From positions 124,001-188,000 of the forward strand of contig JAKQEK010000452.1 in the NCBI GenBank assembly GCA_029558535.1: a stretch of DNA of 64,000 nucleotides, written 5' to 3'. This document shows positions 1-64,000 of this stretch, piece by piece. The first letter of the stretch is position 1, and the number at the start of each line of letters is the position of its first letter. The position numbers were made by a program, and so were the translations under genes. Origin of the DNA: Bacteroidota bacterium (lineage in GTDB: Bacteria; Bacteroidota; Bacteroidia; Bacteroidales; ML635J-15). The notes under the pieces are model-generated. The model ran no database searches. It was not told where the DNA came from and worked only from the letters and a program-made list of their open reading frames with translations.

Positions 1-327
1 TTCTTTACAATAATGATATTCTCTGTAATTGCCATTTCGTTATTCGTGTGGATAAAAATAGGTTTGAAACTCTGTTATGTTGAAATGAATGATGAATCAA
101 TTACTCTATTTAAATCTAACAAAACAATAACTTATAAATGGGATCAAATCGAATATATAAAAAAAATAATATTCACAATTCCCGTTTCTTACAAATTCAA
201 AATCCGTGGTAACGAAGACTTTTTTATTACTTGTTCCACCCCTTTACTTCCGGCTCCATTTCATATTCCTGACTCAACCCCATTTGGAAACTTCATTAAA
301 ATAAAAAAGAAGCAAAATAATATTTAA
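1..327 (+). CDS. Small membrane protein, 5' end outside the window
   Basis: The reading frame is open to the first base of the window, so the visible 104 residues from the ATG at 13 may be only the C-terminal part. One hydrophobic segment (about residues 1-20) is followed by a short beta-rich region in which a WDQIEYI stretch looks like bacterial PH-type domains (DUF304-like). That likeness is by eye only. If right, it would be a membrane-anchored small beta-sandwich of unknown role. No stop-proximal motif or partner gene helps. The next gene starts 50 bases downstream. Confidence 0.5.
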   Translation, partial: FFTIMIFSVIAISLFVWIKIGLKLCYVEMNDESITLFKSNKTITYKWDQIEYIKKIIFTIPVSYKFKIRGNEDFFITCSTPLLPAPFHIPDSTPFGNFIKIKKKQNNI

Positions 328-376
328 ACAAAATATTATTTATTTTTACAATCAAAACCTTAAAACCATTAATGTC

Positions 377-2695
377 ATGAGAAAATCATTGCTTCTTTGT
401 GGAATTTTATTTGTATCTCAATTTCTTTTTTGTCAAATACAAACCTTGCAGCGTATTGGTCAGACTCCGGGAGGTGCAGGTTTTCACACTAATTGGGATA
501 GTAATACAAATCGTTTAATAATTGGATGTGGAACAAGCATTTGGATATACGATTTTTCGAATCCTGAAAATCCTAAAATTGTTGCAAAACGTCCACTAAC
601 GAGTATTGTAAATGAAACAGAAGTTTATGGGGATATTCTGTTTGCCGCAGCCACACACGACGGAGTTTATGCACTGGATTTTAATTCTCCCGATTTAGAT
701 ATAGTGCACCACTACAACATGCAAGAAATGGGCGACTCCGCTGCTTACGATATGTGGAGGAAAGATGATACACTGTATATTGCTGATCATAATGTAATAC
801 GAACACTAAAATATAGTAATGAAACAGGTTTTGCTTTAGTAAATAAATTTGGAGGCCCTAAAGCAATTTGTGTTAGCCGTAGAGGTGATTACATTGCGGT
901 TGGGAGTAAAATAAATTTTTTAGATGAAGGAAATATAAAAATTTTTGCTACACATGATGTCAGCACTCCTATAGCCACCTGGACGAGCAGTTTGATTAAT
1001 TGGGTGCAGGATCTGCAGTTTGCAGACCTTAATGATAACATTTTATATATCTGTGGAGGTCCTGAAAATACTCTATTTACAGAATCTAATTTCTTTGCAC
1101 TCAATTTTGATGAAACGAACCTTGTTCCTGTTGACACTTTTGAATTGACAGGCGGAGTATTGGGATTAGCTCAACTCAATATAATTAACATGGACTCAAG
1201 AAATGATACTTTATTTGTTGTTACTACAGCAGCTTATAATATAAACACATTTCCACTGGCATACATGCCAATTATTGATGCAACAGCTCTTCCGGCAGAT
1301 ACCATGAAACAGATTAGTTATGTAATCCCAGGCTTATGGCATTTTGATGCAGCTCTTATGCACGGAACTCCATATTTAGCCATCTCTTCTGAATGGCTTG
1401 GAGTACTTGTTAGTGACGTGTCTGAACTTGCCCCGGATGATACTTTGTGTATGCTTGGTACCGGTGGCTGGTGTGTTAATAACAGAATCTTTGATAATAA
1501 ACTCTTTGCCTGTAATGAAGGCTGGGGACTTGTAGTTTATGACATTGACAGCTTACTTTACTCAAACGGTTTTAATACTGATTCTTACTTAATGCATAAC
1601 CACAATTTAAATGAACATTACTTCTCAAGTGATGTTGAAATATTGAATGATTCAATAATGATTCCAAATTCGACTAAGGTTTATAATCTAAATCCTTGGT
1701 ATGAAGGAGACGAACCCGAATTATTATATTCATTGAATGTTTCATTCGCAGTAAGCCTACGAAAAATCATTACGGAGGATAATCAACTTTTAATTATTGG
1801 GCGAGATAACCTGCTTGGTGATAAATGGATAGAAATCCGAAATCCTTTTGATAACCAAAATAATTTTCCCGTATTATTTATAGACTCTACTTTTAATGAT
1901 CCAAAAGGCATTACTGTTTCAGGAGATACTGTTTACTATGGTAAAAAAATTGGCGATGACCGTTATTTATTAGCCGGGAAATTTATTAATGACGAATTTG
2001 AAATATTAGATTCTATCAAACTTACAATGACTTGGGGTATTTTGTCCACAGACGATATACATTCAATATCTGTCGAAAATGGTATTATTGCTGTTGGATA
2101 TGGTCCTCAATTCGCATTGTTTAAGTGGAACAATAATGAATTAAATGAATTGTTTACAAAGTTTGATACAAACCAAAGAGTATTCGGACTCGTATTTAAA
2201 AACAACTTTCTTTATATAGCAGATAAATTTTACGGCTTAAATATCTATGACGTTTCTTCACAAACCGGAGCTGTTTTAGTTGCTCAAGCCAGAGGTTCAG
2301 GTGGCTGGGAAAACCTGTTTGGCAGTACAGCTATTTCCGTATCCGATAACGGGACTATTTTCTTAAGTGATTTCCACGGTGGGGTATTTATTTACGAAAT
2401 TTTTGACCATACATTACCAGGTAGAATAAATCCTGTTTCAGCTAAAAACGACTTACTTAATATTCATCCTAATCCCGCTACAGACCATGTTACAATAGAA
2501 ATTATTGATAATGAATTATTCCAAAACTATGACATTAAAATTACTGATATAACAGGAAAATCTGTTTTCAGCAATAGAACTGTTTCAGACAAACAGATTA
2601 TAATTTCAACTTCGGAATGGAAAAAAGGAATTTATAATATAGCTGTGTATAAAAATAATAAAATTTACTCCAGCGAAAAATTTATTATCATGTAA
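377..2695 (+). CDS. Secreted beta-propeller (LVIVD-like) protein with type IX sorting domain
   Basis: This 772-residue protein has a signal peptide (about residues 1-19, ending FLFCQ). A long series of repeats follows, each with a hydrophobic strand, a YDFS/LDF turn and a DTLY/GDTVY strand; this resembles LVIVD-type beta-propeller repeats of surface proteins. The last 75 residues form a type A sorting domain: an IHPNPATD start, an ITDITGK strand and an IYNIAVY strand near the end. Family knowledge says such proteins cross the outer membrane by the type IX system and are anchored or released. No catalytic motif is visible, so adhesion or ligand binding is an inference. It appears to be a single-gene unit; the next gene is convergent. 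Confidence 0.8.
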   Translation: MRKSLLLCGILFVSQFLFCQIQTLQRIGQTPGGAGFHTNWDSNTNRLIIGCGTSIWIYDFSNPENPKIVAKRPLTSIVNETEVYGDILFAAATHDGVYALDFNSPDLDIVHHYNMQEMGDSAAYDMWRKDDTLYIADHNVIRTLKYSNETGFALVNKFGGPKAICVSRRGDYIAVGSKINFLDEGNIKIFATHDVSTPIATWTSSLINWVQDLQFADLNDNILYICGGPENTLFTESNFFALNFDETNLVPVDTFELTGGVLGLAQLNIINMDSRNDTLFVVTTAAYNINTFPLAYMPIIDATALPADTMKQISYVIPGLWHFDAALMHGTPYLAISSEWLGVLVSDVSELAPDDTLCMLGTGGWCVNNRIFDNKLFACNEGWGLVVYDIDSLLYSNGFNTDSYLMHNHNLNEHYFSSDVEILNDSIMIPNSTKVYNLNPWYEGDEPELLYSLNVSFAVSLRKIITEDNQLLIIGRDNLLGDKWIEIRNPFDNQNNFPVLFIDSTFNDPKGITVSGDTVYYGKKIGDDRYLLAGKFINDEFEILDSIKLTMTWGILSTDDIHSISVENGIIAVGYGPQFALFKWNNNELNELFTKFDTNQRVFGLVFKNNFLYIADKFYGLNIYDVSSQTGAVLVAQARGSGGWENLFGSTAISVSDNGTIFLSDFHGGVFIYEIFDHTLPGRINPVSAKNDLLNIHPNPATDHVTIEIIDNELFQNYDIKITDITGKSVFSNRTVSDKQIIISTSEWKKGIYNIAVYKNNKIYSSEKFIIM

Positions 2696-2757
2696 TTGCA
2701 GTATTACTAAGGCACTCCATGATAATATCTTTGCTCTTGATTTTCTTCTTAAAGTTG

Positions 2758-4161
2758 TTATTTTCTTAATAAAAGCACAACATTCTCTACATGATGTGTA
2801 TGTGGAAACATATCTACCGGCTGTGATTCCACAATATCATATATATCATACAACATAGAAATATCCCTTGCTTGTGTTGCAGGATTACAACTGACATAGA
2901 CAATTTTTGATGGAGCAGAGTTTCTTATTACATTTATAACATTTTCATGTACTCCTGCTCTCGGAGGATCAAGAATTATTACATCAGGTTTACCATTTGT
3001 ATTTATAAAATCACTGTTTAACAAATCCTTTATATCACCTACAAAAAACTCTGTATTTGATATACTATTTATTAATGAATTTACTTTCGCATCTTCAATA
3101 GCTTCAGGAACTGACTCTATGCCAATTACTTTTTTACAATGTGGTGAAACAAAATTAGCAATGGTACCGGTGCCTGTATATAAATCATAAACAATATCAT
3201 TTGAGTTCACAGAGGCATATTCTAAAGTTTTTTTATACAATGCAAGCGCCTGTGCTGTGTTGGTTTGAAAAAATGACTTTACTCCTATCTTAAATTTAAA
3301 CCCGTCCATTTCCTCGTAAATAAAATCTCTTCCTTTAAAGCAAACAAAATCCAAATCATAAATTGAATCATTAAATTTTGTATTAACCGCATACAGCAAA
3401 GAGGTTATCTGTGGGAATTCTGATGCTACAAATTCCATAAGATCGTTTACTAAAGAGGGAATATCTTTGTTAAAAATAACAGCAAGCATAATTTCACCGA
3501 TAGATGAGGTTCTAATAATTATATTTCTCATCATTCCTTCGTGGGTCCGGCTATTGTAATAATCGTAGGAATCTTTTTTGGTAAAATCTCTGATGGCATT
3601 TCTTAATAAGTTTGAAGGTTCGGCCTGAAGATAACATTTTTCGATATTTACAATTCTGTCAAACATTCCCTGCACATGAAAACCTAGTCCCTCAAGGCTC
3701 CTGTCAGACTTGTCCATAAATGGCTCATCTGCATCTAACCACCTCCTGTTTGAAAAAGTAAATTCAAGTTTATTTCTATAAAATTTGTCATTTTCAGAAG
3801 CAATAATCTGCCTTACAGCAATATTTTTTATCCCTCCTATTCTCGCAAACTGATCCAAAACTTGTTTTTGTTTATAATACAGCTGCTTTTCATAAGGTAA
3901 CATCTGCCATTTGCATCCTCCACAGTTCTTAAAATGAGGACAAAATGGTTCAATTCGATCTTCGGAATGTACTTTTATCCTTAATAATTTTGATTCTGCA
4001 TAAGACTTACGTGTACGGGTTAATTGAACGTCCACAACATCTCCGGGAATCACACCTCTAACGAAAATAACATAATTATCGTGACGGCCTATCGAAACTC
4101 CCTCTGCTCCAATGTCTGTTATCAACAAATCTTCAACTATCGGATACTTCTTCTTTCGCAT
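2758..4161 (-). CDS. rlmD: 23S rRNA (uracil-5-)-methyltransferase, RlmD type
   Basis: The enzyme makes 5-methyluridine in 23S rRNA (U1939 in E. coli) from S-adenosylmethionine. Visible features are an N-terminal TRAM RNA-binding domain (residues 1-65) and an iron-sulfur cysteine cluster (C74, C80, C83 in CPHFKNCGGC, plus a later Cys in IEKCYLQ). The SAM-binding motif DLYTGTGTIANF lies near residue 325, DPPRAG near 398 and the catalytic-cysteine motif YVSCNPAT near 423. The 467-residue length fits the RlmD/RumA family. RlmCD-like paralogues exist in this phylum, so the exact target base is less sure than the family. It is transcribed alone, convergent with the preceding propeller gene, with an ATG start at 4161. 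Confidence 0.92.
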   Translation of the reverse strand: MRKKKYPIVEDLLITDIGAEGVSIGRHDNYVIFVRGVIPGDVVDVQLTRTRKSYAESKLLRIKVHSEDRIEPFCPHFKNCGGCKWQMLPYEKQLYYKQKQVLDQFARIGGIKNIAVRQIIASENDKFYRNKLEFTFSNRRWLDADEPFMDKSDRSLEGLGFHVQGMFDRIVNIEKCYLQAEPSNLLRNAIRDFTKKDSYDYYNSRTHEGMMRNIIIRTSSIGEIMLAVIFNKDIPSLVNDLMEFVASEFPQITSLLYAVNTKFNDSIYDLDFVCFKGRDFIYEEMDGFKFKIGVKSFFQTNTAQALALYKKTLEYASVNSNDIVYDLYTGTGTIANFVSPHCKKVIGIESVPEAIEDAKVNSLINSISNTEFFVGDIKDLLNSDFINTNGKPDVIILDPPRAGVHENVINVIRNSAPSKIVYVSCNPATQARDISMLYDIYDIVESQPVDMFPHTHHVENVVLLLRK

Positions 4162-4188
4162 TATTCAAATTTTACCGCAAAGATAGAA

Positions 4189-4256
4189 AAAGCTTAAAGA
4201 ATATAAAAAATCTGTATTAGTTCATTTTTTTTCTCTACAATATTCAAAACTAAATT
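4189..4256. repeat. 68-bp direct repeat, left copy
   Basis: This pairs with 4911-4978 without gaps and with about six mismatches. It starts AAAGCTTAAAGAAT and ends TCAAAACTAAATT in both copies. This copy has lost the TTTG part of the -7 promoter element, so it is probably a decayed duplicate. Confidence 0.85.
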
Positions 4257-4622
4257 ATTACCTGACTTTTAACTATTAATTTAATAGAAATTATTTTTCA
4301 TTACAAATTTGATATCCTGCATTTTTAATTATTAAATCGAAAACTGACGAAAAAATCTAAGAATTATATTCGAAGCTCCGCGGGTAGGACTAGGCAAAAC
4401 GGCGGGAAGAACAAGAGGTGAACCTGCGAAGCAGCTCACGAACACCATTGAAAATAATAAGTAGTGTGAGTAAAACAAAACAAATAGAATTGTGTCGAGC
4501 CGATATGACAAGTGCCGATGATAAATTTGTTTAGTATAATCGAGCAATTGAAATTACGAAGATTAGACTATTACAAATTTACAATCGGTATCGTTCCCTA
4601 AAACAAATTTCAAAAGGCAAAA

Positions 4623-4769
4623 GGTGTATGGCGTTTGTTTTAGGCCAAGGTCGACTTACAATTCTTTTGTATTGTTTGAGGCGGGTCGGGTAGCGTTGTT
4701 TTACTCGCAAGCTCGTGAGCTAAAGGTTGACTTGATTTCTTTGATACTTTCTTGATCAAGCAAGAAAGT
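4623..4769 (-). repeat. Dispersed structured element, copy 1 (minus orientation)
   Basis: Read on the minus strand, it starts with a hairpin at 4769-4746 (arms ACTTTCTTG and CAAGAAAGT, loop CTTGAT), followed by an ATCAAG that could pair with the loop. It continues with a CCGCCTC block, an AATTGTAAGTCGACC block, and ends with GGCCTAAAACAAACGCCATAC. The same order occurs on the plus strand at 43713-43829. The hairpin arms of the two copies differ at three base pairs and all three changes keep pairing. Confidence 0.75.
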
Positions 4770-4910
4770 AAAAATAAAATAATACATACTTCAATTTCTG
4801 CTTTTGATTTGAATCGTATTTCTTTTTTTACATCATAACATATAAAAAAATAGTCAATACGAAATAATGCTTTGAAAAACAAGCCATATAAATAAATATG
4901 AATATAAATA

Positions 4911-4978
4911 AAAGCTTAAAGAATTTAAAAAATCTGTATTTGTTCATTTATTTTCTCTACATTTGTCAAAACTAAATT
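4911..4978. repeat. 68-bp direct repeat, right copy, with ompH-like promoter
   Basis: This is the second copy of the 4189-4256 repeat. It includes TACATTTG at 4958-4965, a match to the Bacteroidota -7 element TAnnTTTG, about 20 bases before the ATG of the OmpH-like gene at 4987. This copy is therefore likely the functional promoter region. Confidence 0.8.
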
Positions 4979-4986
4979 CTTTGGAT

Positions 4987-5622
4987 ATGGAAAATTCAAA
5001 ATTTACAAAAATTTCGCTTATCGCAAGTAGTATAGCTTTAGCAACAAGCATTGTAGTACTTATAATTTCAATAACCGGTACTAAAGCAGGAAATAACGAT
5101 GATCCAAAACAAGCTGGCGCTATTACTGTTGATTCGACAGGCATAGCAAATATTGCATATATAAATCTGGATACTTTGCTTTTAGAATATAGATATTCTA
5201 TAAAACTTAACGAAGATTTTCTTACCGAACAAGCAAAAGCTAAAGGTACTTTGGAATCTCGCATGAAATCTTTTGAAAAAAAGTATAATGAGTTTTCCGA
5301 AAAAATGCGTTTGGGAAGTTTTATCAGCCAAGCCAGTATGGAAACTCAACAAAATGAACTAATGCAGGAACAGACAAATATTCAAAAACTTGAAGAAGAT
5401 TTAACAAATCAACTGCTTGAAAAACAATCTGCTATGAATGCCGAATTGTATGATACAGTTATGAATTTTGTCAAGGAATTCAACAAAGATGGTCGCTATA
5501 TGCTAATTTTAGGTAATGCTGCAGGTAGCAGTATTTTGTATGCAGAACCGGGAATGGATATTACTCGCGAAGTCCTTGACGAGCTCAATAAAAGGTACGC
5601 AAAATCACAAGAAGGAAAATAA
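4987..5622 (+). CDS. OmpH/Skp-like periplasmic protein with membrane anchor
   Basis: I chose the ATG at 4987; a TTG eight codons upstream lies inside the promoter repeat. The 211-residue product has an uncleaved-looking hydrophobic N-terminal segment (about residues 8-31), then an IAYINLDTLL strand typical of the OmpH family. A long charged coiled coil follows (about 75-150) and a C-terminal strand region (YMLILGNAAGSSILYAEPGMDIT) matches the OmpH end. Family members are trimeric periplasmic chaperones for outer-membrane proteins. Here the anchor suggests an inner-membrane-tethered form. The stop is 6 bases before the next gene, so the two are probably co-transcribed. Confidence 0.8.
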   Translation: MENSKFTKISLIASSIALATSIVVLIISITGTKAGNNDDPKQAGAITVDSTGIANIAYINLDTLLLEYRYSIKLNEDFLTEQAKAKGTLESRMKSFEKKYNEFSEKMRLGSFISQASMETQQNELMQEQTNIQKLEEDLTNQLLEKQSAMNAELYDTVMNFVKEFNKDGRYMLILGNAAGSSILYAEPGMDITREVLDELNKRYAKSQEGK

Positions 5623-5628
5623 TGTGAT

Positions 5629-6876
5629 ATGAGTTTTGCTGACAACTATTTTAGCAGATTCAAGTCTCTTCCAAAAATATTTAATAATAATCCCTGTCCA
5701 GACACAGGGATTATTGTTGTAATACCTTGTTTTGATGATGAGTTTATATTTCAGACATTAGAATCTCTCGACAACGCAAATCCTCCCAATTATAAAACTG
5801 AAGTAATCATCATTGTAAATTCAGGCGAAAACTCGTCACAGCAATCGGTTGAACACAATCGTATTATTTATGATGAATTAAGACAAAAGCAAGACCGTCT
5901 ATTTTATAAGAATTTTGATCTCCTTCCTTATTTAATTGAAAATACTCCGAAAAAAATTGCTGGGGTAGGATTTGCACGTAAAACCGGAATGGATGAAGCT
6001 GTAAGAAGATTCAATGCAATAAAAAAGGCTGAAGGTATAATTGTTTCACTTGATGCAGACTGCAAACTCGATAAAAATTATTTCGACGAAATTATCGGAT
6101 ATTATGAAATAAATCCTAATTCAGGAGCCTGTACAATTCAATTCAAACACGATTTTGATCAAAACATTTATTCCGAAGAAGTAATTTCGGCTTGTATGCT
6201 GTATGAAATTTACTTAAGATACTTTCGTCTTGCATTGAAATATTGCGGATTCCCCTATCCTTTACATACTATAGGCTCGTGCTTTAGTGTAACAGCACAA
6301 TCATATATAAAAGCCGGCGGGATGTCTCAGCGTCAGGGTGGTGAAGATTTCTATTTTTTGCACAAACTTGCACTAATGACACAGATTGGAGTAATTAACA
6401 AGGCACTTGTTTTTCCCTCTCCACGCATATCTTACAGAGTTCCTTTTGGTACAGGACCCGCAGTTAGCAAAATCATTAAAGAAAACAAATACGATGTTTA
6501 TAATTTCAAGCTATTTGGAATTATAAAAGCATTTTACGATAATTGCGATAATTTCTATTTTCAATCTACAGATATTAAGTCTCTCGTCCCTAAAGAAATT
6601 ATCGAATTTATTGGTATAGATAAAATTGTATCCATCATCTCCGATTGTTTAAAAAACACCAATAATCTGCAATCATTCAGGAAGCGTTTTTATTCAAAAT
6701 TTGATACTTTTTTCATAATTAAATTTTTGAATTCTCATGATTATAGTCGGGTATTTCCTCCCGAAAATGTTCTAACCGCAGCCTCGCAACTACTTGACGA
6801 ATATTGTAACATGCAATCTGAAAAGACAGTCAAAAATGTTTATGATGATATATATTTAAAGGATATTGAGTTGTAA
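5629..6876 (+). CDS. Family 2-like glycosyltransferase
   Basis: This 415-residue protein has a GT-A nucleotide-sugar fold start (IIVVIPCFDDEFIFQTLESL, residues 23-42). An acidic motif SLDADCKLD near residue 144 probably binds metal and the nucleotide sugar. A GGEDFYFLHKLA segment near 238 matches the family's catalytic acidic region. No membrane segments are evident, so it is probably cytoplasmic. The substrate cannot be read from sequence. It sits directly downstream of the OmpH-like gene, which does not suggest a pathway. About 30 residues after the GT domain are unassigned. Confidence 0.8.
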   Translation: MSFADNYFSRFKSLPKIFNNNPCPDTGIIVVIPCFDDEFIFQTLESLDNANPPNYKTEVIIIVNSGENSSQQSVEHNRIIYDELRQKQDRLFYKNFDLLPYLIENTPKKIAGVGFARKTGMDEAVRRFNAIKKAEGIIVSLDADCKLDKNYFDEIIGYYEINPNSGACTIQFKHDFDQNIYSEEVISACMLYEIYLRYFRLALKYCGFPYPLHTIGSCFSVTAQSYIKAGGMSQRQGGEDFYFLHKLALMTQIGVINKALVFPSPRISYRVPFGTGPAVSKIIKENKYDVYNFKLFGIIKAFYDNCDNFYFQSTDIKSLVPKEIIEFIGIDKIVSIISDCLKNTNNLQSFRKRFYSKFDTFFIIKFLNSHDYSRVFPPENVLTAASQLLDEYCNMQSEKTVKNVYDDIYLKDIEL

Positions 6877-7424
6877 ATAAATCAACCCTACATATTGACG
6901 TTTTTTTAACATTGTGATTTTGGGATTTTTTTATAATTTGGAATTTTCAATTGTAATTTATCTTTTGGGGATTTGGATTATTATTAAGGTTTTAGTGTGT
7001 ATTTTTGTCATTGTGAGAGCGAGTCACATAAAGGGGACTGAGGAATCAGCCCACAGGCTGATTGTCTCGAAGTCCCCGATTCAAAAAATCATAACAAATC
7101 AAATATCAAAGCCAGTGTGAGAATCAGTGTGAGCGTGAGTGCCTAGAAGGGGACTGAGGAATCAGCCCACAGGCTGATTGTCTCGAAGTCCCCGATTCAA
7201 AAAGTCATAACAAACCCAACACTAAACCCAGTGTGAGAATCAGAGTGAGAGCGAGTGCCTAGAAGGGGACTGAGGAATCAGCCCACAGGATGATTGTCTC
7301 GAAGTCCCCGATTCAAAAGTCATAACAAACCCAACATCTAAGCTGCTAAAACACAAAATAAAACCTCTTTCTTGTTTGCTTAATTCCACGAAATTGACGT
7401 TCTTTGCAAGTTAATTACTTTTTA
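6877..7424. other. Non-coding stretch with tandem hairpin repeats
   Basis: These 548 bases separate the glycosyltransferase from uvrA. The stretch is dominated by three copies of a 116-bp unit, each with a 45-nt two-stem hairpin. The one open frame across it (GTG at 6914) runs into the repeats and has no family likeness, so I do not call it a gene. The ATG of uvrA at 7425 is preceded by AT-rich sequence. Confidence 0.8.
7033..7309. repeat. Three tandem 116-bp units, each with a 45-nt hairpin
   Basis: The hairpins lie at 7033-7077, 7149-7193 and 7265-7309, exactly 116 bp apart. Each has a 7-bp outer stem (GGGGACT with AGTCCCC), an asymmetric internal loop (GAGG opposite GTCTCGA) and an 8-bp inner stem (AATCAGCC with GGCTGATT) closed by CACA. 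The third copy has one change that breaks an inner pair. The flanks (GAGTGCCTAGAA before, GATTCAAAA and TCATAACAAA after) are also repeated. A fourth copy in the opposite direction is at 37471-37515. Confidence 0.9.
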
Positions 7425-10229
7425 ATGCAGGCGACAGATAAAATATCACTAAGAGGGGTCAGAGTACATAATTTAAAAAACATTGACACAGATATTCCAC
7501 ACGGCAAACTAGTCGTTATTACCGGCTTGTCCGGTTCCGGAAAATCTTCACTGGCTTTCGACACTTTATTTGCTGAAGGTCAAAGACGATATGTCGAAAG
7601 CCTTTCTTCTTATGCACGCCAATTTTTGGGAAGAATGAATAAACCTGAAGTCGATTTTATTGACGGCATTCCTCCTGCCATTGCAATTCAACAAAAAACT
7701 AATAACCGTAATCCCAGATCTACTGTTGGTACCAGTACCGAAATATACGAATATCTAAAACTTCTATTTGCTCGAATTGGCAAAACAATCTCTCCTGTTT
7801 CCGGTGTTGAAGTTAAAAGACACTCTGTTGCTGATGTTGTAAATTCTATTCTTAATCTCCCCGAAGACTCCGTTGTTCTTATTTGTTTTCCGTATAAATT
7901 CAATCAAATACATACTCATCAAAAACAACTCGAATTAATTCTTCAACAAGGATACTCAAGAGTAGTTCACAAAAATGAAATTCTTAAAACAGAAGAGTTT
8001 TTGAAATATGATAAATTATCTGATGAAAACGAAATTCATATTATACTAGATCGTGTAATTGTTAAAGAATCTGATAATTTATATTCACGTCTTGCAGATT
8101 CGGTACAAACTGCATTTTTTGAAGGGAATGGTGAATGTTGTGTATTATCTATTGTAAATGAAAATATTAAAACACTCCATTTTTCAAATAAATTTGAGGC
8201 AGATGGAATCAACTTTGAACTACCAACTGAACATCTTTTCAGCTTTAACAATCCAATTGGAGCCTGTCCTTTATGCGAAGGATTTGGAAAAGTACTGGGG
8301 ATTGACGAAGATTTGGTAATCCCCAATAAAAGTCTTTCCGTTTATAATGACACGGTTATGTGCTGGAAAGGTGAAGTGATGCAGGAATGGAAAAATGCTT
8401 TTATTCGTAAATCAGCAAAATACAACTTTCCTGTTCATCGTCCATATTACGATCTCAATAATGATGAGAAAGAACTCTTATGGCGTGGCAATGAAGAAAT
8501 ATCCGGAATATACGCTTTCTTTGATTATCTTGAATCAAAAAAACAAAAGATACAATACCGGGTGATGATATCCCGCTACAGAGGTAAAACAACTTGCCCT
8601 GATTGTAAAGGCAAACGACTAAAAAAGGAAGCATTCTACGTAAAAATAAATGGTTTGTCTATTGCTGATATTATTGACATTTCCTTTACAGATTTGAGAG
8701 ATTTCTTTAAAAACCTAAAACTTAATGAATTTGAAAAAGGAGTTGCCGGAAGACTGATTGAAGAAATTTTAATCAGAATTGATTCAGTTATTGATGTTGG
8801 ATTATCATATTTAACCTTAAACAGACTTTCGTCAACACTTTCGGGAGGAGAATCACAAAGAATAAATCTGGCCACTGTCTTTGGATCAGGTCTGGTAGGT
8901 TCACTCTACATTTTGGACGAACCCAGTATTGGACTTCACTCAAGAGACACAGAAAACCTTATTAGAGTTCTGAAAAATCTTAGAGACAGATCAAACACAG
9001 TTGTAGTGGTAGAACATGATGAAGAAATAATTCGTTCTGCAGATTATATTATTGATATCGGACCACTTGCAGGCAATTTTGGAGGAGAAATTGTTTTTGC
9101 AGGAAATCTTAATGATATGCTAATGAATTCAGACTCTTTAACTGCAAAATATTTAAAAGGAGAAATTAAAAACCCAGTAACAATAAAAGCTAGCCCGTGG
9201 AAAAACTTTATCGAAATAAATGGTGCCAGACATAATAATTTAAAAAATATAGATGTTAAATTTCCGCTGGGAGTTATTACTGTCGTTACAGGTGTTAGTG
9301 GCTCGGGAAAAACAAGTCTTGTAAAAGGTATTTTATATCCTGCCTTAAAAAAACAATATGATTATATTTCTGATAAAACCGGTGAATTTACAAAATTAGA
9401 AGGTGATTTTAATTTGTGCAGCAATATCGAATACGTAGATCAAAACCCAATCGGAAAATCCTCGAGGTCAAATCCTGCTACATATATTAAAGCATTTGAC
9501 GAGATACGTAAACTTTTTGCCGATCAGAAACATGCCAAAGCTAATGGATATAAACCATCCCACTTCTCATTTAATGTTAGTGGTGGCCGTTGCGAAGTAT
9601 GTCAGGGAGAAGGAGAAATAACAGTAGAAATGCAATTCATGGCTGATGTTCACCTAACTTGCGAAGCATGTAATGGAAAAAAATTTAAGGAAGAAATTCT
9701 GGATGTAAAATATCATGATAAAAATATTTATGATATTCTGGAAATGCCTATTTCCGAAGCTGTTGAGTTTTTTGGTTCAAAAAAGGGAAACAGCGAAAAG
9801 AAAATTGCAGATTTATTACAAAACTATGTTAATGTCGGACTGGGTTATGTAAAACTCGGACAATCATCAAGTACTCTTAGCGGTGGAGAAAGCCAAAGAA
9901 TAAAACTGGCAAGTTTTCTTAGTTCTGCAAACATGAAATCCTCAATATTTATTTTCGACGAACCAACTACAGGACTACACTTTCACGATATAAGTAAATT
10001 GTTGCAATCTTTTGAACAAATGAAAGCCAAAGGACATACTCTTATTATTATTGAACATAATCCTGAGGTAATACGTTTCGCCGATTGGATTATTGATTTG
10101 GGTCCCGGAGGTGGTGATTTAGGCGGAAATCTTATATTCACAGGAACTCCGCAAGACTTGCAAAAGTGTAAAGAATCTGTAACTTCCCGTGTTTTGTATA
10201 ATAATTACAAAACTGCTTTGCATCTTTAA
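7425..10229 (+). CDS. uvrA: Excinuclease ABC subunit A
   Basis: UvrA finds DNA damage and loads UvrB in nucleotide excision repair. The start is ATG 7425; a TTG seven codons earlier is less likely. Walker A motifs are [10 protein letters not shown] near the N-terminus and [10 protein letters not shown] near residue 630; two ABC signatures (LSGGESQR) and two Walker B/DEP motifs are present. The second zinc module is complete (CEVCQGEGE and CEACNGKK, about 725-755). The first keeps only its distal CPLCEGFG pair: the proximal CxxC is replaced by FEADGINFE. As far as I recall, this loss is common in the phylum. The 934-residue length is normal. It appears monocistronic. Confidence 0.96.
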
Positions 10230-10250
10230 TTTTTTGTCGAAAATAAACAG

Positions 10251-10258
10251 TAATTTTG
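10251..10258 (+). promoter_or_regulatory. -7 promoter element upstream of the EF-G gene
   Basis: TAATTTTG matches the Bacteroidota -7 consensus TAnnTTTG about 100 bases before the EF-G start. I see no well-spaced -33 TTTG, so only the -7 element is claimed. A leader of roughly 90 bases would result. Confidence 0.4.
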
Positions 10259-10356
10259 CAAACTTTTTCAGTTTTGATTATTCACAGGCTTGCTACATCG
10301 CAAATTCATTGATTATCAACAGATTAAGAAACAAATTTTAATTTATTAGAATAAAA

Positions 10357-12429
10357 ATGTCATTAAACAAATTAAGAAACATCGGAATTGCTGCTCATAT
10401 TGATGCAGGGAAAACTACTGTTACAGAAAGAATACTTTTTTTTACGGGGACAAATAGAAAAACAGGTGAAACTCATGATGGTGCTGCCACTATGGACTTC
10501 ATGAAGCAAGAACAAGAACGTGGAATCACAATTGCTTCGGCAGCAATTACCTGCAAATGGGACGATCATCAGATAAATCTAATTGATACTCCCGGACATG
10601 TTGACTTTACTATAGAAGTAGAACGTTCTTTGAGAGTTATTGATGGGATGATAGCTGTTTTTTGTGCTGTTGGTGGTGTAGAGCCTCAAAGCGAAACCGT
10701 ATGGAATCAGGCTGATCGTTATCGAGTGCCCAGAATTGCCTTTATTAACAAAATGGACAGAACAGGTGCAAATTTCGAAGAAGCAGTAAATCAGATGAAC
10801 AAATACCTTGACGCTAATGCAGTTCCTCTTCAAATACCTATGGGTGCAGAAGATAACTATTTAGGGACAATTGATATTGTTAAAAAAATAGCATACACTT
10901 TTGAAAATAATCTGAGAAACGAAATTGAAATTCCTGCCGAATACATTGAAGCTGTTAATTCTGCCAGAAATTTTCTTGTAGAAAAACTTGCAGATTTTAA
11001 TGACGAAATAATGGAATACTATTTCGATGGAAAAGAAATATCTGCTGATATGCTTATGAATGCATGCAGACAGGCAACATTAAAACTACTCATCACACCT
11101 GTTTTCTGCGGTGCTGCATATAAAAATATCGGAATTCAGCTTCTTCTCGATGCTGTTGTTAATTATTTGCCTTCTCCAATTGATGTAGGTGTTGTTATTG
11201 GTCACGATATGAATGTTGAAGACAAAACTCATACCCGAAATCCATCAAATAATGAAAGCTTCTCTGCCCTTGCATTTAAACTGATAAACGATCCTTATGT
11301 CGGTCAGCAAACATTTATAAGAATATTTTCAGGAAAACTTGTAAATGGAATGCAGATTTACAATTCATCAAAACTAAAATATGAAAGAGTCGGAAGGATT
11401 TTTAGAATTAAAGCAAAAGAACGCGAAGAAATTCATGAAGCCGGAGCCGGCGAAATTGTTGCTTTGGTTGGAATGAAATTTACCAAAACCGGTGACACAC
11501 TATGTGACCCTGACAATCAATTATTGTTGGAATCTATTCATATCCCTGTGTCAGTAATTGAACTAAAAATTCAACCTGCCAAACAAAAAGACAAAGAAAA
11601 ACTTGGCGAAGCACTGTCGAAACTTGTGAATGAAGACCCCTCCTTTAAAGCCAGATTCGATGAAGAAACAGAAGAAACTATCATTTCGGGAATGGGTGAA
11701 CTGCATCTCGAAATTATTGTTGACAGGCTAAAAGACGAATTTAAAGTTGATGTAGAAGTAGGCGAACCTTCGGTTGCGTTCCGTGAAACTATTACAGAAA
11801 TTGTTGAATCCAACTATAAGCATTCTAAACAGACAGGTGGTAAAGGACAATTTGCTCATACACTTATCAGAATGGAACCTAATTCAGGAAATGGTTACGA
11901 ATATGTAAACCTGATTAAAGGAGGTACAATTCCGGGCGAATATATTCCATCTGTTGATAAAGGTATTCGTAAAATTATGGATAGAGGCATTTTAGCCGGA
12001 TTCCCGATAGTGGACGTTAAAGTAGTCTTGTTCGACGGTGCATATCATCCTGTAGATTCATCAGATATGGCTTTTCAGGTATGTGCTCAGGAATGTTTTA
12101 AACAAGGATTTAAAAAAGCCAAACCTGTTTTATTAGAACCTATGATGAAAATCGAAGTAAATACTCCGGACGAATATATTGGTGATGTTGTCGGAAATTT
12201 AAACAGAAGACGTGGTAAAATAGAATCTATGAGGCGTTATCGTAAAGGTTCACAAAAAATTATCGGACTGGTTCCATTAATGGAAATGTTTGGTTATTCT
12301 ACTCAATTAAGAAATATTAGTTCAGGTCGTGCAAATTATTCAATGGAATTTTATAAGTATATGTTACTCCCAATTGCAGTACAGGAGGATGTCCTCAAAA
12401 ATTTAGAAGCAAAGAAGCAAAACAAATAA
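10357..12429 (+). CDS. fusA: Translation elongation factor G
   Basis: This 690-residue GTPase drives ribosomal translocation. The G1 motif AHIDAGKTT is near residue 13, the switch region has [10 protein letters not shown]3 is DTPGHVDF and G4 is NKMDR. Domains II-V follow, including GMGELHLEI and a C-terminal [13 protein letters not shown] region. It is not in a str operon here: no rpsL, rpsG or tuf is nearby. The C-terminal wording ([18 protein letters not shown]) differs from the usual main EF-G. It could be the phylum's second EF-G form rather than the main one; I cannot decide without a tree. The following S1-protein gene is 32 bases downstream. Confidence 0.92.
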
Positions 12430-12461
12430 TAAACAATTATCTTTACAAAAATTTCATTACA

Positions 12462-13301
12462 ATGCCTATAGCAGGAAAAAATAACAGTCTGAAAGTTATC
12501 AAAGTTAACGGAGATATTTTAACTTTTGATGCCGGCAAATACGGCGAAATAGAAGTTGTTAACAACGATTTAATTTTAAAATATACCGAAGGTCAATTTA
12601 CTGACGTATTTCTACTTCCCGATTCCGACGGCACTATTAAGGGATTTCTTGGACAGGCAATAGTCAATGCCGGTGAGTTTGCCAAACTCAAAGTAGTTGC
12701 AAATACGAAATTCGGTAGTTTCTTTGACATGGGTATTGAAAAAGACCTGTTTTGCCCTTTTGCCGAGCAAAAAACAACGCTTGAAATAAATTCTTATTAT
12801 CTCGTTTATGTTTATATTGACGAAATAACAAACAGACTGTCTGCATCAACCCGTATAGATAAATTTATTTCTGATGAGAAACCCGACCTGACAGAACAGC
12901 AATCGGTTAATATTATTATCTTAAATAAATCACAACTGGGTTATAATGCTATTGTTGAAAATAAGTACTACGGTTTACTTTATGATAATGAAGTTTTTAA
13001 AGAATTAAAACCCGGACAAAAACATACTGCTATCATAAAAAAAATACGAGAAGACAATAAAATTGACTTAAGACTATACAAAAATGATCATAATGACATT
13101 TCAGAGTTTGAGACAATGATATTAAATTATTTAAAAGCTCACGAAGGAAAAATGACTTTAAACGATGAATCTGACCCTCAGGACATATACGATGTTTTTG
13201 GAATATCAAAAAAGAACTTTAAGAAAGCACTAGGGGCTTTATATCGTAAGGGCGTTATTGATCTTAAAGATAAAATTATCAAATTATTGGATAACGCTTA
13301 A
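12462..13301 (+). CDS. CvfB-like S1 RNA-binding protein
   Basis: The 279 residues have the order seen in CvfB/YitL proteins: N-terminal S1-like barrels, including the characteristic KFGSFFDMGIEKDLFCPF stretch (about 85-105), a further S1-like segment near 165-205, and a C-terminal winged helix (about 215-279, with a DIYDVFGISKKNFKKALGALY turn). Family members bind RNA and influence expression of other genes in Firmicutes. The role in Bacteroidota is unknown to me. It lies 32 bases after the EF-G gene and is probably co-transcribed, which fits a translation-related role. Confidence 0.85.
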   Translation: MPIAGKNNSLKVIKVNGDILTFDAGKYGEIEVVNNDLILKYTEGQFTDVFLLPDSDGTIKGFLGQAIVNAGEFAKLKVVANTKFGSFFDMGIEKDLFCPFAEQKTTLEINSYYLVYVYIDEITNRLSASTRIDKFISDEKPDLTEQQSVNIIILNKSQLGYNAIVENKYYGLLYDNEVFKELKPGQKHTAIIKKIREDNKIDLRLYKNDHNDISEFETMILNYLKAHEGKMTLNDESDPQDIYDVFGISKKNFKKALGALYRKGVIDLKDKIIKLLDNA

Positions 13302-13441
13302 TCTTAATCTTTCGGTTACATATCATTTTTATTTCTTTGATATAAAAATCATTTTTCTAACAAAAACTGCATTTTTTATAAAAAAACTTAGCTTTTTTTG
13401 GTTTTGAATTGAAAAAAACCTTTATTTTGTAGTTAGATTAA

Positions 13442-13472
13442 AAACACCTAACCCTGTGTTTATAATCTAGGG
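13442..13472 (+). promoter_or_regulatory. Possible H-type pseudoknot in the RRM gene leader
   Basis: Bases 13442-13447 (AAACAC) can pair with 13456-13461 (GTGTTT). The hairpin loop's CCCT (13452-13455) can pair with AGGG (13469-13472). The loops are 4 and 7 nt and the stems would stack, which is the H-type pseudoknot arrangement. It lies about 30 bases before the start codon at 13505, downstream of a weak -7-like TATTTTG at 13423-13429. It could be an autoregulatory site, but short pairings arise by chance in AT-rich leaders. Confidence 0.35.
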
Positions 13473-13504
13473 AATTAAATTATGTTTTTACTAAATTATT
13501 TTTT

Positions 13505-13759
13505 ATGAATTTATTTGTCGCCAACCTTCACCCTTCAACCAGAGGAGAAGACTTACAAAATTTATTTTCAAAGTTCGGCAGTGTTGTATCTGCAAAAGTT
13601 ATCATGGACAAACAAACCGGCAACTCAAAACGCTATGGTTTTGTTGAATTTGACAACGATGACGAAGGATACGCTGCAATTACCGAATTAAATGAAAAAG
13701 ACTTCCAAGGTAATCAGATTGTTGTAAAAGTTGCCCAGCCTAAACCTGCCGGTCAGTAA
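13505..13759 (+). CDS. Single-domain RRM RNA-binding protein
   Basis: The 84-residue protein is almost entirely one RNA recognition motif. RNP2 is LFVANLH (residues 3-9) and RNP1 is KRYGFVEF (about 39-46). The aromatic positions are partly conserved: RNP2 has Phe and RNP1 has Tyr and Phe. These small proteins are common in Bacteroidota, where they act as global RNA-binding regulators (RbpA/RbpB type) in place of Hfq. The 203-base upstream gap, a possible pseudoknot and a strong terminator show an independent short transcript, probably abundant. Confidence 0.93.
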   Translation: MNLFVANLHPSTRGEDLQNLFSKFGSVVSAKVIMDKQTGNSKRYGFVEFDNDDEGYAAITELNEKDFQGNQIVVKVAQPKPAGQ

Positions 13760-13787
13760 ACAAAACAACATCTGGATTAAAAAACTT

Positions 13788-13811
13788 AAGCGGGTTTGAC
13801 CCGCTTTTTTT
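13788..13811 (+). terminator. Rho-independent terminator of the RRM gene
   Basis: AAGCGGGT and ACCCGCTT form an 8-bp stem with a TTG loop, followed by a T run. It ends at the stop of the convergent gene and may serve one or both directions; the T run is clear only on the plus strand. Confidence 0.9.
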
Positions 13812-14679
13812 ATTCAAATTGTGATAATATTTCGTTAAAATCTTCCCTAATCATATCTGCATTACTCCAAAATTCCTCTTCAGTTTTGGGAAGATTGTCT
13901 TTACCGTATATCACTCTAAAAGGATAGTTACGAACACAATATAGTCTTAATTCCGGAGTCTCATTATTGGCAGTGTAATATGCAAAATACAATTTTCTGT
14001 TATCCAGATAGTACTCTTTAGTAATATCATTTTTAACAACAATCTTAACTAAATCCTTACCATTATAATAACCTATTGCATTCTCCTTTACTAACATTAT
14101 TAGTGATTTATTTTCATTTGTCAACTTATACTTTTCCCTTACAATTTGAAGTTCTTTGTTGTAATTTGGTATTCCAATCAAATTACTGCATACATCAAGT
14201 TGAGTACTAGATCTGGCAAGAATATCAGTAGTTTTAAAATAATTACCATCATCGTTGATAAAATAATTATTTGTAAGTTCTCCTTCTCCACTACTCCTAA
14301 TTAAACTTGCATCATTATTTACAAATTTATATATAAGTTCTGATTTACCTGCTTTGTAAATATAATACTCCAGGTTTTGAAAAACATCATAAATAAAAAA
14401 CTCTGTGTATTCAATAGCAGAAATATTCCAATGAACAGAAATCATACTCAATGATTCCTCAAACCGGTGACTGTAAGAATAATGAAACGCTTTTTCGCAC
14501 CTGTAAACACCAACTGCGCACCAAGGGTCATCATCATAATTCTTGCATATAATATCGGTATAAAGCATATTTGTATCAGAAAATTCTGCCAGGTATTCAT
14601 ATCCTCTACGGGAATCAATTTGCGAGAAAATATTCAAACTAATTATTAATAGACCTACAATTATTACATTTCTTTTCAT
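13810..14679 (-). CDS. Secreted protein of unknown function, paralogue A
   Basis: The 289-residue protein has a signal peptide (MKRNVIIVGLLIISLNIFSQ) and no membrane segment after it. I recognise no family. It is related to the neighbouring gene at 14744-15616. The clearest shared stretch is AIGYYNGKDLVKIV here against AIGYYKGKELVKIV there, followed by aligned KxEYY, tyrosine-rich and FRVI/FKVI strands near the C-terminus. The many aromatic beta strands suggest a periplasmic or lipid-free outer-surface beta-fold. The tandem arrangement suggests duplication and divergence. It ends against the RRM terminator. Confidence 0.75.
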   Translation of the reverse strand: MKRNVIIVGLLIISLNIFSQIDSRRGYEYLAEFSDTNMLYTDIICKNYDDDPWCAVGVYRCEKAFHYSYSHRFEESLSMISVHWNISAIEYTEFFIYDVFQNLEYYIYKAGKSELIYKFVNNDASLIRSSGEGELTNNYFINDDGNYFKTTDILARSSTQLDVCSNLIGIPNYNKELQIVREKYKLTNENKSLIMLVKENAIGYYNGKDLVKIVVKNDITKEYYLDNRKLYFAYYTANNETPELRLYCVRNYPFRVIYGKDNLPKTEEEFWSNADMIREDFNEILSQFE

Positions 14680-14743
14680 CCGTTATTGTTTTATAATTTG
14701 CAAGTTAGTAATTTCTTCTTAAAAAATAATATTTAATATACTC

Positions 14744-15616
14744 CTAGTTTGAAAATTGCCATAACAATTCTTCAATGTGCATTGGAATAAAAAATATACT
14801 TTCAAAGAATCGGGCATCTTTTCTATTAATATCTTCGCCTTCTATAATCACTTTAAATGCTCTGTTCTTATAAAAAAACACTTTGGTTTTCTTGTAATAA
14901 TCATTACTATCGCTAGAAACAAAAATTAAACTTCCATTTTCGAAATAGTATTCAATTTTTCTGTCTTGCTTCCAAACAATTTTTACTAATTCTTTCCCCT
15001 TATAATATCCAATTGCACCTTCAATATTTTTTGACACTAATGAATTATCAGAATTTATATTCTTGCAAATCATTTCCACTCTGTCAGTTTCTAGTGAAAT
15101 ATTTGGATAGCTCCTCATCACATTAAGATGATTTAGCAATTTATTCAACCTTTCCGTTGCTGAACTGAACTCAAAATATGTTTTTGTGTCAATAAAATAC
15201 ATCCAGTCATCTAACAAATCTATATTGGTATTATTTAAAAATTCTGCTGAACTACCATTATATTTTACAACTATTTCTACATCAGAGTACTTCAAAAAAT
15301 AATATTTTAAAACTTGTTGATCGTCAAAAATATAATACTCTGTTTTTTCTCTGGACTCCTGAATATTGACCTCAGAAATCATGATTGGGTAATAGTCATA
15401 TTCAATAGCCCATTGATAATAAAAGGTAATTTCATCATAATAATTCCCTAATATTGGCCATTGTTCCTTCTCCGAATTCTTTATAACTTTATCTGTAAAT
15501 AGTGTCTCCTCTCCTGCTATCTGTTTTGCATAAATCATTGCTAACTCATCAATATTTTGAGAAAACAAAGGAGATACAAACAAAAACGACAATAAAATAA
15601 TAATTACTTTTTTCAT
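14744..15616 (-). CDS. Secreted protein of unknown function, paralogue B
   Basis: This 290-residue protein has the signal peptide MKKVIIILLSFLFVSPLFSQ. It matches the next gene downstream in length, layout and the conserved AIGYYKGKELVKIV block (about residues 202-215). Overall identity by eye is low, so the duplication is old. Both contain several YYxF/EYYIFDDQ strands that may be a repeated toxin-immunity-like or MORN-like beta motif, but that is a guess. The 64-base gap suggests one transcript for the two. Confidence 0.75.
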   Translation of the reverse strand: MKKVIIILLSFLFVSPLFSQNIDELAMIYAKQIAGEETLFTDKVIKNSEKEQWPILGNYYDEITFYYQWAIEYDYYPIMISEVNIQESREKTEYYIFDDQQVLKYYFLKYSDVEIVVKYNGSSAEFLNNTNIDLLDDWMYFIDTKTYFEFSSATERLNKLLNHLNVMRSYPNISLETDRVEMICKNINSDNSLVSKNIEGAIGYYKGKELVKIVWKQDRKIEYYFENGSLIFVSSDSNDYYKKTKVFFYKNRAFKVIIEGEDINRKDARFFESIFFIPMHIEELLWQFSN

Positions 15617-15678
15617 TTGATTCGGGTTTTAAATTAATAATCAAGTTTCTAAATAAAGTTCCATTTTACAAAATAAAT

Positions 15679-16542
15679 CTATTCTTCAATCCATTTAAAA
15701 ATTACCGGTTCAACAGTATAACCTTTGTTTCTTAGTAACGCTATAATACCTGTATCTCCCGGCAAATGAGCCGCGCCAACAGCACAGAACAAGCTGTGTT
15801 TTTTGGATATTTTTATAAAGTTCTTTACCATCCCAACATTTCTGTCTATAAGAAAAGCTTTATTAAATTCAGCGGGAAGAGCTGTATCATTTGTCATGTC
15901 AAACAAATGTTCCAGATTAAAATTCATATATTCTACAAGCATTTCATCAAGTTTTTCCACATCGTTATTACCTGTAGTATCTGTCAATCCTTCAAACAAC
16001 ATTTCAGCCTGTTCTTTAAGACTTATAGCATCAATGGCATTTATTTGGTCGGAAAATTTTTCCACTCCAAAACAAAACTTGCCGGACTCTCTTGCTTTTT
16101 TAAGAAAATACAAGTCCAAAGCCAAATCCATATCCTGTTTCATATTCATCTGCATCAACTGACTTGAAAGAAAAAACGGTTTCATTTTATTGTACAGCAG
16201 CAGACCCGACCCTGTTGTTGCCTTAACGATACTATCAAGGATTTTGTACTGTTCACTGGTCAATAGCTTATCCAGACTATTATCTTTCATGAGCATCGCA
16301 TCCTTTATTTCATTCTGATCCAACTCATCCATCAGAATTTCCATTGCAAAAGCATCACAGGATTCAAATGCATTGGTCACAGTTTCATCAAACGAAAAAA
16401 CACGCTTATCCTGAATATGAATTGTGCCATAAATATATGACGGCGATTTTATTTTTTTACCACTTATTTTCCATAGTAATGATTGAGCTCCAGCTAAATT
16501 AGTAAATGCTATAGCAAATAAAACAAATAATAAACTTTTCAT
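15679..16542 (-). CDS. TraB/GumN family protein, exported
   Basis: I prefer the start at 16542, because the residues from there form a proper signal peptide (MKSLLFVLFAIAFTNLAGAQ). The mature protein begins LLWKISGKKIKSPSYIYGTIH, the hallmark start of the TraB/GumN (PF01963-type) family with its GTIH motif. It later has the second conserved GAAHLPGDTGIIALL block near the C-terminus. The conserved His residues of both blocks have been proposed to form a metal-dependent protease-like site. The substrate is unknown. It lies downstream of the MFS gene but is separated from it by a terminator. Confidence 0.88.
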   Translation of the reverse strand: MKSLLFVLFAIAFTNLAGAQSLLWKISGKKIKSPSYIYGTIHIQDKRVFSFDETVTNAFESCDAFAMEILMDELDQNEIKDAMLMKDNSLDKLLTSEQYKILDSIVKATTGSGLLLYNKMKPFFLSSQLMQMNMKQDMDLALDLYFLKKARESGKFCFGVEKFSDQINAIDAISLKEQAEMLFEGLTDTTGNNDVEKLDEMLVEYMNFNLEHLFDMTNDTALPAEFNKAFLIDRNVGMVKNFIKISKKHSLFCAVGAAHLPGDTGIIALLRNKGYTVEPVIFKWIEE

Positions 16543-16554
16543 AATTGACAAATT

Positions 16555-16590
16555 AAAAAATGCCCTCAAATTTATATAAAAATGAGGGCA
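16555..16590 (-). terminator. Rho-independent terminator of the MFS gene
   Basis: On the minus strand, TGCCCTCA and TGAGGGCA form an 8-bp stem (16590-16583 with 16568-16561) followed by T6. It lies between the stop of the MFS gene and the start of the TraB gene, so they are separate transcripts. Confidence 0.88.
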
Positions 16591-16612
16591 GATTCAAAAT
16601 ATTTATAATTAA

Positions 16613-18268
16613 TTAATCCTTAATATTTGGTAATTCAAGTCCGTAACCTTTCTTCTTATCAATAAATTTAAGTACAAAACCTAAAATCAGTGCTGCTGCT
16701 CCCAACACAGCCAACAACAATAACGGGTTGGTATAATTATATGAAACTGCAGCAACTTCAGGTGTCATGGTTTTATTCTCCAAAGCTGCTACAATATCAG
16801 GATTTGATGCCTTTAATATTTTACCTATTAACAATGGGAATAGCCATAAACCAATGTTCTGGATCAAGAAAATCAAAGCGTAAGCTGAGCCAATAACCTT
16901 GCTATCCACTAATTTTGGTACACTTGGCCACAGTGATGCTGGAACCAATGAAAAAGATGAACCAAGAATTAAAATTGTTAAAAATGCTACGATAATACCA
17001 CCGATTCCATTTCCTGCAAAAAGAGGTAAAATAAATGCAAAAGTCAGATGGCATACTATTAATAATATTGAACCAATCATAAGCATTGTAGCAGCTTTTC
17101 CTTTTCTATCGACATATTTTCCAAGTATTGGAGTAATTCCTACTGCTAACAATGGGAATACAGCAAATATTGATTCTGCAGATTGACGTTTGTATGCCAT
17201 GTAGCAAAATACGAGTAACGAAATTATTGAAATCACCAATAATACAACTCTTTTACTCTTTTTTGTAAAATTGCTCATAAATGCAGTTGCTGCAACAACA
17301 AGCATAACAGCATACTGTACATAGGTAACAGAATTTGATCCCCAGAAAGAATCTGCAGAAACCTCAGTAAAGGTCAAATTACACTGCAACATATTAACCG
17401 CATATTTCTGAAATGGGAAAATAGCTGAATAATAAAGTACACAAAGCAATGCAACAAGCCAAAAACCTGTACTTGACATAATCTTGCCAATATCACGAAC
17501 TTTGAATGGTTCATCTTTCTCTTCAGCCTCTCCTGTTTGTGCATCAAGCTTTTTATCCATAAAGAAATAGACAATAAACATTATCAGGGCAATCATTAAA
17601 AGAATAACCCCAAATGCAACAGAACGAGAAACATCGACAGAACCAAATGATCTGGCAATAACAGGCGAGAAAATCATACAGGTAGCAACTCCCAAGCGAG
17701 CTAATGCCATTTCAGAACCCATTGCCAATGCCATTTCTTTACCTCTAAACCATTTAACAATACCTCTTGAAACCGTAATCCCCGCCATTTCAACTCCACA
17801 ACCAAAAACCATAAAACCAACTGAAGCTAATTTAGCAGATGCTGGCATACCTCTATAAAATGGTGAAACCCCAATTTCATCAAATCCGGGAATGTAATTT
17901 AAATTATTATTAAACCATGTTTCTAAACCTGAACCCATAAATGACTCTGTTACCGCATACCAATTTATAGCTGCACCCAGAAGCATTACAAGACCTGATA
18001 AAATTGCCGTAAAACGCACGCCCATTTTATCCAGAATAATACCGGCAAAAATCAGGAATAAGATAAATACATTTAAAAACGTTTCAGATCCCGCATACGT
18101 TCCAAAAGCGGTAGAATCCCATCCACGTGTTGATTCCAGCAGATCTTTAACAGGCGATAGTATATCCATAAAGATATACGAGCAAAACATCGCAAATGCC
18201 AATAATACCAGAGCTGTCCACCTTATTGAAGGCACATCTCTCATCAATTTTTGAATTTTTTCAGTCAT
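16613..18268 (-). CDS. Major facilitator superfamily transporter
   Basis: From the ATG at 18268 the protein has 551 residues and about 12 hydrophobic segments. The loop between segments 2 and 3 has the MFS signature-like GIILDKMGVRFTA. A second cytoplasmic motif (GKYVDRKGKAATM) occurs in the second half. A central cytoplasmic insert with many acidic residues (TGEAEEKDEPFKVRD) separates the halves. The stretch GKEMALAMGSEMALARLG resembles NarK and MFSD1-like carriers, but the cargo is not clear. The gene stands alone, with its own terminator and a minus-strand -7 element (TACATTTG, reverse complement at 18302-18309). Confidence 0.88.
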   Translation of the reverse strand: MTEKIQKLMRDVPSIRWTALVLLAFAMFCSYIFMDILSPVKDLLESTRGWDSTAFGTYAGSETFLNVFILFLIFAGIILDKMGVRFTAILSGLVMLLGAAINWYAVTESFMGSGLETWFNNNLNYIPGFDEIGVSPFYRGMPASAKLASVGFMVFGCGVEMAGITVSRGIVKWFRGKEMALAMGSEMALARLGVATCMIFSPVIARSFGSVDVSRSVAFGVILLMIALIMFIVYFFMDKKLDAQTGEAEEKDEPFKVRDIGKIMSSTGFWLVALLCVLYYSAIFPFQKYAVNMLQCNLTFTEVSADSFWGSNSVTYVQYAVMLVVAATAFMSNFTKKSKRVVLLVISIISLLVFCYMAYKRQSAESIFAVFPLLAVGITPILGKYVDRKGKAATMLMIGSILLIVCHLTFAFILPLFAGNGIGGIIVAFLTILILGSSFSLVPASLWPSVPKLVDSKVIGSAYALIFLIQNIGLWLFPLLIGKILKASNPDIVAALENKTMTPEVAAVSYNYTNPLLLLAVLGAAALILGFVLKFIDKKKGYGLELPNIKD

Positions 18269-18350
18269 AAGGAAATTTTTTAAATTATTTAAATGCAATT
18301 GCAAATGTAAAACTATTTTGAACAAATAAAATTTATTTTTTTTATCTTTT

Positions 18351-18381
18351 TTTTGATTAATAAACTATTTTTATACTTTTG
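18351..18381 (+). promoter_or_regulatory. Promoter of the type IX cargo gene at 18417
   Basis: TTTTG at 18351-18355 and TACTTTTG at 18374-18381 match the Bacteroidota -33 and -7 elements with an 18-bp spacer. The predicted start of transcription is near 18388, giving a 29-base leader. Confidence 0.7.
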
Positions 18382-18416
18382 TTAAACAATAATAATGTTC
18401 AACTAATTTCTTAATT

Positions 18417-20792
18417 ATGAAAAATTTTACTTTTTTATTTTTGTTAATCTCTATTAGCTTATTATTCAATGAAGCTATCGGACAAAACCTTAATCCAGCC
18501 AAACAATCAAAGGCTGTATTTAATATAACCGTCAATACGGTTGTTGGAGGAACTGCTACTGTTACAACACTTCCCGATGCAACATGCGAAGAAGCTGAAA
18601 CTGTTACAGTAACAATTTCAGATATCGAAGCTGGTAAACAATTCTCGGCTATTGACGTAATCGCCGAAGATTTGTCAGTGATTTCAACAACGGAAGTAAC
18701 TGCAGGTGAAGAATACACATTTACAATGCCTGCCCAAAATGTTACCGTTACTGTTACTCTCGAGGACATTCCTGTTCCGGTTTATGACATTGTTGTAAAT
18801 GTAACCGGAGGTACTGCTGATGTTACTACTGATCCAGTTGACGAAGCCGAAGAAGATGCAACTGTTACTGTTTCAATTTCTAATATCGAAGATGGTAAAC
18901 AATTCTCGGCTATTGATGTAATTGCAGAAGATTTATCAGTGATTTCAACAGCAGAAGTGACCGCAGGTGAAGAATATACATTTACAATGCCTGCCCAAAA
19001 CGTTACAGTTACTGTTACTTTTGAAGTTATTCCTCCAATTGTAATACACACTCAACCTGAATCAGCTATTATCTGCGAATATGAATCTGCAGATCTAACG
19101 GTGATCGCAGAAGCAAGCTTTGCCGAAACACTTGAATATCAATGGTACTATAACAGTGAAATTCTTGAAGGCGAAACAAATAATGTTTTAAATACTCAAA
19201 TGCCAGGTCAATATTATTGTTTATTAATCGCCGGAGAAGATGAATTGCAAACCAATCAGGTTACAGTTAACGTTGTTGAGGTTAACCCAGTTCTGGAACC
19301 GGAAGTTCAAGCTTGCGAAGGTACCAGTGTCCAATTATATCCCGGAGTTTTTGTAGGTTACGAATGGCAGGATTTAACAACAGAACAGTTTTATCATGTA
19401 ACTGAAGATGGAACATATTCTGTTACTGTCACCGGAGACAATGGTTGTACTGCAAGTGCTTCAACAGTCGTTACTTTCGTTGACGAATTGACTATTCCAT
19501 GGGAAGATACAACAAAACTTTGCAGTGGTTCAAATATTATTCTAACAGCTCCTACTGCTGATTCATATGAATGGGGTGAAGGTGAAGTTACTAGCACTCT
19601 GGAAGTTACTGAAGAAGGTTGGTATTATCTGACTGTTACATTAGCAACCTGCACAGGAAATGATTCCATTTATGTAGAATTAGCAGCTTCTCCTGAAGAG
19701 TTTGAGTTGGGTGAAGATATTTCTGTATGCGACGGCACAACTGTAACAATTAATGGTCCTGTTGTCGAAGATGTAGAATACTTATGGAATACTGAAGAAA
19801 CAACACAAAATATAGAAGTTACAGAAACGGGAACCTATAGTCTTACTTTAACAAATGAATTCGGATGCGAAACATCAGATTTCATTTACATTGTATTTAA
19901 TGATTTTATTGTTCCTGATCTTCATACAAGTGATAGTATTTACTCTTGTGCAGGTGAAACTGTTACTTTAGACCCTCAAGAAGGTATTGCCTGGTTATGG
20001 AGCGATGCTTCTACTGAAAGCACTTTAGATGTAACTACAAATGGCTGGTATTATGTTACAGTTACTGTAACCGGTGGTTGTGAAGGTTCAGATAGTGTAT
20101 ATGTCCTTTTCCATACCTTACCTTTAATTGATTTAGGTGCAAATCAAGCAATATGCGATGGATTAAATGTTTTACTAGAAGCTCCGGAAGACATGATATA
20201 TTCCTGGAATACAGGAGACTCTGTTCAATCTATTACTATTGATACCGCAGGAGTATATTCATGTACAATTACTGATGTCAATGGATGCTCAAATTCTGAC
20301 CAAATGTCTTTAAGTATCTATAATTTGCCCGGCGTAGATCTTGGTTCTGATATTTTTGTTGATGAAACCCAGACTATTATTTTAGGAGTAGAAACAGGGC
20401 ATCCTGAATATTTGTGGTCAACCGGTGCTACTACAGATTTTATTATTATTGAAGCATCTGAACTTGAACTTGGACCTAACACATTTTCTGTTACTGTAAC
20501 TAGCAATAATGATTGTATTGCGGAAGATGAAGTTATAATCACAGTAATTCCCGGAGCAGGAATCGAATCAAACAAATTAAAAGATTTTAGTGTTTATCCG
20601 AATCCTTCAAACGGTATTATTAACATCTCCGGTGAAGACATTATATCAATTGATATTTTTGACAGTTTAGGAAGATATGTAGTGTCTACTTTAGAAAGAC
20701 AAATTGATTTAAAAGATCTAGCCAAAGGGATTTATACAATTAAAATCAGCACAAAAGAAACTAGTGTTAACACAAAACTGATTTTAGAGTAA
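18417..20792 (+). CDS. Large repeat-rich adhesin-like protein with type IX sorting domain
   Basis: The 791-residue protein has a signal peptide (ending EAIGQ, about residue 23). Two 87-residue repeats follow (DNA at about 18522-18778 and 18783-19039) that share an exact GKQFSAIDVIAEDLSVIS segment. Several immunoglobulin/PKD-like units come next, each with a YxWNTxExT or YEWGE strand and a conserved Cys pair (CxGxxVxL ... GC). The C-terminal type A sorting domain starts FSVYPNPSNG and ends with TIKISTKETSVNTKLILE. Expected location is the cell surface or medium. No catalytic residues are visible; adhesion is inferred. Confidence 0.85.
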   Translation: MKNFTFLFLLISISLLFNEAIGQNLNPAKQSKAVFNITVNTVVGGTATVTTLPDATCEEAETVTVTISDIEAGKQFSAIDVIAEDLSVISTTEVTAGEEYTFTMPAQNVTVTVTLEDIPVPVYDIVVNVTGGTADVTTDPVDEAEEDATVTVSISNIEDGKQFSAIDVIAEDLSVISTAEVTAGEEYTFTMPAQNVTVTVTFEVIPPIVIHTQPESAIICEYESADLTVIAEASFAETLEYQWYYNSEILEGETNNVLNTQMPGQYYCLLIAGEDELQTNQVTVNVVEVNPVLEPEVQACEGTSVQLYPGVFVGYEWQDLTTEQFYHVTEDGTYSVTVTGDNGCTASASTVVTFVDELTIPWEDTTKLCSGSNIILTAPTADSYEWGEGEVTSTLEVTEEGWYYLTVTLATCTGNDSIYVELAASPEEFELGEDISVCDGTTVTINGPVVEDVEYLWNTEETTQNIEVTETGTYSLTLTNEFGCETSDFIYIVFNDFIVPDLHTSDSIYSCAGETVTLDPQEGIAWLWSDASTESTLDVTTNGWYYVTVTVTGGCEGSDSVYVLFHTLPLIDLGANQAICDGLNVLLEAPEDMIYSWNTGDSVQSITIDTAGVYSCTITDVNGCSNSDQMSLSIYNLPGVDLGSDIFVDETQTIILGVETGHPEYLWSTGATTDFIIIEASELELGPNTFSVTVTSNNDCIAEDEVIITVIPGAGIESNKLKDFSVYPNPSNGIINISGEDIISIDIFDSLGRYVVSTLERQIDLKDLAKGIYTIKISTKETSVNTKLILE
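18522..19039 (+). repeat. Two tandem 261-bp in-frame repeats
   Basis: GGTAAACAATTCTCGGCTAT occurs at 18633 and again at 18894, a 261-bp (87-codon) offset. The two units stay alike over most of their length, with mainly third-position differences. This is a domain duplication inside the cargo gene. Confidence 0.85.
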
Positions 20793-20820
20793 ACTAATTA
20801 TTACAAATAGCATATCATAG

Positions 20821-20860
20821 AAAGAAAAGAAGATAATTTACTATCTTCTTTTCTTTTTTT
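20821..20860 (+). terminator. Rho-independent terminator after the cargo gene
   Basis: AGAAAAGAAGATA and TATCTTCTTTTCT form a 13-bp stem around ATTTAC, followed by T8. It closes the transcript of the gene ending at 20792. Confidence 0.88.
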
Positions 20861-20953
20861 TGTATTAACCTTATATTGTTAATAACTAAAAGTTGAAACT
20901 TTATCGTTATTAATATAATTGCAATAATTTTGTCACTATTAAAATTCATAAAT

Positions 20954-21082
20954 ATGAAAAAAATATTAATAATTTTAGCTGTTTTTGCTCTTGTTTGTTT
21001 AGGATTATATTCTTGCAAAACGACAAACGATTGTCCGGCTTATGGTAAAGCCAATAATGATATTGTCAAAAAAAGAGTCTAA
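20954..21082 (+). CDS. Small lipoprotein, 42 residues
   Basis: ATG at 20954 opens a 42-codon frame ending TAA at 21082. It has a basic start (MKK), a hydrophobic core and a lipobox GLYSC with Cys21, so it should be cleaved and lipidated. Only 22 residues remain (CKTTNDCPAYGKANNDIVKK...), including a second Cys and a CPAYG motif. A TAATTTTG -7 element lies at 20925-20932. The next gene encodes an outer-membrane beta-barrel protein 43 bases on. I recall short CPAYG-type proteins in this phylum but know no function. Confidence 0.7.
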   Translation: MKKILIILAVFALVCLGLYSCKTTNDCPAYGKANNDIVKKRV

Positions 21083-21125
21083 ACTCGATTGAGATATATC
21101 ATATTTTTTTACTTTTGTAGTAATT

Positions 21126-21956
21126 ATGATTTTTTTAAAAAAAATATTATTACTACAAATTTGTTTTATTTTATTCCCTATTTATATTTTTTCTCAGGGA
21201 GAGTTAGAAATTACTCGGGAACCTGACAAATACAATCTAAATTCTATTGGATTTAAGTTAAACTCTAACGGTAGTGGTGCCTATTATAGTTTTTCTACAA
21301 GAATTAATTATAGATTAAGACGTTTCTTTGAGGCAGAATACAATTATATGAAAAGTCCGAAAGAAATCAAAGTTGTAAATCCTTATTTTGAATCTATCAC
21401 AGTTAAAAAATTTGTATTTGGAAAGACCTATACTGTCCATAACATTAAAGCAGGATATGGTTATAATAAAATGATATTCGATAAAAGAGATAGAAATAGT
21501 GTTTCAATTCATTTAAAAGGAGGAGGAGGAGTCATTTTGGCTGTTTCAAAACCTATTTATTATGAAATTGTTGATAGCCTTAAACTAATTAATGGTTATT
21601 TTATACCCTACACTTCATACTACCGCATTGATATTAATATTCAAAATAATCCTACCGACATAGTAGGAAAAGCCCCTTTCAATCTTGGATTAAATGAAAT
21701 GAAAGTTCATCCTGGAATATATCTTAAAATGGGAATGAGTTTCGATTTTAGTCAGGATATCATGAAATCTAAAGTTTTGGAAACCGGTGTAATTTATGAT
21801 TATTATCTTAACCCAATAGAAATTATTGCAGGGCAAGTTAATTCGAATTTTTTATATTTATACATCAGCTATCATTTTGGAAAGAAATATGATGCAGTAT
21901 TAAATCGTGAATTTCGTAAAGATCAGAGAAAAATTTCGAGGCAATCTATTAATTAA
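21126..21956 (+). CDS. Outer-membrane beta-barrel protein of unknown function
   Basis: The 276 residues start with a signal peptide (ending IYIFSQ, about residue 24). Alternating amphipathic strands rich in Tyr and Gly follow (for example FSTRINYRLRRFFEAEYNYMKSPKEIKVVNPYFE and the terminal FLYLYISYHFGKKYD), ending with a basic tail. This pattern fits a small outer-membrane barrel conserved in Bacteroidota. A TACTTTTG -7 element lies at 21110-21117, very close to the ATG. The small lipoprotein immediately upstream may be a partner; that is inference from proximity only. Confidence 0.75.
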   Translation: MIFLKKILLLQICFILFPIYIFSQGELEITREPDKYNLNSIGFKLNSNGSGAYYSFSTRINYRLRRFFEAEYNYMKSPKEIKVVNPYFESITVKKFVFGKTYTVHNIKAGYGYNKMIFDKRDRNSVSIHLKGGGGVILAVSKPIYYEIVDSLKLINGYFIPYTSYYRIDINIQNNPTDIVGKAPFNLGLNEMKVHPGIYLKMGMSFDFSQDIMKSKVLETGVIYDYYLNPIEIIAGQVNSNFLYLYISYHFGKKYDAVLNREFRKDQRKISRQSIN

Positions 21957-22073
21957 AAGCTTATTGTTAAAAACATTGACAATTAATTTTGTAAGTTAAA
22001 ATAAATCTTTCTATATTAGAGGTTTAAAAATTTAATACAAAAAAATATTATTCTATAACGTAAAATTGTGAAT

Positions 22074-25004
22074 ATGAAGAAATTAGCATTAGGACTTACT
22101 TTATCTTTTATTATCATTTCTGGAATTGTAGCATTGAATATTTCAAACAAATCAGAAAAAATGTACACTCCACGTTCAGATAATAAAGAAATAATTGTTG
22201 AAAAAAGTATTCACGGAGCAGCAGAATGGCAAGCAAGAAGAAGAACAAACCTCCTGACCGGCGAAGTTGACATTCGTGATATTGATAACGCATTGAAACA
22301 AATTGCTGTATTAAAAAAGGCAAAATCAGGAAATCAATTGAATTGGATAGAATTAGGTCCGACAAATATTGGAGGAAGATGCAGGGCTATTATTTTTGAT
22401 AAAAATAATCCCAATATAATGTATGCTGGTGGAGTTTCCGGTGGACTATGGAAATCTACAACAGCTGGAAATTCATGGACTCAGGTAAAATATGCCGGTG
22501 ACTCAGAATCAAATGACGTTCCAAACTTAAATATTGGTTCTATTTGTCAAGATGCCGGAGGAACAATATATTTTGGTACCGGAGAAGGTTTCTATATGGG
22601 TTATGGAACAGGTTCAAGAGGTTTTGAGGGGGCTGGTATATGGAAATCTACTGATGGAGAAGTTTTTTCCAGAATTGAATCTACATGGTCAACTTCAGAA
22701 AGTAAAAGCACTTTTGTATATGTAAATAAAATAGTTGCTCACCCTACAATCCCGGGTAAAATATTTGCTGCTACAAAAAGAGGTATACAGATGTCAACTG
22801 ATGGCGGCGAAACGTGGACAAACCCTGTATTAAATGTTGCAGAATTTCCTATTTATGAATTTGCAGGTGATGTTGAGATAAGTTCCGACGGTAATTTCTT
22901 AATTGCAGACATTGGCATTAATGCATATGTATCCTATCAGGGTGGAGCCTATGGAACTTGGCAGAAAGTTACCGGATCGTCAGCAGGTATGCTTCCTCAA
23001 AATTCTTCAAGAACTGAATTTGCAATATCTCCAACAAATTCAAACATTGTTTATGCACAATGCACAAAATCTGATGGAAGCTTATTAAATGTTTATCGTT
23101 CTGATGATAAAGGACAAACTTGGTCTATAATCGGACCCGGTGGTTCAGCAAGTTTTAATCCTCTGGGAAATCAAGGAACTTATGACAATGTAATCGCAGT
23201 ATATCCTGATGATGAAGATCGCATAATACTTGGCGGACAATATTCTTTATGGTCATGGGGAAAAACAGAAGGTTGGAATTTATTGACTTATTGGAGCATT
23301 GATGTTAATGATTTACAATATGTACACGCTGACCAACATGCTTTAGTTTTCCACCCAACAAATCCTGACATTGTCTTCTGTGGTTCTGATGGTGGTATTC
23401 ATCGTTCAACTAATGGTGGTCTTACATGGCAAACTAAAAATAAATATTTTAACGTTACTCAATTTTATGGTATAGCTCATGGTCCAAATAAAAATGAAGT
23501 TTTAGGCGGTACACAAGACAACGGATCTCTTTTATTAAATCCTGCTGTAACAACAACAACAGGGACTTCACATGAATATTACGAAGTAAGCGGTGGCGAT
23601 GGTGGCTACTGTGAAATATCACAATTGAACCCTAATATTATCTTTTCTACAATTTATTACGGCCAACTTTTTAGAAGTGACGAAAAAGGTGCAAACGGAG
23701 ATATGGCAAGTTTTTACAATACAAGAATAACTAGCACCATTACAGGAATTGGTGACGCTTCAGGAGGACATCCTTTTGTTACGCCAATTGCTCTTTGGGA
23801 AAGTTTCTATGACGAAAATTCGGTTGAATACACTTATAAAATTGCTCCTCGCGATTATGAAGCAGGAGAAGTTGTTGAAGTAGAAAGTAATGTTTTAGCC
23901 AGATATTACCATGTTACTTTAGAAGAACCTGTCCTCGAACATGATACAATCTGGGTACATGACACATATCAGTCACAATTTGCAGTTGGTTTTAACGGAA
24001 GTGTTTGGGTTACTCGAGATGCATTAAGCATGAGAAAAGAAGCTGTTTGGGTTCCTGTTGCAACTATTACAGGTAATGTCGTTTCTTGTATGGAATGGTC
24101 TTCTGATGGAGATATTTTATATGTTGCTACTGAAAGCGGTCAAAACTCAAATTTCTATAGAATCAAGGGCTTCATCCAAAATAGAACTAATGTTCAAATG
24201 GATAATATTAATTCACAATATGGATTAACCGTAACTAAAATTGCATCTTTTAACAACCGTACTATTACGGGTATCGCAGTTGACCCTGAATTCGGAGGCA
24301 ATGTAGTTCTTACTTTAGGAAACTATGGCTCAACTTATTTTGTATATTATTCTACTTCTGCCCATGTTGCTTCGGAAATAACAAGTGGATCAGGGAGTTT
24401 TGTTTCAAAACAAGGAAATTTGCCTCAAATGCCTGTCTATGATGCTGTAATTTTGTGGAGTGATTCTCGCAAAGTGATTGTTGGAACAGAATTCGGCGTT
24501 TATTCTACAGATGATATTACTGCTGCAAATCCTGAGTGGGTTGACCAAAATGGAAATGGATTTGATTACGTTCCTACCTATCATTTCCGCCAACAAACAC
24601 ATCGCAATGGATGGATTCCGGAAATATCAGGTTATTCAGGAGTTGAAAATCATGGTTATATTTATGCCGGAACACATGGTAGAGGCATTTTCGTTTGTAA
24701 GGATTTTTCAGGACCTACGAATGTTCCGGATATTGCTTCATCAGAAAAGTTGTCCTCAGTTTCTGTATTTCCAAATCCTGCAAGTGAAACAACAAACTTA
24801 AATATCAACTTAACTGAGAAGTCTGATGTACAAATCTCAATATTTGACATCCAGGGCAAACTTGTTGATGTAATCAATTATAAAAACTTAAGTTCTGGCA
24901 GACATTCCAAAGAATATAACTGTTCATCCATGAACGCTGGCGTTTATATTGTAAGGATTAAAGCCGGACAAGATGTAAAAACCACAAAACTTATTGTTAA
25001 ATAA
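22074..25004 (+). CDS. Large BNR/sortilin-like beta-propeller protein with type IX sorting domain
   Basis: From the ATG at 22074 (a GTG two codons earlier is less likely) the protein has 976 residues. After an N-terminal hydrophobic segment come repeated Asp-box-like strands: GLWKSTTAGNSW, GIWKSTDGEVF, GIQMSTDGGETW, VYRSDDKGQTW and GIHRSTNGGLTW. These mark VPS10/BNR-type propellers. The C-terminal 75 residues are a type A sorting domain (VFPNPASETTN start, GVYIVRIKAG end). Similar proteins are secreted glycan-binding or peptidase-associated. No catalytic residues are recognised. A -7 element TAATTTTG lies at 21984-21991 and a strong terminator follows. Confidence 0.87.
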   Translation: MKKLALGLTLSFIIISGIVALNISNKSEKMYTPRSDNKEIIVEKSIHGAAEWQARRRTNLLTGEVDIRDIDNALKQIAVLKKAKSGNQLNWIELGPTNIGGRCRAIIFDKNNPNIMYAGGVSGGLWKSTTAGNSWTQVKYAGDSESNDVPNLNIGSICQDAGGTIYFGTGEGFYMGYGTGSRGFEGAGIWKSTDGEVFSRIESTWSTSESKSTFVYVNKIVAHPTIPGKIFAATKRGIQMSTDGGETWTNPVLNVAEFPIYEFAGDVEISSDGNFLIADIGINAYVSYQGGAYGTWQKVTGSSAGMLPQNSSRTEFAISPTNSNIVYAQCTKSDGSLLNVYRSDDKGQTWSIIGPGGSASFNPLGNQGTYDNVIAVYPDDEDRIILGGQYSLWSWGKTEGWNLLTYWSIDVNDLQYVHADQHALVFHPTNPDIVFCGSDGGIHRSTNGGLTWQTKNKYFNVTQFYGIAHGPNKNEVLGGTQDNGSLLLNPAVTTTTGTSHEYYEVSGGDGGYCEISQLNPNIIFSTIYYGQLFRSDEKGANGDMASFYNTRITSTITGIGDASGGHPFVTPIALWESFYDENSVEYTYKIAPRDYEAGEVVEVESNVLARYYHVTLEEPVLEHDTIWVHDTYQSQFAVGFNGSVWVTRDALSMRKEAVWVPVATITGNVVSCMEWSSDGDILYVATESGQNSNFYRIKGFIQNRTNVQMDNINSQYGLTVTKIASFNNRTITGIAVDPEFGGNVVLTLGNYGSTYFVYYSTSAHVASEITSGSGSFVSKQGNLPQMPVYDAVILWSDSRKVIVGTEFGVYSTDDITAANPEWVDQNGNGFDYVPTYHFRQQTHRNGWIPEISGYSGVENHGYIYAGTHGRGIFVCKDFSGPTNVPDIASSEKLSSVSVFPNPASETTNLNINLTEKSDVQISIFDIQGKLVDVINYKNLSSGRHSKEYNCSSMNAGVYIVRIKAGQDVKTTKLIVK

Positions 25005-25020
25005 CATTTTTAAATCTGTT

Positions 25021-25050
25021 AAAAAGCCTCATTTAATTGAGGCTTTTTTT
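25021..25050 (+). terminator. Rho-independent terminator after the BNR-type cargo gene
   Basis: AAAAAGCCTC and GAGGCTTTTT form a 10-bp stem with an 8-nt loop and run into T9. The -7 element TAAATTTG (25052-25059) of the gap gene begins right after it. Confidence 0.9.
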
Positions 25051-25081
25051 TTAAATTTGCATAAAATTAAAATTTAAAGTC

Positions 25082-26086
25082 ATGACAAAAATTAAAGTTG
25101 CAATTAATGGATTCGGTCGAATCGGGCGTAATGTATTTAAAATTGCTGTTGACCGTGAAAATATCGAAATAGTTGGTATTAATGACCTTACGGATACCAA
25201 AACCTTAGCACACCTTTTAAAATATGATTCTACACAAGGAAAATTTGATAGAAATATTAGTTATAATGAAACTTCGATAGTTGTTGAAGGTAAAGAATTC
25301 AAAGTTAGTGCTGAAAGAAATCCGGCTCAAATCCCATGGGCTACTGTTCCTGATATCGTAATAGAATCAACCGGTGTTTTTACAAGCAAAGAAAGTCCAA
25401 AAGGTGGTTATGGAGACCATTTAAAAAGTGGTGCTAAAAAAGTTATTCTTACTGTTCCGGCAAAAGACACTATTGATGCAATGATTGTATTAGGTGTTAA
25501 TGAAGAAATAATTACTCCTGCTTTACAATGTGTATCAAATGCTTCATGTACTACTAACTGTATGGCTCCGGTGGTTAAAATTCTGAATGATAATTTTGGT
25601 ATTGAAAATGGACTGATGACAACTATCCATTCTTACACAAATGATCAAATTATACTTGACGGCCCGCATAAAGATTTGAGAAGAGCCCGTTCTTGTGCTG
25701 TATCTCAAATTCCGACAACAACAGGAGCTGCAAAAGCTGTTGGTAAGGTTATCCCTGAACTAAACGGTAAACTTGACGGAATGGCGATGAGAGTACCTAC
25801 TCCTACGGGGTCTTCTGTTGATTTAGTTGTAAATCTTAAAACTGATGTAACAATAGAACAGGTTCATGAAGTAATTAAAAAGGCTGCTAACGGAAAATTA
25901 AAAGGTATTTTACAATATACTGAAGATCCTATTGTGTCTGTTGACATTATTCACAATCCACACTCTGGCATTTTTGATGCAGGATGCACAATGCTCAAAG
26001 GAAGAATGCTTAAAACCCTAACTTGGTATGATAATGAATGGGGATATTCTAACAGGGTTGTTGATCTGATTCCAAAACTACTGTAA
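25082..26086 (+). CDS. gap: Glyceraldehyde-3-phosphate dehydrogenase, type I
   Basis: This glycolytic enzyme oxidises glyceraldehyde-3-phosphate with NAD(P)+ and phosphate. The Rossmann start is INGFGRIGRNVFK (residues 7-19). The active-site motif SNASCTTNCMAP places the catalytic Cys near residue 157. Downstream are RVPTPTGSSVDLVV and the C-terminal WYDNEWGYSNRVVDL. The 334-residue length is standard. A -7 element (TAAATTTG) lies about 23 bases before the ATG, and hairpin terminators flank the gene, so it is monocistronic. Confidence 0.97.
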   Translation: MTKIKVAINGFGRIGRNVFKIAVDRENIEIVGINDLTDTKTLAHLLKYDSTQGKFDRNISYNETSIVVEGKEFKVSAERNPAQIPWATVPDIVIESTGVFTSKESPKGGYGDHLKSGAKKVILTVPAKDTIDAMIVLGVNEEIITPALQCVSNASCTTNCMAPVVKILNDNFGIENGLMTTIHSYTNDQIILDGPHKDLRRARSCAVSQIPTTTGAAKAVGKVIPELNGKLDGMAMRVPTPTGSSVDLVVNLKTDVTIEQVHEVIKKAANGKLKGILQYTEDPIVSVDIIHNPHSGIFDAGCTMLKGRMLKTLTWYDNEWGYSNRVVDLIPKLL

Positions 26087-26108
26087 GAAAAATTTATATA
26101 TTTATTAG

Positions 26109-26141
26109 AAAAATGATGCAATTTTTGTTGCATCATTTTTT
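26109..26141 (+). terminator. Bidirectional terminator between gap and the MacB-type gene
   Basis: AAAATGATGCAA and TTGCATCATTTT form a 12-bp stem with a short T-rich loop; A and T runs on both sides allow termination on both strands. The convergent genes end at 26086 and 26142. Confidence 0.88.
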
Positions 26142-27383
26142 TTACTCATATCTTAAAGCTTCAATCGGATCTAGCTTCGAAGCTTTTACGGCAGGAAAAT
26201 ATCCGGAAGCTATTCCCACAAAAAAACAAAGAACAACTCCAAGTAGAATCCATAACCAAGGTATAATAAAAGCGCCACCCGTTATTAGCGTAATCAAATT
26301 ACCGGCTATTATTCCCAAAATTATTCCTAATATTCCACCTAACTGACCTATAAATACAGATTCGAACAAAAACTGCTGTTTTATTGTTGTTGATTTTGCT
26401 CCTAGTGCCTTTCGAATTCCTATTTCTCTTGTTCTTTCAGAAACTGAAACCAACATTATATTCATTAAACCAATTGAGGCACCTAATAATGTAATTAATC
26501 CAATTATTGTAGCCCCAATAGTCACAACAGAGATATTATCCAGCAGCATATTTGCCAGACTATCACTTTTTCTAATATCAAAGTTGTTTTTATCATACAC
26601 TGTAAGTTTCCTGACATTCCTAAATAATCCTTCGGCCTCTCCTACAGCATAATCAAGCATGGTAGCATCAAAAGGCATCACACTTATTTGAAAACTATTT
26701 TCAGTTGAAGGAAAATTCTGTCTTGCATTATTTAACGGTATTAAACAAATTTTATCGCCATCTCCCGAAAAACTAGTTCCTTTTTCTTTTAGTACTCCTA
26801 CTACTCGATAACGAACATTACCCACAGAAATAAACTTTTCCAGAGGGCTTTCAGCCACATTAAAAATATTCTTTGCCAATTCACTACCAATTATTATAAC
26901 GGATTCACCTGATAAAATCTCTGCTGCACTGAAGTTACGACCAATTTCAATATCATTTCCACTAGTTATCAAATATGAATCATCTATACCAAAGACAGCA
27001 ATATTGGGGTCTGTCTTTTCATCTCGATATTTTACTGTTGCTGTCCACGAACATCCTATCGAAATACTTATGTGTGCAGGAAATTCAAAGTTATTTTTAA
27101 ACATAACTGCTTCTTCATAACTTATCCTGGAATTTTCCACATTTCTACCTCCGCCACCATGATTACCTGAACGCTGCTGACGAATTGTAAATGTGTTAGC
27201 ACCCATCCTCAGAAATTCTGTACTGATGGTGTTTTTTATTGAATCTACAGCTGTTAGGATTCCCACTAGTGCCATAATACCAATAGCTATTATCAGAACT
27301 GTCAAAATAGTTCGAAGCTTATTCGATTTTATCGAATTAATCGAGATCTTAATATTGTCTAATAATAAACCCTTAATTTGCAT
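26142..27383 (-). CDS. ABC transporter permease, MacB/FtsX type
   Basis: The 413 residues follow the MacB permease plan. An N-terminal membrane segment (about 20-42, [21 protein letters not shown]) is followed by a MacB periplasmic core domain (about 45-240). Three C-terminal membrane segments form the FtsX domain, with the [18 protein letters not shown] signature near residue 310. Such permeases do not pass cargo through the membrane; they couple ATP hydrolysis to periplasmic mechanical work. The matching ATPase is not in this window. The upstream intergenic region is AT-rich. Confidence 0.9.
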
Positions 27384-27563
27384 AATACAAAATTAAATGA
27401 ATATCCGGTTATTTTTAATAACTAATCGCTTTTAACAAAAATTTAATAATATACTATTTAAATCATCATTAAATTATTTAATTATTTGTTTTAAAATTAA
27501 ACAAATCATGATAAAATTTGTAATATAGCAGAAATAATATTTATTTAAGTAAAAAATATTGAA

Positions 27564-29951
27564 ATGAGAATAATAATAACTAACATACTAATTATTTTTT
27601 CTGCATATGCATTTTCGCAAACCGGACAAATAAACGGAAGAGTATATAATGAAATTAATAATGAAGCTCTACCATTCTCAAATATCTATATTGAGGGTAC
27701 AGAAATTGGTTCCACTTCAGATTTTGATGGAAATTTTATCATGGCCGGTTTAAAACCAGGTATTTATAGACTAACAGTATCTTCTTTGGGTTTTGAGACC
27801 AGAGTATCGCAAGAAATACAAGTTACTCCAGGAAAAATTGCCACAATAGAAATTCCTATGCGTGAAGCCGCATTAACACTATCAGAAGTTACTATTAAGT
27901 CTCAGGCATACAAGAAAAGTGAAGAATCGCCTGTTTCGTTAAGAAATATTGGTTTGTCAGAAATTGAGAACTCTCCTGGAGCAAACAGAGACATTTCAAA
28001 AGTAATTCAAAATTTACCTGGAGTTGCTGCCATTCCTGGACAAAACAGAAATGATGTTATCGTCAGAGGTGGGGCATCAAACGAAAGTAAATTTTACCTT
28101 GACGATATAGAAATTCCAAATATAAATCACTTTGCAACACAGGGAGCAAGCGGAGGAACAAACGGAATACTAAATGCAGACTTTATCAGAGAAGTTGACT
28201 TTTATTCAGGAGCTTTTCCGGCAAACAGAGGTAATGCATTAAGCGGCATTTTTAATTTTAAACAAATTGATGGCAATAAAGAAGAAATGAAATTCAGAGG
28301 GAGTGTAGGGGCTTCTGAAGTTTCATTTACTGTTGATGGACCAATAAACGACAATACAACTTATATATTATCAGCTCGAAGATCATATTTAAACTTCCTG
28401 TTTCAACTTATAGGTTTACCATTTTTACCTACTTTTAACGATATGCAATTTAAAATAAAATCTAAATTATCAGACCGAAGCGAAATAACTTTTATTGGGC
28501 TTGGAGCATACGATATAAATGTCTTAGACAGAAACATTTCAGAACCTACCGAATTTCAATCGTATTTACTCGGCTTCCTTTCTGAGTATGAGCAATGGAC
28601 ATATACTTTGGGAGCAGTTTATAAACAATTCCGAGACAAAGGATACACGACTTATGTTGTCAGTCGTAATATGTTAAATAACCGTTACTATAAGTACAGA
28701 GACAATATAGTTGATGATTCAAATCTGCTTAATAATTACTCTTCATTCGAAGCTGAAAATAAATTTAGAATAGAAGACTTTTTCAAAACTGATAACAATT
28801 ATCGATTTAACTATGGTATTAATTTTGAATATGCAAGATATTATAACGATTCATATTTAAACATTTACACTCCTTTTGGCAGGCAAGAAATTACTTATGA
28901 CTCTAATTTTGATATGTTTAAATACGGAGCTTTTGCACAAGTTTCAAAATCGGTTTTATCAAATAGACTGAGCCTTTCTGCCGGTTTTAGATTAGATGGA
29001 AATGAATATTCAAAATCAATGTCAAATCCTTTAGAACAATTTTCACCCAGAATTTCTGCTTCATTCGATATCTCAGACAAGTTAAGTATAAACATGAACA
29101 CCGGAAGATACTACTTACTTCCCTCATACACCAGCCTTGGTTATCGTAACGAAAGCAACGAACTTGTTAATAAGAATAATGATATTAAGTATATTAAATC
29201 AGACCACATAATAGGAGGATTTGCATTTAGACCAAATAATACATCTGCAATAAGCATTGAAGGTTTTTACAAAATATATGATTACTATCCTTTTTCAGTC
29301 AAAGACTCTTTAGTTCTGGCATTCAAACCGGTAGATTTCGGAGTTCTCGGTGACGAAGAAATTATTAGTTCAGGTAAAGGTCATGCTTATGGAATCGAAG
29401 TTTTAAGCCAAAACAGATTTAAAGGTGACTGGAATCTAACGGCATCATACACATTTGCAGTCAGTGAATTTAAAGATTCCGGGGACAAATACGTTTCTAC
29501 ATCATGGGATAACCGACATATTTTTATAATTACGACTACAAAGAAATTTAAAAATGATTGGGGAATCGGACTTAAATGGCGTTTTGCTGGCGGTCTGCCA
29601 TATACTCCTTACGACCTCATAACTTCATCAAATATAATTGCTTGGGATTTGAATAATCGTCCATACTTCGACTATTCGCAACTAAACACCTCAAGGTTTA
29701 AACCATTCCACCAACTAGATTTAAGAATTGATAAGAGTTTTAATTTTAAAAATAGTTCACTTAAGTTTTATATTGATATTCAAAATGCATATAATTTCAA
29801 ATCAGGTTCTCAAGATATTTATACAAATCTTGACGTAAATGGAAATCCACAATACGATCCTGAAAATCCGGATAATTATTTGCTCCGTAGGATTCCCTCA
29901 GAAGGGAGTGGTACTATTGTTCCAACCATCGGAATAATTATTGATTTTTAA
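27564..29951 (+). CDS. TonB-dependent outer-membrane receptor
   Basis: The 795-residue protein has a signal peptide (ending YAFSQ), an N-terminal carboxypeptidase-regulatory-like domain (about 20-105, GQINGRVYNEINNEALPFSNI start) and a plug domain (about 120-230, VIQNLPGVAA and DVIVRGGASNESKFYLDD). A 22-strand-type barrel follows. No SusD gene is adjacent, so it is probably not a SusCD polysaccharide system. Metal chelates or small molecules are possible ligands. The next gene, for a secreted DUF2271-like protein, starts about 44 bases after the stop and is likely in the same transcript. Confidence 0.9.
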   Translation: MRIIITNILIIFSAYAFSQTGQINGRVYNEINNEALPFSNIYIEGTEIGSTSDFDGNFIMAGLKPGIYRLTVSSLGFETRVSQEIQVTPGKIATIEIPMREAALTLSEVTIKSQAYKKSEESPVSLRNIGLSEIENSPGANRDISKVIQNLPGVAAIPGQNRNDVIVRGGASNESKFYLDDIEIPNINHFATQGASGGTNGILNADFIREVDFYSGAFPANRGNALSGIFNFKQIDGNKEEMKFRGSVGASEVSFTVDGPINDNTTYILSARRSYLNFLFQLIGLPFLPTFNDMQFKIKSKLSDRSEITFIGLGAYDINVLDRNISEPTEFQSYLLGFLSEYEQWTYTLGAVYKQFRDKGYTTYVVSRNMLNNRYYKYRDNIVDDSNLLNNYSSFEAENKFRIEDFFKTDNNYRFNYGINFEYARYYNDSYLNIYTPFGRQEITYDSNFDMFKYGAFAQVSKSVLSNRLSLSAGFRLDGNEYSKSMSNPLEQFSPRISASFDISDKLSINMNTGRYYLLPSYTSLGYRNESNELVNKNNDIKYIKSDHIIGGFAFRPNNTSAISIEGFYKIYDYYPFSVKDSLVLAFKPVDFGVLGDEEIISSGKGHAYGIEVLSQNRFKGDWNLTASYTFAVSEFKDSGDKYVSTSWDNRHIFIITTTKKFKNDWGIGLKWRFAGGLPYTPYDLITSSNIIAWDLNNRPYFDYSQLNTSRFKPFHQLDLRIDKSFNFKNSSLKFYIDIQNAYNFKSGSQDIYTNLDVNGNPQYDPENPDNYLLRRIPSEGSGTIVPTIGIIIDF

Positions 29952-29994
29952 AAAAGTAGTAATAAAAATGATTTATTATAAAACAATGATAAAT

Positions 29995-30732
29995 ATGAAA
30001 AAAATAATCTTATTCTTAATTTTACTGGCAATATCAGTTTCTTCATTTGCTTTTGTTGGAAAAAATCCTACAAAGAAGAATAAAAAGGAAAAAGAAATTA
30101 TTGAAGCAAATATAAATGGGAAAGGCTACACCTTTGAAATAGAATTTATTTCAGGTAAAGGACATAATAATCCGAGCTTTGCAATTTGGATAGAAACAAT
30201 GAATGAAGAATTTATTCAAGAAATATTTGTAACAAAAGCAGTATCAACAGGTATTTATCGCTATGCTGACCCAAGTTCCGGGAAATGGGAAGCCGGAGCC
30301 AAAATGTATAACGCAACCCTACCATATTTTATTCATAAAAGAACTGTTAATGCTGAGATACCAACATCTGATAAACCTATTGTCGATGCCTATACCGGTG
30401 CTACACCAAAAGGAGATTTTTTTCTAAAGACAAAATCTGACAAAAGAATAAATACAAAATTCAGATTATTGATTGAAATAAATCAAGCCTGGGATTTTAA
30501 TAATTTTTGGAATAATGCAAAATTTCCAGAATATCAGGAATATCGCAATTCATGTCAGCCTTCTCTGGTATATGCAGTAACTATTGATCCTGCAAATCTT
30601 ATGGATGAATACATCATGAATCCGATAGGTCATGGACATTTCGCAGGTATTGACGGAAAACTATATACTGATTTAAGCACATTTACAACAGCATTAAAAA
30701 TAGCAGACAGAATAAAAGTCACTGTAAAATAA
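29995..30732 (+). CDS. Exported DUF2271-like protein, partner of the TonB receptor
   Basis: I chose the ATG at 29995, which gives a clean signal peptide (MKKIILFLILLAISVSSFAF); in-frame upstream starts overlap or abut the receptor gene. The mature 225 residues contain NPSFAIWIETMNEEFIQEIFVTKAV, a DAYTGATPKGDFFL stretch and an EINQAWDFNNFW block. I associate this pattern with DUF2271 periplasmic proteins, which in other bacteria accompany TonB receptors and flavinylated (ApbE/PepSY) electron-transfer proteins. No such redox partners are visible here. A terminator follows directly. Confidence 0.75.
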   Translation: MKKIILFLILLAISVSSFAFVGKNPTKKNKKEKEIIEANINGKGYTFEIEFISGKGHNNPSFAIWIETMNEEFIQEIFVTKAVSTGIYRYADPSSGKWEAGAKMYNATLPYFIHKRTVNAEIPTSDKPIVDAYTGATPKGDFFLKTKSDKRINTKFRLLIEINQAWDFNNFWNNAKFPEYQEYRNSCQPSLVYAVTIDPANLMDEYIMNPIGHGHFAGIDGKLYTDLSTFTTALKIADRIKVTVK

Positions 30733-30760
30733 ACAGAGCCGGAAAATACGGCTCTGTTTT
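30731..30760 (+). terminator. Rho-independent terminator of the TonB receptor unit
   Basis: AAACAGAGCCG and CGGCTCTGTTT form an 11-bp stem with a 7-nt loop, ending in TTTT. It separates the receptor operon from the convergent tRNA gene. Confidence 0.85.
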
Positions 30761-30763
30761 CTG

Positions 30764-30835
30764 AGCCACCCACGGGATTTGAACCCGCGACCTGCTGTTT
30801 ACGAAACAGCTGCTCTACCTCTGAGCTAAGGTGGC
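30764..30835 (-). tRNA. tRNA-Thr, anticodon CGT
   Basis: The minus strand folds as a standard cloverleaf of 72 nt, without an encoded CCA. The acceptor stem is GCCACCT with GGGTGGC (7 pairs, one G-T). The D arm is GCTC/GAGC. The anticodon arm is GCTGT/ACAGC around TTCGTAA with anticodon CGT, and the T arm is GCGGG/CCCGT around TTCAAAT. It reads ACG threonine codons. It stands alone between a receptor operon and a Smr-protein gene, and it can be a target site for integrases, although none is present. Confidence 0.95.
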
Positions 30836-30988
30836 AATTTTGTGCAAAAATAAAAGAATTATTTATTCAATAGACAAATTTCAAAAAACAAATTACCATA
30901 ATCAAATTTTCAATAATTAAATTTTTAAAACTTACTTCCAAGTTAGTAACCTTTTTCTTTTACAATTTGTTATTGAATAATTTACGAG

Positions 30989-32017
30989 TTATAAAACTAC
31001 TAAAGTTGCGCCAAAACCATATTCTCTAAATGATGCATCTTCAAAGGATAACTTATACTGTTGAGTTATTGATTCTCTCAATTTTTCCTTCAAAGTACCA
31101 TTGCCAATACCATGTATAAGAATAACTTTACCAGCCTTGGACGAAATCGCCTCTGTCATAGTTTTATGAAAAACATCCATTTGCTTCTGAAGTATCTCTG
31201 CATTAGACATACCAATTACAGAATCTACTAATTGATTAATGTGCAAATCAACTTCAACTGTCTTTGCTTCCTTCCTCTGCTTAAAACGTTTTGAAAGATC
31301 TTCTTCCGGCAATTCTTTTTCGACTAAATGTCTCTCAAAATCATCGTTATTCTTAATTGAGTTTCCAAGTCCGGGAACTTCTTTAAGCAAAACGAATTGA
31401 TATGCATTTTCGTCAAAATACTCATTTTCTACAAAGTTGTGAGATTGAAAGAATTTTAAAGGAATAATTTTTATTTTTCGTTCAATTAACTCGTGCAAAA
31501 TGTGATAAGGATGATTATAAAACAGCATCTGTACTATTATCTCTTTAGACGCATTTATCTGCTCTCTATCAATAATTCCTATTTGAATTTTAGTATTTGG
31601 TTCTAAAACCTCGGCATCAATTTTTACATATCCTGTTTCTCCACGCAGAACTACATGATAGAAAATAAAATGGTCAGAGTCGTTTATCAGATAACATTCG
31701 AATTGATTGTTATCGGTTTCGGGTTTGCTCAATATTGCAAAAATAACTTCTGTGCTATTATCATTTTTTATTTCAGGCTTTTGAATCATTTCAGTAGCAA
31801 TACTATTAATATTATTTACTTCTGATTTTAGTTTTGGTTTTTGTTCAGCAGTTTTTTGAACTGCCTTTTCGACAACCACCAATTCGTTTATTGGAAAAGG
31901 ATACTCAAAATCATCATTGTCCTTTACCATTACTTGCGTTTTTGAAATTATTTTAACCACTACTCCTCCACCTACATCATTTAAAAACCTTACTTTATCT
32001 CCAATATTTATAGTCAT
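30989..32017 (-). CDS. DUF2027 and Smr domain protein
   Basis: The 342 residues begin with a KOW/SH3-like region (IGDKVRFLNDVGGGVVVKI). A DUF2027 middle domain follows (about 85-215). The C-terminal Smr domain (about 255-342) has the VDLHINQLV motif and the HGIGNGTLKEKLRE motif. Smr domains are nucleases or nucleic-acid-binding units related to MutS2 C-termini. Such DUF2027-Smr fusions are typical of Bacteroidota. Recent work on Smr proteins in other bacteria points to ribosome-collision rescue, but that role is not shown for this one. Confidence 0.9.
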   Translation of the reverse strand: MTINIGDKVRFLNDVGGGVVVKIISKTQVMVKDNDDFEYPFPINELVVVEKAVQKTAEQKPKLKSEVNNINSIATEMIQKPEIKNDNSTEVIFAILSKPETDNNQFECYLINDSDHFIFYHVVLRGETGYVKIDAEVLEPNTKIQIGIIDREQINASKEIIVQMLFYNHPYHILHELIERKIKIIPLKFFQSHNFVENEYFDENAYQFVLLKEVPGLGNSIKNNDDFERHLVEKELPEEDLSKRFKQRKEAKTVEVDLHINQLVDSVIGMSNAEILQKQMDVFHKTMTEAISSKAGKVILIHGIGNGTLKEKLRESITQQYKLSFEDASFREYGFGATLVVL

Positions 32018-32125
32018 AACTGCATTTTTTTGAAGTATATTCTACGAAAAAATATATAACCTCTTAATTTGATTGCGAAACCCGAACTTAAAACTTTTTC
32101 TTACTTTTGCACAAATTTAGTAAAA

Positions 32126-33352
32126 ATGCACAAAGCTTTGCATATAAATATAAATGATTTTGATTATTCATTGCCTGAGGAGAGAATTGCAAAATATCCA
32201 TTAGACAAAAGAGATACATCAAAACTGTTAATTATGAAGAATAACTCTATTTCATCAGAAATTTTCAAAAACATAAACAATTATCTCCCCTCCAACAGTC
32301 TGATAGTATTTAATAATTCGAAGGTTATTAAGGCTAGACTACATTTTAATAAAGATACAGGCTCGTTAATAGAAATATTTTGTCTAGAACCGGTAGAGCC
32401 TATTAATTATAACCAGTCCTTATCTTCAAACAAATCATGTTGTTGGAAATGCCTTATTGGTAATAATAAAAAGTGGAAATCGGGTGAGCTTGAAAAGAAA
32501 ATAAATATTAAGAACAGTGAAATAGTTTTATCGGCGATAAGACTAAAAAGTATTGGAAATGCATTTGAAGTTCAATTTTCATGGGATAACCCTGAAATAG
32601 TATTTTCGGAGATACTTAAAGAATTTGGAGAAATACCGATTCCGCCATATTTGAACAGGAAGTCTGAAGAAATTGATAAAACCAGATATCAAACAGTTTA
32701 TAGTGCCAAAGAAGGTTCTGTTGCGGCTCCAACTGCTGGATTTCATTTTACGGATGAAGTTTTCTCAGAACTCAATCAAAAAAATATTACATCGGATTAT
32801 ATTACACTTCATGTTGGAGCAGGAACATTCCAACCTGTTAAAGCCGATAATATTTCAGAACATCAAATGCACACCGAACACTTTATCATTTCGAAAAACA
32901 ATATAGAAAATCTCATTCAATATTATGGCAACACGACTGTAGTTGGGACAACAACAGTTAGAAGTCTCGAAAGTCTGTTTGTAGTAGCCTGCAAAGTATT
33001 CTTAAAAAAAAACATTATAGATAATCATTTTTTTATAGCTCAATGGGAATCGTATTACGATGAGATTCAAGAATTACGTAAGGATGCTGTAAAATTGTTG
33101 AACAATCTTTTAGAATGGATGAAGACCAATAAATTTGAACAACTCAATTGTACTACACAAATAATGATAATTCCGGGCTATAATTTCTTTTTCACAAATC
33201 GCCTGATTACTAATTTTCATCAACCTAAATCCACACTTTTATTGTTACTTAGCGCATTTGTTGGAAATAAATGGAAAGAAGCATACGATTATGCACTAAA
33301 AAATGATTTTAGATTTTTAAGTTATGGCGATAGTTGCTTATTTTTAAGTTAA
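32126..33352 (+). CDS. queA: tRNA preQ1-34 S-adenosylmethionine ribosyltransferase-isomerase, long form
   Basis: QueA transfers the ribosyl group of SAM to 7-aminomethyl-7-deazaguanine in tRNA, to make epoxyqueuosine. The ATG at 32126 gives 408 residues; 19 extra upstream codons from 32069 lack a good start. Visible family motifs are NNSKVIKARL, AAPTAGFHFT, HVGAGTFQPVK, VVGTTTVRSLESL and NFHQPKSTLLLLLSAFVG. E. coli QueA is about 356 residues; here extra loops occur (about 80-100 and 300-350). A long form exists in Bacteroidota. A TACTTTTG -7 element sits at 32102-32109. Confidence 0.92.
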   Translation: MHKALHININDFDYSLPEERIAKYPLDKRDTSKLLIMKNNSISSEIFKNINNYLPSNSLIVFNNSKVIKARLHFNKDTGSLIEIFCLEPVEPINYNQSLSSNKSCCWKCLIGNNKKWKSGELEKKINIKNSEIVLSAIRLKSIGNAFEVQFSWDNPEIVFSEILKEFGEIPIPPYLNRKSEEIDKTRYQTVYSAKEGSVAAPTAGFHFTDEVFSELNQKNITSDYITLHVGAGTFQPVKADNISEHQMHTEHFIISKNNIENLIQYYGNTTVVGTTTVRSLESLFVVACKVFLKKNIIDNHFFIAQWESYYDEIQELRKDAVKLLNNLLEWMKTNKFEQLNCTTQIMIIPGYNFFFTNRLITNFHQPKSTLLLLLSAFVGNKWKEAYDYALKNDFRFLSYGDSCLFLS

Positions 33353-33401
33353 TCAAACAAAAAAAATATTAACTTTGAAAAAATTTAAGACAATTATTAA
33401 T

Positions 33402-34040
33402 ATGAAAAAAACTCTTATTCCTGCCAACATTCTCCTATACATGGGGTTAATTTCACTTGCTTTTGGAATAACCTCAGTTTCAATTCCTGAATTTACACTA
33501 AAGGCAGTCATTATTATTATAGGGACAATTATTGGAGTTGGTGGTCTAATTACACTAATTTTACGGCTTAAACACAAATGTGAAAGCAAATTTCTTCAAG
33601 TAATCAGTTATATAGGGTCTTCGATTATAATTCTTTTTGGTGTAAGTTTAGCTGTTTTTCCTTCTACTTTTTTAAATATATTTATAATAATTGTTGGAAT
33701 TGCAATAATTCTCGGAGGAATTTCACAGTTAATTCTGAGCCTCAGTTTTACACCATTGTCAACGACTGCTAAAATTTTCATAGCTTTTTCGATTTTATTA
33801 ATAATTGCAGGAACTACTATTATTCTTAACCCTTTTGAAACACTTGAAGCATTAACAATCTTCTTTGGTGTTATTATTTCAGCTTACGGTGTACTTAATG
33901 TAATTATTTCGTTCTGGTACAGATTTGAAATTAATAATCGGGAGGGCAAAACCAAACCCAAAACTGTCGAAATCTCTGCAACTGTTAATGATAATCCTAT
34001 TGTTGTTGACACTGACACTAAAGAAGATACTAAGGAATAA
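33402..34040 (+). CDS. DUF308/HdeD-like membrane protein
   Basis: From the ATG at 33402 the protein has 212 residues with six hydrophobic helices arranged in pairs. Each pair begins with a small Gly-rich turn (MGLISLAFGITSV, IGSSIIILFGVSL, IAFSILLIIAGTTI), which is the DUF308/HdeD repeat pattern. HdeD in E. coli is tied to acid resistance at high cell density; no function is known here. A charged, Thr- and Asp-rich cytoplasmic tail of about 45 residues ends the protein. A TTG start nine codons earlier is possible. Confidence 0.8.
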   Translation: MKKTLIPANILLYMGLISLAFGITSVSIPEFTLKAVIIIIGTIIGVGGLITLILRLKHKCESKFLQVISYIGSSIIILFGVSLAVFPSTFLNIFIIIVGIAIILGGISQLILSLSFTPLSTTAKIFIAFSILLIIAGTTIILNPFETLEALTIFFGVIISAYGVLNVIISFWYRFEINNREGKTKPKTVEISATVNDNPIVVDTDTKEDTKE

Positions 34041-34153
34041 AATTATTCAGAATTGCGATTTTTCGATATTATTCAACAAAATAATTTGTTAAACTAAATT
34101 AATAAAACTAATATTACATCCAAAATAAATATTTATAATTAAAGATTAAGAAT

Positions 34154-34603
34154 ATGAAAATAGCTAAAGGAAAACTTGTAACAATTATCTACGACCTATA
34201 TGTTGATGGTTTTAATGGCGAATTAATTGAATCAATAAAAGAAAAAGAACCTGCAGTTTTTTTGTGTGGTGAAGGCGAAATGCTTGAAACTTTCGAAGAA
34301 AAACTAATTGGTTTACAGGAAGGCGATGAATTTAAATTTATGTTATCCAAAGATGAAGCCTACGGAGATGAAGACGAAGATGCATTTGCTGAATTTCCAA
34401 TTGATATTTTCGAAAATGACGAAGGTGGCATTCCCGAAGTTGGAGATTATGTTCCTATGGAAGATGAAGACGGCACTGTTTTCGACGGGATTGCTATAGA
34501 AGTAACCAAAGAAAGCATTGTAATAGATTTCAATCATCCTTTAGCAGGTGAAGATTTATATTTTACAGGAAAAGTTGTGAAGGTTGAAAATACTAAAGAA
34601 TAG
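34154..34603 (+). CDS. FKBP-type peptidyl-prolyl isomerase of SlyD type
   Basis: The 149-residue protein carries the split FKBP fold with an inserted flap (IF) domain. The N-terminal part has GEGEMLETFEEKLIGLQEGDEFKF and the insert spans about 70-125. The C-terminal DFNHPLAGEDLYFTGKVV is the diagnostic SlyD motif. Such proteins are chaperones that also isomerise prolyl bonds. It lacks the His-rich metal-binding tail of E. coli SlyD, so a nickel role is unlikely. The sequence is very acidic. It is probably an independent gene, with about 54 bases to the next. Confidence 0.9.
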   Translation: MKIAKGKLVTIIYDLYVDGFNGELIESIKEKEPAVFLCGEGEMLETFEEKLIGLQEGDEFKFMLSKDEAYGDEDEDAFAEFPIDIFENDEGGIPEVGDYVPMEDEDGTVFDGIAIEVTKESIVIDFNHPLAGEDLYFTGKVVKVENTKE

Positions 34604-34657
34604 TAATATATTTGATTTTACCGAATTAAACATTTCATTATTTAATTCTTCTCGCTA

Positions 34658-35404
34658 ATGAGTGATCAGGAAGAAATGTTAAATAAAATGCGTGAAATCG
34701 CATTGTTGAATCCTGAAAACATCAGAATTATAGAAGCTAGTGTTAATTCAGAAATACAATTAGAATTTTTTGAAACACTTCAATCTGTAATAAAGTTAAA
34801 AAATACAGCTGATGAACCTCAAGAATTATTCAAAGCATTAAATAATCCTTCAAATTCTTTAATCAAAAAAAAGGAAATACTTGTAAAACTTGTTTCGTAT
34901 GGAGAAGTAGAAACATATAGAATAATTGAATCTTATCTAAAAAATCCGGAGCCTGAGCTAAAATCATGGGCATACATGGCATATCAGCAAGCCAGAATGT
35001 TTTTAGAGTCAAATCTTCTTGAAGAATCAAAAATTTACATAGCTTCAGGCTTGGGTGGTAAAGATCACAGATTAAGATACAATTTTGCTTTTACCTCAAA
35101 AAACAAGTCATTCGATAAAACTCAGAAAAGTATTATTAACGGCGAAATTGAATATTTTTTAAAGAAAAATGATGGAATAATAGAACAACTCAAATACAAA
35201 AAGAGTTTTGTAATATGTACAGCACTTGTTCCCATACACATTAACCTTGTTGAAATGATACAGGATATGATTTTGGAAATTAATCAATATGGCAATTTCC
35301 TTAAAGAAAATGTATTTTTAACTAACGAAAAACAAATAACCGAGGTTGATTTGGAGCATATTTTCAATGAAGATAAGTCAGACAATATTGCCGATAAAGA
35401 CTAA
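34658..35404 (+). CDS. HEAT-repeat-like protein of unknown function
   Basis: The 248 residues are predicted almost fully helical. Regular pairs of amphipathic helices (for example KKKEILVKLVSYGEVETYRIIESYL and KSWAYMAYQQARMFL) suggest HEAT or armadillo repeats in the N-terminal 130 residues. A C-terminal part (FVICTALVPIHINLVEMIQDMI) is of unclear fold. There is no signal peptide. Its stop overlaps the ung start by one base (TAATG), so the pair is translationally coupled. The link to ung suggests DNA repair or a housekeeping role but is not evidence of one. Confidence 0.65.
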   Translation: MSDQEEMLNKMREIALLNPENIRIIEASVNSEIQLEFFETLQSVIKLKNTADEPQELFKALNNPSNSLIKKKEILVKLVSYGEVETYRIIESYLKNPEPELKSWAYMAYQQARMFLESNLLEESKIYIASGLGGKDHRLRYNFAFTSKNKSFDKTQKSIINGEIEYFLKKNDGIIEQLKYKKSFVICTALVPIHINLVEMIQDMILEINQYGNFLKENVFLTNEKQITEVDLEHIFNEDKSDNIADKD

Positions 35405-36075
35405 TGGATGCCAAAAATGTTAACATAGATGATTCATGGTATGCTGAATTGAAAGATGAATTCAATAAAGAATATTTTGCAAAACTTAAGGCTTTTTTAG
35501 TTGAAGAAAAGAAAAATAATGTTGTTTACCCACCTGGTTCACAAATATTTTCTGCATTTAACTACACACCATTTCATAAAATCAAAGTAGTAATATTAGG
35601 ACAGGACCCGTATCATGGTCATGGACAGGCGCACGGTTTGTGTTTTTCGGTACCTCAAGGCATACCAACTCCTCCGTCTCTTGTTAATATTTATAAGGAA
35701 TTAAAATCTGATATTGGTTTTGAAGTTCCAAATTCGGGCAATCTTGAATCCTGGGCAAAACAAGGCATTTTTCTTCTCAATGCGACGCTTACAGTAAGAG
35801 CAAATACAGCAGGTTCACATCAAAATAAAGGTTGGGAAATTTTTACGGATAATGTAATTAAAATTATAAGCGATAAACGTGAGAATGTCGTTTTTGTGCT
35901 TTGGGGCAGATATGCTGCTGCAAAAGAAAAACTTATAGACGATTCCAAACATATAATTCTTAAAGCTGCTCATCCTTCCCCACTTAGTGCTTATAATGGT
36001 TTTTTTGGTTGTAAACATTTTTCAAAAATCAACAATTTTTTAAATAACAAAGGAATAGAACCAATTCGTTGGTAA
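35404..36075 (+). CDS. ung: Uracil-DNA glycosylase, family 1
   Basis: Ung removes uracil from DNA to start base-excision repair. The 223 residues hold the catalytic water-activating motif GQDPYHGHGQAHGLCFSV (Asp near residue 67). The Leu-intercalation and His motif HPSPLSAYNGFFGCKHFS is near 198. The uracil-binding segment LLNATLTVRANTAGSH is near 128. Length and motifs are standard. It overlaps the preceding gene by one base. Confidence 0.97.
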   Translation: MDAKNVNIDDSWYAELKDEFNKEYFAKLKAFLVEEKKNNVVYPPGSQIFSAFNYTPFHKIKVVILGQDPYHGHGQAHGLCFSVPQGIPTPPSLVNIYKELKSDIGFEVPNSGNLESWAKQGIFLLNATLTVRANTAGSHQNKGWEIFTDNVIKIISDKRENVVFVLWGRYAAAKEKLIDDSKHIILKAAHPSPLSAYNGFFGCKHFSKINNFLNNKGIEPIRW

Positions 36076-36136
36076 ATTTTCATTCTTCTTGTTTTGCAAT
36101 ATTCCATTTTTATTATTTTTGCAAAAAAAAACCGAT

Positions 36137-36583
36137 ATGATACCATTTCATTTAACTGAATATATAGAGCAATCTATTAAAGAAATAGGGATTGATCCCT
36201 ACACATCACGTGGCAAAAAAGATGGACAATGGACAATTAAATACAAAAATTCGACAGTGTGGATTGACTTATTCAGTTATCCGGAAAAACCTGAAAAGTA
36301 TTATTTTCAGGTTATGAGTCCTTTGTGCAAAATGGTTGACAGCAAAACAGAAGAATTTGCAATTGATCTTCTCGAAATTAATTATATGATGTACGGAAGT
36401 TGGATTTGCAAGAAAGAAGGATGGATTTATATTCTCAGTCTTCGTGAAGCCGACAATCTTCAAAAAGCAGAAGTAGATGCTACAATTGACAGAGTTGCGA
36501 TATACAGCGCCGACTACTGGGGAAAACTGTCGTTCAAATACAAAAATTGCTGGATAAAAAATGAAGAAGAGAAGATAGAATAA
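36137..36583 (+). CDS. YbjN-like small protein
   Basis: The ATG at 36137 is preferred to an upstream TTG because the residues before it read like untranslated leader. The 148-residue product has a core of alternating strands and helices with a WTIKYKNSTVWIDLF start, PEKYYFQVMSPL and GSWICKKEGWIYILSLREA. The pattern resembles YbjN/type III chaperone-like proteins. No signal peptide or catalytic motif is visible. It is 61 bases after ung and could be co-transcribed with it. Confidence 0.65.
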   Translation: MIPFHLTEYIEQSIKEIGIDPYTSRGKKDGQWTIKYKNSTVWIDLFSYPEKPEKYYFQVMSPLCKMVDSKTEEFAIDLLEINYMMYGSWICKKEGWIYILSLREADNLQKAEVDATIDRVAIYSADYWGKLSFKYKNCWIKNEEEKIE

Positions 36584-36637
36584 TACAAATTTTAACATTT
36601 TTTTAAATATTTTGCACAATTTTTGTAACAAAAGCAT

Positions 36638-36645
36638 TATATTTG
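36638..36645 (+). promoter_or_regulatory. -7 promoter element of the ECF sigma factor gene
   Basis: TATATTTG followed by C fits TAnnTTTG. The nearest TTTG boxes are 12 and 23 bases upstream, so the -33 element is uncertain. The leader would be about 80 bases and contains AAAGGAGACC at 36680-36689, too far from the ATG to be the ribosome site. Confidence 0.5.
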
Positions 36646-36732
36646 CGTAATAAAATTTGAAATAAAACTTAAAAAAGAAAGGAGACCATATATCGAAAGA
36701 ACTTCTACCCTTTAACTTTAAATAATATAGTT

Positions 36733-37320
36733 ATGAACCTGACAAGTTATTCCGACCAGGAACTTATCGAGAGATTCATCAAGGGTGAGAAGGCATGTAT
36801 GGAAACTCTAATACAACGCCACAAGAAAAAAGTTTATTCTTACATCCTTATTACAGTTAAAAATACTCATGTTGCTGATGATTTATTTCAGGACACGTTT
36901 ATTAAAGTTATTAACTCCCTTAAATGCGGGACTTATACCGACAAGGGAAAGTTTATCAGCTGGGTTATACGAATAGCTCATAATATTACCATTGACTATT
37001 TCAGGAAAGAGAAAAATTTGAATACATGTTCGAACGATGATACCGAACTTGATTTGTTTAACTCAGAAAAATTCTCGGATGAAAACATCGAAGATAAAAT
37101 TGTGGGAGAACAGATTGTCAGCGATATTAAAACTTTAATTGATTATCTACCGGCAGAGCAGAAAGACATTATCATGATGCGTCATTACGGAGGCATGAGT
37201 TTTAAAGATATAGCAGAACAGACAAATGTAAGTATCAATACAGCACTTGGAAGGATGAGGTATGCTCTGATAAATTTGAGGCGTATTGTTGAAGAGAAAA
37301 ATGTGATACTTACAAAATAG
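36733..37320 (+). CDS. ECF-type RNA polymerase sigma factor
   Basis: The 195-residue protein has sigma region 2 (about 15-85: ADDLFQDTFIKVINSL and FISWVIRIAHNITIDYFRKEK) and region 4 (about 130-185: LPAEQKDIIMMRHYGGMSFKDIAEQTNVSINTALGRMRYAL). The linker is short and acidic, as in group 4 sigma factors. No anti-sigma gene is adjacent; a downstream hairpin terminator closes the transcript. Standalone ECF factors with long leaders are frequent in Bacteroidota, and regulation through the leader is possible. Confidence 0.93.
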   Translation: MNLTSYSDQELIERFIKGEKACMETLIQRHKKKVYSYILITVKNTHVADDLFQDTFIKVINSLKCGTYTDKGKFISWVIRIAHNITIDYFRKEKNLNTCSNDDTELDLFNSEKFSDENIEDKIVGEQIVSDIKTLIDYLPAEQKDIIMMRHYGGMSFKDIAEQTNVSINTALGRMRYALINLRRIVEEKNVILTK

Positions 37321-37384
37321 AAAGAATAAGCTTTTGATTTGGGCTTTTTCTTAAAACGGCAAATTATTTTTTAACTTTATGCAA

Positions 37385-37416
37385 ACTCTAACAAGGAATC
37401 TCTTGTTGGAGTTTTT
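37385..37416 (+). terminator. Rho-independent terminator of the sigma factor gene
   Basis: AACTCTAACAAG and CTTGTTGGAGTT form a 12-bp stem (one T-G pair) around GAATCT, followed by TTT. It lies about 65 bases after the stop. Confidence 0.85.
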
Positions 37417-37963
37417 ATTTGACTTTGATTTATAAACCATTTCCAACGGTTTTGTCATGATTTTTGAGCCGGGGGCTTCGAGACAATCAGCCGAAAGGCT
37501 GATCCCTCAGCCCCCAATTCAAAAATACACGCCAAAACCTCATTCCTCGTTGTTTTAACTTCGAAATTCCAATGTGTGACAAGCTGGTTTTGTCATGATT
37601 TTTGCCACCTCGACCATGCTCGGTGACCTAGCAAAAATACACGCCAAAACCAAAACACTCAAACTTTACCCTAAGCAAAATCAAAGAGTACAAAATTCAA
37701 ATTACAATTCGTAGATTTTCATTTTTTTTGATTTCGGTTTGCTTAGAACAAGGGTTTGGGCTGAAAAACTTTGGGGATTTTTTTGATTTGCTATTTTAAG
37801 GGGGAGAAAAAAATGTTTTTATTTGATATTTACTTGTTCAGTATAAAGTGTTCCATTATTGTCAACAAGGATGCGGAAGTAGTTGTCGCCATCTAAAAAC
37901 AATTTCATCATTTCTTTCTCCTTGGCATAGTTTTTATTATAACTTTGCAAAAAACATTTAACA
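37417..37963. other. Non-coding stretch with two composite hairpins
   Basis: Two hairpin units lie at 37448-37539 and 37586-37651. The rest (37652-37963) is AT-rich with no gene that I can support. A -7-like element is not clear before the secreted-protein gene at 37964. Confidence 0.8.
37448..37651 (+). repeat. Two hairpin units with shared outer arms and different cores
   Basis: Both units (37448-37539 and 37586-37651) start GGTTTTGTCATGATTTTTG and end CAAAAATACACGCCAAAACC. GGTTTTG can pair with CAAAACC and ATTTTTG with CAAAAAT, giving a long interrupted stem. The first core (37471-37515) is the 45-nt hairpin also found three times at 7.0-7.3 kb, in opposite orientation and with a GAAA loop. 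The second core is a different short hairpin (CACC...GGTG). Confidence 0.8.
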
Positions 37964-38392
37964 ATGAAAAAGTTTATTTTTATTTTACTAACTGTGTTTT
38001 GTATAACTCACTTATCACATAACGAAGTCAAAGCACAAGCAACACCCGAAGAATTAATGGATGCATTTTTTCAAATCTTCGCCGAAGATGTTAATCAGGC
38101 AGTTGATTTTCTTTTCGCTACAAATCCAATGATTGACCCAAATCAACCAGGAATAAAATCAATAAAAGAGAAGTTTGAATTATCAAGAAAATTGTTAGGA
38201 AATTATTACGGATATGAGATTATAAATATTTATCATGCCGGAGACTCGTATGTAAAGTACATATACTCCTTAAAATATGAAAGACAACCAGTAAAATTTA
38301 TTGCAGTTCTATACAAACCTAAAGATAAATGGAAAGTTCAGAACATTAATTTCCAGGATGATATTGAAGTAGAATTTAAATTGTGGGAATAA
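37964..38392 (+). CDS. Small secreted protein of unknown function
   Basis: The 142-residue protein has a signal peptide (about residues 1-25, ending VKAQA). The rest has an alpha-beta pattern with LMDAFFQIFAEDVNQAVDFLF and KFIAVLYKPKDKWKVQNINFQDD, which recalls DUF3887 or cystatin-like NTF2 folds used by small secreted proteins. No catalytic residues are visible. It stands alone between repeats and a convergent peptidase gene. Confidence 0.7.
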   Translation: MKKFIFILLTVFCITHLSHNEVKAQATPEELMDAFFQIFAEDVNQAVDFLFATNPMIDPNQPGIKSIKEKFELSRKLLGNYYGYEIINIYHAGDSYVKYIYSLKYERQPVKFIAVLYKPKDKWKVQNINFQDDIEVEFKLWE

Positions 38393-38504
38393 AACCCTAA
38401 ATAGCCTTTGCAATTACATAATGGGACACGAATTATGCGTAATGCATAACTTATTTCTCACTCCTCATGCGTCAGAGTTCGAATTTAAACATGTAATTTA
38501 ATTT

Positions 38505-40217
38505 TTAGTGCCGAAATTCGGCTCTATATTCAGATTTATTGTTAAGGTTGTCTTCAACTACGCCTTTGAAAATATAATCATCAGCAAAGGTGAAATGATC
38601 ATCAAAATAATAAGTAAGAGTTTTTTTTCTCGGATCATATTGTCCAAGAACCCATTTATCGTTAATATACATATCATAATTTTTGATTCCTGACAAATCA
38701 TCCTCTATTTTAACCGAAATTTGTGATGCTTTTGAAAGGTCTTTACCCTCACTTATATTAACAGGTGTAATTTTGGGAGCTGTAGTATCAATCCACAAAT
38801 AAAATTCTCCAAAATATGAGGATTCTGCTTTTATAAAATTCTGCTCGATTACAGAATTAAGATATCTGAAATTTCCGTTATGTACCCTGCAAATAAACAA
38901 TTTATCTCTAAATCTCATTAACTCTTCATCCAGAAAAAACATTATTCTGAAATCTTTTTTTAGCATTATAAAATCCTCACCTATAATAAATTTATCAGAA
39001 TATTTTGATTTGGATTTCTTTCCCACTTTCAAATAATAATCACTAAATAAGCTTGCTGAATCAAATTCAATCCTAAATCCTCCGTCAATCCAGACCAAAC
39101 TCTCTTCTGTTTTTAGCAATCTTCCTCCCGTATTCACAACTTCCTGATATTCATTACTATCACCGGTAAGATTAAAAACCAGTTGCGAAGTATTTGAGTT
39201 ATAATCTTTAACAATGATTTTCATTTTCTTATTTACACCCTTAGAAATATAGAAAATTCCATCATTAACAGAATATTCATAAACGGGTAAATCATTCCCT
39301 TTTTCTATAAATAATTTTTGAACATGCATTGATTCATCTAAATAATACTGATAATCAAACATACTGTTTTTTGCTCTTTGTTTACTAAAATCAAGCTTCT
39401 GAATTATGGAATGAAAAATTAGTTGATCTCCATCAAAAAGCTTTACTGATTCTGCTCCATATCTATTACTCGTACCATCCATCCTGTCAACATAAGCCAG
39501 CCCTACTCCTATCATACCCACAACTTGTGGCAATTCTTTTTCACAAATATAAATTCCATCCTTATCCTTTTTTAACTTAAAAATTTGCTTTTCATTTTTT
39601 CCACCGACAAAAGAATTATTATTAAGAGGATACAAAACCAGAAATGTAAATTCTGGTGGACGAGAATCGTAAAACGAATAAATTGTTGTAATTGGATTTA
39701 TTGGCATTTCCGAAAGAGTTTCACGAATTTCAAAATGCAAATGAGGTCCTTCAGATTGTCCGGTATTACCTGTATATGCGATTATGTCCCCCTTCTTATA
39801 CTTAAACATATCGGGGGGCAATGTTGTGTCAATTGAAAATGAAGATCGTTCATATTGGATTTTTCTCACAAATTTTTGTATTTCAGGATTATATTTACTC
39901 AAATGTGCATAAACTGAAGTATATCCATTTGGATGATTAATATAAATAGCATTCCCATAACCCCATGGCGAAATATTTATTCTTGAAACATATCCGTCTG
40001 CAATAGCTAAAACATCTCTTCCTTCAGAATAAGTACTAAAATCAACACCTGTATGAAAATGTCTGTTTCTTGGTTCGCCGAAATTACCCGAAAGTACCGG
40101 ACTTATATTTAAAGGTAAAATAAAATAATTTTTCAAACCGGTTTCCTGTCCCGACACACGCGAAACCAATAACAACACAATAAACAGAGCTTGAAATATT
40201 TTAATTCTCATCATCAT
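38505..40217 (-). CDS. M23 family metallopeptidase with C-terminal beta domains
   Basis: The 570-residue protein has a signal peptide (three Met codons at the start; the third, 40211, is equally good). The lysostaphin-type peptidase domain spans about 35-185. Zinc ligands are visible in HTGVDF (His and Asp) and HLHFEIRE, with a YAHLSKYN motif between. The C-terminal 380 residues are beta-rich and may bind the substrate. Such enzymes cut peptidoglycan cross-bridges, or act as inactive activators. It is divergent from the coiled-coil/zapA operon, which fits a cell-envelope role. Confidence 0.9.
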   Translation of the reverse strand: MMMRIKIFQALFIVLLLVSRVSGQETGLKNYFILPLNISPVLSGNFGEPRNRHFHTGVDFSTYSEGRDVLAIADGYVSRINISPWGYGNAIYINHPNGYTSVYAHLSKYNPEIQKFVRKIQYERSSFSIDTTLPPDMFKYKKGDIIAYTGNTGQSEGPHLHFEIRETLSEMPINPITTIYSFYDSRPPEFTFLVLYPLNNNSFVGGKNEKQIFKLKKDKDGIYICEKELPQVVGMIGVGLAYVDRMDGTSNRYGAESVKLFDGDQLIFHSIIQKLDFSKQRAKNSMFDYQYYLDESMHVQKLFIEKGNDLPVYEYSVNDGIFYISKGVNKKMKIIVKDYNSNTSQLVFNLTGDSNEYQEVVNTGGRLLKTEESLVWIDGGFRIEFDSASLFSDYYLKVGKKSKSKYSDKFIIGEDFIMLKKDFRIMFFLDEELMRFRDKLFICRVHNGNFRYLNSVIEQNFIKAESSYFGEFYLWIDTTAPKITPVNISEGKDLSKASQISVKIEDDLSGIKNYDMYINDKWVLGQYDPRKKTLTYYFDDHFTFADDYIFKGVVEDNLNNKSEYRAEFRH

Positions 40218-40274
40218 TAGAATAAATATTTTGCAAAACTAACATCATATCTTGCATTTGAAAAAAAAATCAAC

Positions 40275-40282
40275 TATTTTTG
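40275..40282 (+). promoter_or_regulatory. -7 promoter element of the coiled-coil/zapA operon
   Basis: TATTTTTG fits TAnnTTTG, about 18 bases before the ATG at 40300. A TTG at 40252-40254 with 20 bases of spacing may be the -33 element. Confidence 0.5.
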
Positions 40283-40299
40283 TAATAGATAATAAATAA

Positions 40300-40593
40300 A
40301 TGAACGAGGAGTATAACAGATTGATTTTAAGAATGAAAGAAAACATTCAGAAGTTAATTTTGTTATATACAAAAGAAAAGGAAAAGAATAAAGAATTATC
40401 AAAAGAGGTAAAACACATTAGTAATGAACTTAATATATATATAAATAAAAACAAGGAAGTAGAGAAAAAATATGAAAATTTAAAATTGGCTAAAGCATTA
40501 GACGGGATAAATGGAGAAGATAAGGAAGCCAAATTGAAATTGAATAAAATAATACGGGAAATTGATAATTGCATTGCTCTTTTAAACAAATAA
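40300..40593 (+). CDS. Short coiled-coil protein upstream of zapA
   Basis: The 97 residues are almost all charged heptads (KENIQKLILLYTKEKEKNKELSKEV... to the end), so a parallel or antiparallel coiled coil is likely. The position six bases before zapA, and the size, recall ZapB, which is a small coiled-coil partner of ZapA at the FtsZ ring; in this phylum a similar gene commonly precedes zapA. Sequence alone cannot prove this. Confidence 0.75.
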   Translation: MNEEYNRLILRMKENIQKLILLYTKEKEKNKELSKEVKHISNELNIYINKNKEVEKKYENLKLAKALDGINGEDKEAKLKLNKIIREIDNCIALLNK

Positions 40594-40599
40594 AGTTTA

Positions 40600-40905
40600 A
40601 TGGAAGACAACAAGTTAATAATAAATATCAGTATAGGTGAAAGGATGTATCCTATCAGTATTGAAAGAGGCGATACAAGACGTGAAGAACTGATTCGTAA
40701 AGCATCTCAATCAATAAATGACACTTTGTTACAATATAAAAAAAGAGGATATAAGAACAAAGACGATCAGGATTATCTAGCCATGACAGTAATTATGTTT
40801 GCTGTCAAGCTTCTCGAAAACGAATCGAAAGAAGACATATCACCAGTTATTAACGAATTGAAAAAAGTAAATTTTGAACTTGAAGAAGTTTTAACAAAAG
40901 AGTAA
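40600..40905 (+). CDS. zapA: Cell division protein ZapA
   Basis: The 101 residues match ZapA: an N-terminal INISIGERMYPISIERGDTRREELIRKAS stretch and a C-terminal dimerising coiled coil (about 65-101). ZapA cross-links FtsZ filaments. It follows the coiled-coil gene by six bases and precedes a 6S-like RNA and rny, an order I recall from other Bacteroidota. Confidence rests on the start motif and the context. Confidence 0.9.
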   Translation: MEDNKLIINISIGERMYPISIERGDTRREELIRKASQSINDTLLQYKKRGYKNKDDQDYLAMTVIMFAVKLLENESKEDISPVINELKKVNFELEEVLTKE

Positions 40906-40939
40906 ACGTTCTTTAAAATATAATAGTAATATACATATT

Positions 40940-41146
40940 ACCCGTATTGGTTCTTTAAAGGTTGCAAAACTCAACACTAACTAATTAGGAACAAAGCTCA
41001 GTTTATCTACGGCAGGCCTAAATTAATTCTGTTCGCAGTTTTAAACTACCTAAGTAGTCATAGGAAACCGGAAATTGTCTGGCCGTTCCGCCCATGTTTA
41101 TACAGGGGTTTTTCTAACATTAAAGAATTTAATGCGGGTTTTTTTA
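40940..41146 (+). ncRNA. ssrS: 6S-like RNA between zapA and rny
   Basis: The 261-base gap holds a structured transcript candidate of about 207 nt. ACCCGTATTGGTTCTTT (40940-40956) pairs with AAAGAATTTAATGCGGGT (41122-41139) over 17 pairs with one bulge, and a T7 run follows. Inside, GTTGCAAAAC and GTTTTTCTAAC extend the closed stem. A large closed rod with an internal bubble is the 6S plan, and the zapA-adjacent position fits 6S RNA in many bacteria. 6S RNA binds RNA polymerase as an open-promoter mimic. No clear TAnnTTTG promoter lies before it. Confidence 0.6.
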
Positions 41147-41166
41147 ATTTAAAACAAATAATTTAT

Positions 41167-42708
41167 ATGGGAACACTAACAATAATTATTATTGCGACAG
41201 GAGCCTTTTTAGGCGGAGGGGCTATTTCTTATTTTGTATGGGATAAAGCAATAGCAAAAAAGAAAAACAAAATTATTGCTGAAGCATCAACAGAAGCAGA
41301 AGTTATTCGAAAAGAGAAGGAGTTACAGGCAAAGGAAAAATATTTGCAACTTAAGTCCGAGCATGACCGACTAATTAATGAAAAAAACCAAAAGATTTCG
41401 GCAGCCGAAACAAGAATTCAGCAAAGAGAAGCAAGCATTACGACAAGAATTGAGGAGACTCAGCGAATGAAAAAGGAACTTGATATTCTTCGCGAAAACC
41501 TCAACAAACAATTGGAAAGAGTTGAAAAGCGAACTGAAGAACTTGAAAAACAGCATAAAGAACAAATTGACAAACTTGAAGCAATATCGGGTTATTCAGC
41601 TGAAGAGGCTAAAAAAGAGTTGGTAGAATCTCTTCAGGAAAATGCAAAATCAGAGGCTATTGGACTTATCAATGAGATAATTGACGAGGCCAAAATGACA
41701 GCAAACAAAGAGGCTAAAAAAATTGTATTAGAGACGATTCAGCGTGTAGCGACAGAAACAGCTATTGAAAACGCAGTCACAGTGTTTAACATCGAAAGCG
41801 ATGAGCTTAAAGGAAGAATCATTGGCCGCGAAGGTCGTAATATTAGAGCCTTAGAAGCTGCAACCGGGGTAGAAATAGTTGTAGATGACACGCCAGAGGC
41901 AATTCTTTTATCTGCATTCGACCCTGTTAGAAGAGAAATTGCACGCCTATCATTGCATCAATTGGTAACAGACGGAAGAATTCATCCTGCCCGTATCGAA
42001 GAAGTCGTAAATAAAACAAAAAAACAGATTGAAGAAGAAATAATCGAGATAGGTAAACGTACTACAATTGATTTAGGTGTACATGGACTACATCCTGAAC
42101 TGGTAAGAATGATTGGTAAAATGAAATACCGTTCATCTTATGGGCAGAATTTGCTGCAACATTCAAGAGAAGTTGCAAACCTAAGTGCAATAATGGCATC
42201 TGAATTAGGTTTAAATCCAAAAATTGCAAAAAGAGCAGGTTTGTTGCATGATATCGGAAAAGTTGCTGACGAGGAACCTGAATTGCCACACGCAGTTTAT
42301 GGAATGAAATTGGCAGAAAAATTCAAAGAAAAACCTGAAATATGTAATGCTATCGGAGCACATCATGACGAAGTTGAAATGAACAATCTAATCTCTCCTA
42401 TTGTTCAGGTTTGTGACGCAATTTCGGGAGCCCGTCCGGGTGCAAGACGCGAAATAGTTGAATCATACATTAAACGTCTGAAAGATTTGGAAGCGTTGGC
42501 ATTATCATATCCGGGAGTTCTCAAAACTTATGCTATTCAGGCAGGACGAGAATTAAGAGTTATTGTCGGAAGTGAAAAAATAAGTGATGCAGATTCTGAA
42601 AAACTAAGCTACGAAATAGCTAAACGAGTTCAGGACGAAATGACTTATCCGGGACAAGTAAAAATTACCGTTATAAGGGAAACAAGATCTATAAATTACG
42701 CAAAATAG
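41167..42708 (+). CDS. rny: Ribonuclease Y
   Basis: RNase Y is a membrane-anchored endonuclease that starts mRNA decay. The 513 residues show an N-terminal membrane segment (about 3-24) and a long charged coiled coil (about 35-160). A KH domain ([29 protein letters not shown], about 215-245) precedes an HD domain with [10 protein letters not shown] (His-Asp near 362) and GAHHDEVE. Length matches the family. Its stop overlaps the GTG start of the epimerase gene by one base, so the two are coupled, although that gene opens a polysaccharide locus. Confidence 0.96.
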
Positions 42709-43697
42709 TGAACGGAGAAATTTTAATATCTTCAAAAGTTCTTGTAACAGGTGGTGCAGGTTTTATTGGCTCTAACATTATCGAAAAGCTCTTAAAACAA
42801 GACAATTTTGTTGTTTGTCTTGATAATCTGGCAACTGGTAAAATGTCTAATATCGAAGCCTTTACGAATAACAAAAACTTCCGGTTTATTAATGGAGATA
42901 TCCGCGATATAAAAACTTGTGAGAAAGCATGTAAAGGTATTGACATTGTTCTCCATCAGGCAGCTTTAGGTTCAGTTCCACGATCAATTAAAGATCCTGT
43001 TACAACTAATCAGGTAAATATTGATGGTTTTATAAATATGCTTATTGCAGCCCGTGATAATAAAGTAAAAAGATTTGTTTATGCTTCAAGTTCATCAGTT
43101 TACGGAGATTCTAAGGAACTTCCAAAACATGAGAATAAAATAGGAAATCCTTTATCACCTTATGCTGTGACAAAATCCGTTAACGAATTATATGCAAAAG
43201 TGTTTGGGAATCTTTATGGCATGGAAACAATAGGATTAAGATATTTTAATGTTTTCGGCAAAAATCAGGATCCGGATGGTGCTTATGCCGCAGTATTTCC
43301 AAAGTTTATAAGCACTTTAATAAAACATAAGGCGCCTGTAATTTTTGGTGACGGGACACAATCACGTGATTTTACATACATTGCAAACGTTGTACAGGCA
43401 AATGAGCTTGCTGCTACCACATCAAATCCTGATGCCATTAATACTGTATTTAATATTGCTTACGGTAAGAGTATTAGTCTTAACGAAATAACTTCGGAAT
43501 TAATTAAAGTTTTAAGTGATTTTGATTCTAAAATTAATGAGATAAATCCTGTTTACGGACCTTTACGTCAAGGAGATATTAAAGATTCGCTGGCATCTAT
43601 TGATAAAGCTAAAAGACTTTTGGGATATATGCCGGCATATAATGTTCATGATGGGCTTAAACTTGCTGTAAAATGGTATTTCGATTGTTTGAAATAG
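42708..43697 (+). CDS. NAD-dependent UDP-sugar 4-epimerase (WbpP/TviC type)
   Basis: This 329-residue short-chain dehydrogenase/reductase starts with GTG at 42708, overlapping the rny stop by one base. The NAD motif is TGGAGFIGSN (about 14-23). ASSSSVYGD and the catalytic YAVTK (Tyr near 152) follow. AALGSVPRSIKDP is characteristic of UDP-N-acetylglucosamine/galactosamine 4-epimerases of the WbpP/TviC group. It supplies precursors for surface polysaccharides. The last 40 codons recur as a truncated copy 467 bp downstream. Confidence 0.88.
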   Translation: MNGEILISSKVLVTGGAGFIGSNIIEKLLKQDNFVVCLDNLATGKMSNIEAFTNNKNFRFINGDIRDIKTCEKACKGIDIVLHQAALGSVPRSIKDPVTTNQVNIDGFINMLIAARDNKVKRFVYASSSSVYGDSKELPKHENKIGNPLSPYAVTKSVNELYAKVFGNLYGMETIGLRYFNVFGKNQDPDGAYAAVFPKFISTLIKHKAPVIFGDGTQSRDFTYIANVVQANELAATTSNPDAINTVFNIAYGKSISLNEITSELIKVLSDFDSKINEINPVYGPLRQGDIKDSLASIDKAKRLLGYMPAYNVHDGLKLAVKWYFDCLK

Positions 43698-44123
43698 AAT
43701 TTTCAACATCATACTTTTTCCCTTGATGGAAAAAGTAACAAAAAGATCAAGGGGAAACTATGCTTCAACCCGCCTCGAATAAAACAATGTAATTGTACGT
43801 CAACCCGGCCTAAAACAAAGGCCATACCTTATCCTGATCCTGTCTTTGTTTTAAAGAATGTCACAAAGTGACAGCCTGACACAATTACTAATGTTTTATT
43901 CTCACCACCGAAACAGGCCCGCAGTTTCCCCATGGCCTACACACAAAGCGACCTCGTTAATTTGCAGATAATATGCTAACTTTATCGCATTCAGGAATAT
44001 CTTATCATTTAAAAGTTAGGTAATTCAAATTACTAAATGCTTGTAAAATAGATTCATTAGAATCTGTTGATAAAGCTAAAAGACTTTTGGGATATATGCC
44101 TGCATATGATGTGTATGATGGGC
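43698..44123. other. Non-coding junction with dispersed element and epimerase remnant
   Basis: The gap contains the plus-strand copy of the dispersed element (43713-43829). A short hairpin TGTCAC/GTGACA lies at about 43859-43873. A truncated copy of the epimerase gene end follows. No intact gene is visible. Confidence 0.8.
43713..43829 (+). repeat. Dispersed structured element, copy 2
   Basis: The hairpin at 43713-43736 has arms ACTTTTTCC and GGAAAAAGT around CTTGAT. Downstream ATCAAGGG can pair with the loop region CCCTTGAT. A CCGCCTCG block, an AATTGTACGTCAACC block and GGCCTAAAACAAAGGCCATAC follow. Copy 1 has the same order on the minus strand at 4769-4623. Confidence 0.75.
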
Positions 44124-44170
44124 TTAAACTTGCCGTAAAATGGTATTTCGATTGTTTGAAATAGAATTTT
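44049..44170 (+). pseudogene. 3' remnant of a second epimerase gene
   Basis: Bases 44049-44170 align without gaps to 43582-43703 of the epimerase gene and its first downstream bases, with about a dozen differences in 122. The frame is kept to the same stop, and the changes are silent or conservative (Asn to Asp, His to Tyr). The rest of the gene is missing. It is therefore the tail of a diverged paralogue left by recombination. The convergent polymerase/ligase gene uses its antisense strand for its own last 15 codons. Confidence 0.9.
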
Positions 44171-45371
44171 GAGAGTTTGAATTGAGAATATACATCCCGA
44201 AAATCGCAAAATAAACTCTGATATCAATAAAAGAGCTCGATTTAAGTGAATTCAATAAAATAAATAACAAAACAAGAATATTAATATATGTAAAACCATT
44301 AATATTTTTCGAAAAAATCATCCATAGAAAACAAAGAAAAAAACATAAGCCTAACAATCCGGCTTCAATCCAAATTTCAAGAAAAATATTATGAGGATAA
44401 CTTCTTCCATCTTGACCGGTGTGCAATATACCAAAACTCCCTAATCCATAACCAAACATCGAATTATTTAAATTGTCGGTTACAAGCTCCATCCCAAAGT
44501 TCAACTGTTCAACACGCACATTAACTGAATTACCCATATTTGTTCCGCCAGCACTCTCCGAAGGCATTAACAATTCAAATCTAACTAAAGATCTACCTAA
44601 CAAATAGTCTAATTCTTCTCCAAAGAATAAAAACATTCCGAAAAAAACTATAAGAAATAAAAATCCATAAACCATTTTCTTCAAGCCTGATGTTAGAATT
44701 TTTCCAATATATATAGTTTTAATTATACTAAAACCCCAATATAAAATTAACAGAACTAAACAAAATATTAATGGCCCTCTTGCACCCAAAATCACCATCA
44801 TCAATAATGATGTTATAAGAACAGATGTTGAAATTACTGAAGATTTAAAAATTCGTTCCTTTGAACATGCTAAAACAAGTACATTTATTCCGAGAAGAGT
44901 AGAACATACCAAATACAATCCAAGAATTGGCTCAAATATTTCTTTATTTGCTCCGCGATAATTAATATAATCCAAGTATATTGAAATAAAAACAATGCTA
45001 AATATCGGCAAAACAAGAGATATAAATCTGAAGAACTTTGCAATATTGAATTTCTTTAAAACTAGCGGATAAGCAAAAGCAAGAATATTGGGAATAAACA
45101 AAGCTGCTTTTTGATATGAGTATGATTTTGAAGGAGTATAAAACAGCGTAACCAATAACCAAACATAAAACACCAAAAGGAAACCAAATGCAATTAAATT
45201 TCTCTTATCATACTGTAATGGGATTTTCTCTTTGCAATAATGGACAACAATACTTATAAGCATTAATACTGCCGCCAGAAGAGTCAAATCTACAGGTATC
45301 GGCATATGATAGTAAATACAAAAACTCTTAAGAATTCCGGACAAATAAAATAATGCAAAAATGTATTCCAC
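44124..45371 (-). CDS. O-antigen ligase/polymerase family membrane protein
   Basis: The 415-residue protein has about 10-11 hydrophobic segments and a large periplasmic loop (about 255-330) with RVEQLNFGMELV and the family motif DGRSYPHNIFLEIWIEAGLLGL. This is the O-antigen ligase (WaaL/Wzy) superfamily pattern. It either polymerises repeat units or joins glycan to a lipid carrier. The start is GTG at 45371, sharing one base with the stop of the upstream deacetylase gene. The last 15 residues are encoded by the antisense of the epimerase remnant, so its native C-terminus was probably replaced. Confidence 0.85.
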   Translation of the reverse strand: MEYIFALFYLSGILKSFCIYYHMPIPVDLTLLAAVLMLISIVVHYCKEKIPLQYDKRNLIAFGFLLVFYVWLLVTLFYTPSKSYSYQKAALFIPNILAFAYPLVLKKFNIAKFFRFISLVLPIFSIVFISIYLDYINYRGANKEIFEPILGLYLVCSTLLGINVLVLACSKERIFKSSVISTSVLITSLLMMVILGARGPLIFCLVLLILYWGFSIIKTIYIGKILTSGLKKMVYGFLFLIVFFGMFLFFGEELDYLLGRSLVRFELLMPSESAGGTNMGNSVNVRVEQLNFGMELVTDNLNNSMFGYGLGSFGILHTGQDGRSYPHNIFLEIWIEAGLLGLCFFLCFLWMIFSKNINGFTYINILVLLFILLNSLKSSSFIDIRVYFAIFGMYILNSNSQNSISNNRNTILRQV

Positions 45372-46708
45372 TAGACTTGTTCTATAATTTGTTTATAAAC
45401 CTTATCCCATCCTGCCCATTCATTTACCTTGAGATTATTATTATGCCACAATAATACAAAATCTCCATTATATTTTTTTATATATTCATGTAATTTAAAG
45501 ACAGTTTCTACAGATTTTTCTTTTGTAACACATAGTTTCCTTAACGCCGTATCCATTACTAGCAAAGGTCTTTCCCTGACATTTAACTGTTTTCGTGTTA
45601 CCACATTAAATACTGGATACTCATAACATATTCCAGCCCTAAAACCAATTCGATTATAAAACCCTATACTGCTGTCCACTTTCAAATTAGTATCCTCCCA
45701 ATCTTGCCAAGTGTCAGGAATTTTAAACCTTAAATAATGCTGGCGGCCTTCTTCAATGTTTCCGCAATACTGTTTCAATCTCTCTTGTTCTTTAATCAGT
45801 TGTGTTTTATTGCAAAAACTTGAATATGAAGGATGAATACCAATTATATGACCCCTTAATTTAATTTTCTCAGTAATATTTTTAATTTTAGAATTTCTGA
45901 TATCGAAACGCACATCAACTTCTCCATTATAGCCTGGTATAAAATAAAATCTTGACTTAACAGCTTTCTTATCCGACAAATCCATTAATAAATCAAATGT
46001 GTCATATACGTCTGATTGCTTTTTGGTTTTAATACTATAACAATCTTTTAAGGTTCCTAAAAAAGTACTCAAACTTTTACGTTTAACTATATCTCCTCCT
46101 AAAGCTTTTAATATTTTAAACAAAGTGTCATATCTTGCTATCTCATCAACATCATGAGTCAAAAACACTTTACCTTTTCTTTTATTTTTTATCTGTATAG
46201 TACAGAAATTATGTAACAAATTTTCAAGTAACAGAATATATTCATTTACTATTGGCCTGTCATAAAACCCTAAACGCACCGACAAATTTTCCTCTTCATC
46301 AAAACGGCCATGTGTATCGAATTTCGATACCGCAATTTCTTCCCAGCGCGTAAGCATAAAAAACAAACCGGCAAAAATATCATTACCTAAATAGCAAATA
46401 TCTTCAAATACTTTTAACTCGCCTGTCCCAAACAACACCGGGGTATTAAATATTTCTTGTTTAGGATAATCTGCATAAGCAATTGAATCGGGCACTATAT
46501 TCCTATCATTATAATACAAAAACTCATCTTCAAATGCAGAAAAAAACGAATCTGCAATACTAATTGTTTTATTGCCATCACTTATTCGATAAGATTTTTC
46601 GCTATCAGGTATTAACTCATAATCACAGAAAAAGATTTCTTTAAATAAAAAGTCAAAAATGTATTTCTTTTCATTGAGAAAATTATTATAAATATGCACT
46701 GAAATCAT
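45371..46708 (-). CDS. Polysaccharide deacetylase-like protein
   Basis: From the ATG at 46708 the protein has 445 residues. The catalytic NodB-like half begins VFLTHDVDEIARYDT (the acidic THDVD motif, about 187-192). RGHIIGIHPSYSSF is the metal-binding H-x-x-x-S/H-type motif. A long N-terminal region of about 180 residues precedes it, as in surface-glycan deacetylase-like proteins of Bacteroidota. Activity and the modified sugar are not certain. It is translationally coupled to the ligase/polymerase gene. Confidence 0.8.
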   Translation of the reverse strand: MISVHIYNNFLNEKKYIFDFLFKEIFFCDYELIPDSEKSYRISDGNKTISIADSFFSAFEDEFLYYNDRNIVPDSIAYADYPKQEIFNTPVLFGTGELKVFEDICYLGNDIFAGLFFMLTRWEEIAVSKFDTHGRFDEEENLSVRLGFYDRPIVNEYILLLENLLHNFCTIQIKNKRKGKVFLTHDVDEIARYDTLFKILKALGGDIVKRKSLSTFLGTLKDCYSIKTKKQSDVYDTFDLLMDLSDKKAVKSRFYFIPGYNGEVDVRFDIRNSKIKNITEKIKLRGHIIGIHPSYSSFCNKTQLIKEQERLKQYCGNIEEGRQHYLRFKIPDTWQDWEDTNLKVDSSIGFYNRIGFRAGICYEYPVFNVVTRKQLNVRERPLLVMDTALRKLCVTKEKSVETVFKLHEYIKKYNGDFVLLWHNNNLKVNEWAGWDKVYKQIIEQV

Positions 46709-46885
46709 AAATGATATACTAAATAACAATACAAAAATAAAAAACTCAAACGTTATTTTTATGTAATTATTAAAAATAACAATTATTTAGCTTCAAAATA
46801 CAAATTATAAATTAAAAATTACACGCACCAAAATATAAACAATATATTTGTATATTGCTGATAATGATGAGCTTATATATCAGAG

Positions 46886-46910
46886 CCGTTACTTAACGGT
46901 TAAGTAACGG
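46886..46910. promoter_or_regulatory. Perfect 25-bp palindrome upstream of the zinc-ribbon gene
   Basis: CCGTTACTTAAC, one G, then GTTAAGTAACGG: 12-nt arms are exact inverse complements. It overlaps the place expected for the -33 box of the promoter at 46927-46934, so a dimeric repressor site is the simplest reading. Three imperfect copies occur downstream of the gene. Confidence 0.85.
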
Positions 46911-46926
46911 ATAAATATGTTTTTAT

Positions 46927-46934
46927 TATATTTG
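46927..46934 (+). promoter_or_regulatory. -7 promoter element of the zinc-ribbon gene
   Basis: TATATTTG matches TAnnTTTG. It lies 16 bases after the palindrome and 9-18 bases before the candidate start codons (46943, 46952), so transcription would begin very near the ATG. A second TATATTTG at 46843-46850 could start a transcript carrying the palindrome in its leader. Confidence 0.55.
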
Positions 46935-46942
46935 TGATAAAA

Positions 46943-47329
46943 ATGACTCTTATGAAATGTAAAGTTTGTAATAAAGAAATAACAGGAAGAAAGGATAAAA
47001 TTTTTTGCTCTCTAAGATGTAAAAACGATTATCATGTTACTTTAAGAAAAGTGACAAAAGATACAGCATATCCTTTGGATAGAATTTTACACAGGAACAG
47101 ATCAATATTACTCGAAATTATGGGGCCAAGAGCAAATAAAAAGATTATTATGCGTTCAGAACTCGTAAAAAAGAAATTTCAGTTTAAATACCTGACCCAC
47201 TTTAGTATTAACATCAAAGGCAAAACATATTATCATTTATATGATTTTGCATGGATGGATTTTTCAGATGATGAAATCCTGATTGTAAGACAAAGGAAAC
47301 AATGGATTCCGGAAACAAGTGTGCTTTAA
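46943..47329 (+). CDS. DUF2116-like zinc-ribbon protein
   Basis: ATG codons at 46943 and 46952 both fit; the second starts MKCKVCNKEITG directly. The N-terminal zinc ribbon has CKVC and CSLRC, the four-Cys pattern of short treble-clef modules. The rest (about residues 45-128) has DRILHRNRSILLEIMG, a helix-rich stretch, and a beta region TYYHLYDFAWMDFSDDEILIVRQRK. I recall the family in this phylum under a DUF2116 label, without a known role. A perfect palindrome is upstream and a tandem array downstream. Confidence 0.75.
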   Translation: MTLMKCKVCNKEITGRKDKIFCSLRCKNDYHVTLRKVTKDTAYPLDRILHRNRSILLEIMGPRANKKIIMRSELVKKKFQFKYLTHFSINIKGKTYYHLYDFAWMDFSDDEILIVRQRKQWIPETSVL

Positions 47330-47784
47330 ACTCATTTGACAAAATAATAGCTTTTAAATAGCCGTTTATTAACCGTTAAGTAACGGATAATTGAAAAAAT
47401 CTCAATTATCAAATTTTAAAATACAAGACAGTCGCATATACCATTGTTAATCAGACAATTACAACCAATAGTCGTTTATTAACCGTTAAGTAACGGATAA
47501 TTAAAAAATCACAATTATCAAATTTCAAAACAAAAGACAGTCGCATATACCATTGTTAATCAAGCAATTACAAACAATAGCCGTTTATTAACCGTTAAGT
47601 AACGGATAATAGTAAAAATTCCTAGCTCCTAAATACAAATAACAATTCCAAAACACAAATAGTGTTGTGTTATATTCTTAAAGAGAAACAATTCTTCATC
47701 GTCTGGCTGAAGTAAAATATTTTTAAATATTTAATAATTCTTAAAATTGAGTATCTTCGCATAAATAATTATGAAAATATATTT
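47330..47784. other. Non-coding stretch with ~110-bp tandem palindromic units
   Basis: Apart from the units starting at 47362, 47472 and 47581 there is only AT-rich sequence. A likely -7 variant TATCTTCG lies at 47752-47759 before the MaoC-type gene. No gene is visible. Confidence 0.8.
47362..47605. repeat. Tandem units of about 110 bp, each starting with a 25-bp palindromic site
   Basis: Sites lie at 47362-47386, 47472-47496 and 47581-47605 (spacing 110 and 109). Each reads C/TCGTTTATTAAC, C, GTTAAGTAACGG; 10 of 12 arm positions pair in the intact copies. The right arm is identical to the perfect site at 46886-46910. The first two units also share an AT hairpin (GATAATT...AATTATC) and ACAGTCGCATATACCATTG. 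The third stops after the site. Confidence 0.9.
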
Positions 47785-48246
47785 ATGAACAAATTTGAAA
47801 TAGGCAGATATTTTGAAGAATTCACAGTCGGCGAAACAATTTATCATTCTGCGTCCAAAACAATATTTGAAAGTGATAATAATTTATTTTCATTATTGAC
47901 AATGAACCATCATCCCGTTCACACAAACCAGGATTATGCATCGAAGCAACAACATGGGAAAATATTGGTTGTTGGTCCATTGGTTTTTAGTCTGGCTGTT
48001 GGAATAACTGTTCCTGACATAAGCGGAAAAGCAATTGCAAATTTAATGTATGAGAACATAGATCATTTGGCTCCGGTTTTCATTAATGATACAATTTATG
48101 TGAGAACAAAAATTTTGGAATGCGCACCCTCAAAAAGTAAAACCGACCGTGGCATTGTATATGTTGAATCGGTTGCATACAATCAAAATAATGAGGATGT
48201 TTTAAAATTCAAACGTAAAGTTTTAATAAAAAGAAAAGGCGTATGA
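47785..48246 (+). CDS. MaoC-like hydratase
   Basis: The 153-residue hot-dog-fold protein starts GRYFEEFTVGETIYHS, the usual MaoC/mesaconyl-CoA hydratase beginning, and keeps MNHHPVHTNQDYAS with the catalytic Asn-His pair. Family members hydrate enoyl-CoA substrates. Its stop overlaps the start of the CitE-like gene by four bases (ATGA), so they work as a pair. In known pathways such pairs act on mesaconyl- or itaconyl-type CoA esters. Confidence 0.85.
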   Translation: MNKFEIGRYFEEFTVGETIYHSASKTIFESDNNLFSLLTMNHHPVHTNQDYASKQQHGKILVVGPLVFSLAVGITVPDISGKAIANLMYENIDHLAPVFINDTIYVRTKILECAPSKSKTDRGIVYVESVAYNQNNEDVLKFKRKVLIKRKGV

Positions 48247-49130
48247 AAGCTTTAATGAGAAGTCTGTTGTTCGTACCGGGACACAACGAAAAATTGTTTA
48301 ACTCAGCCTCCGGTAGTGATGCCGATGTGCTTTTACTTGACATTGAAGATTCTGTTCAGCCTCAATCCAATAAACAAGTAGCCAGAGACACCATACAAAA
48401 ATGGGTCGAATCAGGTAAACTAAATAAACATCTTGTTTTTGCAAGAATTAATGATCGTGAAAGCGGCCACCTTTTAAAAGATGTTTATCAGCTAACCATA
48501 GAAGGAATAGCAGGTTTTATGTATCCTAAAGCAAAATGTGGTGACGATATTTATTTTATTGATAAGTTACTCGAAACTATCGAATATGAGAAAAAAATCC
48601 CTGTTGGCACATTCAAACTAATTCCTTTGATTGAAACTACTGCGGCAGTATTAAATGCTCAGGATATTTGCAAAGCATCAAAAAGAGTTGTTGCAATTGC
48701 ATTTGGTTGTGAAGATTTTATTACAGATTTGCAGGGAATACATGACGATGAACATATCAGCTTATTTTCCCCACGTGCGTTGATAGCCATGGCAGCAAGA
48801 GCAACCGGAGTTATTCCTATTGACACTGTTCATATTAAAGTTCACGACCTTGAAGATCTTGAAATTAATCTCAAACTTGTAAAAAAACTGGGATTCGAGG
48901 GAATGATGGTTTTACACCCAAAAGAATTGGAACTTGTACACCAATATTTTTCACCTGATAGTCAAGAAATAAATGATGCCGAAGAAATGCTTAAGTTATA
49001 CGAAGAGTCTCAACAGGAAGGAAAAGGAGTTGCATTGAAAAACGGAAAATTCATAGGGCCACCTATGGTTGGTTTAGCAAAAGCGATTCTTAATAAACAA
49101 CAACTTATTAAAAACAAGAATAAAGAATAA
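48243..49130 (+). CDS. CitE/HpcH-like aldolase (CoA-ester lyase family)
   Basis: The 295-residue TIM-barrel protein has RSLLFVPGHNEKLF, VLLLDIEDSVQP (metal-binding acidic residues), PLIETTAAVLNA and AFGCEDFITDLQG, the hallmarks of citryl/citramalyl-CoA lyases. It probably cleaves or forms a C-C bond in a (methyl)malyl- or citramalyl-CoA. Paired with MaoC it can convert an enoyl-CoA to smaller CoA units. Why it lies in a polysaccharide locus is unclear. Confidence 0.87.
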   Translation: MKALMRSLLFVPGHNEKLFNSASGSDADVLLLDIEDSVQPQSNKQVARDTIQKWVESGKLNKHLVFARINDRESGHLLKDVYQLTIEGIAGFMYPKAKCGDDIYFIDKLLETIEYEKKIPVGTFKLIPLIETTAAVLNAQDICKASKRVVAIAFGCEDFITDLQGIHDDEHISLFSPRALIAMAARATGVIPIDTVHIKVHDLEDLEINLKLVKKLGFEGMMVLHPKELELVHQYFSPDSQEINDAEEMLKLYEESQQEGKGVALKNGKFIGPPMVGLAKAILNKQQLIKNKNKE

Positions 49131-49131
49131 A

Positions 49132-50022
49132 TCAGGAAATCGTTTTTGTAAGGTTTTTAATTCTTGAAAATGATAAATTCTTAAAATTCTTCTTCAACCA
49201 ATTATAATAAAATCTAATTTTCTTTTTCGGAGAGTGTTCCCATGTCATTTGACACGAATAACAAGTTTTGTCATCACAAAAGAAAAACTGTGGATTCTTT
49301 TTCAAAGTTTCTATTTCAATTTGCAAAGTTTTCTGCATTGAAGTATATAAACCTATGGCATTTCCGACTTTTCCCGATCCCAATACAGCTCCTTGTTCAT
49401 GATAGAGTGGAATAAATTTCGGAAACCCGTGTGCACAACCTCCATTCCAATTAACTTTAGCAAGTTTAACACTACCATCCAAATCCTTGTATAAGGCTCC
49501 GGTGTTTAGTTGTTTTCTTTTAAAACCCAAAATATCTATTGCCACGTGGGTTGTACCGACTCCGGCAACCTTTTCACCAATAGTTAAATTAACACCTCCT
49601 GCTTCAGTCATTTTATCTAATAAATCATACCCCCCAGATTCGTAGTTATGTGCATAACAAAACTCTTCTGCTCTTTTTCCTATGGCTGCGAATTTCTGTA
49701 TCGGATGACGACTTCGCTTCATTAAAGGATGTTTAATCATCTCATTGGCAAATGCTCCTGCGTATGAAAAAGTATTATCATCAGCAATAATATTTTCTTG
49801 CTCTTTGGTTAAAGGTAAAGGATAAACTGAAACAAAAGCATCTGATATTAACGTTCCTTCCGGACCAATAATTTCCAGCAAGGCATCCAAAAGCGTTTTC
49901 GCACCTCCTTCTACATTACCAATTGCTTTCATCGAAACTTTCATATGAAGAAGATCACCTTCTTTTATACCGATTTTTTTTAAATCATTGACTAAATCTT
50001 CTTTTCGCAATTGTTCCTTCAT
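49132..50022 (-). CDS. AAC(3)-family N-acetyltransferase
   Basis: The 296 residues match the antibiotic N-acetyltransferase fold: EGDLLHMKVSMKAIGNVEGG at the start, GPEGTLISDAFVS, and later the conserved GVGTTHVAIDILG His. In glycan loci the same family usually acetylates amino-sugars during polysaccharide synthesis, which is more likely here than drug resistance. The C-terminal part has a four-Cys-rich stretch (CDDKTCYSCQ), perhaps a metal site. It is convergent with the CitE gene, one base apart, and 23 bases downstream of the flippase gene on the minus strand. Confidence 0.82.
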   Translation of the reverse strand: MKEQLRKEDLVNDLKKIGIKEGDLLHMKVSMKAIGNVEGGAKTLLDALLEIIGPEGTLISDAFVSVYPLPLTKEQENIIADDNTFSYAGAFANEMIKHPLMKRSRHPIQKFAAIGKRAEEFCYAHNYESGGYDLLDKMTEAGGVNLTIGEKVAGVGTTHVAIDILGFKRKQLNTGALYKDLDGSVKLAKVNWNGGCAHGFPKFIPLYHEQGAVLGSGKVGNAIGLYTSMQKTLQIEIETLKKNPQFFFCDDKTCYSCQMTWEHSPKKKIRFYYNWLKKNFKNLSFSRIKNLTKTIS

Positions 50023-50045
50023 AATCTGAATATGATAATAGTCTA

Positions 50046-51320
50046 TTATTTTTCCCCTGATACAACTTTATATAATAGAAAAATAAAATATATATAATAT
50101 AAACTTAAAACAGACACCATTAAAATGAGAAAAGATTCTATATCCCAACCGAGCCACCATGAAATAACAAACACTAAAATACTTATTACCAGTAGTCCAA
50201 GTTGCCAATATAACGAAATCTTTTGCCTCTCAAAAACCGAAAGACTGACAGATAACGGTGCAACAATAAATCTAATCATAATAAGCGGTATTAAGATTTT
50301 AGCATATAAACCGGCAATACGCCATTCTTCTCCAAAAACAAATGCAAACAGTGTTTCGCCACCAAGAATTATTATCAAAATAACCGGAATGGATACCAGA
50401 ACAAGTTTTTTCAAAGTACTCAAAAAAACTTCTTTTGCATTACCAAATTTCTTTAACTGATCATGGGCTTCTTTGTAATATACATTTGACATAGAAGTTC
50501 CAATCAAAGCACTTGGTAAGCCTAAAATTCTGTTCGAAAGAGAATAAAACCCGACACTATTGATACCATACAAAGCAGAAATAAGCATTCCTGTCATATT
50601 TGTAGCGGTGCTGTTAGCTAGTGTTGATGGCATGGTAAATTTAGGAAAATCACGATATCTGTATGCCTGAGCCTTCATATTTTTCCATGTAATTTTTTTA
50701 AAAAACAATCTAAAATTGATTTTAGAAGATAGTGGGAATAATGAAACAGCATATCCCAAGATTTGTCCAATTATAAGACCGGCAGGAGATTTTTTAAATA
50801 AACCTATCACAATTTGAATTAAAGTTCTTGAACCTGCTCTTGAAACACTTGCATAAGAAATACTCTTAAACAGTTTTTCTCTTGTATTATAATAGCTTAA
50901 CATATTAAAGAATCCTTGCAGAACAACTGCCAATGGTACAAAATATAACCAGAATTTTATTTTTGAGTTATTTAGCAAACCTGCAATTTCATCAGCAAAT
51001 AAACCTATTACAAGTAAGGTAAATAATGAAAAAACTATTGACAATAAGAATCCAAACCCCATAACATTCCAGGCATCTTCTTTCCTATCCGGTAAAACAA
51101 CTGACAATTCGTATCTGAAGTTTGCAATTGCTCCTAAAATTGAGATTACCGACACAAATAATTCAAGAATCCCAAAATCTTCAGGAGTATATAATCTTGT
51201 AAGCACCGGCGTTAATGCCATTGGGATAATCTGGGCAATGACTGTTCCCTTAAATAAAATAAAGAAATTCTTCGAAAAATCCGAATCAGGAGCAATGATA
51301 TTTCTTATCTTACCAAACAT
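50046..51320 (-). CDS. Polysaccharide flippase (Wzx/MATE-like)
   Basis: The 424-residue membrane protein has about 12-14 hydrophobic segments. PVLTRLYTPEDFGILELFVSVISI near the N-terminus is typical of Wzx-type polysaccharide exporters. It would flip undecaprenyl-linked repeat units. The gene is followed closely by the acetyltransferase gene, consistent with one operon. The start ATG at 51320 is preceded by AT-rich sequence. Confidence 0.88.
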   Translation of the reverse strand: MFGKIRNIIAPDSDFSKNFFILFKGTVIAQIIPMALTPVLTRLYTPEDFGILELFVSVISILGAIANFRYELSVVLPDRKEDAWNVMGFGFLLSIVFSLFTLLVIGLFADEIAGLLNNSKIKFWLYFVPLAVVLQGFFNMLSYYNTREKLFKSISYASVSRAGSRTLIQIVIGLFKKSPAGLIIGQILGYAVSLFPLSSKINFRLFFKKITWKNMKAQAYRYRDFPKFTMPSTLANSTATNMTGMLISALYGINSVGFYSLSNRILGLPSALIGTSMSNVYYKEAHDQLKKFGNAKEVFLSTLKKLVLVSIPVILIIILGGETLFAFVFGEEWRIAGLYAKILIPLIMIRFIVAPLSVSLSVFERQKISLYWQLGLLVISILVFVISWWLGWDIESFLILMVSVLSLYYIYFIFLLYKVVSGEK

Positions 51321-51490
51321 ATACTAAAATAAAACACCAAAAGTAATTAAAATATATAATCTTTTAGATATGTTTATATTTGAGTTTTTTATGAATCATT
51401 TAAAAAGTTGTTATAATTTTAAAAACAAATATCTTCTTCATTAAATATTAATGCTTTTTTATACTTTTGTGATCATAAATACATCTGATT

Positions 51491-52609
51491 ATGAAAATCT
51501 GCCATATTACAACTGCTCATCCACGTTATGATGTAAGGATTTTTCATAAAGAGTGCATTTCTCTTGCAAAAGAGTTTTCGGATGTTCATCTTATTGTTGC
51601 TGACGACAAAGCTGATGAGATTATTTCAGGAGTTCACATTTATGATGTCGGCAAATCAACCGGCAGAAGATCACGGTTTTTAAACTCAGGGAAAACTTCA
51701 CTGAATAAAGCTCTTAAAATTAATGCTGATATTTATCATTTACACGATCCTGAGTTGTTGCGTATTGCATTGAAATTAAAGAAATCAGGAGCCAAAGTAA
51801 TTTATGATTCACACGAAGATTTGCCAAGACAAATTCTTAACAAACCATATATCCCGAGGTTTTTAAGAAAACCCGTTTCTTTAATTATCGAAAAATATGA
51901 AAACAGAATCGTCAAGAAACTAAACGGAGTGGTCGCAGCTACTGCTCACATTAAAGAGAGGTTTTTAAAAATAAATTCGAATAGCACAGATGTAAACAAT
52001 TACCCTAAAATTAGCGATATTGATTATTATAATGATTGGGAAAACAGAGAGCTCGCCATTGGATACATTGGCGGTATTTTTCGCACTAGGGGAATTTTCG
52101 AAACACTTGATGCAATTGAAGGAACTGATATAGAATTACATCTTGCCGGAAATTTTTCGCCCGCCTCTTTGGAAGAAGAATGCAAAGCCCATTCTGCGTG
52201 GAAACAAGTAGAATTCTATGGTTATCTTGACAGAACAGAAATAAATAATTTGCTTAAAAAAGTTCGACTTGGAATGGTTATTCTTGAAGCTACTCCAAGC
52301 TATATATATTCATTACCTGTCAAAATGTTTGAATATATGGCTTCGGGACTACCTGTAATTGCATCAGATTTTTCATTATGGAGAGAAATTATTGATACTG
52401 AACAATGCGGAATTTGTGTTGACCAGACCAATCCTATCGAAATTAGAAAAAAAATACAAAATCTCATCGCCGATACAAGTCTTTTACAGGATATGGGTAG
52501 ACACGGCAGAAAAGCTGTAGAAGAAAAATACAATTGGAATATTGAAGAAAATAAATTAATCAATTTTTACAACAAATTAAGTAGTAGCAATAGTGTTAAC
52601 AATGAATAA
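51491..52609 (+). CDS. Family 4 glycosyltransferase
   Basis: The 372-residue GT-B protein starts CHITTAHPRYDVRIFHKEC. The donor-binding C-terminal half contains YIGGIFRTRGIFETLDAIEG, LEATPSYIYSLPVKMFEYMASGLPVIASD (the E-x7-E type motif of the family) and CGICVDQTNP. It transfers a sugar to a growing polysaccharide unit. A TACTTTTG -7 element lies at 51462-51469, so this starts a plus-strand operon with the next two genes. Confidence 0.9.
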   Translation: MKICHITTAHPRYDVRIFHKECISLAKEFSDVHLIVADDKADEIISGVHIYDVGKSTGRRSRFLNSGKTSLNKALKINADIYHLHDPELLRIALKLKKSGAKVIYDSHEDLPRQILNKPYIPRFLRKPVSLIIEKYENRIVKKLNGVVAATAHIKERFLKINSNSTDVNNYPKISDIDYYNDWENRELAIGYIGGIFRTRGIFETLDAIEGTDIELHLAGNFSPASLEEECKAHSAWKQVEFYGYLDRTEINNLLKKVRLGMVILEATPSYIYSLPVKMFEYMASGLPVIASDFSLWREIIDTEQCGICVDQTNPIEIRKKIQNLIADTSLLQDMGRHGRKAVEEKYNWNIEENKLINFYNKLSSSNSVNNE

Positions 52610-53618
52610 TGAATTGGTTTCAATAATAATCCCGACTTATAATGAGGAAAAATATATTTCGGATTGTTTGAATTCTGTGATAGAATTTGACTATCCACCG
52701 GAATATATTGAAATTTTTGTTGTTGACGGCATGAGCAAAGACAGTACAAGAAATATTGTATCCGAAAACTATTGTAAAATTTATAAGAATATTAAATTAA
52801 TAGATAATCCAAAAAGAACAGCACCATTTGCATTTAATGTGGGAATAAACCACGCAAGAGGAAAATATATAATAATTATAGGAGCTCATTCAGCATATAG
52901 TAAAGATTACATTTCGAAACTAGTTAAATGGCATCATGAGCTGGATGCTTATAACATTGGTGGAGTAATGATTACAGATATCCGGAATAAAAATAAAAAG
53001 ACAATAGCAATCGAAAAAGTTTTAAGCAATAAATTTGGCGTGGGCAATGCTACATTTCGTACCGGTACAACTGAAGTTAAATCGGTTGATACAGTTGCAT
53101 ACGGCTGTTATAAAAAGGAAAGTTTTGAAAAATTTGGATTGTTTAACGTAAAATTAACCAGAAATCAGGATATTGAATTTAATAAAAGAATAATAAATGC
53201 AGGAGGTAAAATATATATAGTACCTGATGTTGAATGTAGATATTTTGCTAGAGAAACATATGGCGGCATAGCGAATAACAATTATGAAAACGGGATGTGG
53301 AATATCCTTACTGTATTTTATACACAAGACTTTTCATCATTATCATTAAGACATTTTATACCTTTGTTTTTTGTATTATCAATAATTCTACCTGCTTTAG
53401 CTGCAATATTTTTCTATCCTTTGATTTTTGCCTCATTATTCTTTCTTACTCTATATGCTGGCTTAATCTTTACTATTTCATTGAAAATAAACACAAAAGA
53501 AACCAGTTTTTTACACCTAATACAAACATTTTTTGTTTTACACTTTTCGTACGGGATAGGTTCCCTTGCAGGCATTTTAAAACTTCCTTTTATAGCATTA
53601 ACAAAAAAACATGACTAA
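52602..53618 (+). CDS. Family 2 glycosyltransferase with C-terminal membrane helices
   Basis: ATG 52602 is preferred over a GTG at 52593; the gene overlaps the preceding one by eight bases. The 338 residues start with SIIIPTYNEEKYISDCLNSV and VVDGMSKDSTRNI. LTRNQDIEFNKRIINAGGKIY (ExoA-like D-x-E region) follows, then three membrane segments near the end (about 255-335). It resembles succinoglycan ExoA-type transferases. Confidence 0.88.
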   Translation: MNNELVSIIIPTYNEEKYISDCLNSVIEFDYPPEYIEIFVVDGMSKDSTRNIVSENYCKIYKNIKLIDNPKRTAPFAFNVGINHARGKYIIIIGAHSAYSKDYISKLVKWHHELDAYNIGGVMITDIRNKNKKTIAIEKVLSNKFGVGNATFRTGTTEVKSVDTVAYGCYKKESFEKFGLFNVKLTRNQDIEFNKRIINAGGKIYIVPDVECRYFARETYGGIANNNYENGMWNILTVFYTQDFSSLSLRHFIPLFFVLSIILPALAAIFFYPLIFASLFFLTLYAGLIFTISLKINTKETSFLHLIQTFFVLHFSYGIGSLAGILKLPFIALTKKHD

Positions 53619-54756
53619 ATATACCGATATATTAAAAAAAGAAATATCAACCTATTTACTGACAGATAATATTTTCTTCCATTATAAAGGAAGGGTTTCG
53701 TTGTATGCGATTCTTAAATCAATGGGCGTTGGAAAGGATGATGAAGTCATTATTCCGGCCTATACCTGCGTAGTAGTACCTAATCCTATTATTTATCTTG
53801 GAGCTAAACCTGTTTATGTCGAAATTGACAAAGCAAGTTTGTGTATGGATCTATCGCAGTTGGAAAAAGCCATTACAAAGAAAACAAAAGTGATAATCTG
53901 CCAGAACACATATGGTTTATCGGCAAATGTTGACGAAATAGTAAAAATTGCAAAATCGCAAAATTTATATACAATCGAAGATTGCACACATGGATTTGGT
54001 GGTAATTACAAAGGAAAACCTAACGGAAGCTATTGTGATGCGGCATTTTATTCGATGCAATGGAATAAACCCTTCTCGAGTGGTGTTGGTGGTTTTATGA
54101 CAGTAAATAATCCTGTACTGCTTGATAGTATTATCAAACAGGAACCTGAAAAACATGAAATTAGTTTTGGAACAAAAATAAATCTAAAGCTTTTGTTTTT
54201 TGTAAAGCGATATTTACTCAATAAAACAACTTATTGGATTATGGTAAATTTCTATCGCTGGCTCAGTAAAAACAACTTGATTACAGGTTCTTCGTCAGGA
54301 GAAGAAATTACTGATATAATAATACCGGACAAATTTTTCATGAACTACTCTGAAGTACAAGCAAAAGAAGCTGTAAGAAATATTAAGAAACTTCCTGAAT
54401 TATTAGAGCTCAGAAAACAAAATGCTTCTGTTTACTCAACATTTCTTAAATCAAAGAATAAGTGTTATGTAGATGAAAAATTATTTAATAATCATGCTTT
54501 TCTTAAATATCCGGTTTTTGTAAAAGACAGAGAAGAATTTTTCAATTATGCACGTAAACATAAAATCGAACTTGGAGACTGGTTCAACTCTCCTATTCAT
54601 CCTGTGCAATGTAATTTCGGAAAATGGTTTATTAATCCTGAGGAATTTCCTATAGCTCTCGAAGCATCAAAACATGTTATAAATATACCTACTGATACAA
54701 AAAATCCGGAAAGAGTTATATCATTTCTTGAAAAATATATTGACGAAATAAAGTGA
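53611..54756 (+). CDS. DegT/DnrJ-type sugar aminotransferase-like protein
   Basis: The 381-residue PLP-enzyme-like protein has DDEVIIPAYTCVVVPNPIIYLGAKPVYVEID (substrate and PLP region) and IEDCTHGFG (PLP-binding Asp near 122). FYSMQWNKPFSSGVGG contains the catalytic Lys near residue 152. Family members make amino-sugars from keto-sugar nucleotides. It overlaps the preceding glycosyltransferase by eight bases. The local wording around the Lys is somewhat unusual for the family but the residue is kept. Confidence 0.85.
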   Translation: MTKYTDILKKEISTYLLTDNIFFHYKGRVSLYAILKSMGVGKDDEVIIPAYTCVVVPNPIIYLGAKPVYVEIDKASLCMDLSQLEKAITKKTKVIICQNTYGLSANVDEIVKIAKSQNLYTIEDCTHGFGGNYKGKPNGSYCDAAFYSMQWNKPFSSGVGGFMTVNNPVLLDSIIKQEPEKHEISFGTKINLKLLFFVKRYLLNKTTYWIMVNFYRWLSKNNLITGSSSGEEITDIIIPDKFFMNYSEVQAKEAVRNIKKLPELLELRKQNASVYSTFLKSKNKCYVDEKLFNNHAFLKYPVFVKDREEFFNYARKHKIELGDWFNSPIHPVQCNFGKWFINPEEFPIALEASKHVINIPTDTKNPERVISFLEKYIDEIK

Positions 54757-54809
54757 TTATCTAATCAAATAAGATTAGTCAGTTAATCAATAATAAAAAG
54801 AATATCAAA

Positions 54810-55601
54810 CTATACTTCTTTTGTTTTAAGCTTAATCTGTCTTTTTACTTCAATAATTGTACACAATATTAACCCTAAGAAAAGTCCAAGAAAACTATAA
54901 ACAAACAGACTTTTTAAGAGACTATTATCTGCTGTAAAAATCATGTTATTATTTATTACTTTAAACGATTGCAAAGAATTGTATTCTGTCTGAAGCAGTA
55001 GTTTTCTATCATATAATAGCATCATCTCATTAAACATATTGTCCATTGACAAATTAATACCTGAATTAGATTCGGCCTTTTGGAGAATAGTATTTTGCAG
55101 CTTATTCAGTTCATCAATTTCAGCATTAAGATCCTTTAAATACTTTTCAAGTTCTTTTCGACGTGTCTCAATTGATGATTTAATATATGGAATACTATTT
55201 ATATAATTAACCAAACCATTTTTTATTTCAACTGTATTGTCCATATTATACAACTGTAAATTAAAAACTACAGCCTGACTAATTGATGTATCTAATTCAA
55301 TCTTTCTAATATTTTTTGCAATATCAATACTTACATCAAGTTTAACCGATACACTGTCATACATTTCATTATTTACAAAATACTTTATTGGCTCAACCAA
55401 TTCATAAACTATCTGATTGTTAATCACAGGACTAGATGCAATAAATTTTGTATCATAGTAGTTTTTACCGAAAAAATAATCAATCAAGCCAATTCCAGCT
55501 CCTACCACTACCGATATTATTAAAATGAGCAAGTATCTTTTAATAAAATTCATTACCCAAATAATAAGACTTATAATATCTATTTCCTTTTTATTTTCCA
55601 T
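54810..55601 (-). CDS. Wzz/chain-length determinant-like protein
   Basis: The 263-residue protein has two membrane helices (about 15-32 and 233-255) flanking a periplasmic region with a long coiled coil (about 135-190). This is the Wzz/BexC layout that sets polysaccharide chain length or co-polymerisation. The N-terminus is KEIDIISLIIWVMNFIKRYLLILIISVVVG. No tyrosine-kinase domain is attached. It is followed upstream, two bases away on the minus strand, by a family 2 glycosyltransferase gene. Confidence 0.8.
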   Translation of the reverse strand: MENKKEIDIISLIIWVMNFIKRYLLILIISVVVGAGIGLIDYFFGKNYYDTKFIASSPVINNQIVYELVEPIKYFVNNEMYDSVSVKLDVSIDIAKNIRKIELDTSISQAVVFNLQLYNMDNTVEIKNGLVNYINSIPYIKSSIETRRKELEKYLKDLNAEIDELNKLQNTILQKAESNSGINLSMDNMFNEMMLLYDRKLLLQTEYNSLQSFKVINNNMIFTADNSLLKSLFVYSFLGLFLGLILCTIIEVKRQIKLKTKEV

Positions 55602-55603
55602 GA

Positions 55604-56566
55604 TTAAATCTCTTTATCTATTTGATATTCGTTTCTGTCACTTGATGATCTCGAAATTAGTTCTCCCAAAAAGCCGGTAAGAAACAACTGAGTTCCTATT
55701 ACCATTGCCGCCAGTGCAATATAGAAATACGGATTTTGAGTTACTTTTTCCATTCTGATGCCATGATAAACTGCAAGAAGTTTTTCTATTCCCAACCAAA
55801 GTGCTGCTGCAAAACCTACAAGAAAACCCAAAGTTCCAAATAATCCGAAAAAGTGCATTGGTTTTTTACCAAATTTGGTAATGAACAGTACCGACAGCAA
55901 ATCGAGATATCCATTCACAAATCGCTCAAATCCAAATTTGGTCTTACCATATTGACGTTTGCGATGCTCTACTACTTTTTCACCAATTTTAACAAAGCCT
56001 GCTCTCTTTGCTATTACAGGAATATACCTGTGCATTTCGCCATAAATCTCAATACTTTTTACAACTTTTTTACGATAGGCTTTCAGACCGCAATTAAAGT
56101 CATTTAACTTTATTCTTGTAAAAACACGCACAGTAAAATTAAAAAACTTACTCGGAATAGTTTTAGTAATTGGGTCGAAACGTTTCTTCTTCCATCCTGA
56201 CACCAGATCGAACTTCTGCTCTTTAATCATTCTGAAAAGCTCCGGTATTTCGTCAGGGGAATCCTGCAGGTCAGCATCCATGGTAATTACAACATCACCG
56301 TCTGCAGCCTGAAAACCAACTTGCAAAGCAGCAGACTTGCCATAATTACGTCTGAACGAAATTCCTCTAACACAATCATCTGATTTTTTCAATTTTTCAA
56401 TTACTTCCCACGAATCATCATTACTACCGTCATCAACAAAAATAATTTCATAAGAAAGCTTTTCTTTGTCCAAAACTTTTTTTATCCATACAGATAATTC
56501 CGGCAAAGACTCCTCTTCGTTAAACAATGGTATTACAACTGATATATCTAAACCTTTACTGCTCAT
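55604..56566 (-). CDS. Family 2 glycosyltransferase of the GtrB/DPM1 type
   Basis: The 320-residue protein starts DISVVIPLFNEEESLPELS, with IIFVDDGSNDDSW, MDADLQDSPDEIPEL (the DxD) and GWKKKRFDP. Two C-terminal membrane helices (about 230-300) complete the bactoprenol-glucosyltransferase (GtrB) layout. It makes a lipid-linked sugar used to decorate polysaccharide. Its start overlaps the end of the DUF4199 gene by 11 bases. Confidence 0.92.
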   Translation of the reverse strand: MSSKGLDISVVIPLFNEEESLPELSVWIKKVLDKEKLSYEIIFVDDGSNDDSWEVIEKLKKSDDCVRGISFRRNYGKSAALQVGFQAADGDVVITMDADLQDSPDEIPELFRMIKEQKFDLVSGWKKKRFDPITKTIPSKFFNFTVRVFTRIKLNDFNCGLKAYRKKVVKSIEIYGEMHRYIPVIAKRAGFVKIGEKVVEHRKRQYGKTKFGFERFVNGYLDLLSVLFITKFGKKPMHFFGLFGTLGFLVGFAAALWLGIEKLLAVYHGIRMEKVTQNPYFYIALAAMVIGTQLFLTGFLGELISRSSSDRNEYQIDKEI

Positions 56567-57098
56567 TTTCTACACCTTTCATTGCCTCTGTAAAGCCATC
56601 AGCATTCTTTTTTGTAAAAATTGAAGTTATCAATGCTATCAATAATCCCTGGATAAATGTAGAAAACAAAACTGTAATTGACAATGCTATTGGTGTAAAA
56701 ACAAATTTTGTCATAAAATCAACTGACTTAGTTATCTGCGAACTGCTAAGACCTTGATCATACATATTAATTTTTGCCATGTCCAACATTTTAGCAATTT
56801 GTTCAGGGGCAATAAACTGATAAAAAATAAATGTATAAATAAATACAATAGCCGAAGCAATAAGTAACATCAGCAGTGTCCCACCAAATATTTTACCATA
56901 GGAAGCAAAACCTTCATAAAAATTTATTCGGTAATGGCGCTGCACAAAAGCAATTGTTACAATAAAAACGATAAAACTAAGCCAACCGAACCATTTACTT
57001 TCGTTAATATCAAAAACATAAGCCATAACACTCATAAGTATCATTGGCAAACTGATAACAGCACCGAGAGTCAGAATTGTTTTAAACTTTTTTCCCAT
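56556..57098 (-). CDS. DUF4199 membrane protein
   Basis: The 180-residue protein has four hydrophobic helices, with WFGWLSFIVFIVTIAFVQRHYR and a conserved GFASYGKIFGGTLLML turn; this is the DUF4199 family of Bacteroidota. The function is unknown. Its end overlaps the start of the GtrB-like gene, an arrangement I recall from other genomes of the phylum, so it may assist the glycosyltransferase. Confidence 0.85.
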   Translation of the reverse strand: MGKKFKTILTLGAVISLPMILMSVMAYVFDINESKWFGWLSFIVFIVTIAFVQRHYRINFYEGFASYGKIFGGTLLMLLIASAIVFIYTFIFYQFIAPEQIAKMLDMAKINMYDQGLSSSQITKSVDFMTKFVFTPIALSITVLFSTFIQGLLIALITSIFTKKNADGFTEAMKGVENEQ

Positions 57099-57158
57099 AG
57101 TTTGACATTAAAAATAATTTCAAAGATATTTAGTTTTTTCGAAAAATAAGAAAGTTTG

Positions 57159-57188
57159 TTTGATTTTAAAATATTTTGAGTATTTTTG
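57159..57188 (+). promoter_or_regulatory. Promoter of the SRP RNA gene
   Basis: TTTG at 57159-57162 and TATTTTTG at 57181-57188, with an 18-bp spacer, match the Bacteroidota -33/-7 consensus. The first base of the RNA stem, 57193, lies five bases after the -7 element. Confidence 0.85.
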
Positions 57189-57192
57189 CATC

Positions 57193-57297
57193 GGGTAAGT
57201 CTTATACGACCAGCTCCCGCAGAACTCCCCCAGGTCAGGAATGAAGCAAGGGTATGTGGTTGTAGCGGTGCGATATAAGTAGCTTACCCTTTTTTTA
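57193..57297 (+). ncRNA. ffs: Signal recognition particle RNA (4.5S type)
   Basis: GGGTAAG (57193-57199) pairs with CTTACCC (57283-57289), and the SRP Alu-free core CAGGTCAGGAATGAAGCAAG (57231-57250) holds the conserved GGTCAGG...GAAGCA motif that binds Ffh. The flanking CAGCTCCCGCAG and TTGTAGCGGTGCG arms pair to form the rod. The total of about 100 nt and the T7 run at the end fit the bacterial short SRP RNA. Confidence 0.95.
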
Positions 57298-57527
57298 TGG
57301 AATAAAGTGGAGAAATAGAGGTTTGGTTAAAGCTTACGGCTACTAGGATTTTATACCAAGGGTAATCATTAAACAATCCAAAATGTTTATAATATTTTGT
57401 TATATTTGATGAATTGTTGCGGAGTTTGTACCCCTGGGGTAGAGAAAGTTATAGCTAAAAAACACAACATAAAATTCACACTTACAAACTATATACATAT
57501 ACTATTATCAATACTAGCTAATTACAT

Positions 57528-58724
57528 TTATTTATAATCTGATGGATTCTTACCCGTAAATTTCTTAAAAGAAGAGCTAAATGAAGAACGGGAAGCGAAT
57601 CCGCATGAATTTGCGACTCCTTCGATGCTATAATTACTGAATTTTTCATCCTGTAACATTTTCACAGCCTCATCAATACGATATTTATTTATAAGATTGT
57701 AAAAATTAGACTCAAAGCATTCGTTTATAACCTGAGATACATAAGAACGGTTTGTATCCAGCTCTTTAGCAATAAAATCAAGGGTTAATGAAGGGTTAAG
57801 ATAAATTTTATCTTTCTCAAATAACACAATCATCTTTTCGTGCAACTCCTTTTTTCTGGATTCATCGAGTCCGGAACTAACTGATTTCTCCTTTTCATGC
57901 TCATCTGAAATTGCCTCAACACTACTGTCATTCGCAACCTTTAAAACATTATTCGACACTTCGAAAACATTGCGCTGCTTAACACCATTTGTTCCTATCA
58001 AAAAGATAAAAAACAATGTAATGATGGTATGCGAGAAATCGTAAACTGTGTCTGAAATCCATGAAACAAGAAACAGTTCGTTATTACTTAAAATAAAAAT
58101 AAGGAAGTAAAATATCATTCCTAAGATGAATATTCTAATCCATCTGAGTGAAATCCCCTCTGAGAAACTGAAAAAATGCTCTATTCCCTTATTATGTTCA
58201 ACATAGACCCGTATTGAAAGAAAAGTATAAAATAAAAAACTTGCGAGAACAATATAAAACAAAGCAATGTCCTGCATTTTTATAAATAGCGAAATAGATT
58301 TTTCGTAAAGAGCAAGGTTATCGGTAAAATATCCAACAGAAACAAAAACATTTACTATTAAACTAAAGAATGTGAACATGACTGGAACAGCGAAATGCAC
58401 TAACTTAATACCTTTTAATTTATAGTTTTCGGTAACAAGCGATTTTACATAAAAATAGCAAAGTGGAGCTATAAAAAGCATCACAGGGAAATATGTCCAA
58501 AGAGTATTTATAAAAATATCGCGAAGTCCAAACGACATTAGCATTGAGTTTACACTCATTAAAAAATATGAAATTAGCAGGTAAAATAATATTCTTCCTG
58601 GCTTTGTTTTAAGAACGGGATTAACCGCCATTACCAGCATTACAAATATCAAAACCAACAAAATGAACGGGTTTACCGCCTGTCGAATTGAAACGTTTGT
58701 AATATCGAAGAAACTCGGTTCCAT
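57528..58724 (-). CDS. Membrane-anchored AraC-family transcriptional regulator
   Basis: The 398 residues begin with seven or eight membrane helices (about 15-240). A C-terminal AraC DNA-binding domain (about 290-398) follows, with two helix-turn-helix units: LTLDFIAKELDTNRSYVSQVINECF and YSIEGVANSCGFASRSSFSSSFKKFTGKNPSDY. Such regulators sense a signal at the membrane and control nearby genes. The adjacent GH3 and beta-helix genes on the same strand are the obvious targets, though only by position. Confidence 0.9.
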   Translation of the reverse strand: MEPSFFDITNVSIRQAVNPFILLVLIFVMLVMAVNPVLKTKPGRILFYLLISYFLMSVNSMLMSFGLRDIFINTLWTYFPVMLFIAPLCYFYVKSLVTENYKLKGIKLVHFAVPVMFTFFSLIVNVFVSVGYFTDNLALYEKSISLFIKMQDIALFYIVLASFLFYTFLSIRVYVEHNKGIEHFFSFSEGISLRWIRIFILGMIFYFLIFILSNNELFLVSWISDTVYDFSHTIITLFFIFLIGTNGVKQRNVFEVSNNVLKVANDSSVEAISDEHEKEKSVSSGLDESRKKELHEKMIVLFEKDKIYLNPSLTLDFIAKELDTNRSYVSQVINECFESNFYNLINKYRIDEAVKMLQDEKFSNYSIEGVANSCGFASRSSFSSSFKKFTGKNPSDYK

Positions 58725-58773
58725 ATTTTTTTTGACAAAAATAAGAAAATCCGATGCAAAAAGAGAATAGGAT

Positions 58774-61700
58774 TTAATAAATAATAATTTTTCTAAATGT
58801 TTTGGAATTCTGATCTGCTCCTATTACATAGTAAATTCCTGGTGTAATCCCTGATGTTTTCAAACAAAACGATTTGGCAGAATGCAGCTTTTCGATGAAT
58901 ATTAGTTTGCTATTGCTATCGAGCAACATTATATGTCCCGAAAACATTTCCTCAAAAATTAAAGTACATGTATTACCAGACAATATTGGATTTGGAAATA
59001 TAGCAAATTCTACTTGATTTTTGACATAATCCGATTCGACTGTGTTGTGATTTGAATAAGCTTGAATTTCGTAAATAGAGATCTGCCCTGCTGAATCAGA
59101 ATCAGAAGATATTATTTTTAAATATCTTGCCTCGAAATCTACTACTGTGTCTAAATTTAGTTTTGATTCGGTAGTAAAAGAATTTACTAAGTGCCATTCT
59201 ACACTGTCGTTAGAATACAGAAAATCAAAATCTTTAGAAAATTCATTTCCCCAAGACAATTTAAAACGATTTAACACATAATTTTCAAGTAAATCAACAA
59301 CAACGTATTGATCATTTGTTTGTTGAGACTTCCATGCAGAATTTCTAAAGCCATCTACAGCCCAGTTTTCGGAATAATTTATTTGGTCGTAGCATGAAGA
59401 TGTAAAAATCGGTTTTTGAAAGGCAAGATTTATTTCAGGAGTTGGCACAGCCGAATCGTAAACATGTATATTTGCAAACAGCTGATTATTGGTTTCATTA
59501 CATTCTGAAATTAGGTTTTGCGGATCGAGAGAAATTATTGCTTGATAATTGCCCTGAGATAGAGGAACCCACCAATTTTTTCCGGCAATAGCTTTATCGC
59601 ATTGAATCTGAACCATGCCAGCCTTAGATAATTCAAACTCAGTATCAAATCCACTAATAAGTTCCGACTCCACAAACAGTTCAGCTTCAACAAGCTGAAG
59701 CGACAAATCTTCAACACCAGCATTTTTAATATTTGTATAAAAAAATACAGTATCTCCAATTCTCGGGAAAGGAGGATAATAAAGAAGCGATGCGGGGTAA
59801 ATATCTGGTTTTAGCTCTCCAGATGATAAATTTATTGTTGTACTCAATGGCAAATTATCAGAAGCTCCGCCTGCCATAATAACATAATTACCTTCCAAGA
59901 CCTTATATTCGTTGTTAATAGTATCATAAACAAACAAATCCTCCGGAGTAATTACAAAATCTAATGATATTTGAGAACCTGAAGCGATTTCAACTCTTTT
60001 AAAACACTTAAGCTGTTTCACTGGCATAGGCATTTCCGTATCCGGAAAACCCAAATAAATCTGCACGACCTCCTCTCCTGTCCTGCCACCAGTATTTGTT
60101 AGGGTAACGCTAAAAACAATATCATCTCCAATATTCAAATCAGAATTCTGCACACTAATTTCATCATAACTAAAAGTAGTATAACTCAACCCATGACCAA
60201 ATGCAAACTGTGGAACATAAGCATTTTTGTCGAACCAACGATAACCTGCTCCCCAATCATCATTATAGTTATTATTTCGAGGAGGCAACTGACTATCGTC
60301 AACCGGCATTGTAACTGGCAACTTTCCTCCTGGGTTATAATCTCCAAAAATAACATCAGCAATTGCATTACCCTGTTCCTGCCCCGGATAAAAACCATAA
60401 ATTAATGCTTTAATATTCTCAACACAGTCAGCTATAGAGACAATTCCACCGCTTAATAACACTACAATTACATTAGGGTTAACAGCAGCTATTTGATTTA
60501 TCAATTCCTGCTGTTTTCCTGGTAATGCGGTAGAGCCAGTAATTCTATCATACTCTTCTCCTTCTTGTTGCCAATCGAGTCCACCAACAAAAATAACATA
60601 ATCGGCATTTGAAGCAGCATTTATAGCATCTGTAAATCCGCTTTCGTCATCGGAATTGATATCACAACCATGAGCATATAAAACATTATCTAGCCCAATT
60701 TTATTCGCAACAGACTCAAGCACTGTTGTAAAATAAGTTGCAAACACATAACTACTGCCAAATCCATCTAGCTGCGGCATCATGACACTTGGACCGATAA
60801 GAGCTACTTTGCTACCATCAGAAGCATTTAATGGCAATATTGAATTCTCATTTTTAAGTAGGACTAAGCTCTTAACCCCAGCTTCGTAACATAGTGCAAT
60901 ACTCTGATCATCGCTAACTAAATCAATGGAATATTTTGGTTGCCAGCCGATAATACCAGCGGAAAGTTTAGTTCTAATTACTCGTTTCACAGTACTTTCA
61001 AAAATACTGTATGGAATATCACCCGATATAATTGGCTGCCACAAATCTGTTGCATAATGCCAGGTGCCCATACAAAGATCCAATCCACTTTCAATTGCTA
61101 GTTCGGCATCATGAACTGCGCCCCAATCTGAGACCATATAATAAGGGAAACCCCATTTCTCTCGCAATACTTCGGTATTGTAAGAATAATTCTCCGAACT
61201 AAACCAAAAAACATTATCTACATTCAAATCATTTAACCTAACATATGCAGACATAACGCATAGAGCATTTGCATCCTGAATGCATTTGCGATATGGCAAA
61301 CCCCAATGTTCCATAAGCATTCTACGACCAATTGTAATACTATCAGTCATTCGTGTGTTTTGTGCATTCTCGCCAATATATGATTTGATAGTAGTTATTA
61401 ACGGATAAGATTGCATACCTAAAACTGTTGACACAGCTATTTCAGATGCTAAAAAGGGATCTTCACCAAAACTCTCGCCACTTCTACCGTTGCGAGGTTC
61501 GTTACATAGATACAATGCCGGCGAAAGTGCTTGATTAATGCCTTTAGCAACAAACTCTTTACCCATTTCCTTTGCCATTCTATAGGCTAAATCGGTATCC
61601 CAAGTTGCCGCAACTGCAACACTAATAGGGAAGCTTGTTGCTTTTCCCGATTCAGGGACATCTTCGTAATTTCCTGTAAAGCCACCTCCTGTCGATTCGG

Positions 61701-61920
61701 GATACCTATAACCATGCGGACCATCTGTCATATAAAAGCCTCTGATCTTGTGCCATGGATTATCTCCGGTATTTAAAACATCATAAGGATATATTTGATG
61801 CAACTTTTCGGAAAACTCTATAATTGAAACAAGACTATCAACTTTGGTTTCGAGTGTAATAATCTGGGAAGAAGCACCCAAACTAAGAAACAAAAATAAT
61901 ATTGAGAAAATTCTTCTCAT
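58774..61920 (-). CDS. Secreted GH3 glycoside hydrolase with CARDB, F5/8C-like and type IX sorting domains
   Basis: This 1048-residue protein has a signal peptide (ending GASSQ, about 19). The GH3 N-terminal domain (about 40-340) has RNGRSGESFGEDP and YMVSDWGAVHDAE with nucleophile Asp265. The GH3 C-terminal domain carries the acid/base EGEEYDR stretch (about 455-465), followed by a fibronectin III-like domain, a CARDB-like domain (about 700-800), an F5/8 type C-like domain (about 830-960) and a type A sorting domain (AIFPNPILSG). The usual KH pair before the nucleophile is IKSYIGEN here: Lys179 is kept, His is Ser. Beta-glucosidase- or xylosidase-like activity is inferred. Confidence 0.9.
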   Translation of the reverse strand: MRRIFSILFLFLSLGASSQIITLETKVDSLVSIIEFSEKLHQIYPYDVLNTGDNPWHKIRGFYMTDGPHGYRYPESTGGGFTGNYEDVPESGKATSFPISVAVAATWDTDLAYRMAKEMGKEFVAKGINQALSPALYLCNEPRNGRSGESFGEDPFLASEIAVSTVLGMQSYPLITTIKSYIGENAQNTRMTDSITIGRRMLMEHWGLPYRKCIQDANALCVMSAYVRLNDLNVDNVFWFSSENYSYNTEVLREKWGFPYYMVSDWGAVHDAELAIESGLDLCMGTWHYATDLWQPIISGDIPYSIFESTVKRVIRTKLSAGIIGWQPKYSIDLVSDDQSIALCYEAGVKSLVLLKNENSILPLNASDGSKVALIGPSVMMPQLDGFGSSYVFATYFTTVLESVANKIGLDNVLYAHGCDINSDDESGFTDAINAASNADYVIFVGGLDWQQEGEEYDRITGSTALPGKQQELINQIAAVNPNVIVVLLSGGIVSIADCVENIKALIYGFYPGQEQGNAIADVIFGDYNPGGKLPVTMPVDDSQLPPRNNNYNDDWGAGYRWFDKNAYVPQFAFGHGLSYTTFSYDEISVQNSDLNIGDDIVFSVTLTNTGGRTGEEVVQIYLGFPDTEMPMPVKQLKCFKRVEIASGSQISLDFVITPEDLFVYDTINNEYKVLEGNYVIMAGGASDNLPLSTTINLSSGELKPDIYPASLLYYPPFPRIGDTVFFYTNIKNAGVEDLSLQLVEAELFVESELISGFDTEFELSKAGMVQIQCDKAIAGKNWWVPLSQGNYQAIISLDPQNLISECNETNNQLFANIHVYDSAVPTPEINLAFQKPIFTSSCYDQINYSENWAVDGFRNSAWKSQQTNDQYVVVDLLENYVLNRFKLSWGNEFSKDFDFLYSNDSVEWHLVNSFTTESKLNLDTVVDFEARYLKIISSDSDSAGQISIYEIQAYSNHNTVESDYVKNQVEFAIFPNPILSGNTCTLIFEEMFSGHIMLLDSNSKLIFIEKLHSAKSFCLKTSGITPGIYYVIGADQNSKTFRKIIIY

Positions 61921-61922
61921 AA

Positions 61923-64000
61923 TTATTTAACGATGAGTTTAGACACCTTAATATCATTATTTAAGTCACTTATAACTTTAACAAAATAAATCCCTGATTG
62001 TAGCTCATCAATTATGATTTGATTACATCTGTCATTCATCCGTTCTCGATAAACTATTTGGCCATTAAGATTTCTGATTTCAATAAAACCACTTTCGGTA
62101 GATTGAATAAAAAAGTTTTGTCCTTTCGAAACTGGATTTGGAAATACAGAAAAACTTTCATTATCGGCGTAGTCAATAGTACTTGTTATTGGTTCGAACT
62201 CGACTACAATTTCTACTTCTTCATCTAATTCACTTATCATGTAATAATTTGATAAATTCCCATCAATATTATCAAAATTTCTGTACCATTGTTTAACTCG
62301 ATAACCATCATCGGGTGTTGCAGTGAAGAATATTTGGGTATTTGCAGGCAAAACAGCCGGAGATGCAATAGGCACACCACTTACTTCGGCAGTTAAGCTA
62401 CCATGATAATATATATCAGACACACCAAATATTAAATTAAAAGTAACGGTTTGATCCGGATATTCTATTGCAAACTCCGAAGTATTGTTAAATTCATCAA
62501 TGCATATTGCTGTGTAATAATCAGTTTCATTTTCAAAATTAAAGTTGAAAGACCAGTTGCCGGAAGCATCGCAGTAGGTATATCCCAAATAGTCCACACC
62601 TTCGGCAATAAAATTTGTATTTAAAATTGCTCGATATATTTCTATTTTAGTTGTCGCTGGATTTTGGACATCGGCTATACCTGAAATAGTTGCTACCGAA
62701 CCATCAAATGTCAAGTTTTCGATTTCTGGTGAATTCAGCATAGCATTAGGACCATCATCAATGTCTCCTTCATCATTCTGATTTATTTCATCATCAGGAA
62801 ATATCTCTATTCCCATATATGCATTATTAAGAAATGTATTGCAGGATATTAAATTATACTTTGCTTGCAATGACTCTAATTTTACCCCATTCCGTCCGTT
62901 AAAGGCTATTAGATTTGCATGTTCCGGACTACCACCTATTGTAGTATTTGCTGCATTTTGAGTCACTAAAATTCCCTGTACTCCATTAGGAATTGAATTG
63001 ATTCCAGAAATATCAGTACCAATTTTATTTCTAATAATAACATTGTAGTCAGAATAAATTCCGAAAACTGTAATTCCATTAGCAAGGTTACCCGAAATCA
63101 GATTGCCATCCACAATATTAGCATAAGAAGCTCCATCGATATGCACACCTGTTTCGTTTGGGATTGCATAATTACCGGTAATGTCAGTACCGATTTTATT
63201 TCCAATAAGCTGCATATAGCTTGTTCCATTATTATAAAAGTAAGCACCAAAAGCTGTATTTCCAGAGATAAGATTTCCTTGTCCGGGTAAATATCCTCCA
63301 ATAATATTATGATTTGATCTGTCGTCACATAATAATCCGTAAGTATTTGGGATAGCATAAGAGCCTGTAATATCTGTTCCGATAAGATTACCTTGTACCA
63401 CATTACCAATACAACCAACACCAAAAATATCAATACCGTAAGCCACATTACCTGATGCCAGATTCATTGAATCGGCGGTCATTCCACCAATTTTATTATA
63501 GGCAGCAGCTCCTTCAACAGTAATACCATCATAATTATGTAATTCGGATTCACCCGTAAGGTTAACACCAACCAGATTATTAATAATTAAATTATGATGA
63601 GAATCGCTCATTCTAATCCCAGCATATTCGTTTCCGGAAACTAGATTTCGGTTAGCAGAACCAACATCACCAATTTGATTGTATGAAGCACCGCTAATAA
63701 TTTCGATAGCATTAACATTTCCTTTGCGTTCCGATCCGTTGTAATTACAACCAAGGTAGCAGCCGACAACTTTGTTTTGAGTTGCCGACTCGCCATAGAT
63801 CTGAATTCCATAAAGAAATTCGTTGATTATAAGCCCCTTGATTGTGTTATTTGAGGAATTCAATAATGAGATGCAACATTCTACGGTTCTATTGCTTCCA
63901 TTTAAGCAAATTTCCGGTCCATAAGGATTGGTATCACCGGCGAAACTTGTCTGTGTTGTACCGTCAACAGTTATGTATCCGGTTGAGAAAGCCGGCAAAC
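61923..64000 (-). CDS. Right-handed beta-helix protein with type IX sorting domain, N-terminus outside window
   Basis: The frame runs off the right edge without a real start codon, so the visible 691 residues are the C-terminal part. Residues about 1-385 are regular right-handed beta-helix coils with recurring GNLIGTDITGSYAIPN-type turns. A beta-sandwich region, a Cys-poor InlB/Flg_new-like repeat (ATPDDGYRVKQWYRN) and a type A sorting domain (SVFPNPVSKG) follow. It ends two bases before the GH3 gene. Such helices occur in polysaccharide lyases and adhesins; no catalytic residues are clear. Confidence 0.85.
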   Translation of the reverse strand, partial: LPAFSTGYITVDGTTQTSFAGDTNPYGPEICLNGSNRTVECCISLLNSSNNTIKGLIINEFLYGIQIYGESATQNKVVGCYLGCNYNGSERKGNVNAIEIISGASYNQIGDVGSANRNLVSGNEYAGIRMSDSHHNLIINNLVGVNLTGESELHNYDGITVEGAAAYNKIGGMTADSMNLASGNVAYGIDIFGVGCIGNVVQGNLIGTDITGSYAIPNTYGLLCDDRSNHNIIGGYLPGQGNLISGNTAFGAYFYNNGTSYMQLIGNKIGTDITGNYAIPNETGVHIDGASYANIVDGNLISGNLANGITVFGIYSDYNVIIRNKIGTDISGINSIPNGVQGILVTQNAANTTIGGSPEHANLIAFNGRNGVKLESLQAKYNLISCNTFLNNAYMGIEIFPDDEINQNDEGDIDDGPNAMLNSPEIENLTFDGSVATISGIADVQNPATTKIEIYRAILNTNFIAEGVDYLGYTYCDASGNWSFNFNFENETDYYTAICIDEFNNTSEFAIEYPDQTVTFNLIFGVSDIYYHGSLTAEVSGVPIASPAVLPANTQIFFTATPDDGYRVKQWYRNFDNIDGNLSNYYMISELDEEVEIVVEFEPITSTIDYADNESFSVFPNPVSKGQNFFIQSTESGFIEIRNLNGQIVYRERMNDRCNQIIIDELQSGIYFVKVISDLNNDIKVSKLIVK

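Follow-up and report, generated by a model that had tools for sequence, protein, structure and literature searches.

Both copies of a dispersed, structured repeat in the 64,000-nt stretch of Bacteroidota DNA analysed here (the window) are probably MITE-like transposons that were moved by IS1634, are flanked by long duplications and carry as cargo an older core that would fold as single-stranded DNA. Shared or related ends and long abutting duplications are shown by sequence comparison, and an IS1634-type transposase is the most likely mover of both window copies.

Whole elements and flanking duplications

The repeat containing both hairpins gave 42 BLAST matches in the host MAG. The full repeat is a transposon-like unit of approximately 350–640 bp, and the hairpin region noted earlier is its 5' part. 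The preliminary description had drawn both copies too short – the flanking duplications put the end of copy 1 at about 4260 and that of copy 2 at about 44049.

Copy 1, on the minus strand, is an element of 641 bp (4260–4900) with an inner palindrome at about 4592–4507 and a stem P3 (described below) that is broken up by two extra insertions. Its limits are set by flanking direct duplications of 81 bp, 87.7% identical (upstream copy 4901–4981 and downstream copy 4179–4259, minus strand, limits approximate). Its right end, TAATAGTTAAAAGTCAGGT (4260–4278, minus strand), resembles the sequence at the right end of young copies (..CACTAAT..GGACAAGTCAGGA). Copy 2, on the plus strand, is an element of 346 bp (43704–44049) without the inner palindrome, also delimited by flanking duplications, here 121 bp long and 91.7% identical (left copy 43583–43703, right copy 44050–44170, plus strand). 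The left duplication is the 3' end of an epimerase gene (42708–43697) and ends 9 nt short of the P1 hairpin. In old copies the left limit lies 9 to 184 nt before P1, leaving out L039, which aligns poorly, and L036. The right end of both window copies is similar to an IS1634-type end, and the left end is not recognisable in either.

IS1634 elements and young copies in the host genome

Three IS1634-family transposase genes above cut-off, with open frames of 499–547 aa, are found in the host MAG. Two of these are within elements whose inverted ends abut direct repeats, with an overlap of 1–3 nt: the element with the inverted end TCCTGACTTGTCCCC has a direct repeat of 143 bp with one mismatch, and the element with the inverted end TTTCCTGACTTCATAC has one of 65 bp. 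No flanking direct repeat was seen around the third gene. The right end of the young copies is identical to the end of one IS1634 element (L308) over 13 bp, and has the first 9 bp and the inner ATTAGTGCG in common with the end of another (L307).

The MAG contains 15 left ends of young copies. Among the 9 left and 12 right young ends with flanking sequence, five pairs carry duplications (90, 59, 148, 166 and 72 bp); in four pairs these are flush on both sides, and in the fifth the right side is displaced by 3 nt. These pairs join ends from different loci, so either the contigs have been misrun through the repeat or the copies have recombined. Overall, flanking repeats were found in 8 of 10 own-genome copies, compared to 6 of 156 random positions; in the other two copies a flanking repeat was sought and none was found. 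The portion of PMC2266710 drawn on here gives target duplications of 8–514 bp for IS1549 and IS1634 and states that, as of 2008, no model had been proposed for the long-duplication reaction of IS1634. The duplications of 59–166 bp would be a further natural case of that reaction.

In the proposed mechanism, an IS1634-family DDE transposase would move these copies by acting in trans on both non-autonomous elements. Insertion would leave direct duplications of tens to approximately 200 bp, presumably because the target is nicked at widely spaced positions, and the transposon unit would carry the older structured core as cargo.

Structure and covariation of the core

The core is predicted to consist of a P1 hairpin, a pseudoknot P2 between the P1 loop and a downstream partner, a linker matched to P1, and then a variable stem, P3. 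As read from the letters, the core of copy 1 is ACTTTCTTG-CTTGAT-CAAGAAAGT-ATCAAAGAA-ATCAAG (4731–4769, minus strand) and that of copy 2 is ACTTTTTCC-CTTGAT-GGAAAAAGT-AACAAAAAG-ATCAAG (43713–43751, plus strand), giving in each case the hairpin arms around the loop, the linker (AACAAAAAG in copy 2) and the P2 partner. The hairpins begin where the preliminary description placed them, at 4769 on the minus strand and at 43713 on the plus strand, and each of the three differences that it listed between the P1 arms is indeed compensated on the other arm. The loop CTTGAT can pair with the downstream ATCAAG in both copies, as it had also reported. The window contains two matches to CTTGAT..AGTA..ATCAAG, compared to a mean of 0.03 over 100 shuffles.

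In copy 2, sequence and predicted fold place the 5' strand of P3, GGGGAAACT, at 43751–43759 and the 3' strand, AGTTTCCCC, followed by ATGGCC, at 43923–43931 (both plus strand). The three conserved blocks noted previously (CCGCCTC, AATTGTA.GTC and GGCCTAAAACAAA) are present in both copies. In the predicted fold of copy 2 the latter two form the 5' sides of stems within a single long rod, and CCGCCTC is mainly unpaired.

Among further copies, P1 is mostly 8–11 bp long and P2 is 6 bp. At the variable positions of P1, 346 of 360 pairs were Watson-Crick (permutation mean 222, maximum 244). Five of the six P2 pairs are invariant; the free position was paired in all 122 cases (T-A 106, C-G 9, A-T 7). 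Of the five measures in the covariation test, two did not exceed shuffles: both-sides-changed pairs (4, reached in 189 of 500) and further pair types (11, reached in 165 of 500). The covariation score was 0.243, compared to 0.059 in shuffles, and was reached by none of 500. A perfect P3 stem of at least 8 bp was found in 46 of 73 copies, but in 10.7% when the downstream sequence was swapped.

The linker follows the P1 arm in length (r=0.84) and in sequence. In linkers holding a G, the A-run equalled that of the arm in 19 of 19 cases (permutation mean 8.6, maximum 17), and in a wider set it did so in 30 of 32. Longest-match and register tests gave no separation between the two ways of reading the linker, as a direct repeat or as a mirror. 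Counts for each type of arm – a G in the linker for none of 9 all-A arms and for 19 of 25 inner-G arms – favour the mirror (triplex-like) reading over the direct-repeat reading. Comparison of the copies shows that P1, P2 and P3 covary and that the linker tracks the P1 arm, as it would in a three-strand fold; P1, P2 and the linker may all be engaged simultaneously.

The covariation of P1 and P2 bears out the earlier suggestion that the hairpin and the loop pairing are under selection. Genome-wide searches also recovered further copies with preserved pairing, in this genome and in others. The exception is the young own-genome subfamily, in which the loop CTTAAC and the partner GTCAAG leave one P2 pair unmatched. 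Two single copies in the same genome also deviate: in L058 the left arm of P1 is gone, and in L035 the linker is all A although the arm has an inner G.

DNA or RNA as the folding molecule

The evidence leans towards DNA rather than RNA as the folding molecule. An excess of G-U over A-C was sought in the P1 and P3 stems and none was found: there were 6 G-U and 4 A-C pairs in P1, and 106 and 163 in P3 (control 53 and 70). Folded DNA is preferred on this ground, though the G-U counts are no proof. At the position just below P1, the variant C-A occurs in 18 of 148 cases and T-G never, which also argues against an RNA. The core could otherwise be a structured plus-strand non-coding RNA that mobile elements have dispersed; it would form and act as an H-type pseudoknot, the A-rich loop of which would occupy the minor groove of P1. 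The lengths of P1 and P2, together with a linker that matches P1 in length, are consistent with the geometry of an H-type pseudoknot formed by the plus strand, and the fold of copy 2 has a z of −6.7 as plus-strand RNA (−6.4 as DNA, −4.5 as minus-strand RNA). However, in addition to the stem counts, the orientation of the core to neighbouring genes is near random (n=107: −− 34, +− 29, ++ 23, −+ 21). An Rfam search of the window and 17 loci at the gathering score found only tRNA and SRP RNA, both outside the element; a single microRNA match fell below the threshold. We consider an RNA unlikely. With DNA as the folding molecule, a single strand exposed during replication or transposition would fold and be recognised by a putative enzyme.

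The near-random orientation also counts against a transcription terminator or mRNA-end element. A T-rich stretch follows P3 on the opposite strand (judged by eye), as such an element might have, but we regard this reading as very improbable.

Distribution and neighbourhood of the core

The core is present across Bacteroidota, beyond the transposon of the host genome, in agreement with the recurrence that the preliminary description had mentioned. A loose pattern matched 158 of 395 genomes, a figure not taken as prevalence since many of the matches are chance-like. No full IS1634 gene above cut-off was found in the 12 other core-bearing genomes, which argues that the core is independent of IS1634. 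A search of the literature found no account of the core and no function assigned to it. The IS982 MITE of Cardinium is a different element, judged by its description in the part of PMC9769881 used here.

No recurrent partner gene was identified. Neighbours at 133 loci fell into common-looking families only, with the largest cluster covering 10 loci; one cluster, in 8 loci, resembles NDP-sugar epimerases by sequence. A GIY-YIG endonuclease was inside the locus in 1 of 118 core loci, and reverse transcriptase matches were found in 5 of 12 core-bearing genomes, the host genome included; both were rejected as partners. A location between genes, a scattered distribution and a folded structure whose stems differ by lineage would suit a REP-like element moved by a RAYT or IS200-type Y1 transposase. 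This link is disfavoured, and highly unlikely in our view: a relaxed core was found in only 1 of 64 Y1/RAYT neighbourhoods (approximately 1.5–3 kb per side, some overlapping), and 3 of 16 core-bearing genomes have no Y1 match, including one with 17 exact-pattern copies.

In one genome (G271), a region of approximately 30 kb contains 10 copies and 2 fragments that share a single strand, although the gene strands there change. Such an array could point to recombination at a single-stranded site resembling integron attC, with a putative recombinase acting on it. However, the genes between the copies belong to ordinary families (e.g. glycosyltransferases, radical SAM proteins), neighbouring copies in other genomes are often on opposite strands, and no attC boxes were recognised by eye, making this improbable. 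Among the matches listed, the strand concordance of neighbouring copies was weak (30 vs 17, p 0.04), and so was any replication-strand bias.

Comparison of sites within one genus revealed a hotspot occupied by different content and no clean empty site. A Parabacteroides element matched three plasmid records (76–77%) and no phage record. We tentatively suggest that the core may be an undescribed, phylum-wide Bacteroidota mobile repeat, folding as one strand into a hairpin-pseudoknot with a base-matched third strand along the stem and having a putative mover of its own, captured here by an IS1634-type transposon. In many Bacteroidota genomes the three strands of the core change together, and the core matched nothing in the copy of Rfam used; whatever recognises it would, once found, define either a structured nucleic acid of a new kind or a new class of mobile repeats.

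Comparison with known systems

Members of the IS1634 family (IS1549, IS1634) share with the repeat described here the family transposase in the MAG, inverted ends and long, variable direct repeats. Unlike them, the window copies carry a structured core and no transposase gene, and their left ends are not recognisable. REP/RAYT systems are likewise intergenic, dispersed and structured, with lineage-specific stems, but the core has a pseudoknot, no regular RAYT neighbour and, by eye, no consistent GTAG/GTGG foot at its stem. Integron attC sites also fold as a single strand and lie between genes in arrays like that of one genome here; the core is mostly scattered, and attC boxes were not seen by eye. 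H-type pseudoknots whose third loop is A-rich have the same two stems, and that loop likewise matches the length of stem 1. The core differs from them in having no sign of RNA-level selection, and in a linker that copies the A-run found in the stem, then has a G where the stem has G or C.

Pairing within the core

The core – hairpin P1 with its CTTGAT loop, a linker and the ATCAAG partner of the loop (pairing P2), followed by a variable stem, P3 – was located by sequence at 4731–4769 on the minus strand (copy 1) and 43713–43751 on the plus strand (copy 2). Two occurrences of the joint pattern were counted in the window, versus a mean of 0.03 in shuffles. An Rfam search of the window returned only one tRNA and one SRP RNA, both away from the copies; the latter is a Bacteroidales small SRP RNA (57186–57293).

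Compensated changes in the hairpin arms, claimed in the preliminary description from two copies, were borne out: 346 of 360 variable P1 positions are Watson-Crick, versus a permutation mean of 222 and maximum of 244. For P2, 1.66 Mb was searched for hairpins with a six-base loop whose complementary sequence lies beyond an A-rich linker. All but one of the 157 matches (156) have the loop CTTGA(T/C/A), in a sample biased by the gathering of most scanned loci with CTTGAT patterns. In this same biased set, with pairing not required, the final loop position is paired in 122 of 122 cases by three pair types (106 T-A, 9 C-G and 7 A-T), which supports the pseudoknot proposed between loop and downstream sequence. 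Across 30 aligned cores the covariation score was 0.243, versus 0.059 for shuffles and at most 0.052 for a slid alignment; two other covariation measures were not above shuffles, and five of the six P2 pairs were invariant. P3 begins either at ATCAAG or some four bases beyond it. A P3 stem of at least 8 bp is present in 46 of 73 rows (10.7% in controls), or in 106 of 176 when gaps and mismatches are allowed (control 26 of 176).

Linker length tracks P1 arm length (r 0.84). Linkers that contain G match the arm in their A-run in 19 of 19 cases, and in 30 of 32 of a wider set. Among 80 distinct arm/linker pairs, G-containing linkers accompany 0 of 9 all-A arms, 19 of 25 inner-G arms, 11 of 40 C arms and 2 of 6 T arms. 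A putative third strand running alongside P1 would produce this pattern.

Under selection on a plus-strand RNA, G-T mismatches should be enriched. Compared with A-C they were not enriched in P1 (6 G-T and 4 A-C in 1282 pairs, a set restricted to at most two mismatches per hairpin) or in P3 (106 G-T and 163 A-C; control 53 and 70). Of 148 sites considered for gene orientation, 107 could be placed, with all four flanking-gene arrangements present (34, 29, 23 and 21); ten more lie inside an ORF, and 31 were left unplaced for want of flanking sequence or of a gene to one side.

Distribution of the core

The stringent core pattern was found in at least 118 stretches. Its recurrence in Bacteroidota, previously suggested, is upheld among the matches listed, where 74 of 80 titles belong to what we take to be Bacteroidota or Balneolota taxa; the other six are an unassigned MAG, Orenia, Propionigenium, a Nitrospirae MAG, a Williamsia MAG and an Ignavibacteriae MAG. 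A perfect P1 of at least 7 bp is present at 83 of 101 distinct sites, and one genome has 19 exact-pattern copies. Propionigenium maris, presumably a member of the Fusobacteriota, has two real-looking copies (L082), perhaps acquired by transfer. One genome, G271, has 10 copies and 2 fragments within ca. 30 kb (C1:598000–637000, L313–L314), all on one strand, with glycosyltransferases and radical SAM proteins among the genes between them. In genus g68, some of the copies L250–L276 and L317 have a second hairpin upstream of P1, TACTTTTGT-CGGC-ACAAAAGTA, with the same stem and a different loop.

No unusual neighbor gene was shared across 133 loci. Y1/RAYT (IS200-type) transposases were disfavored as movers, the core lying beside one at 1 of 64 loci, as was an association with GIY-YIG endonucleases (1 of 118 loci). 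In one genus the msrA–helicase interval (L320–L330) is an intergenic hotspot, holding the element in one species (G038), a GIY-YIG endonuclease sequence in two others (G054 and G026) and other content in G163; inverted ends GGTCATCC..TAATTCG are present in G026. No description of the core was found in the literature searched; most subscription papers fell outside that search, so absence is unproven.

The repeat in the host genome and IS1634 elements

A 326-nt copy matched 42 places, whole and partial, in the host genome, a 5.8-Mb MAG, many at contig ends. The aligned copies run well past the extents first given, which were too short. The arms vary yet mostly remain paired. The exceptions are L058, which has lost the left P1 arm, L036, which has an insert inside the loop, and the young subfamily, in which loop CTTAAC faces GTCAAG with one P2 pair unmatched. 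An inner palindrome, ACCGATTGTAAATTTG..CAAATTTATCATCGG (4507–4592 and related copies), is a separable module, missing from some copies, including copy 2.

The outer ends of young copies are TCCCGACTTGTCC.. (left) and ..GGACAAGTCAGGA (right). Three IS1634-family transposase genes in this genome were above cut-off. Two belong to elements whose inverted ends, 15 and 16 bp long, adjoin direct repeats, 143 bp with one mismatch at the first and 65 bp at the second; no flanking direct repeat was found at the third. The end of the first element is identical over 13 bp to the right end of young copies, and that of the second matches it in the initial nine bases and in an inner ATTAGTGCG. Among 12 other core-bearing genomes, none had IS1634 above cut-off and two had weak matches.

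Flanking direct repeats were found at 25 of 127 distinct core sites (background 6 of 156 random positions): 8 of 10 in the host genome, of 38–211 bp, and 17 of 117 elsewhere, several being tandem copies of the element itself. Those of copies 1 and 2 are 81 bp (87.7% identity) and 121 bp (91.7%), the latter a duplicate of the 3'-terminal part of an epimerase gene. In the 108 combinations of 9 left and 12 right young ends with enough flank, five pairs had duplications (90, 59, 148, 166 and 72 bp), four flush on both sides and one off by 3 nt on the right. The two ends of each pair sit in different loci, which we take to reflect contigs misassembled across the repeat; alternatively, copies may have recombined with one another.

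Against an IS1634 origin, no inverted end is recognizable on the left of the window copies, and the left limit ranges from 9 to 184 nt before P1 (L039 and L036 left out). From the shared or related ends and the long abutting duplications, we conclude that the host-genome copies are putative non-autonomous IS1634-type elements. PMC2266710 gives 5–6 bp as the usual duplication length in the IS1634 family, but 8–514 bp for IS1549 and IS1634.
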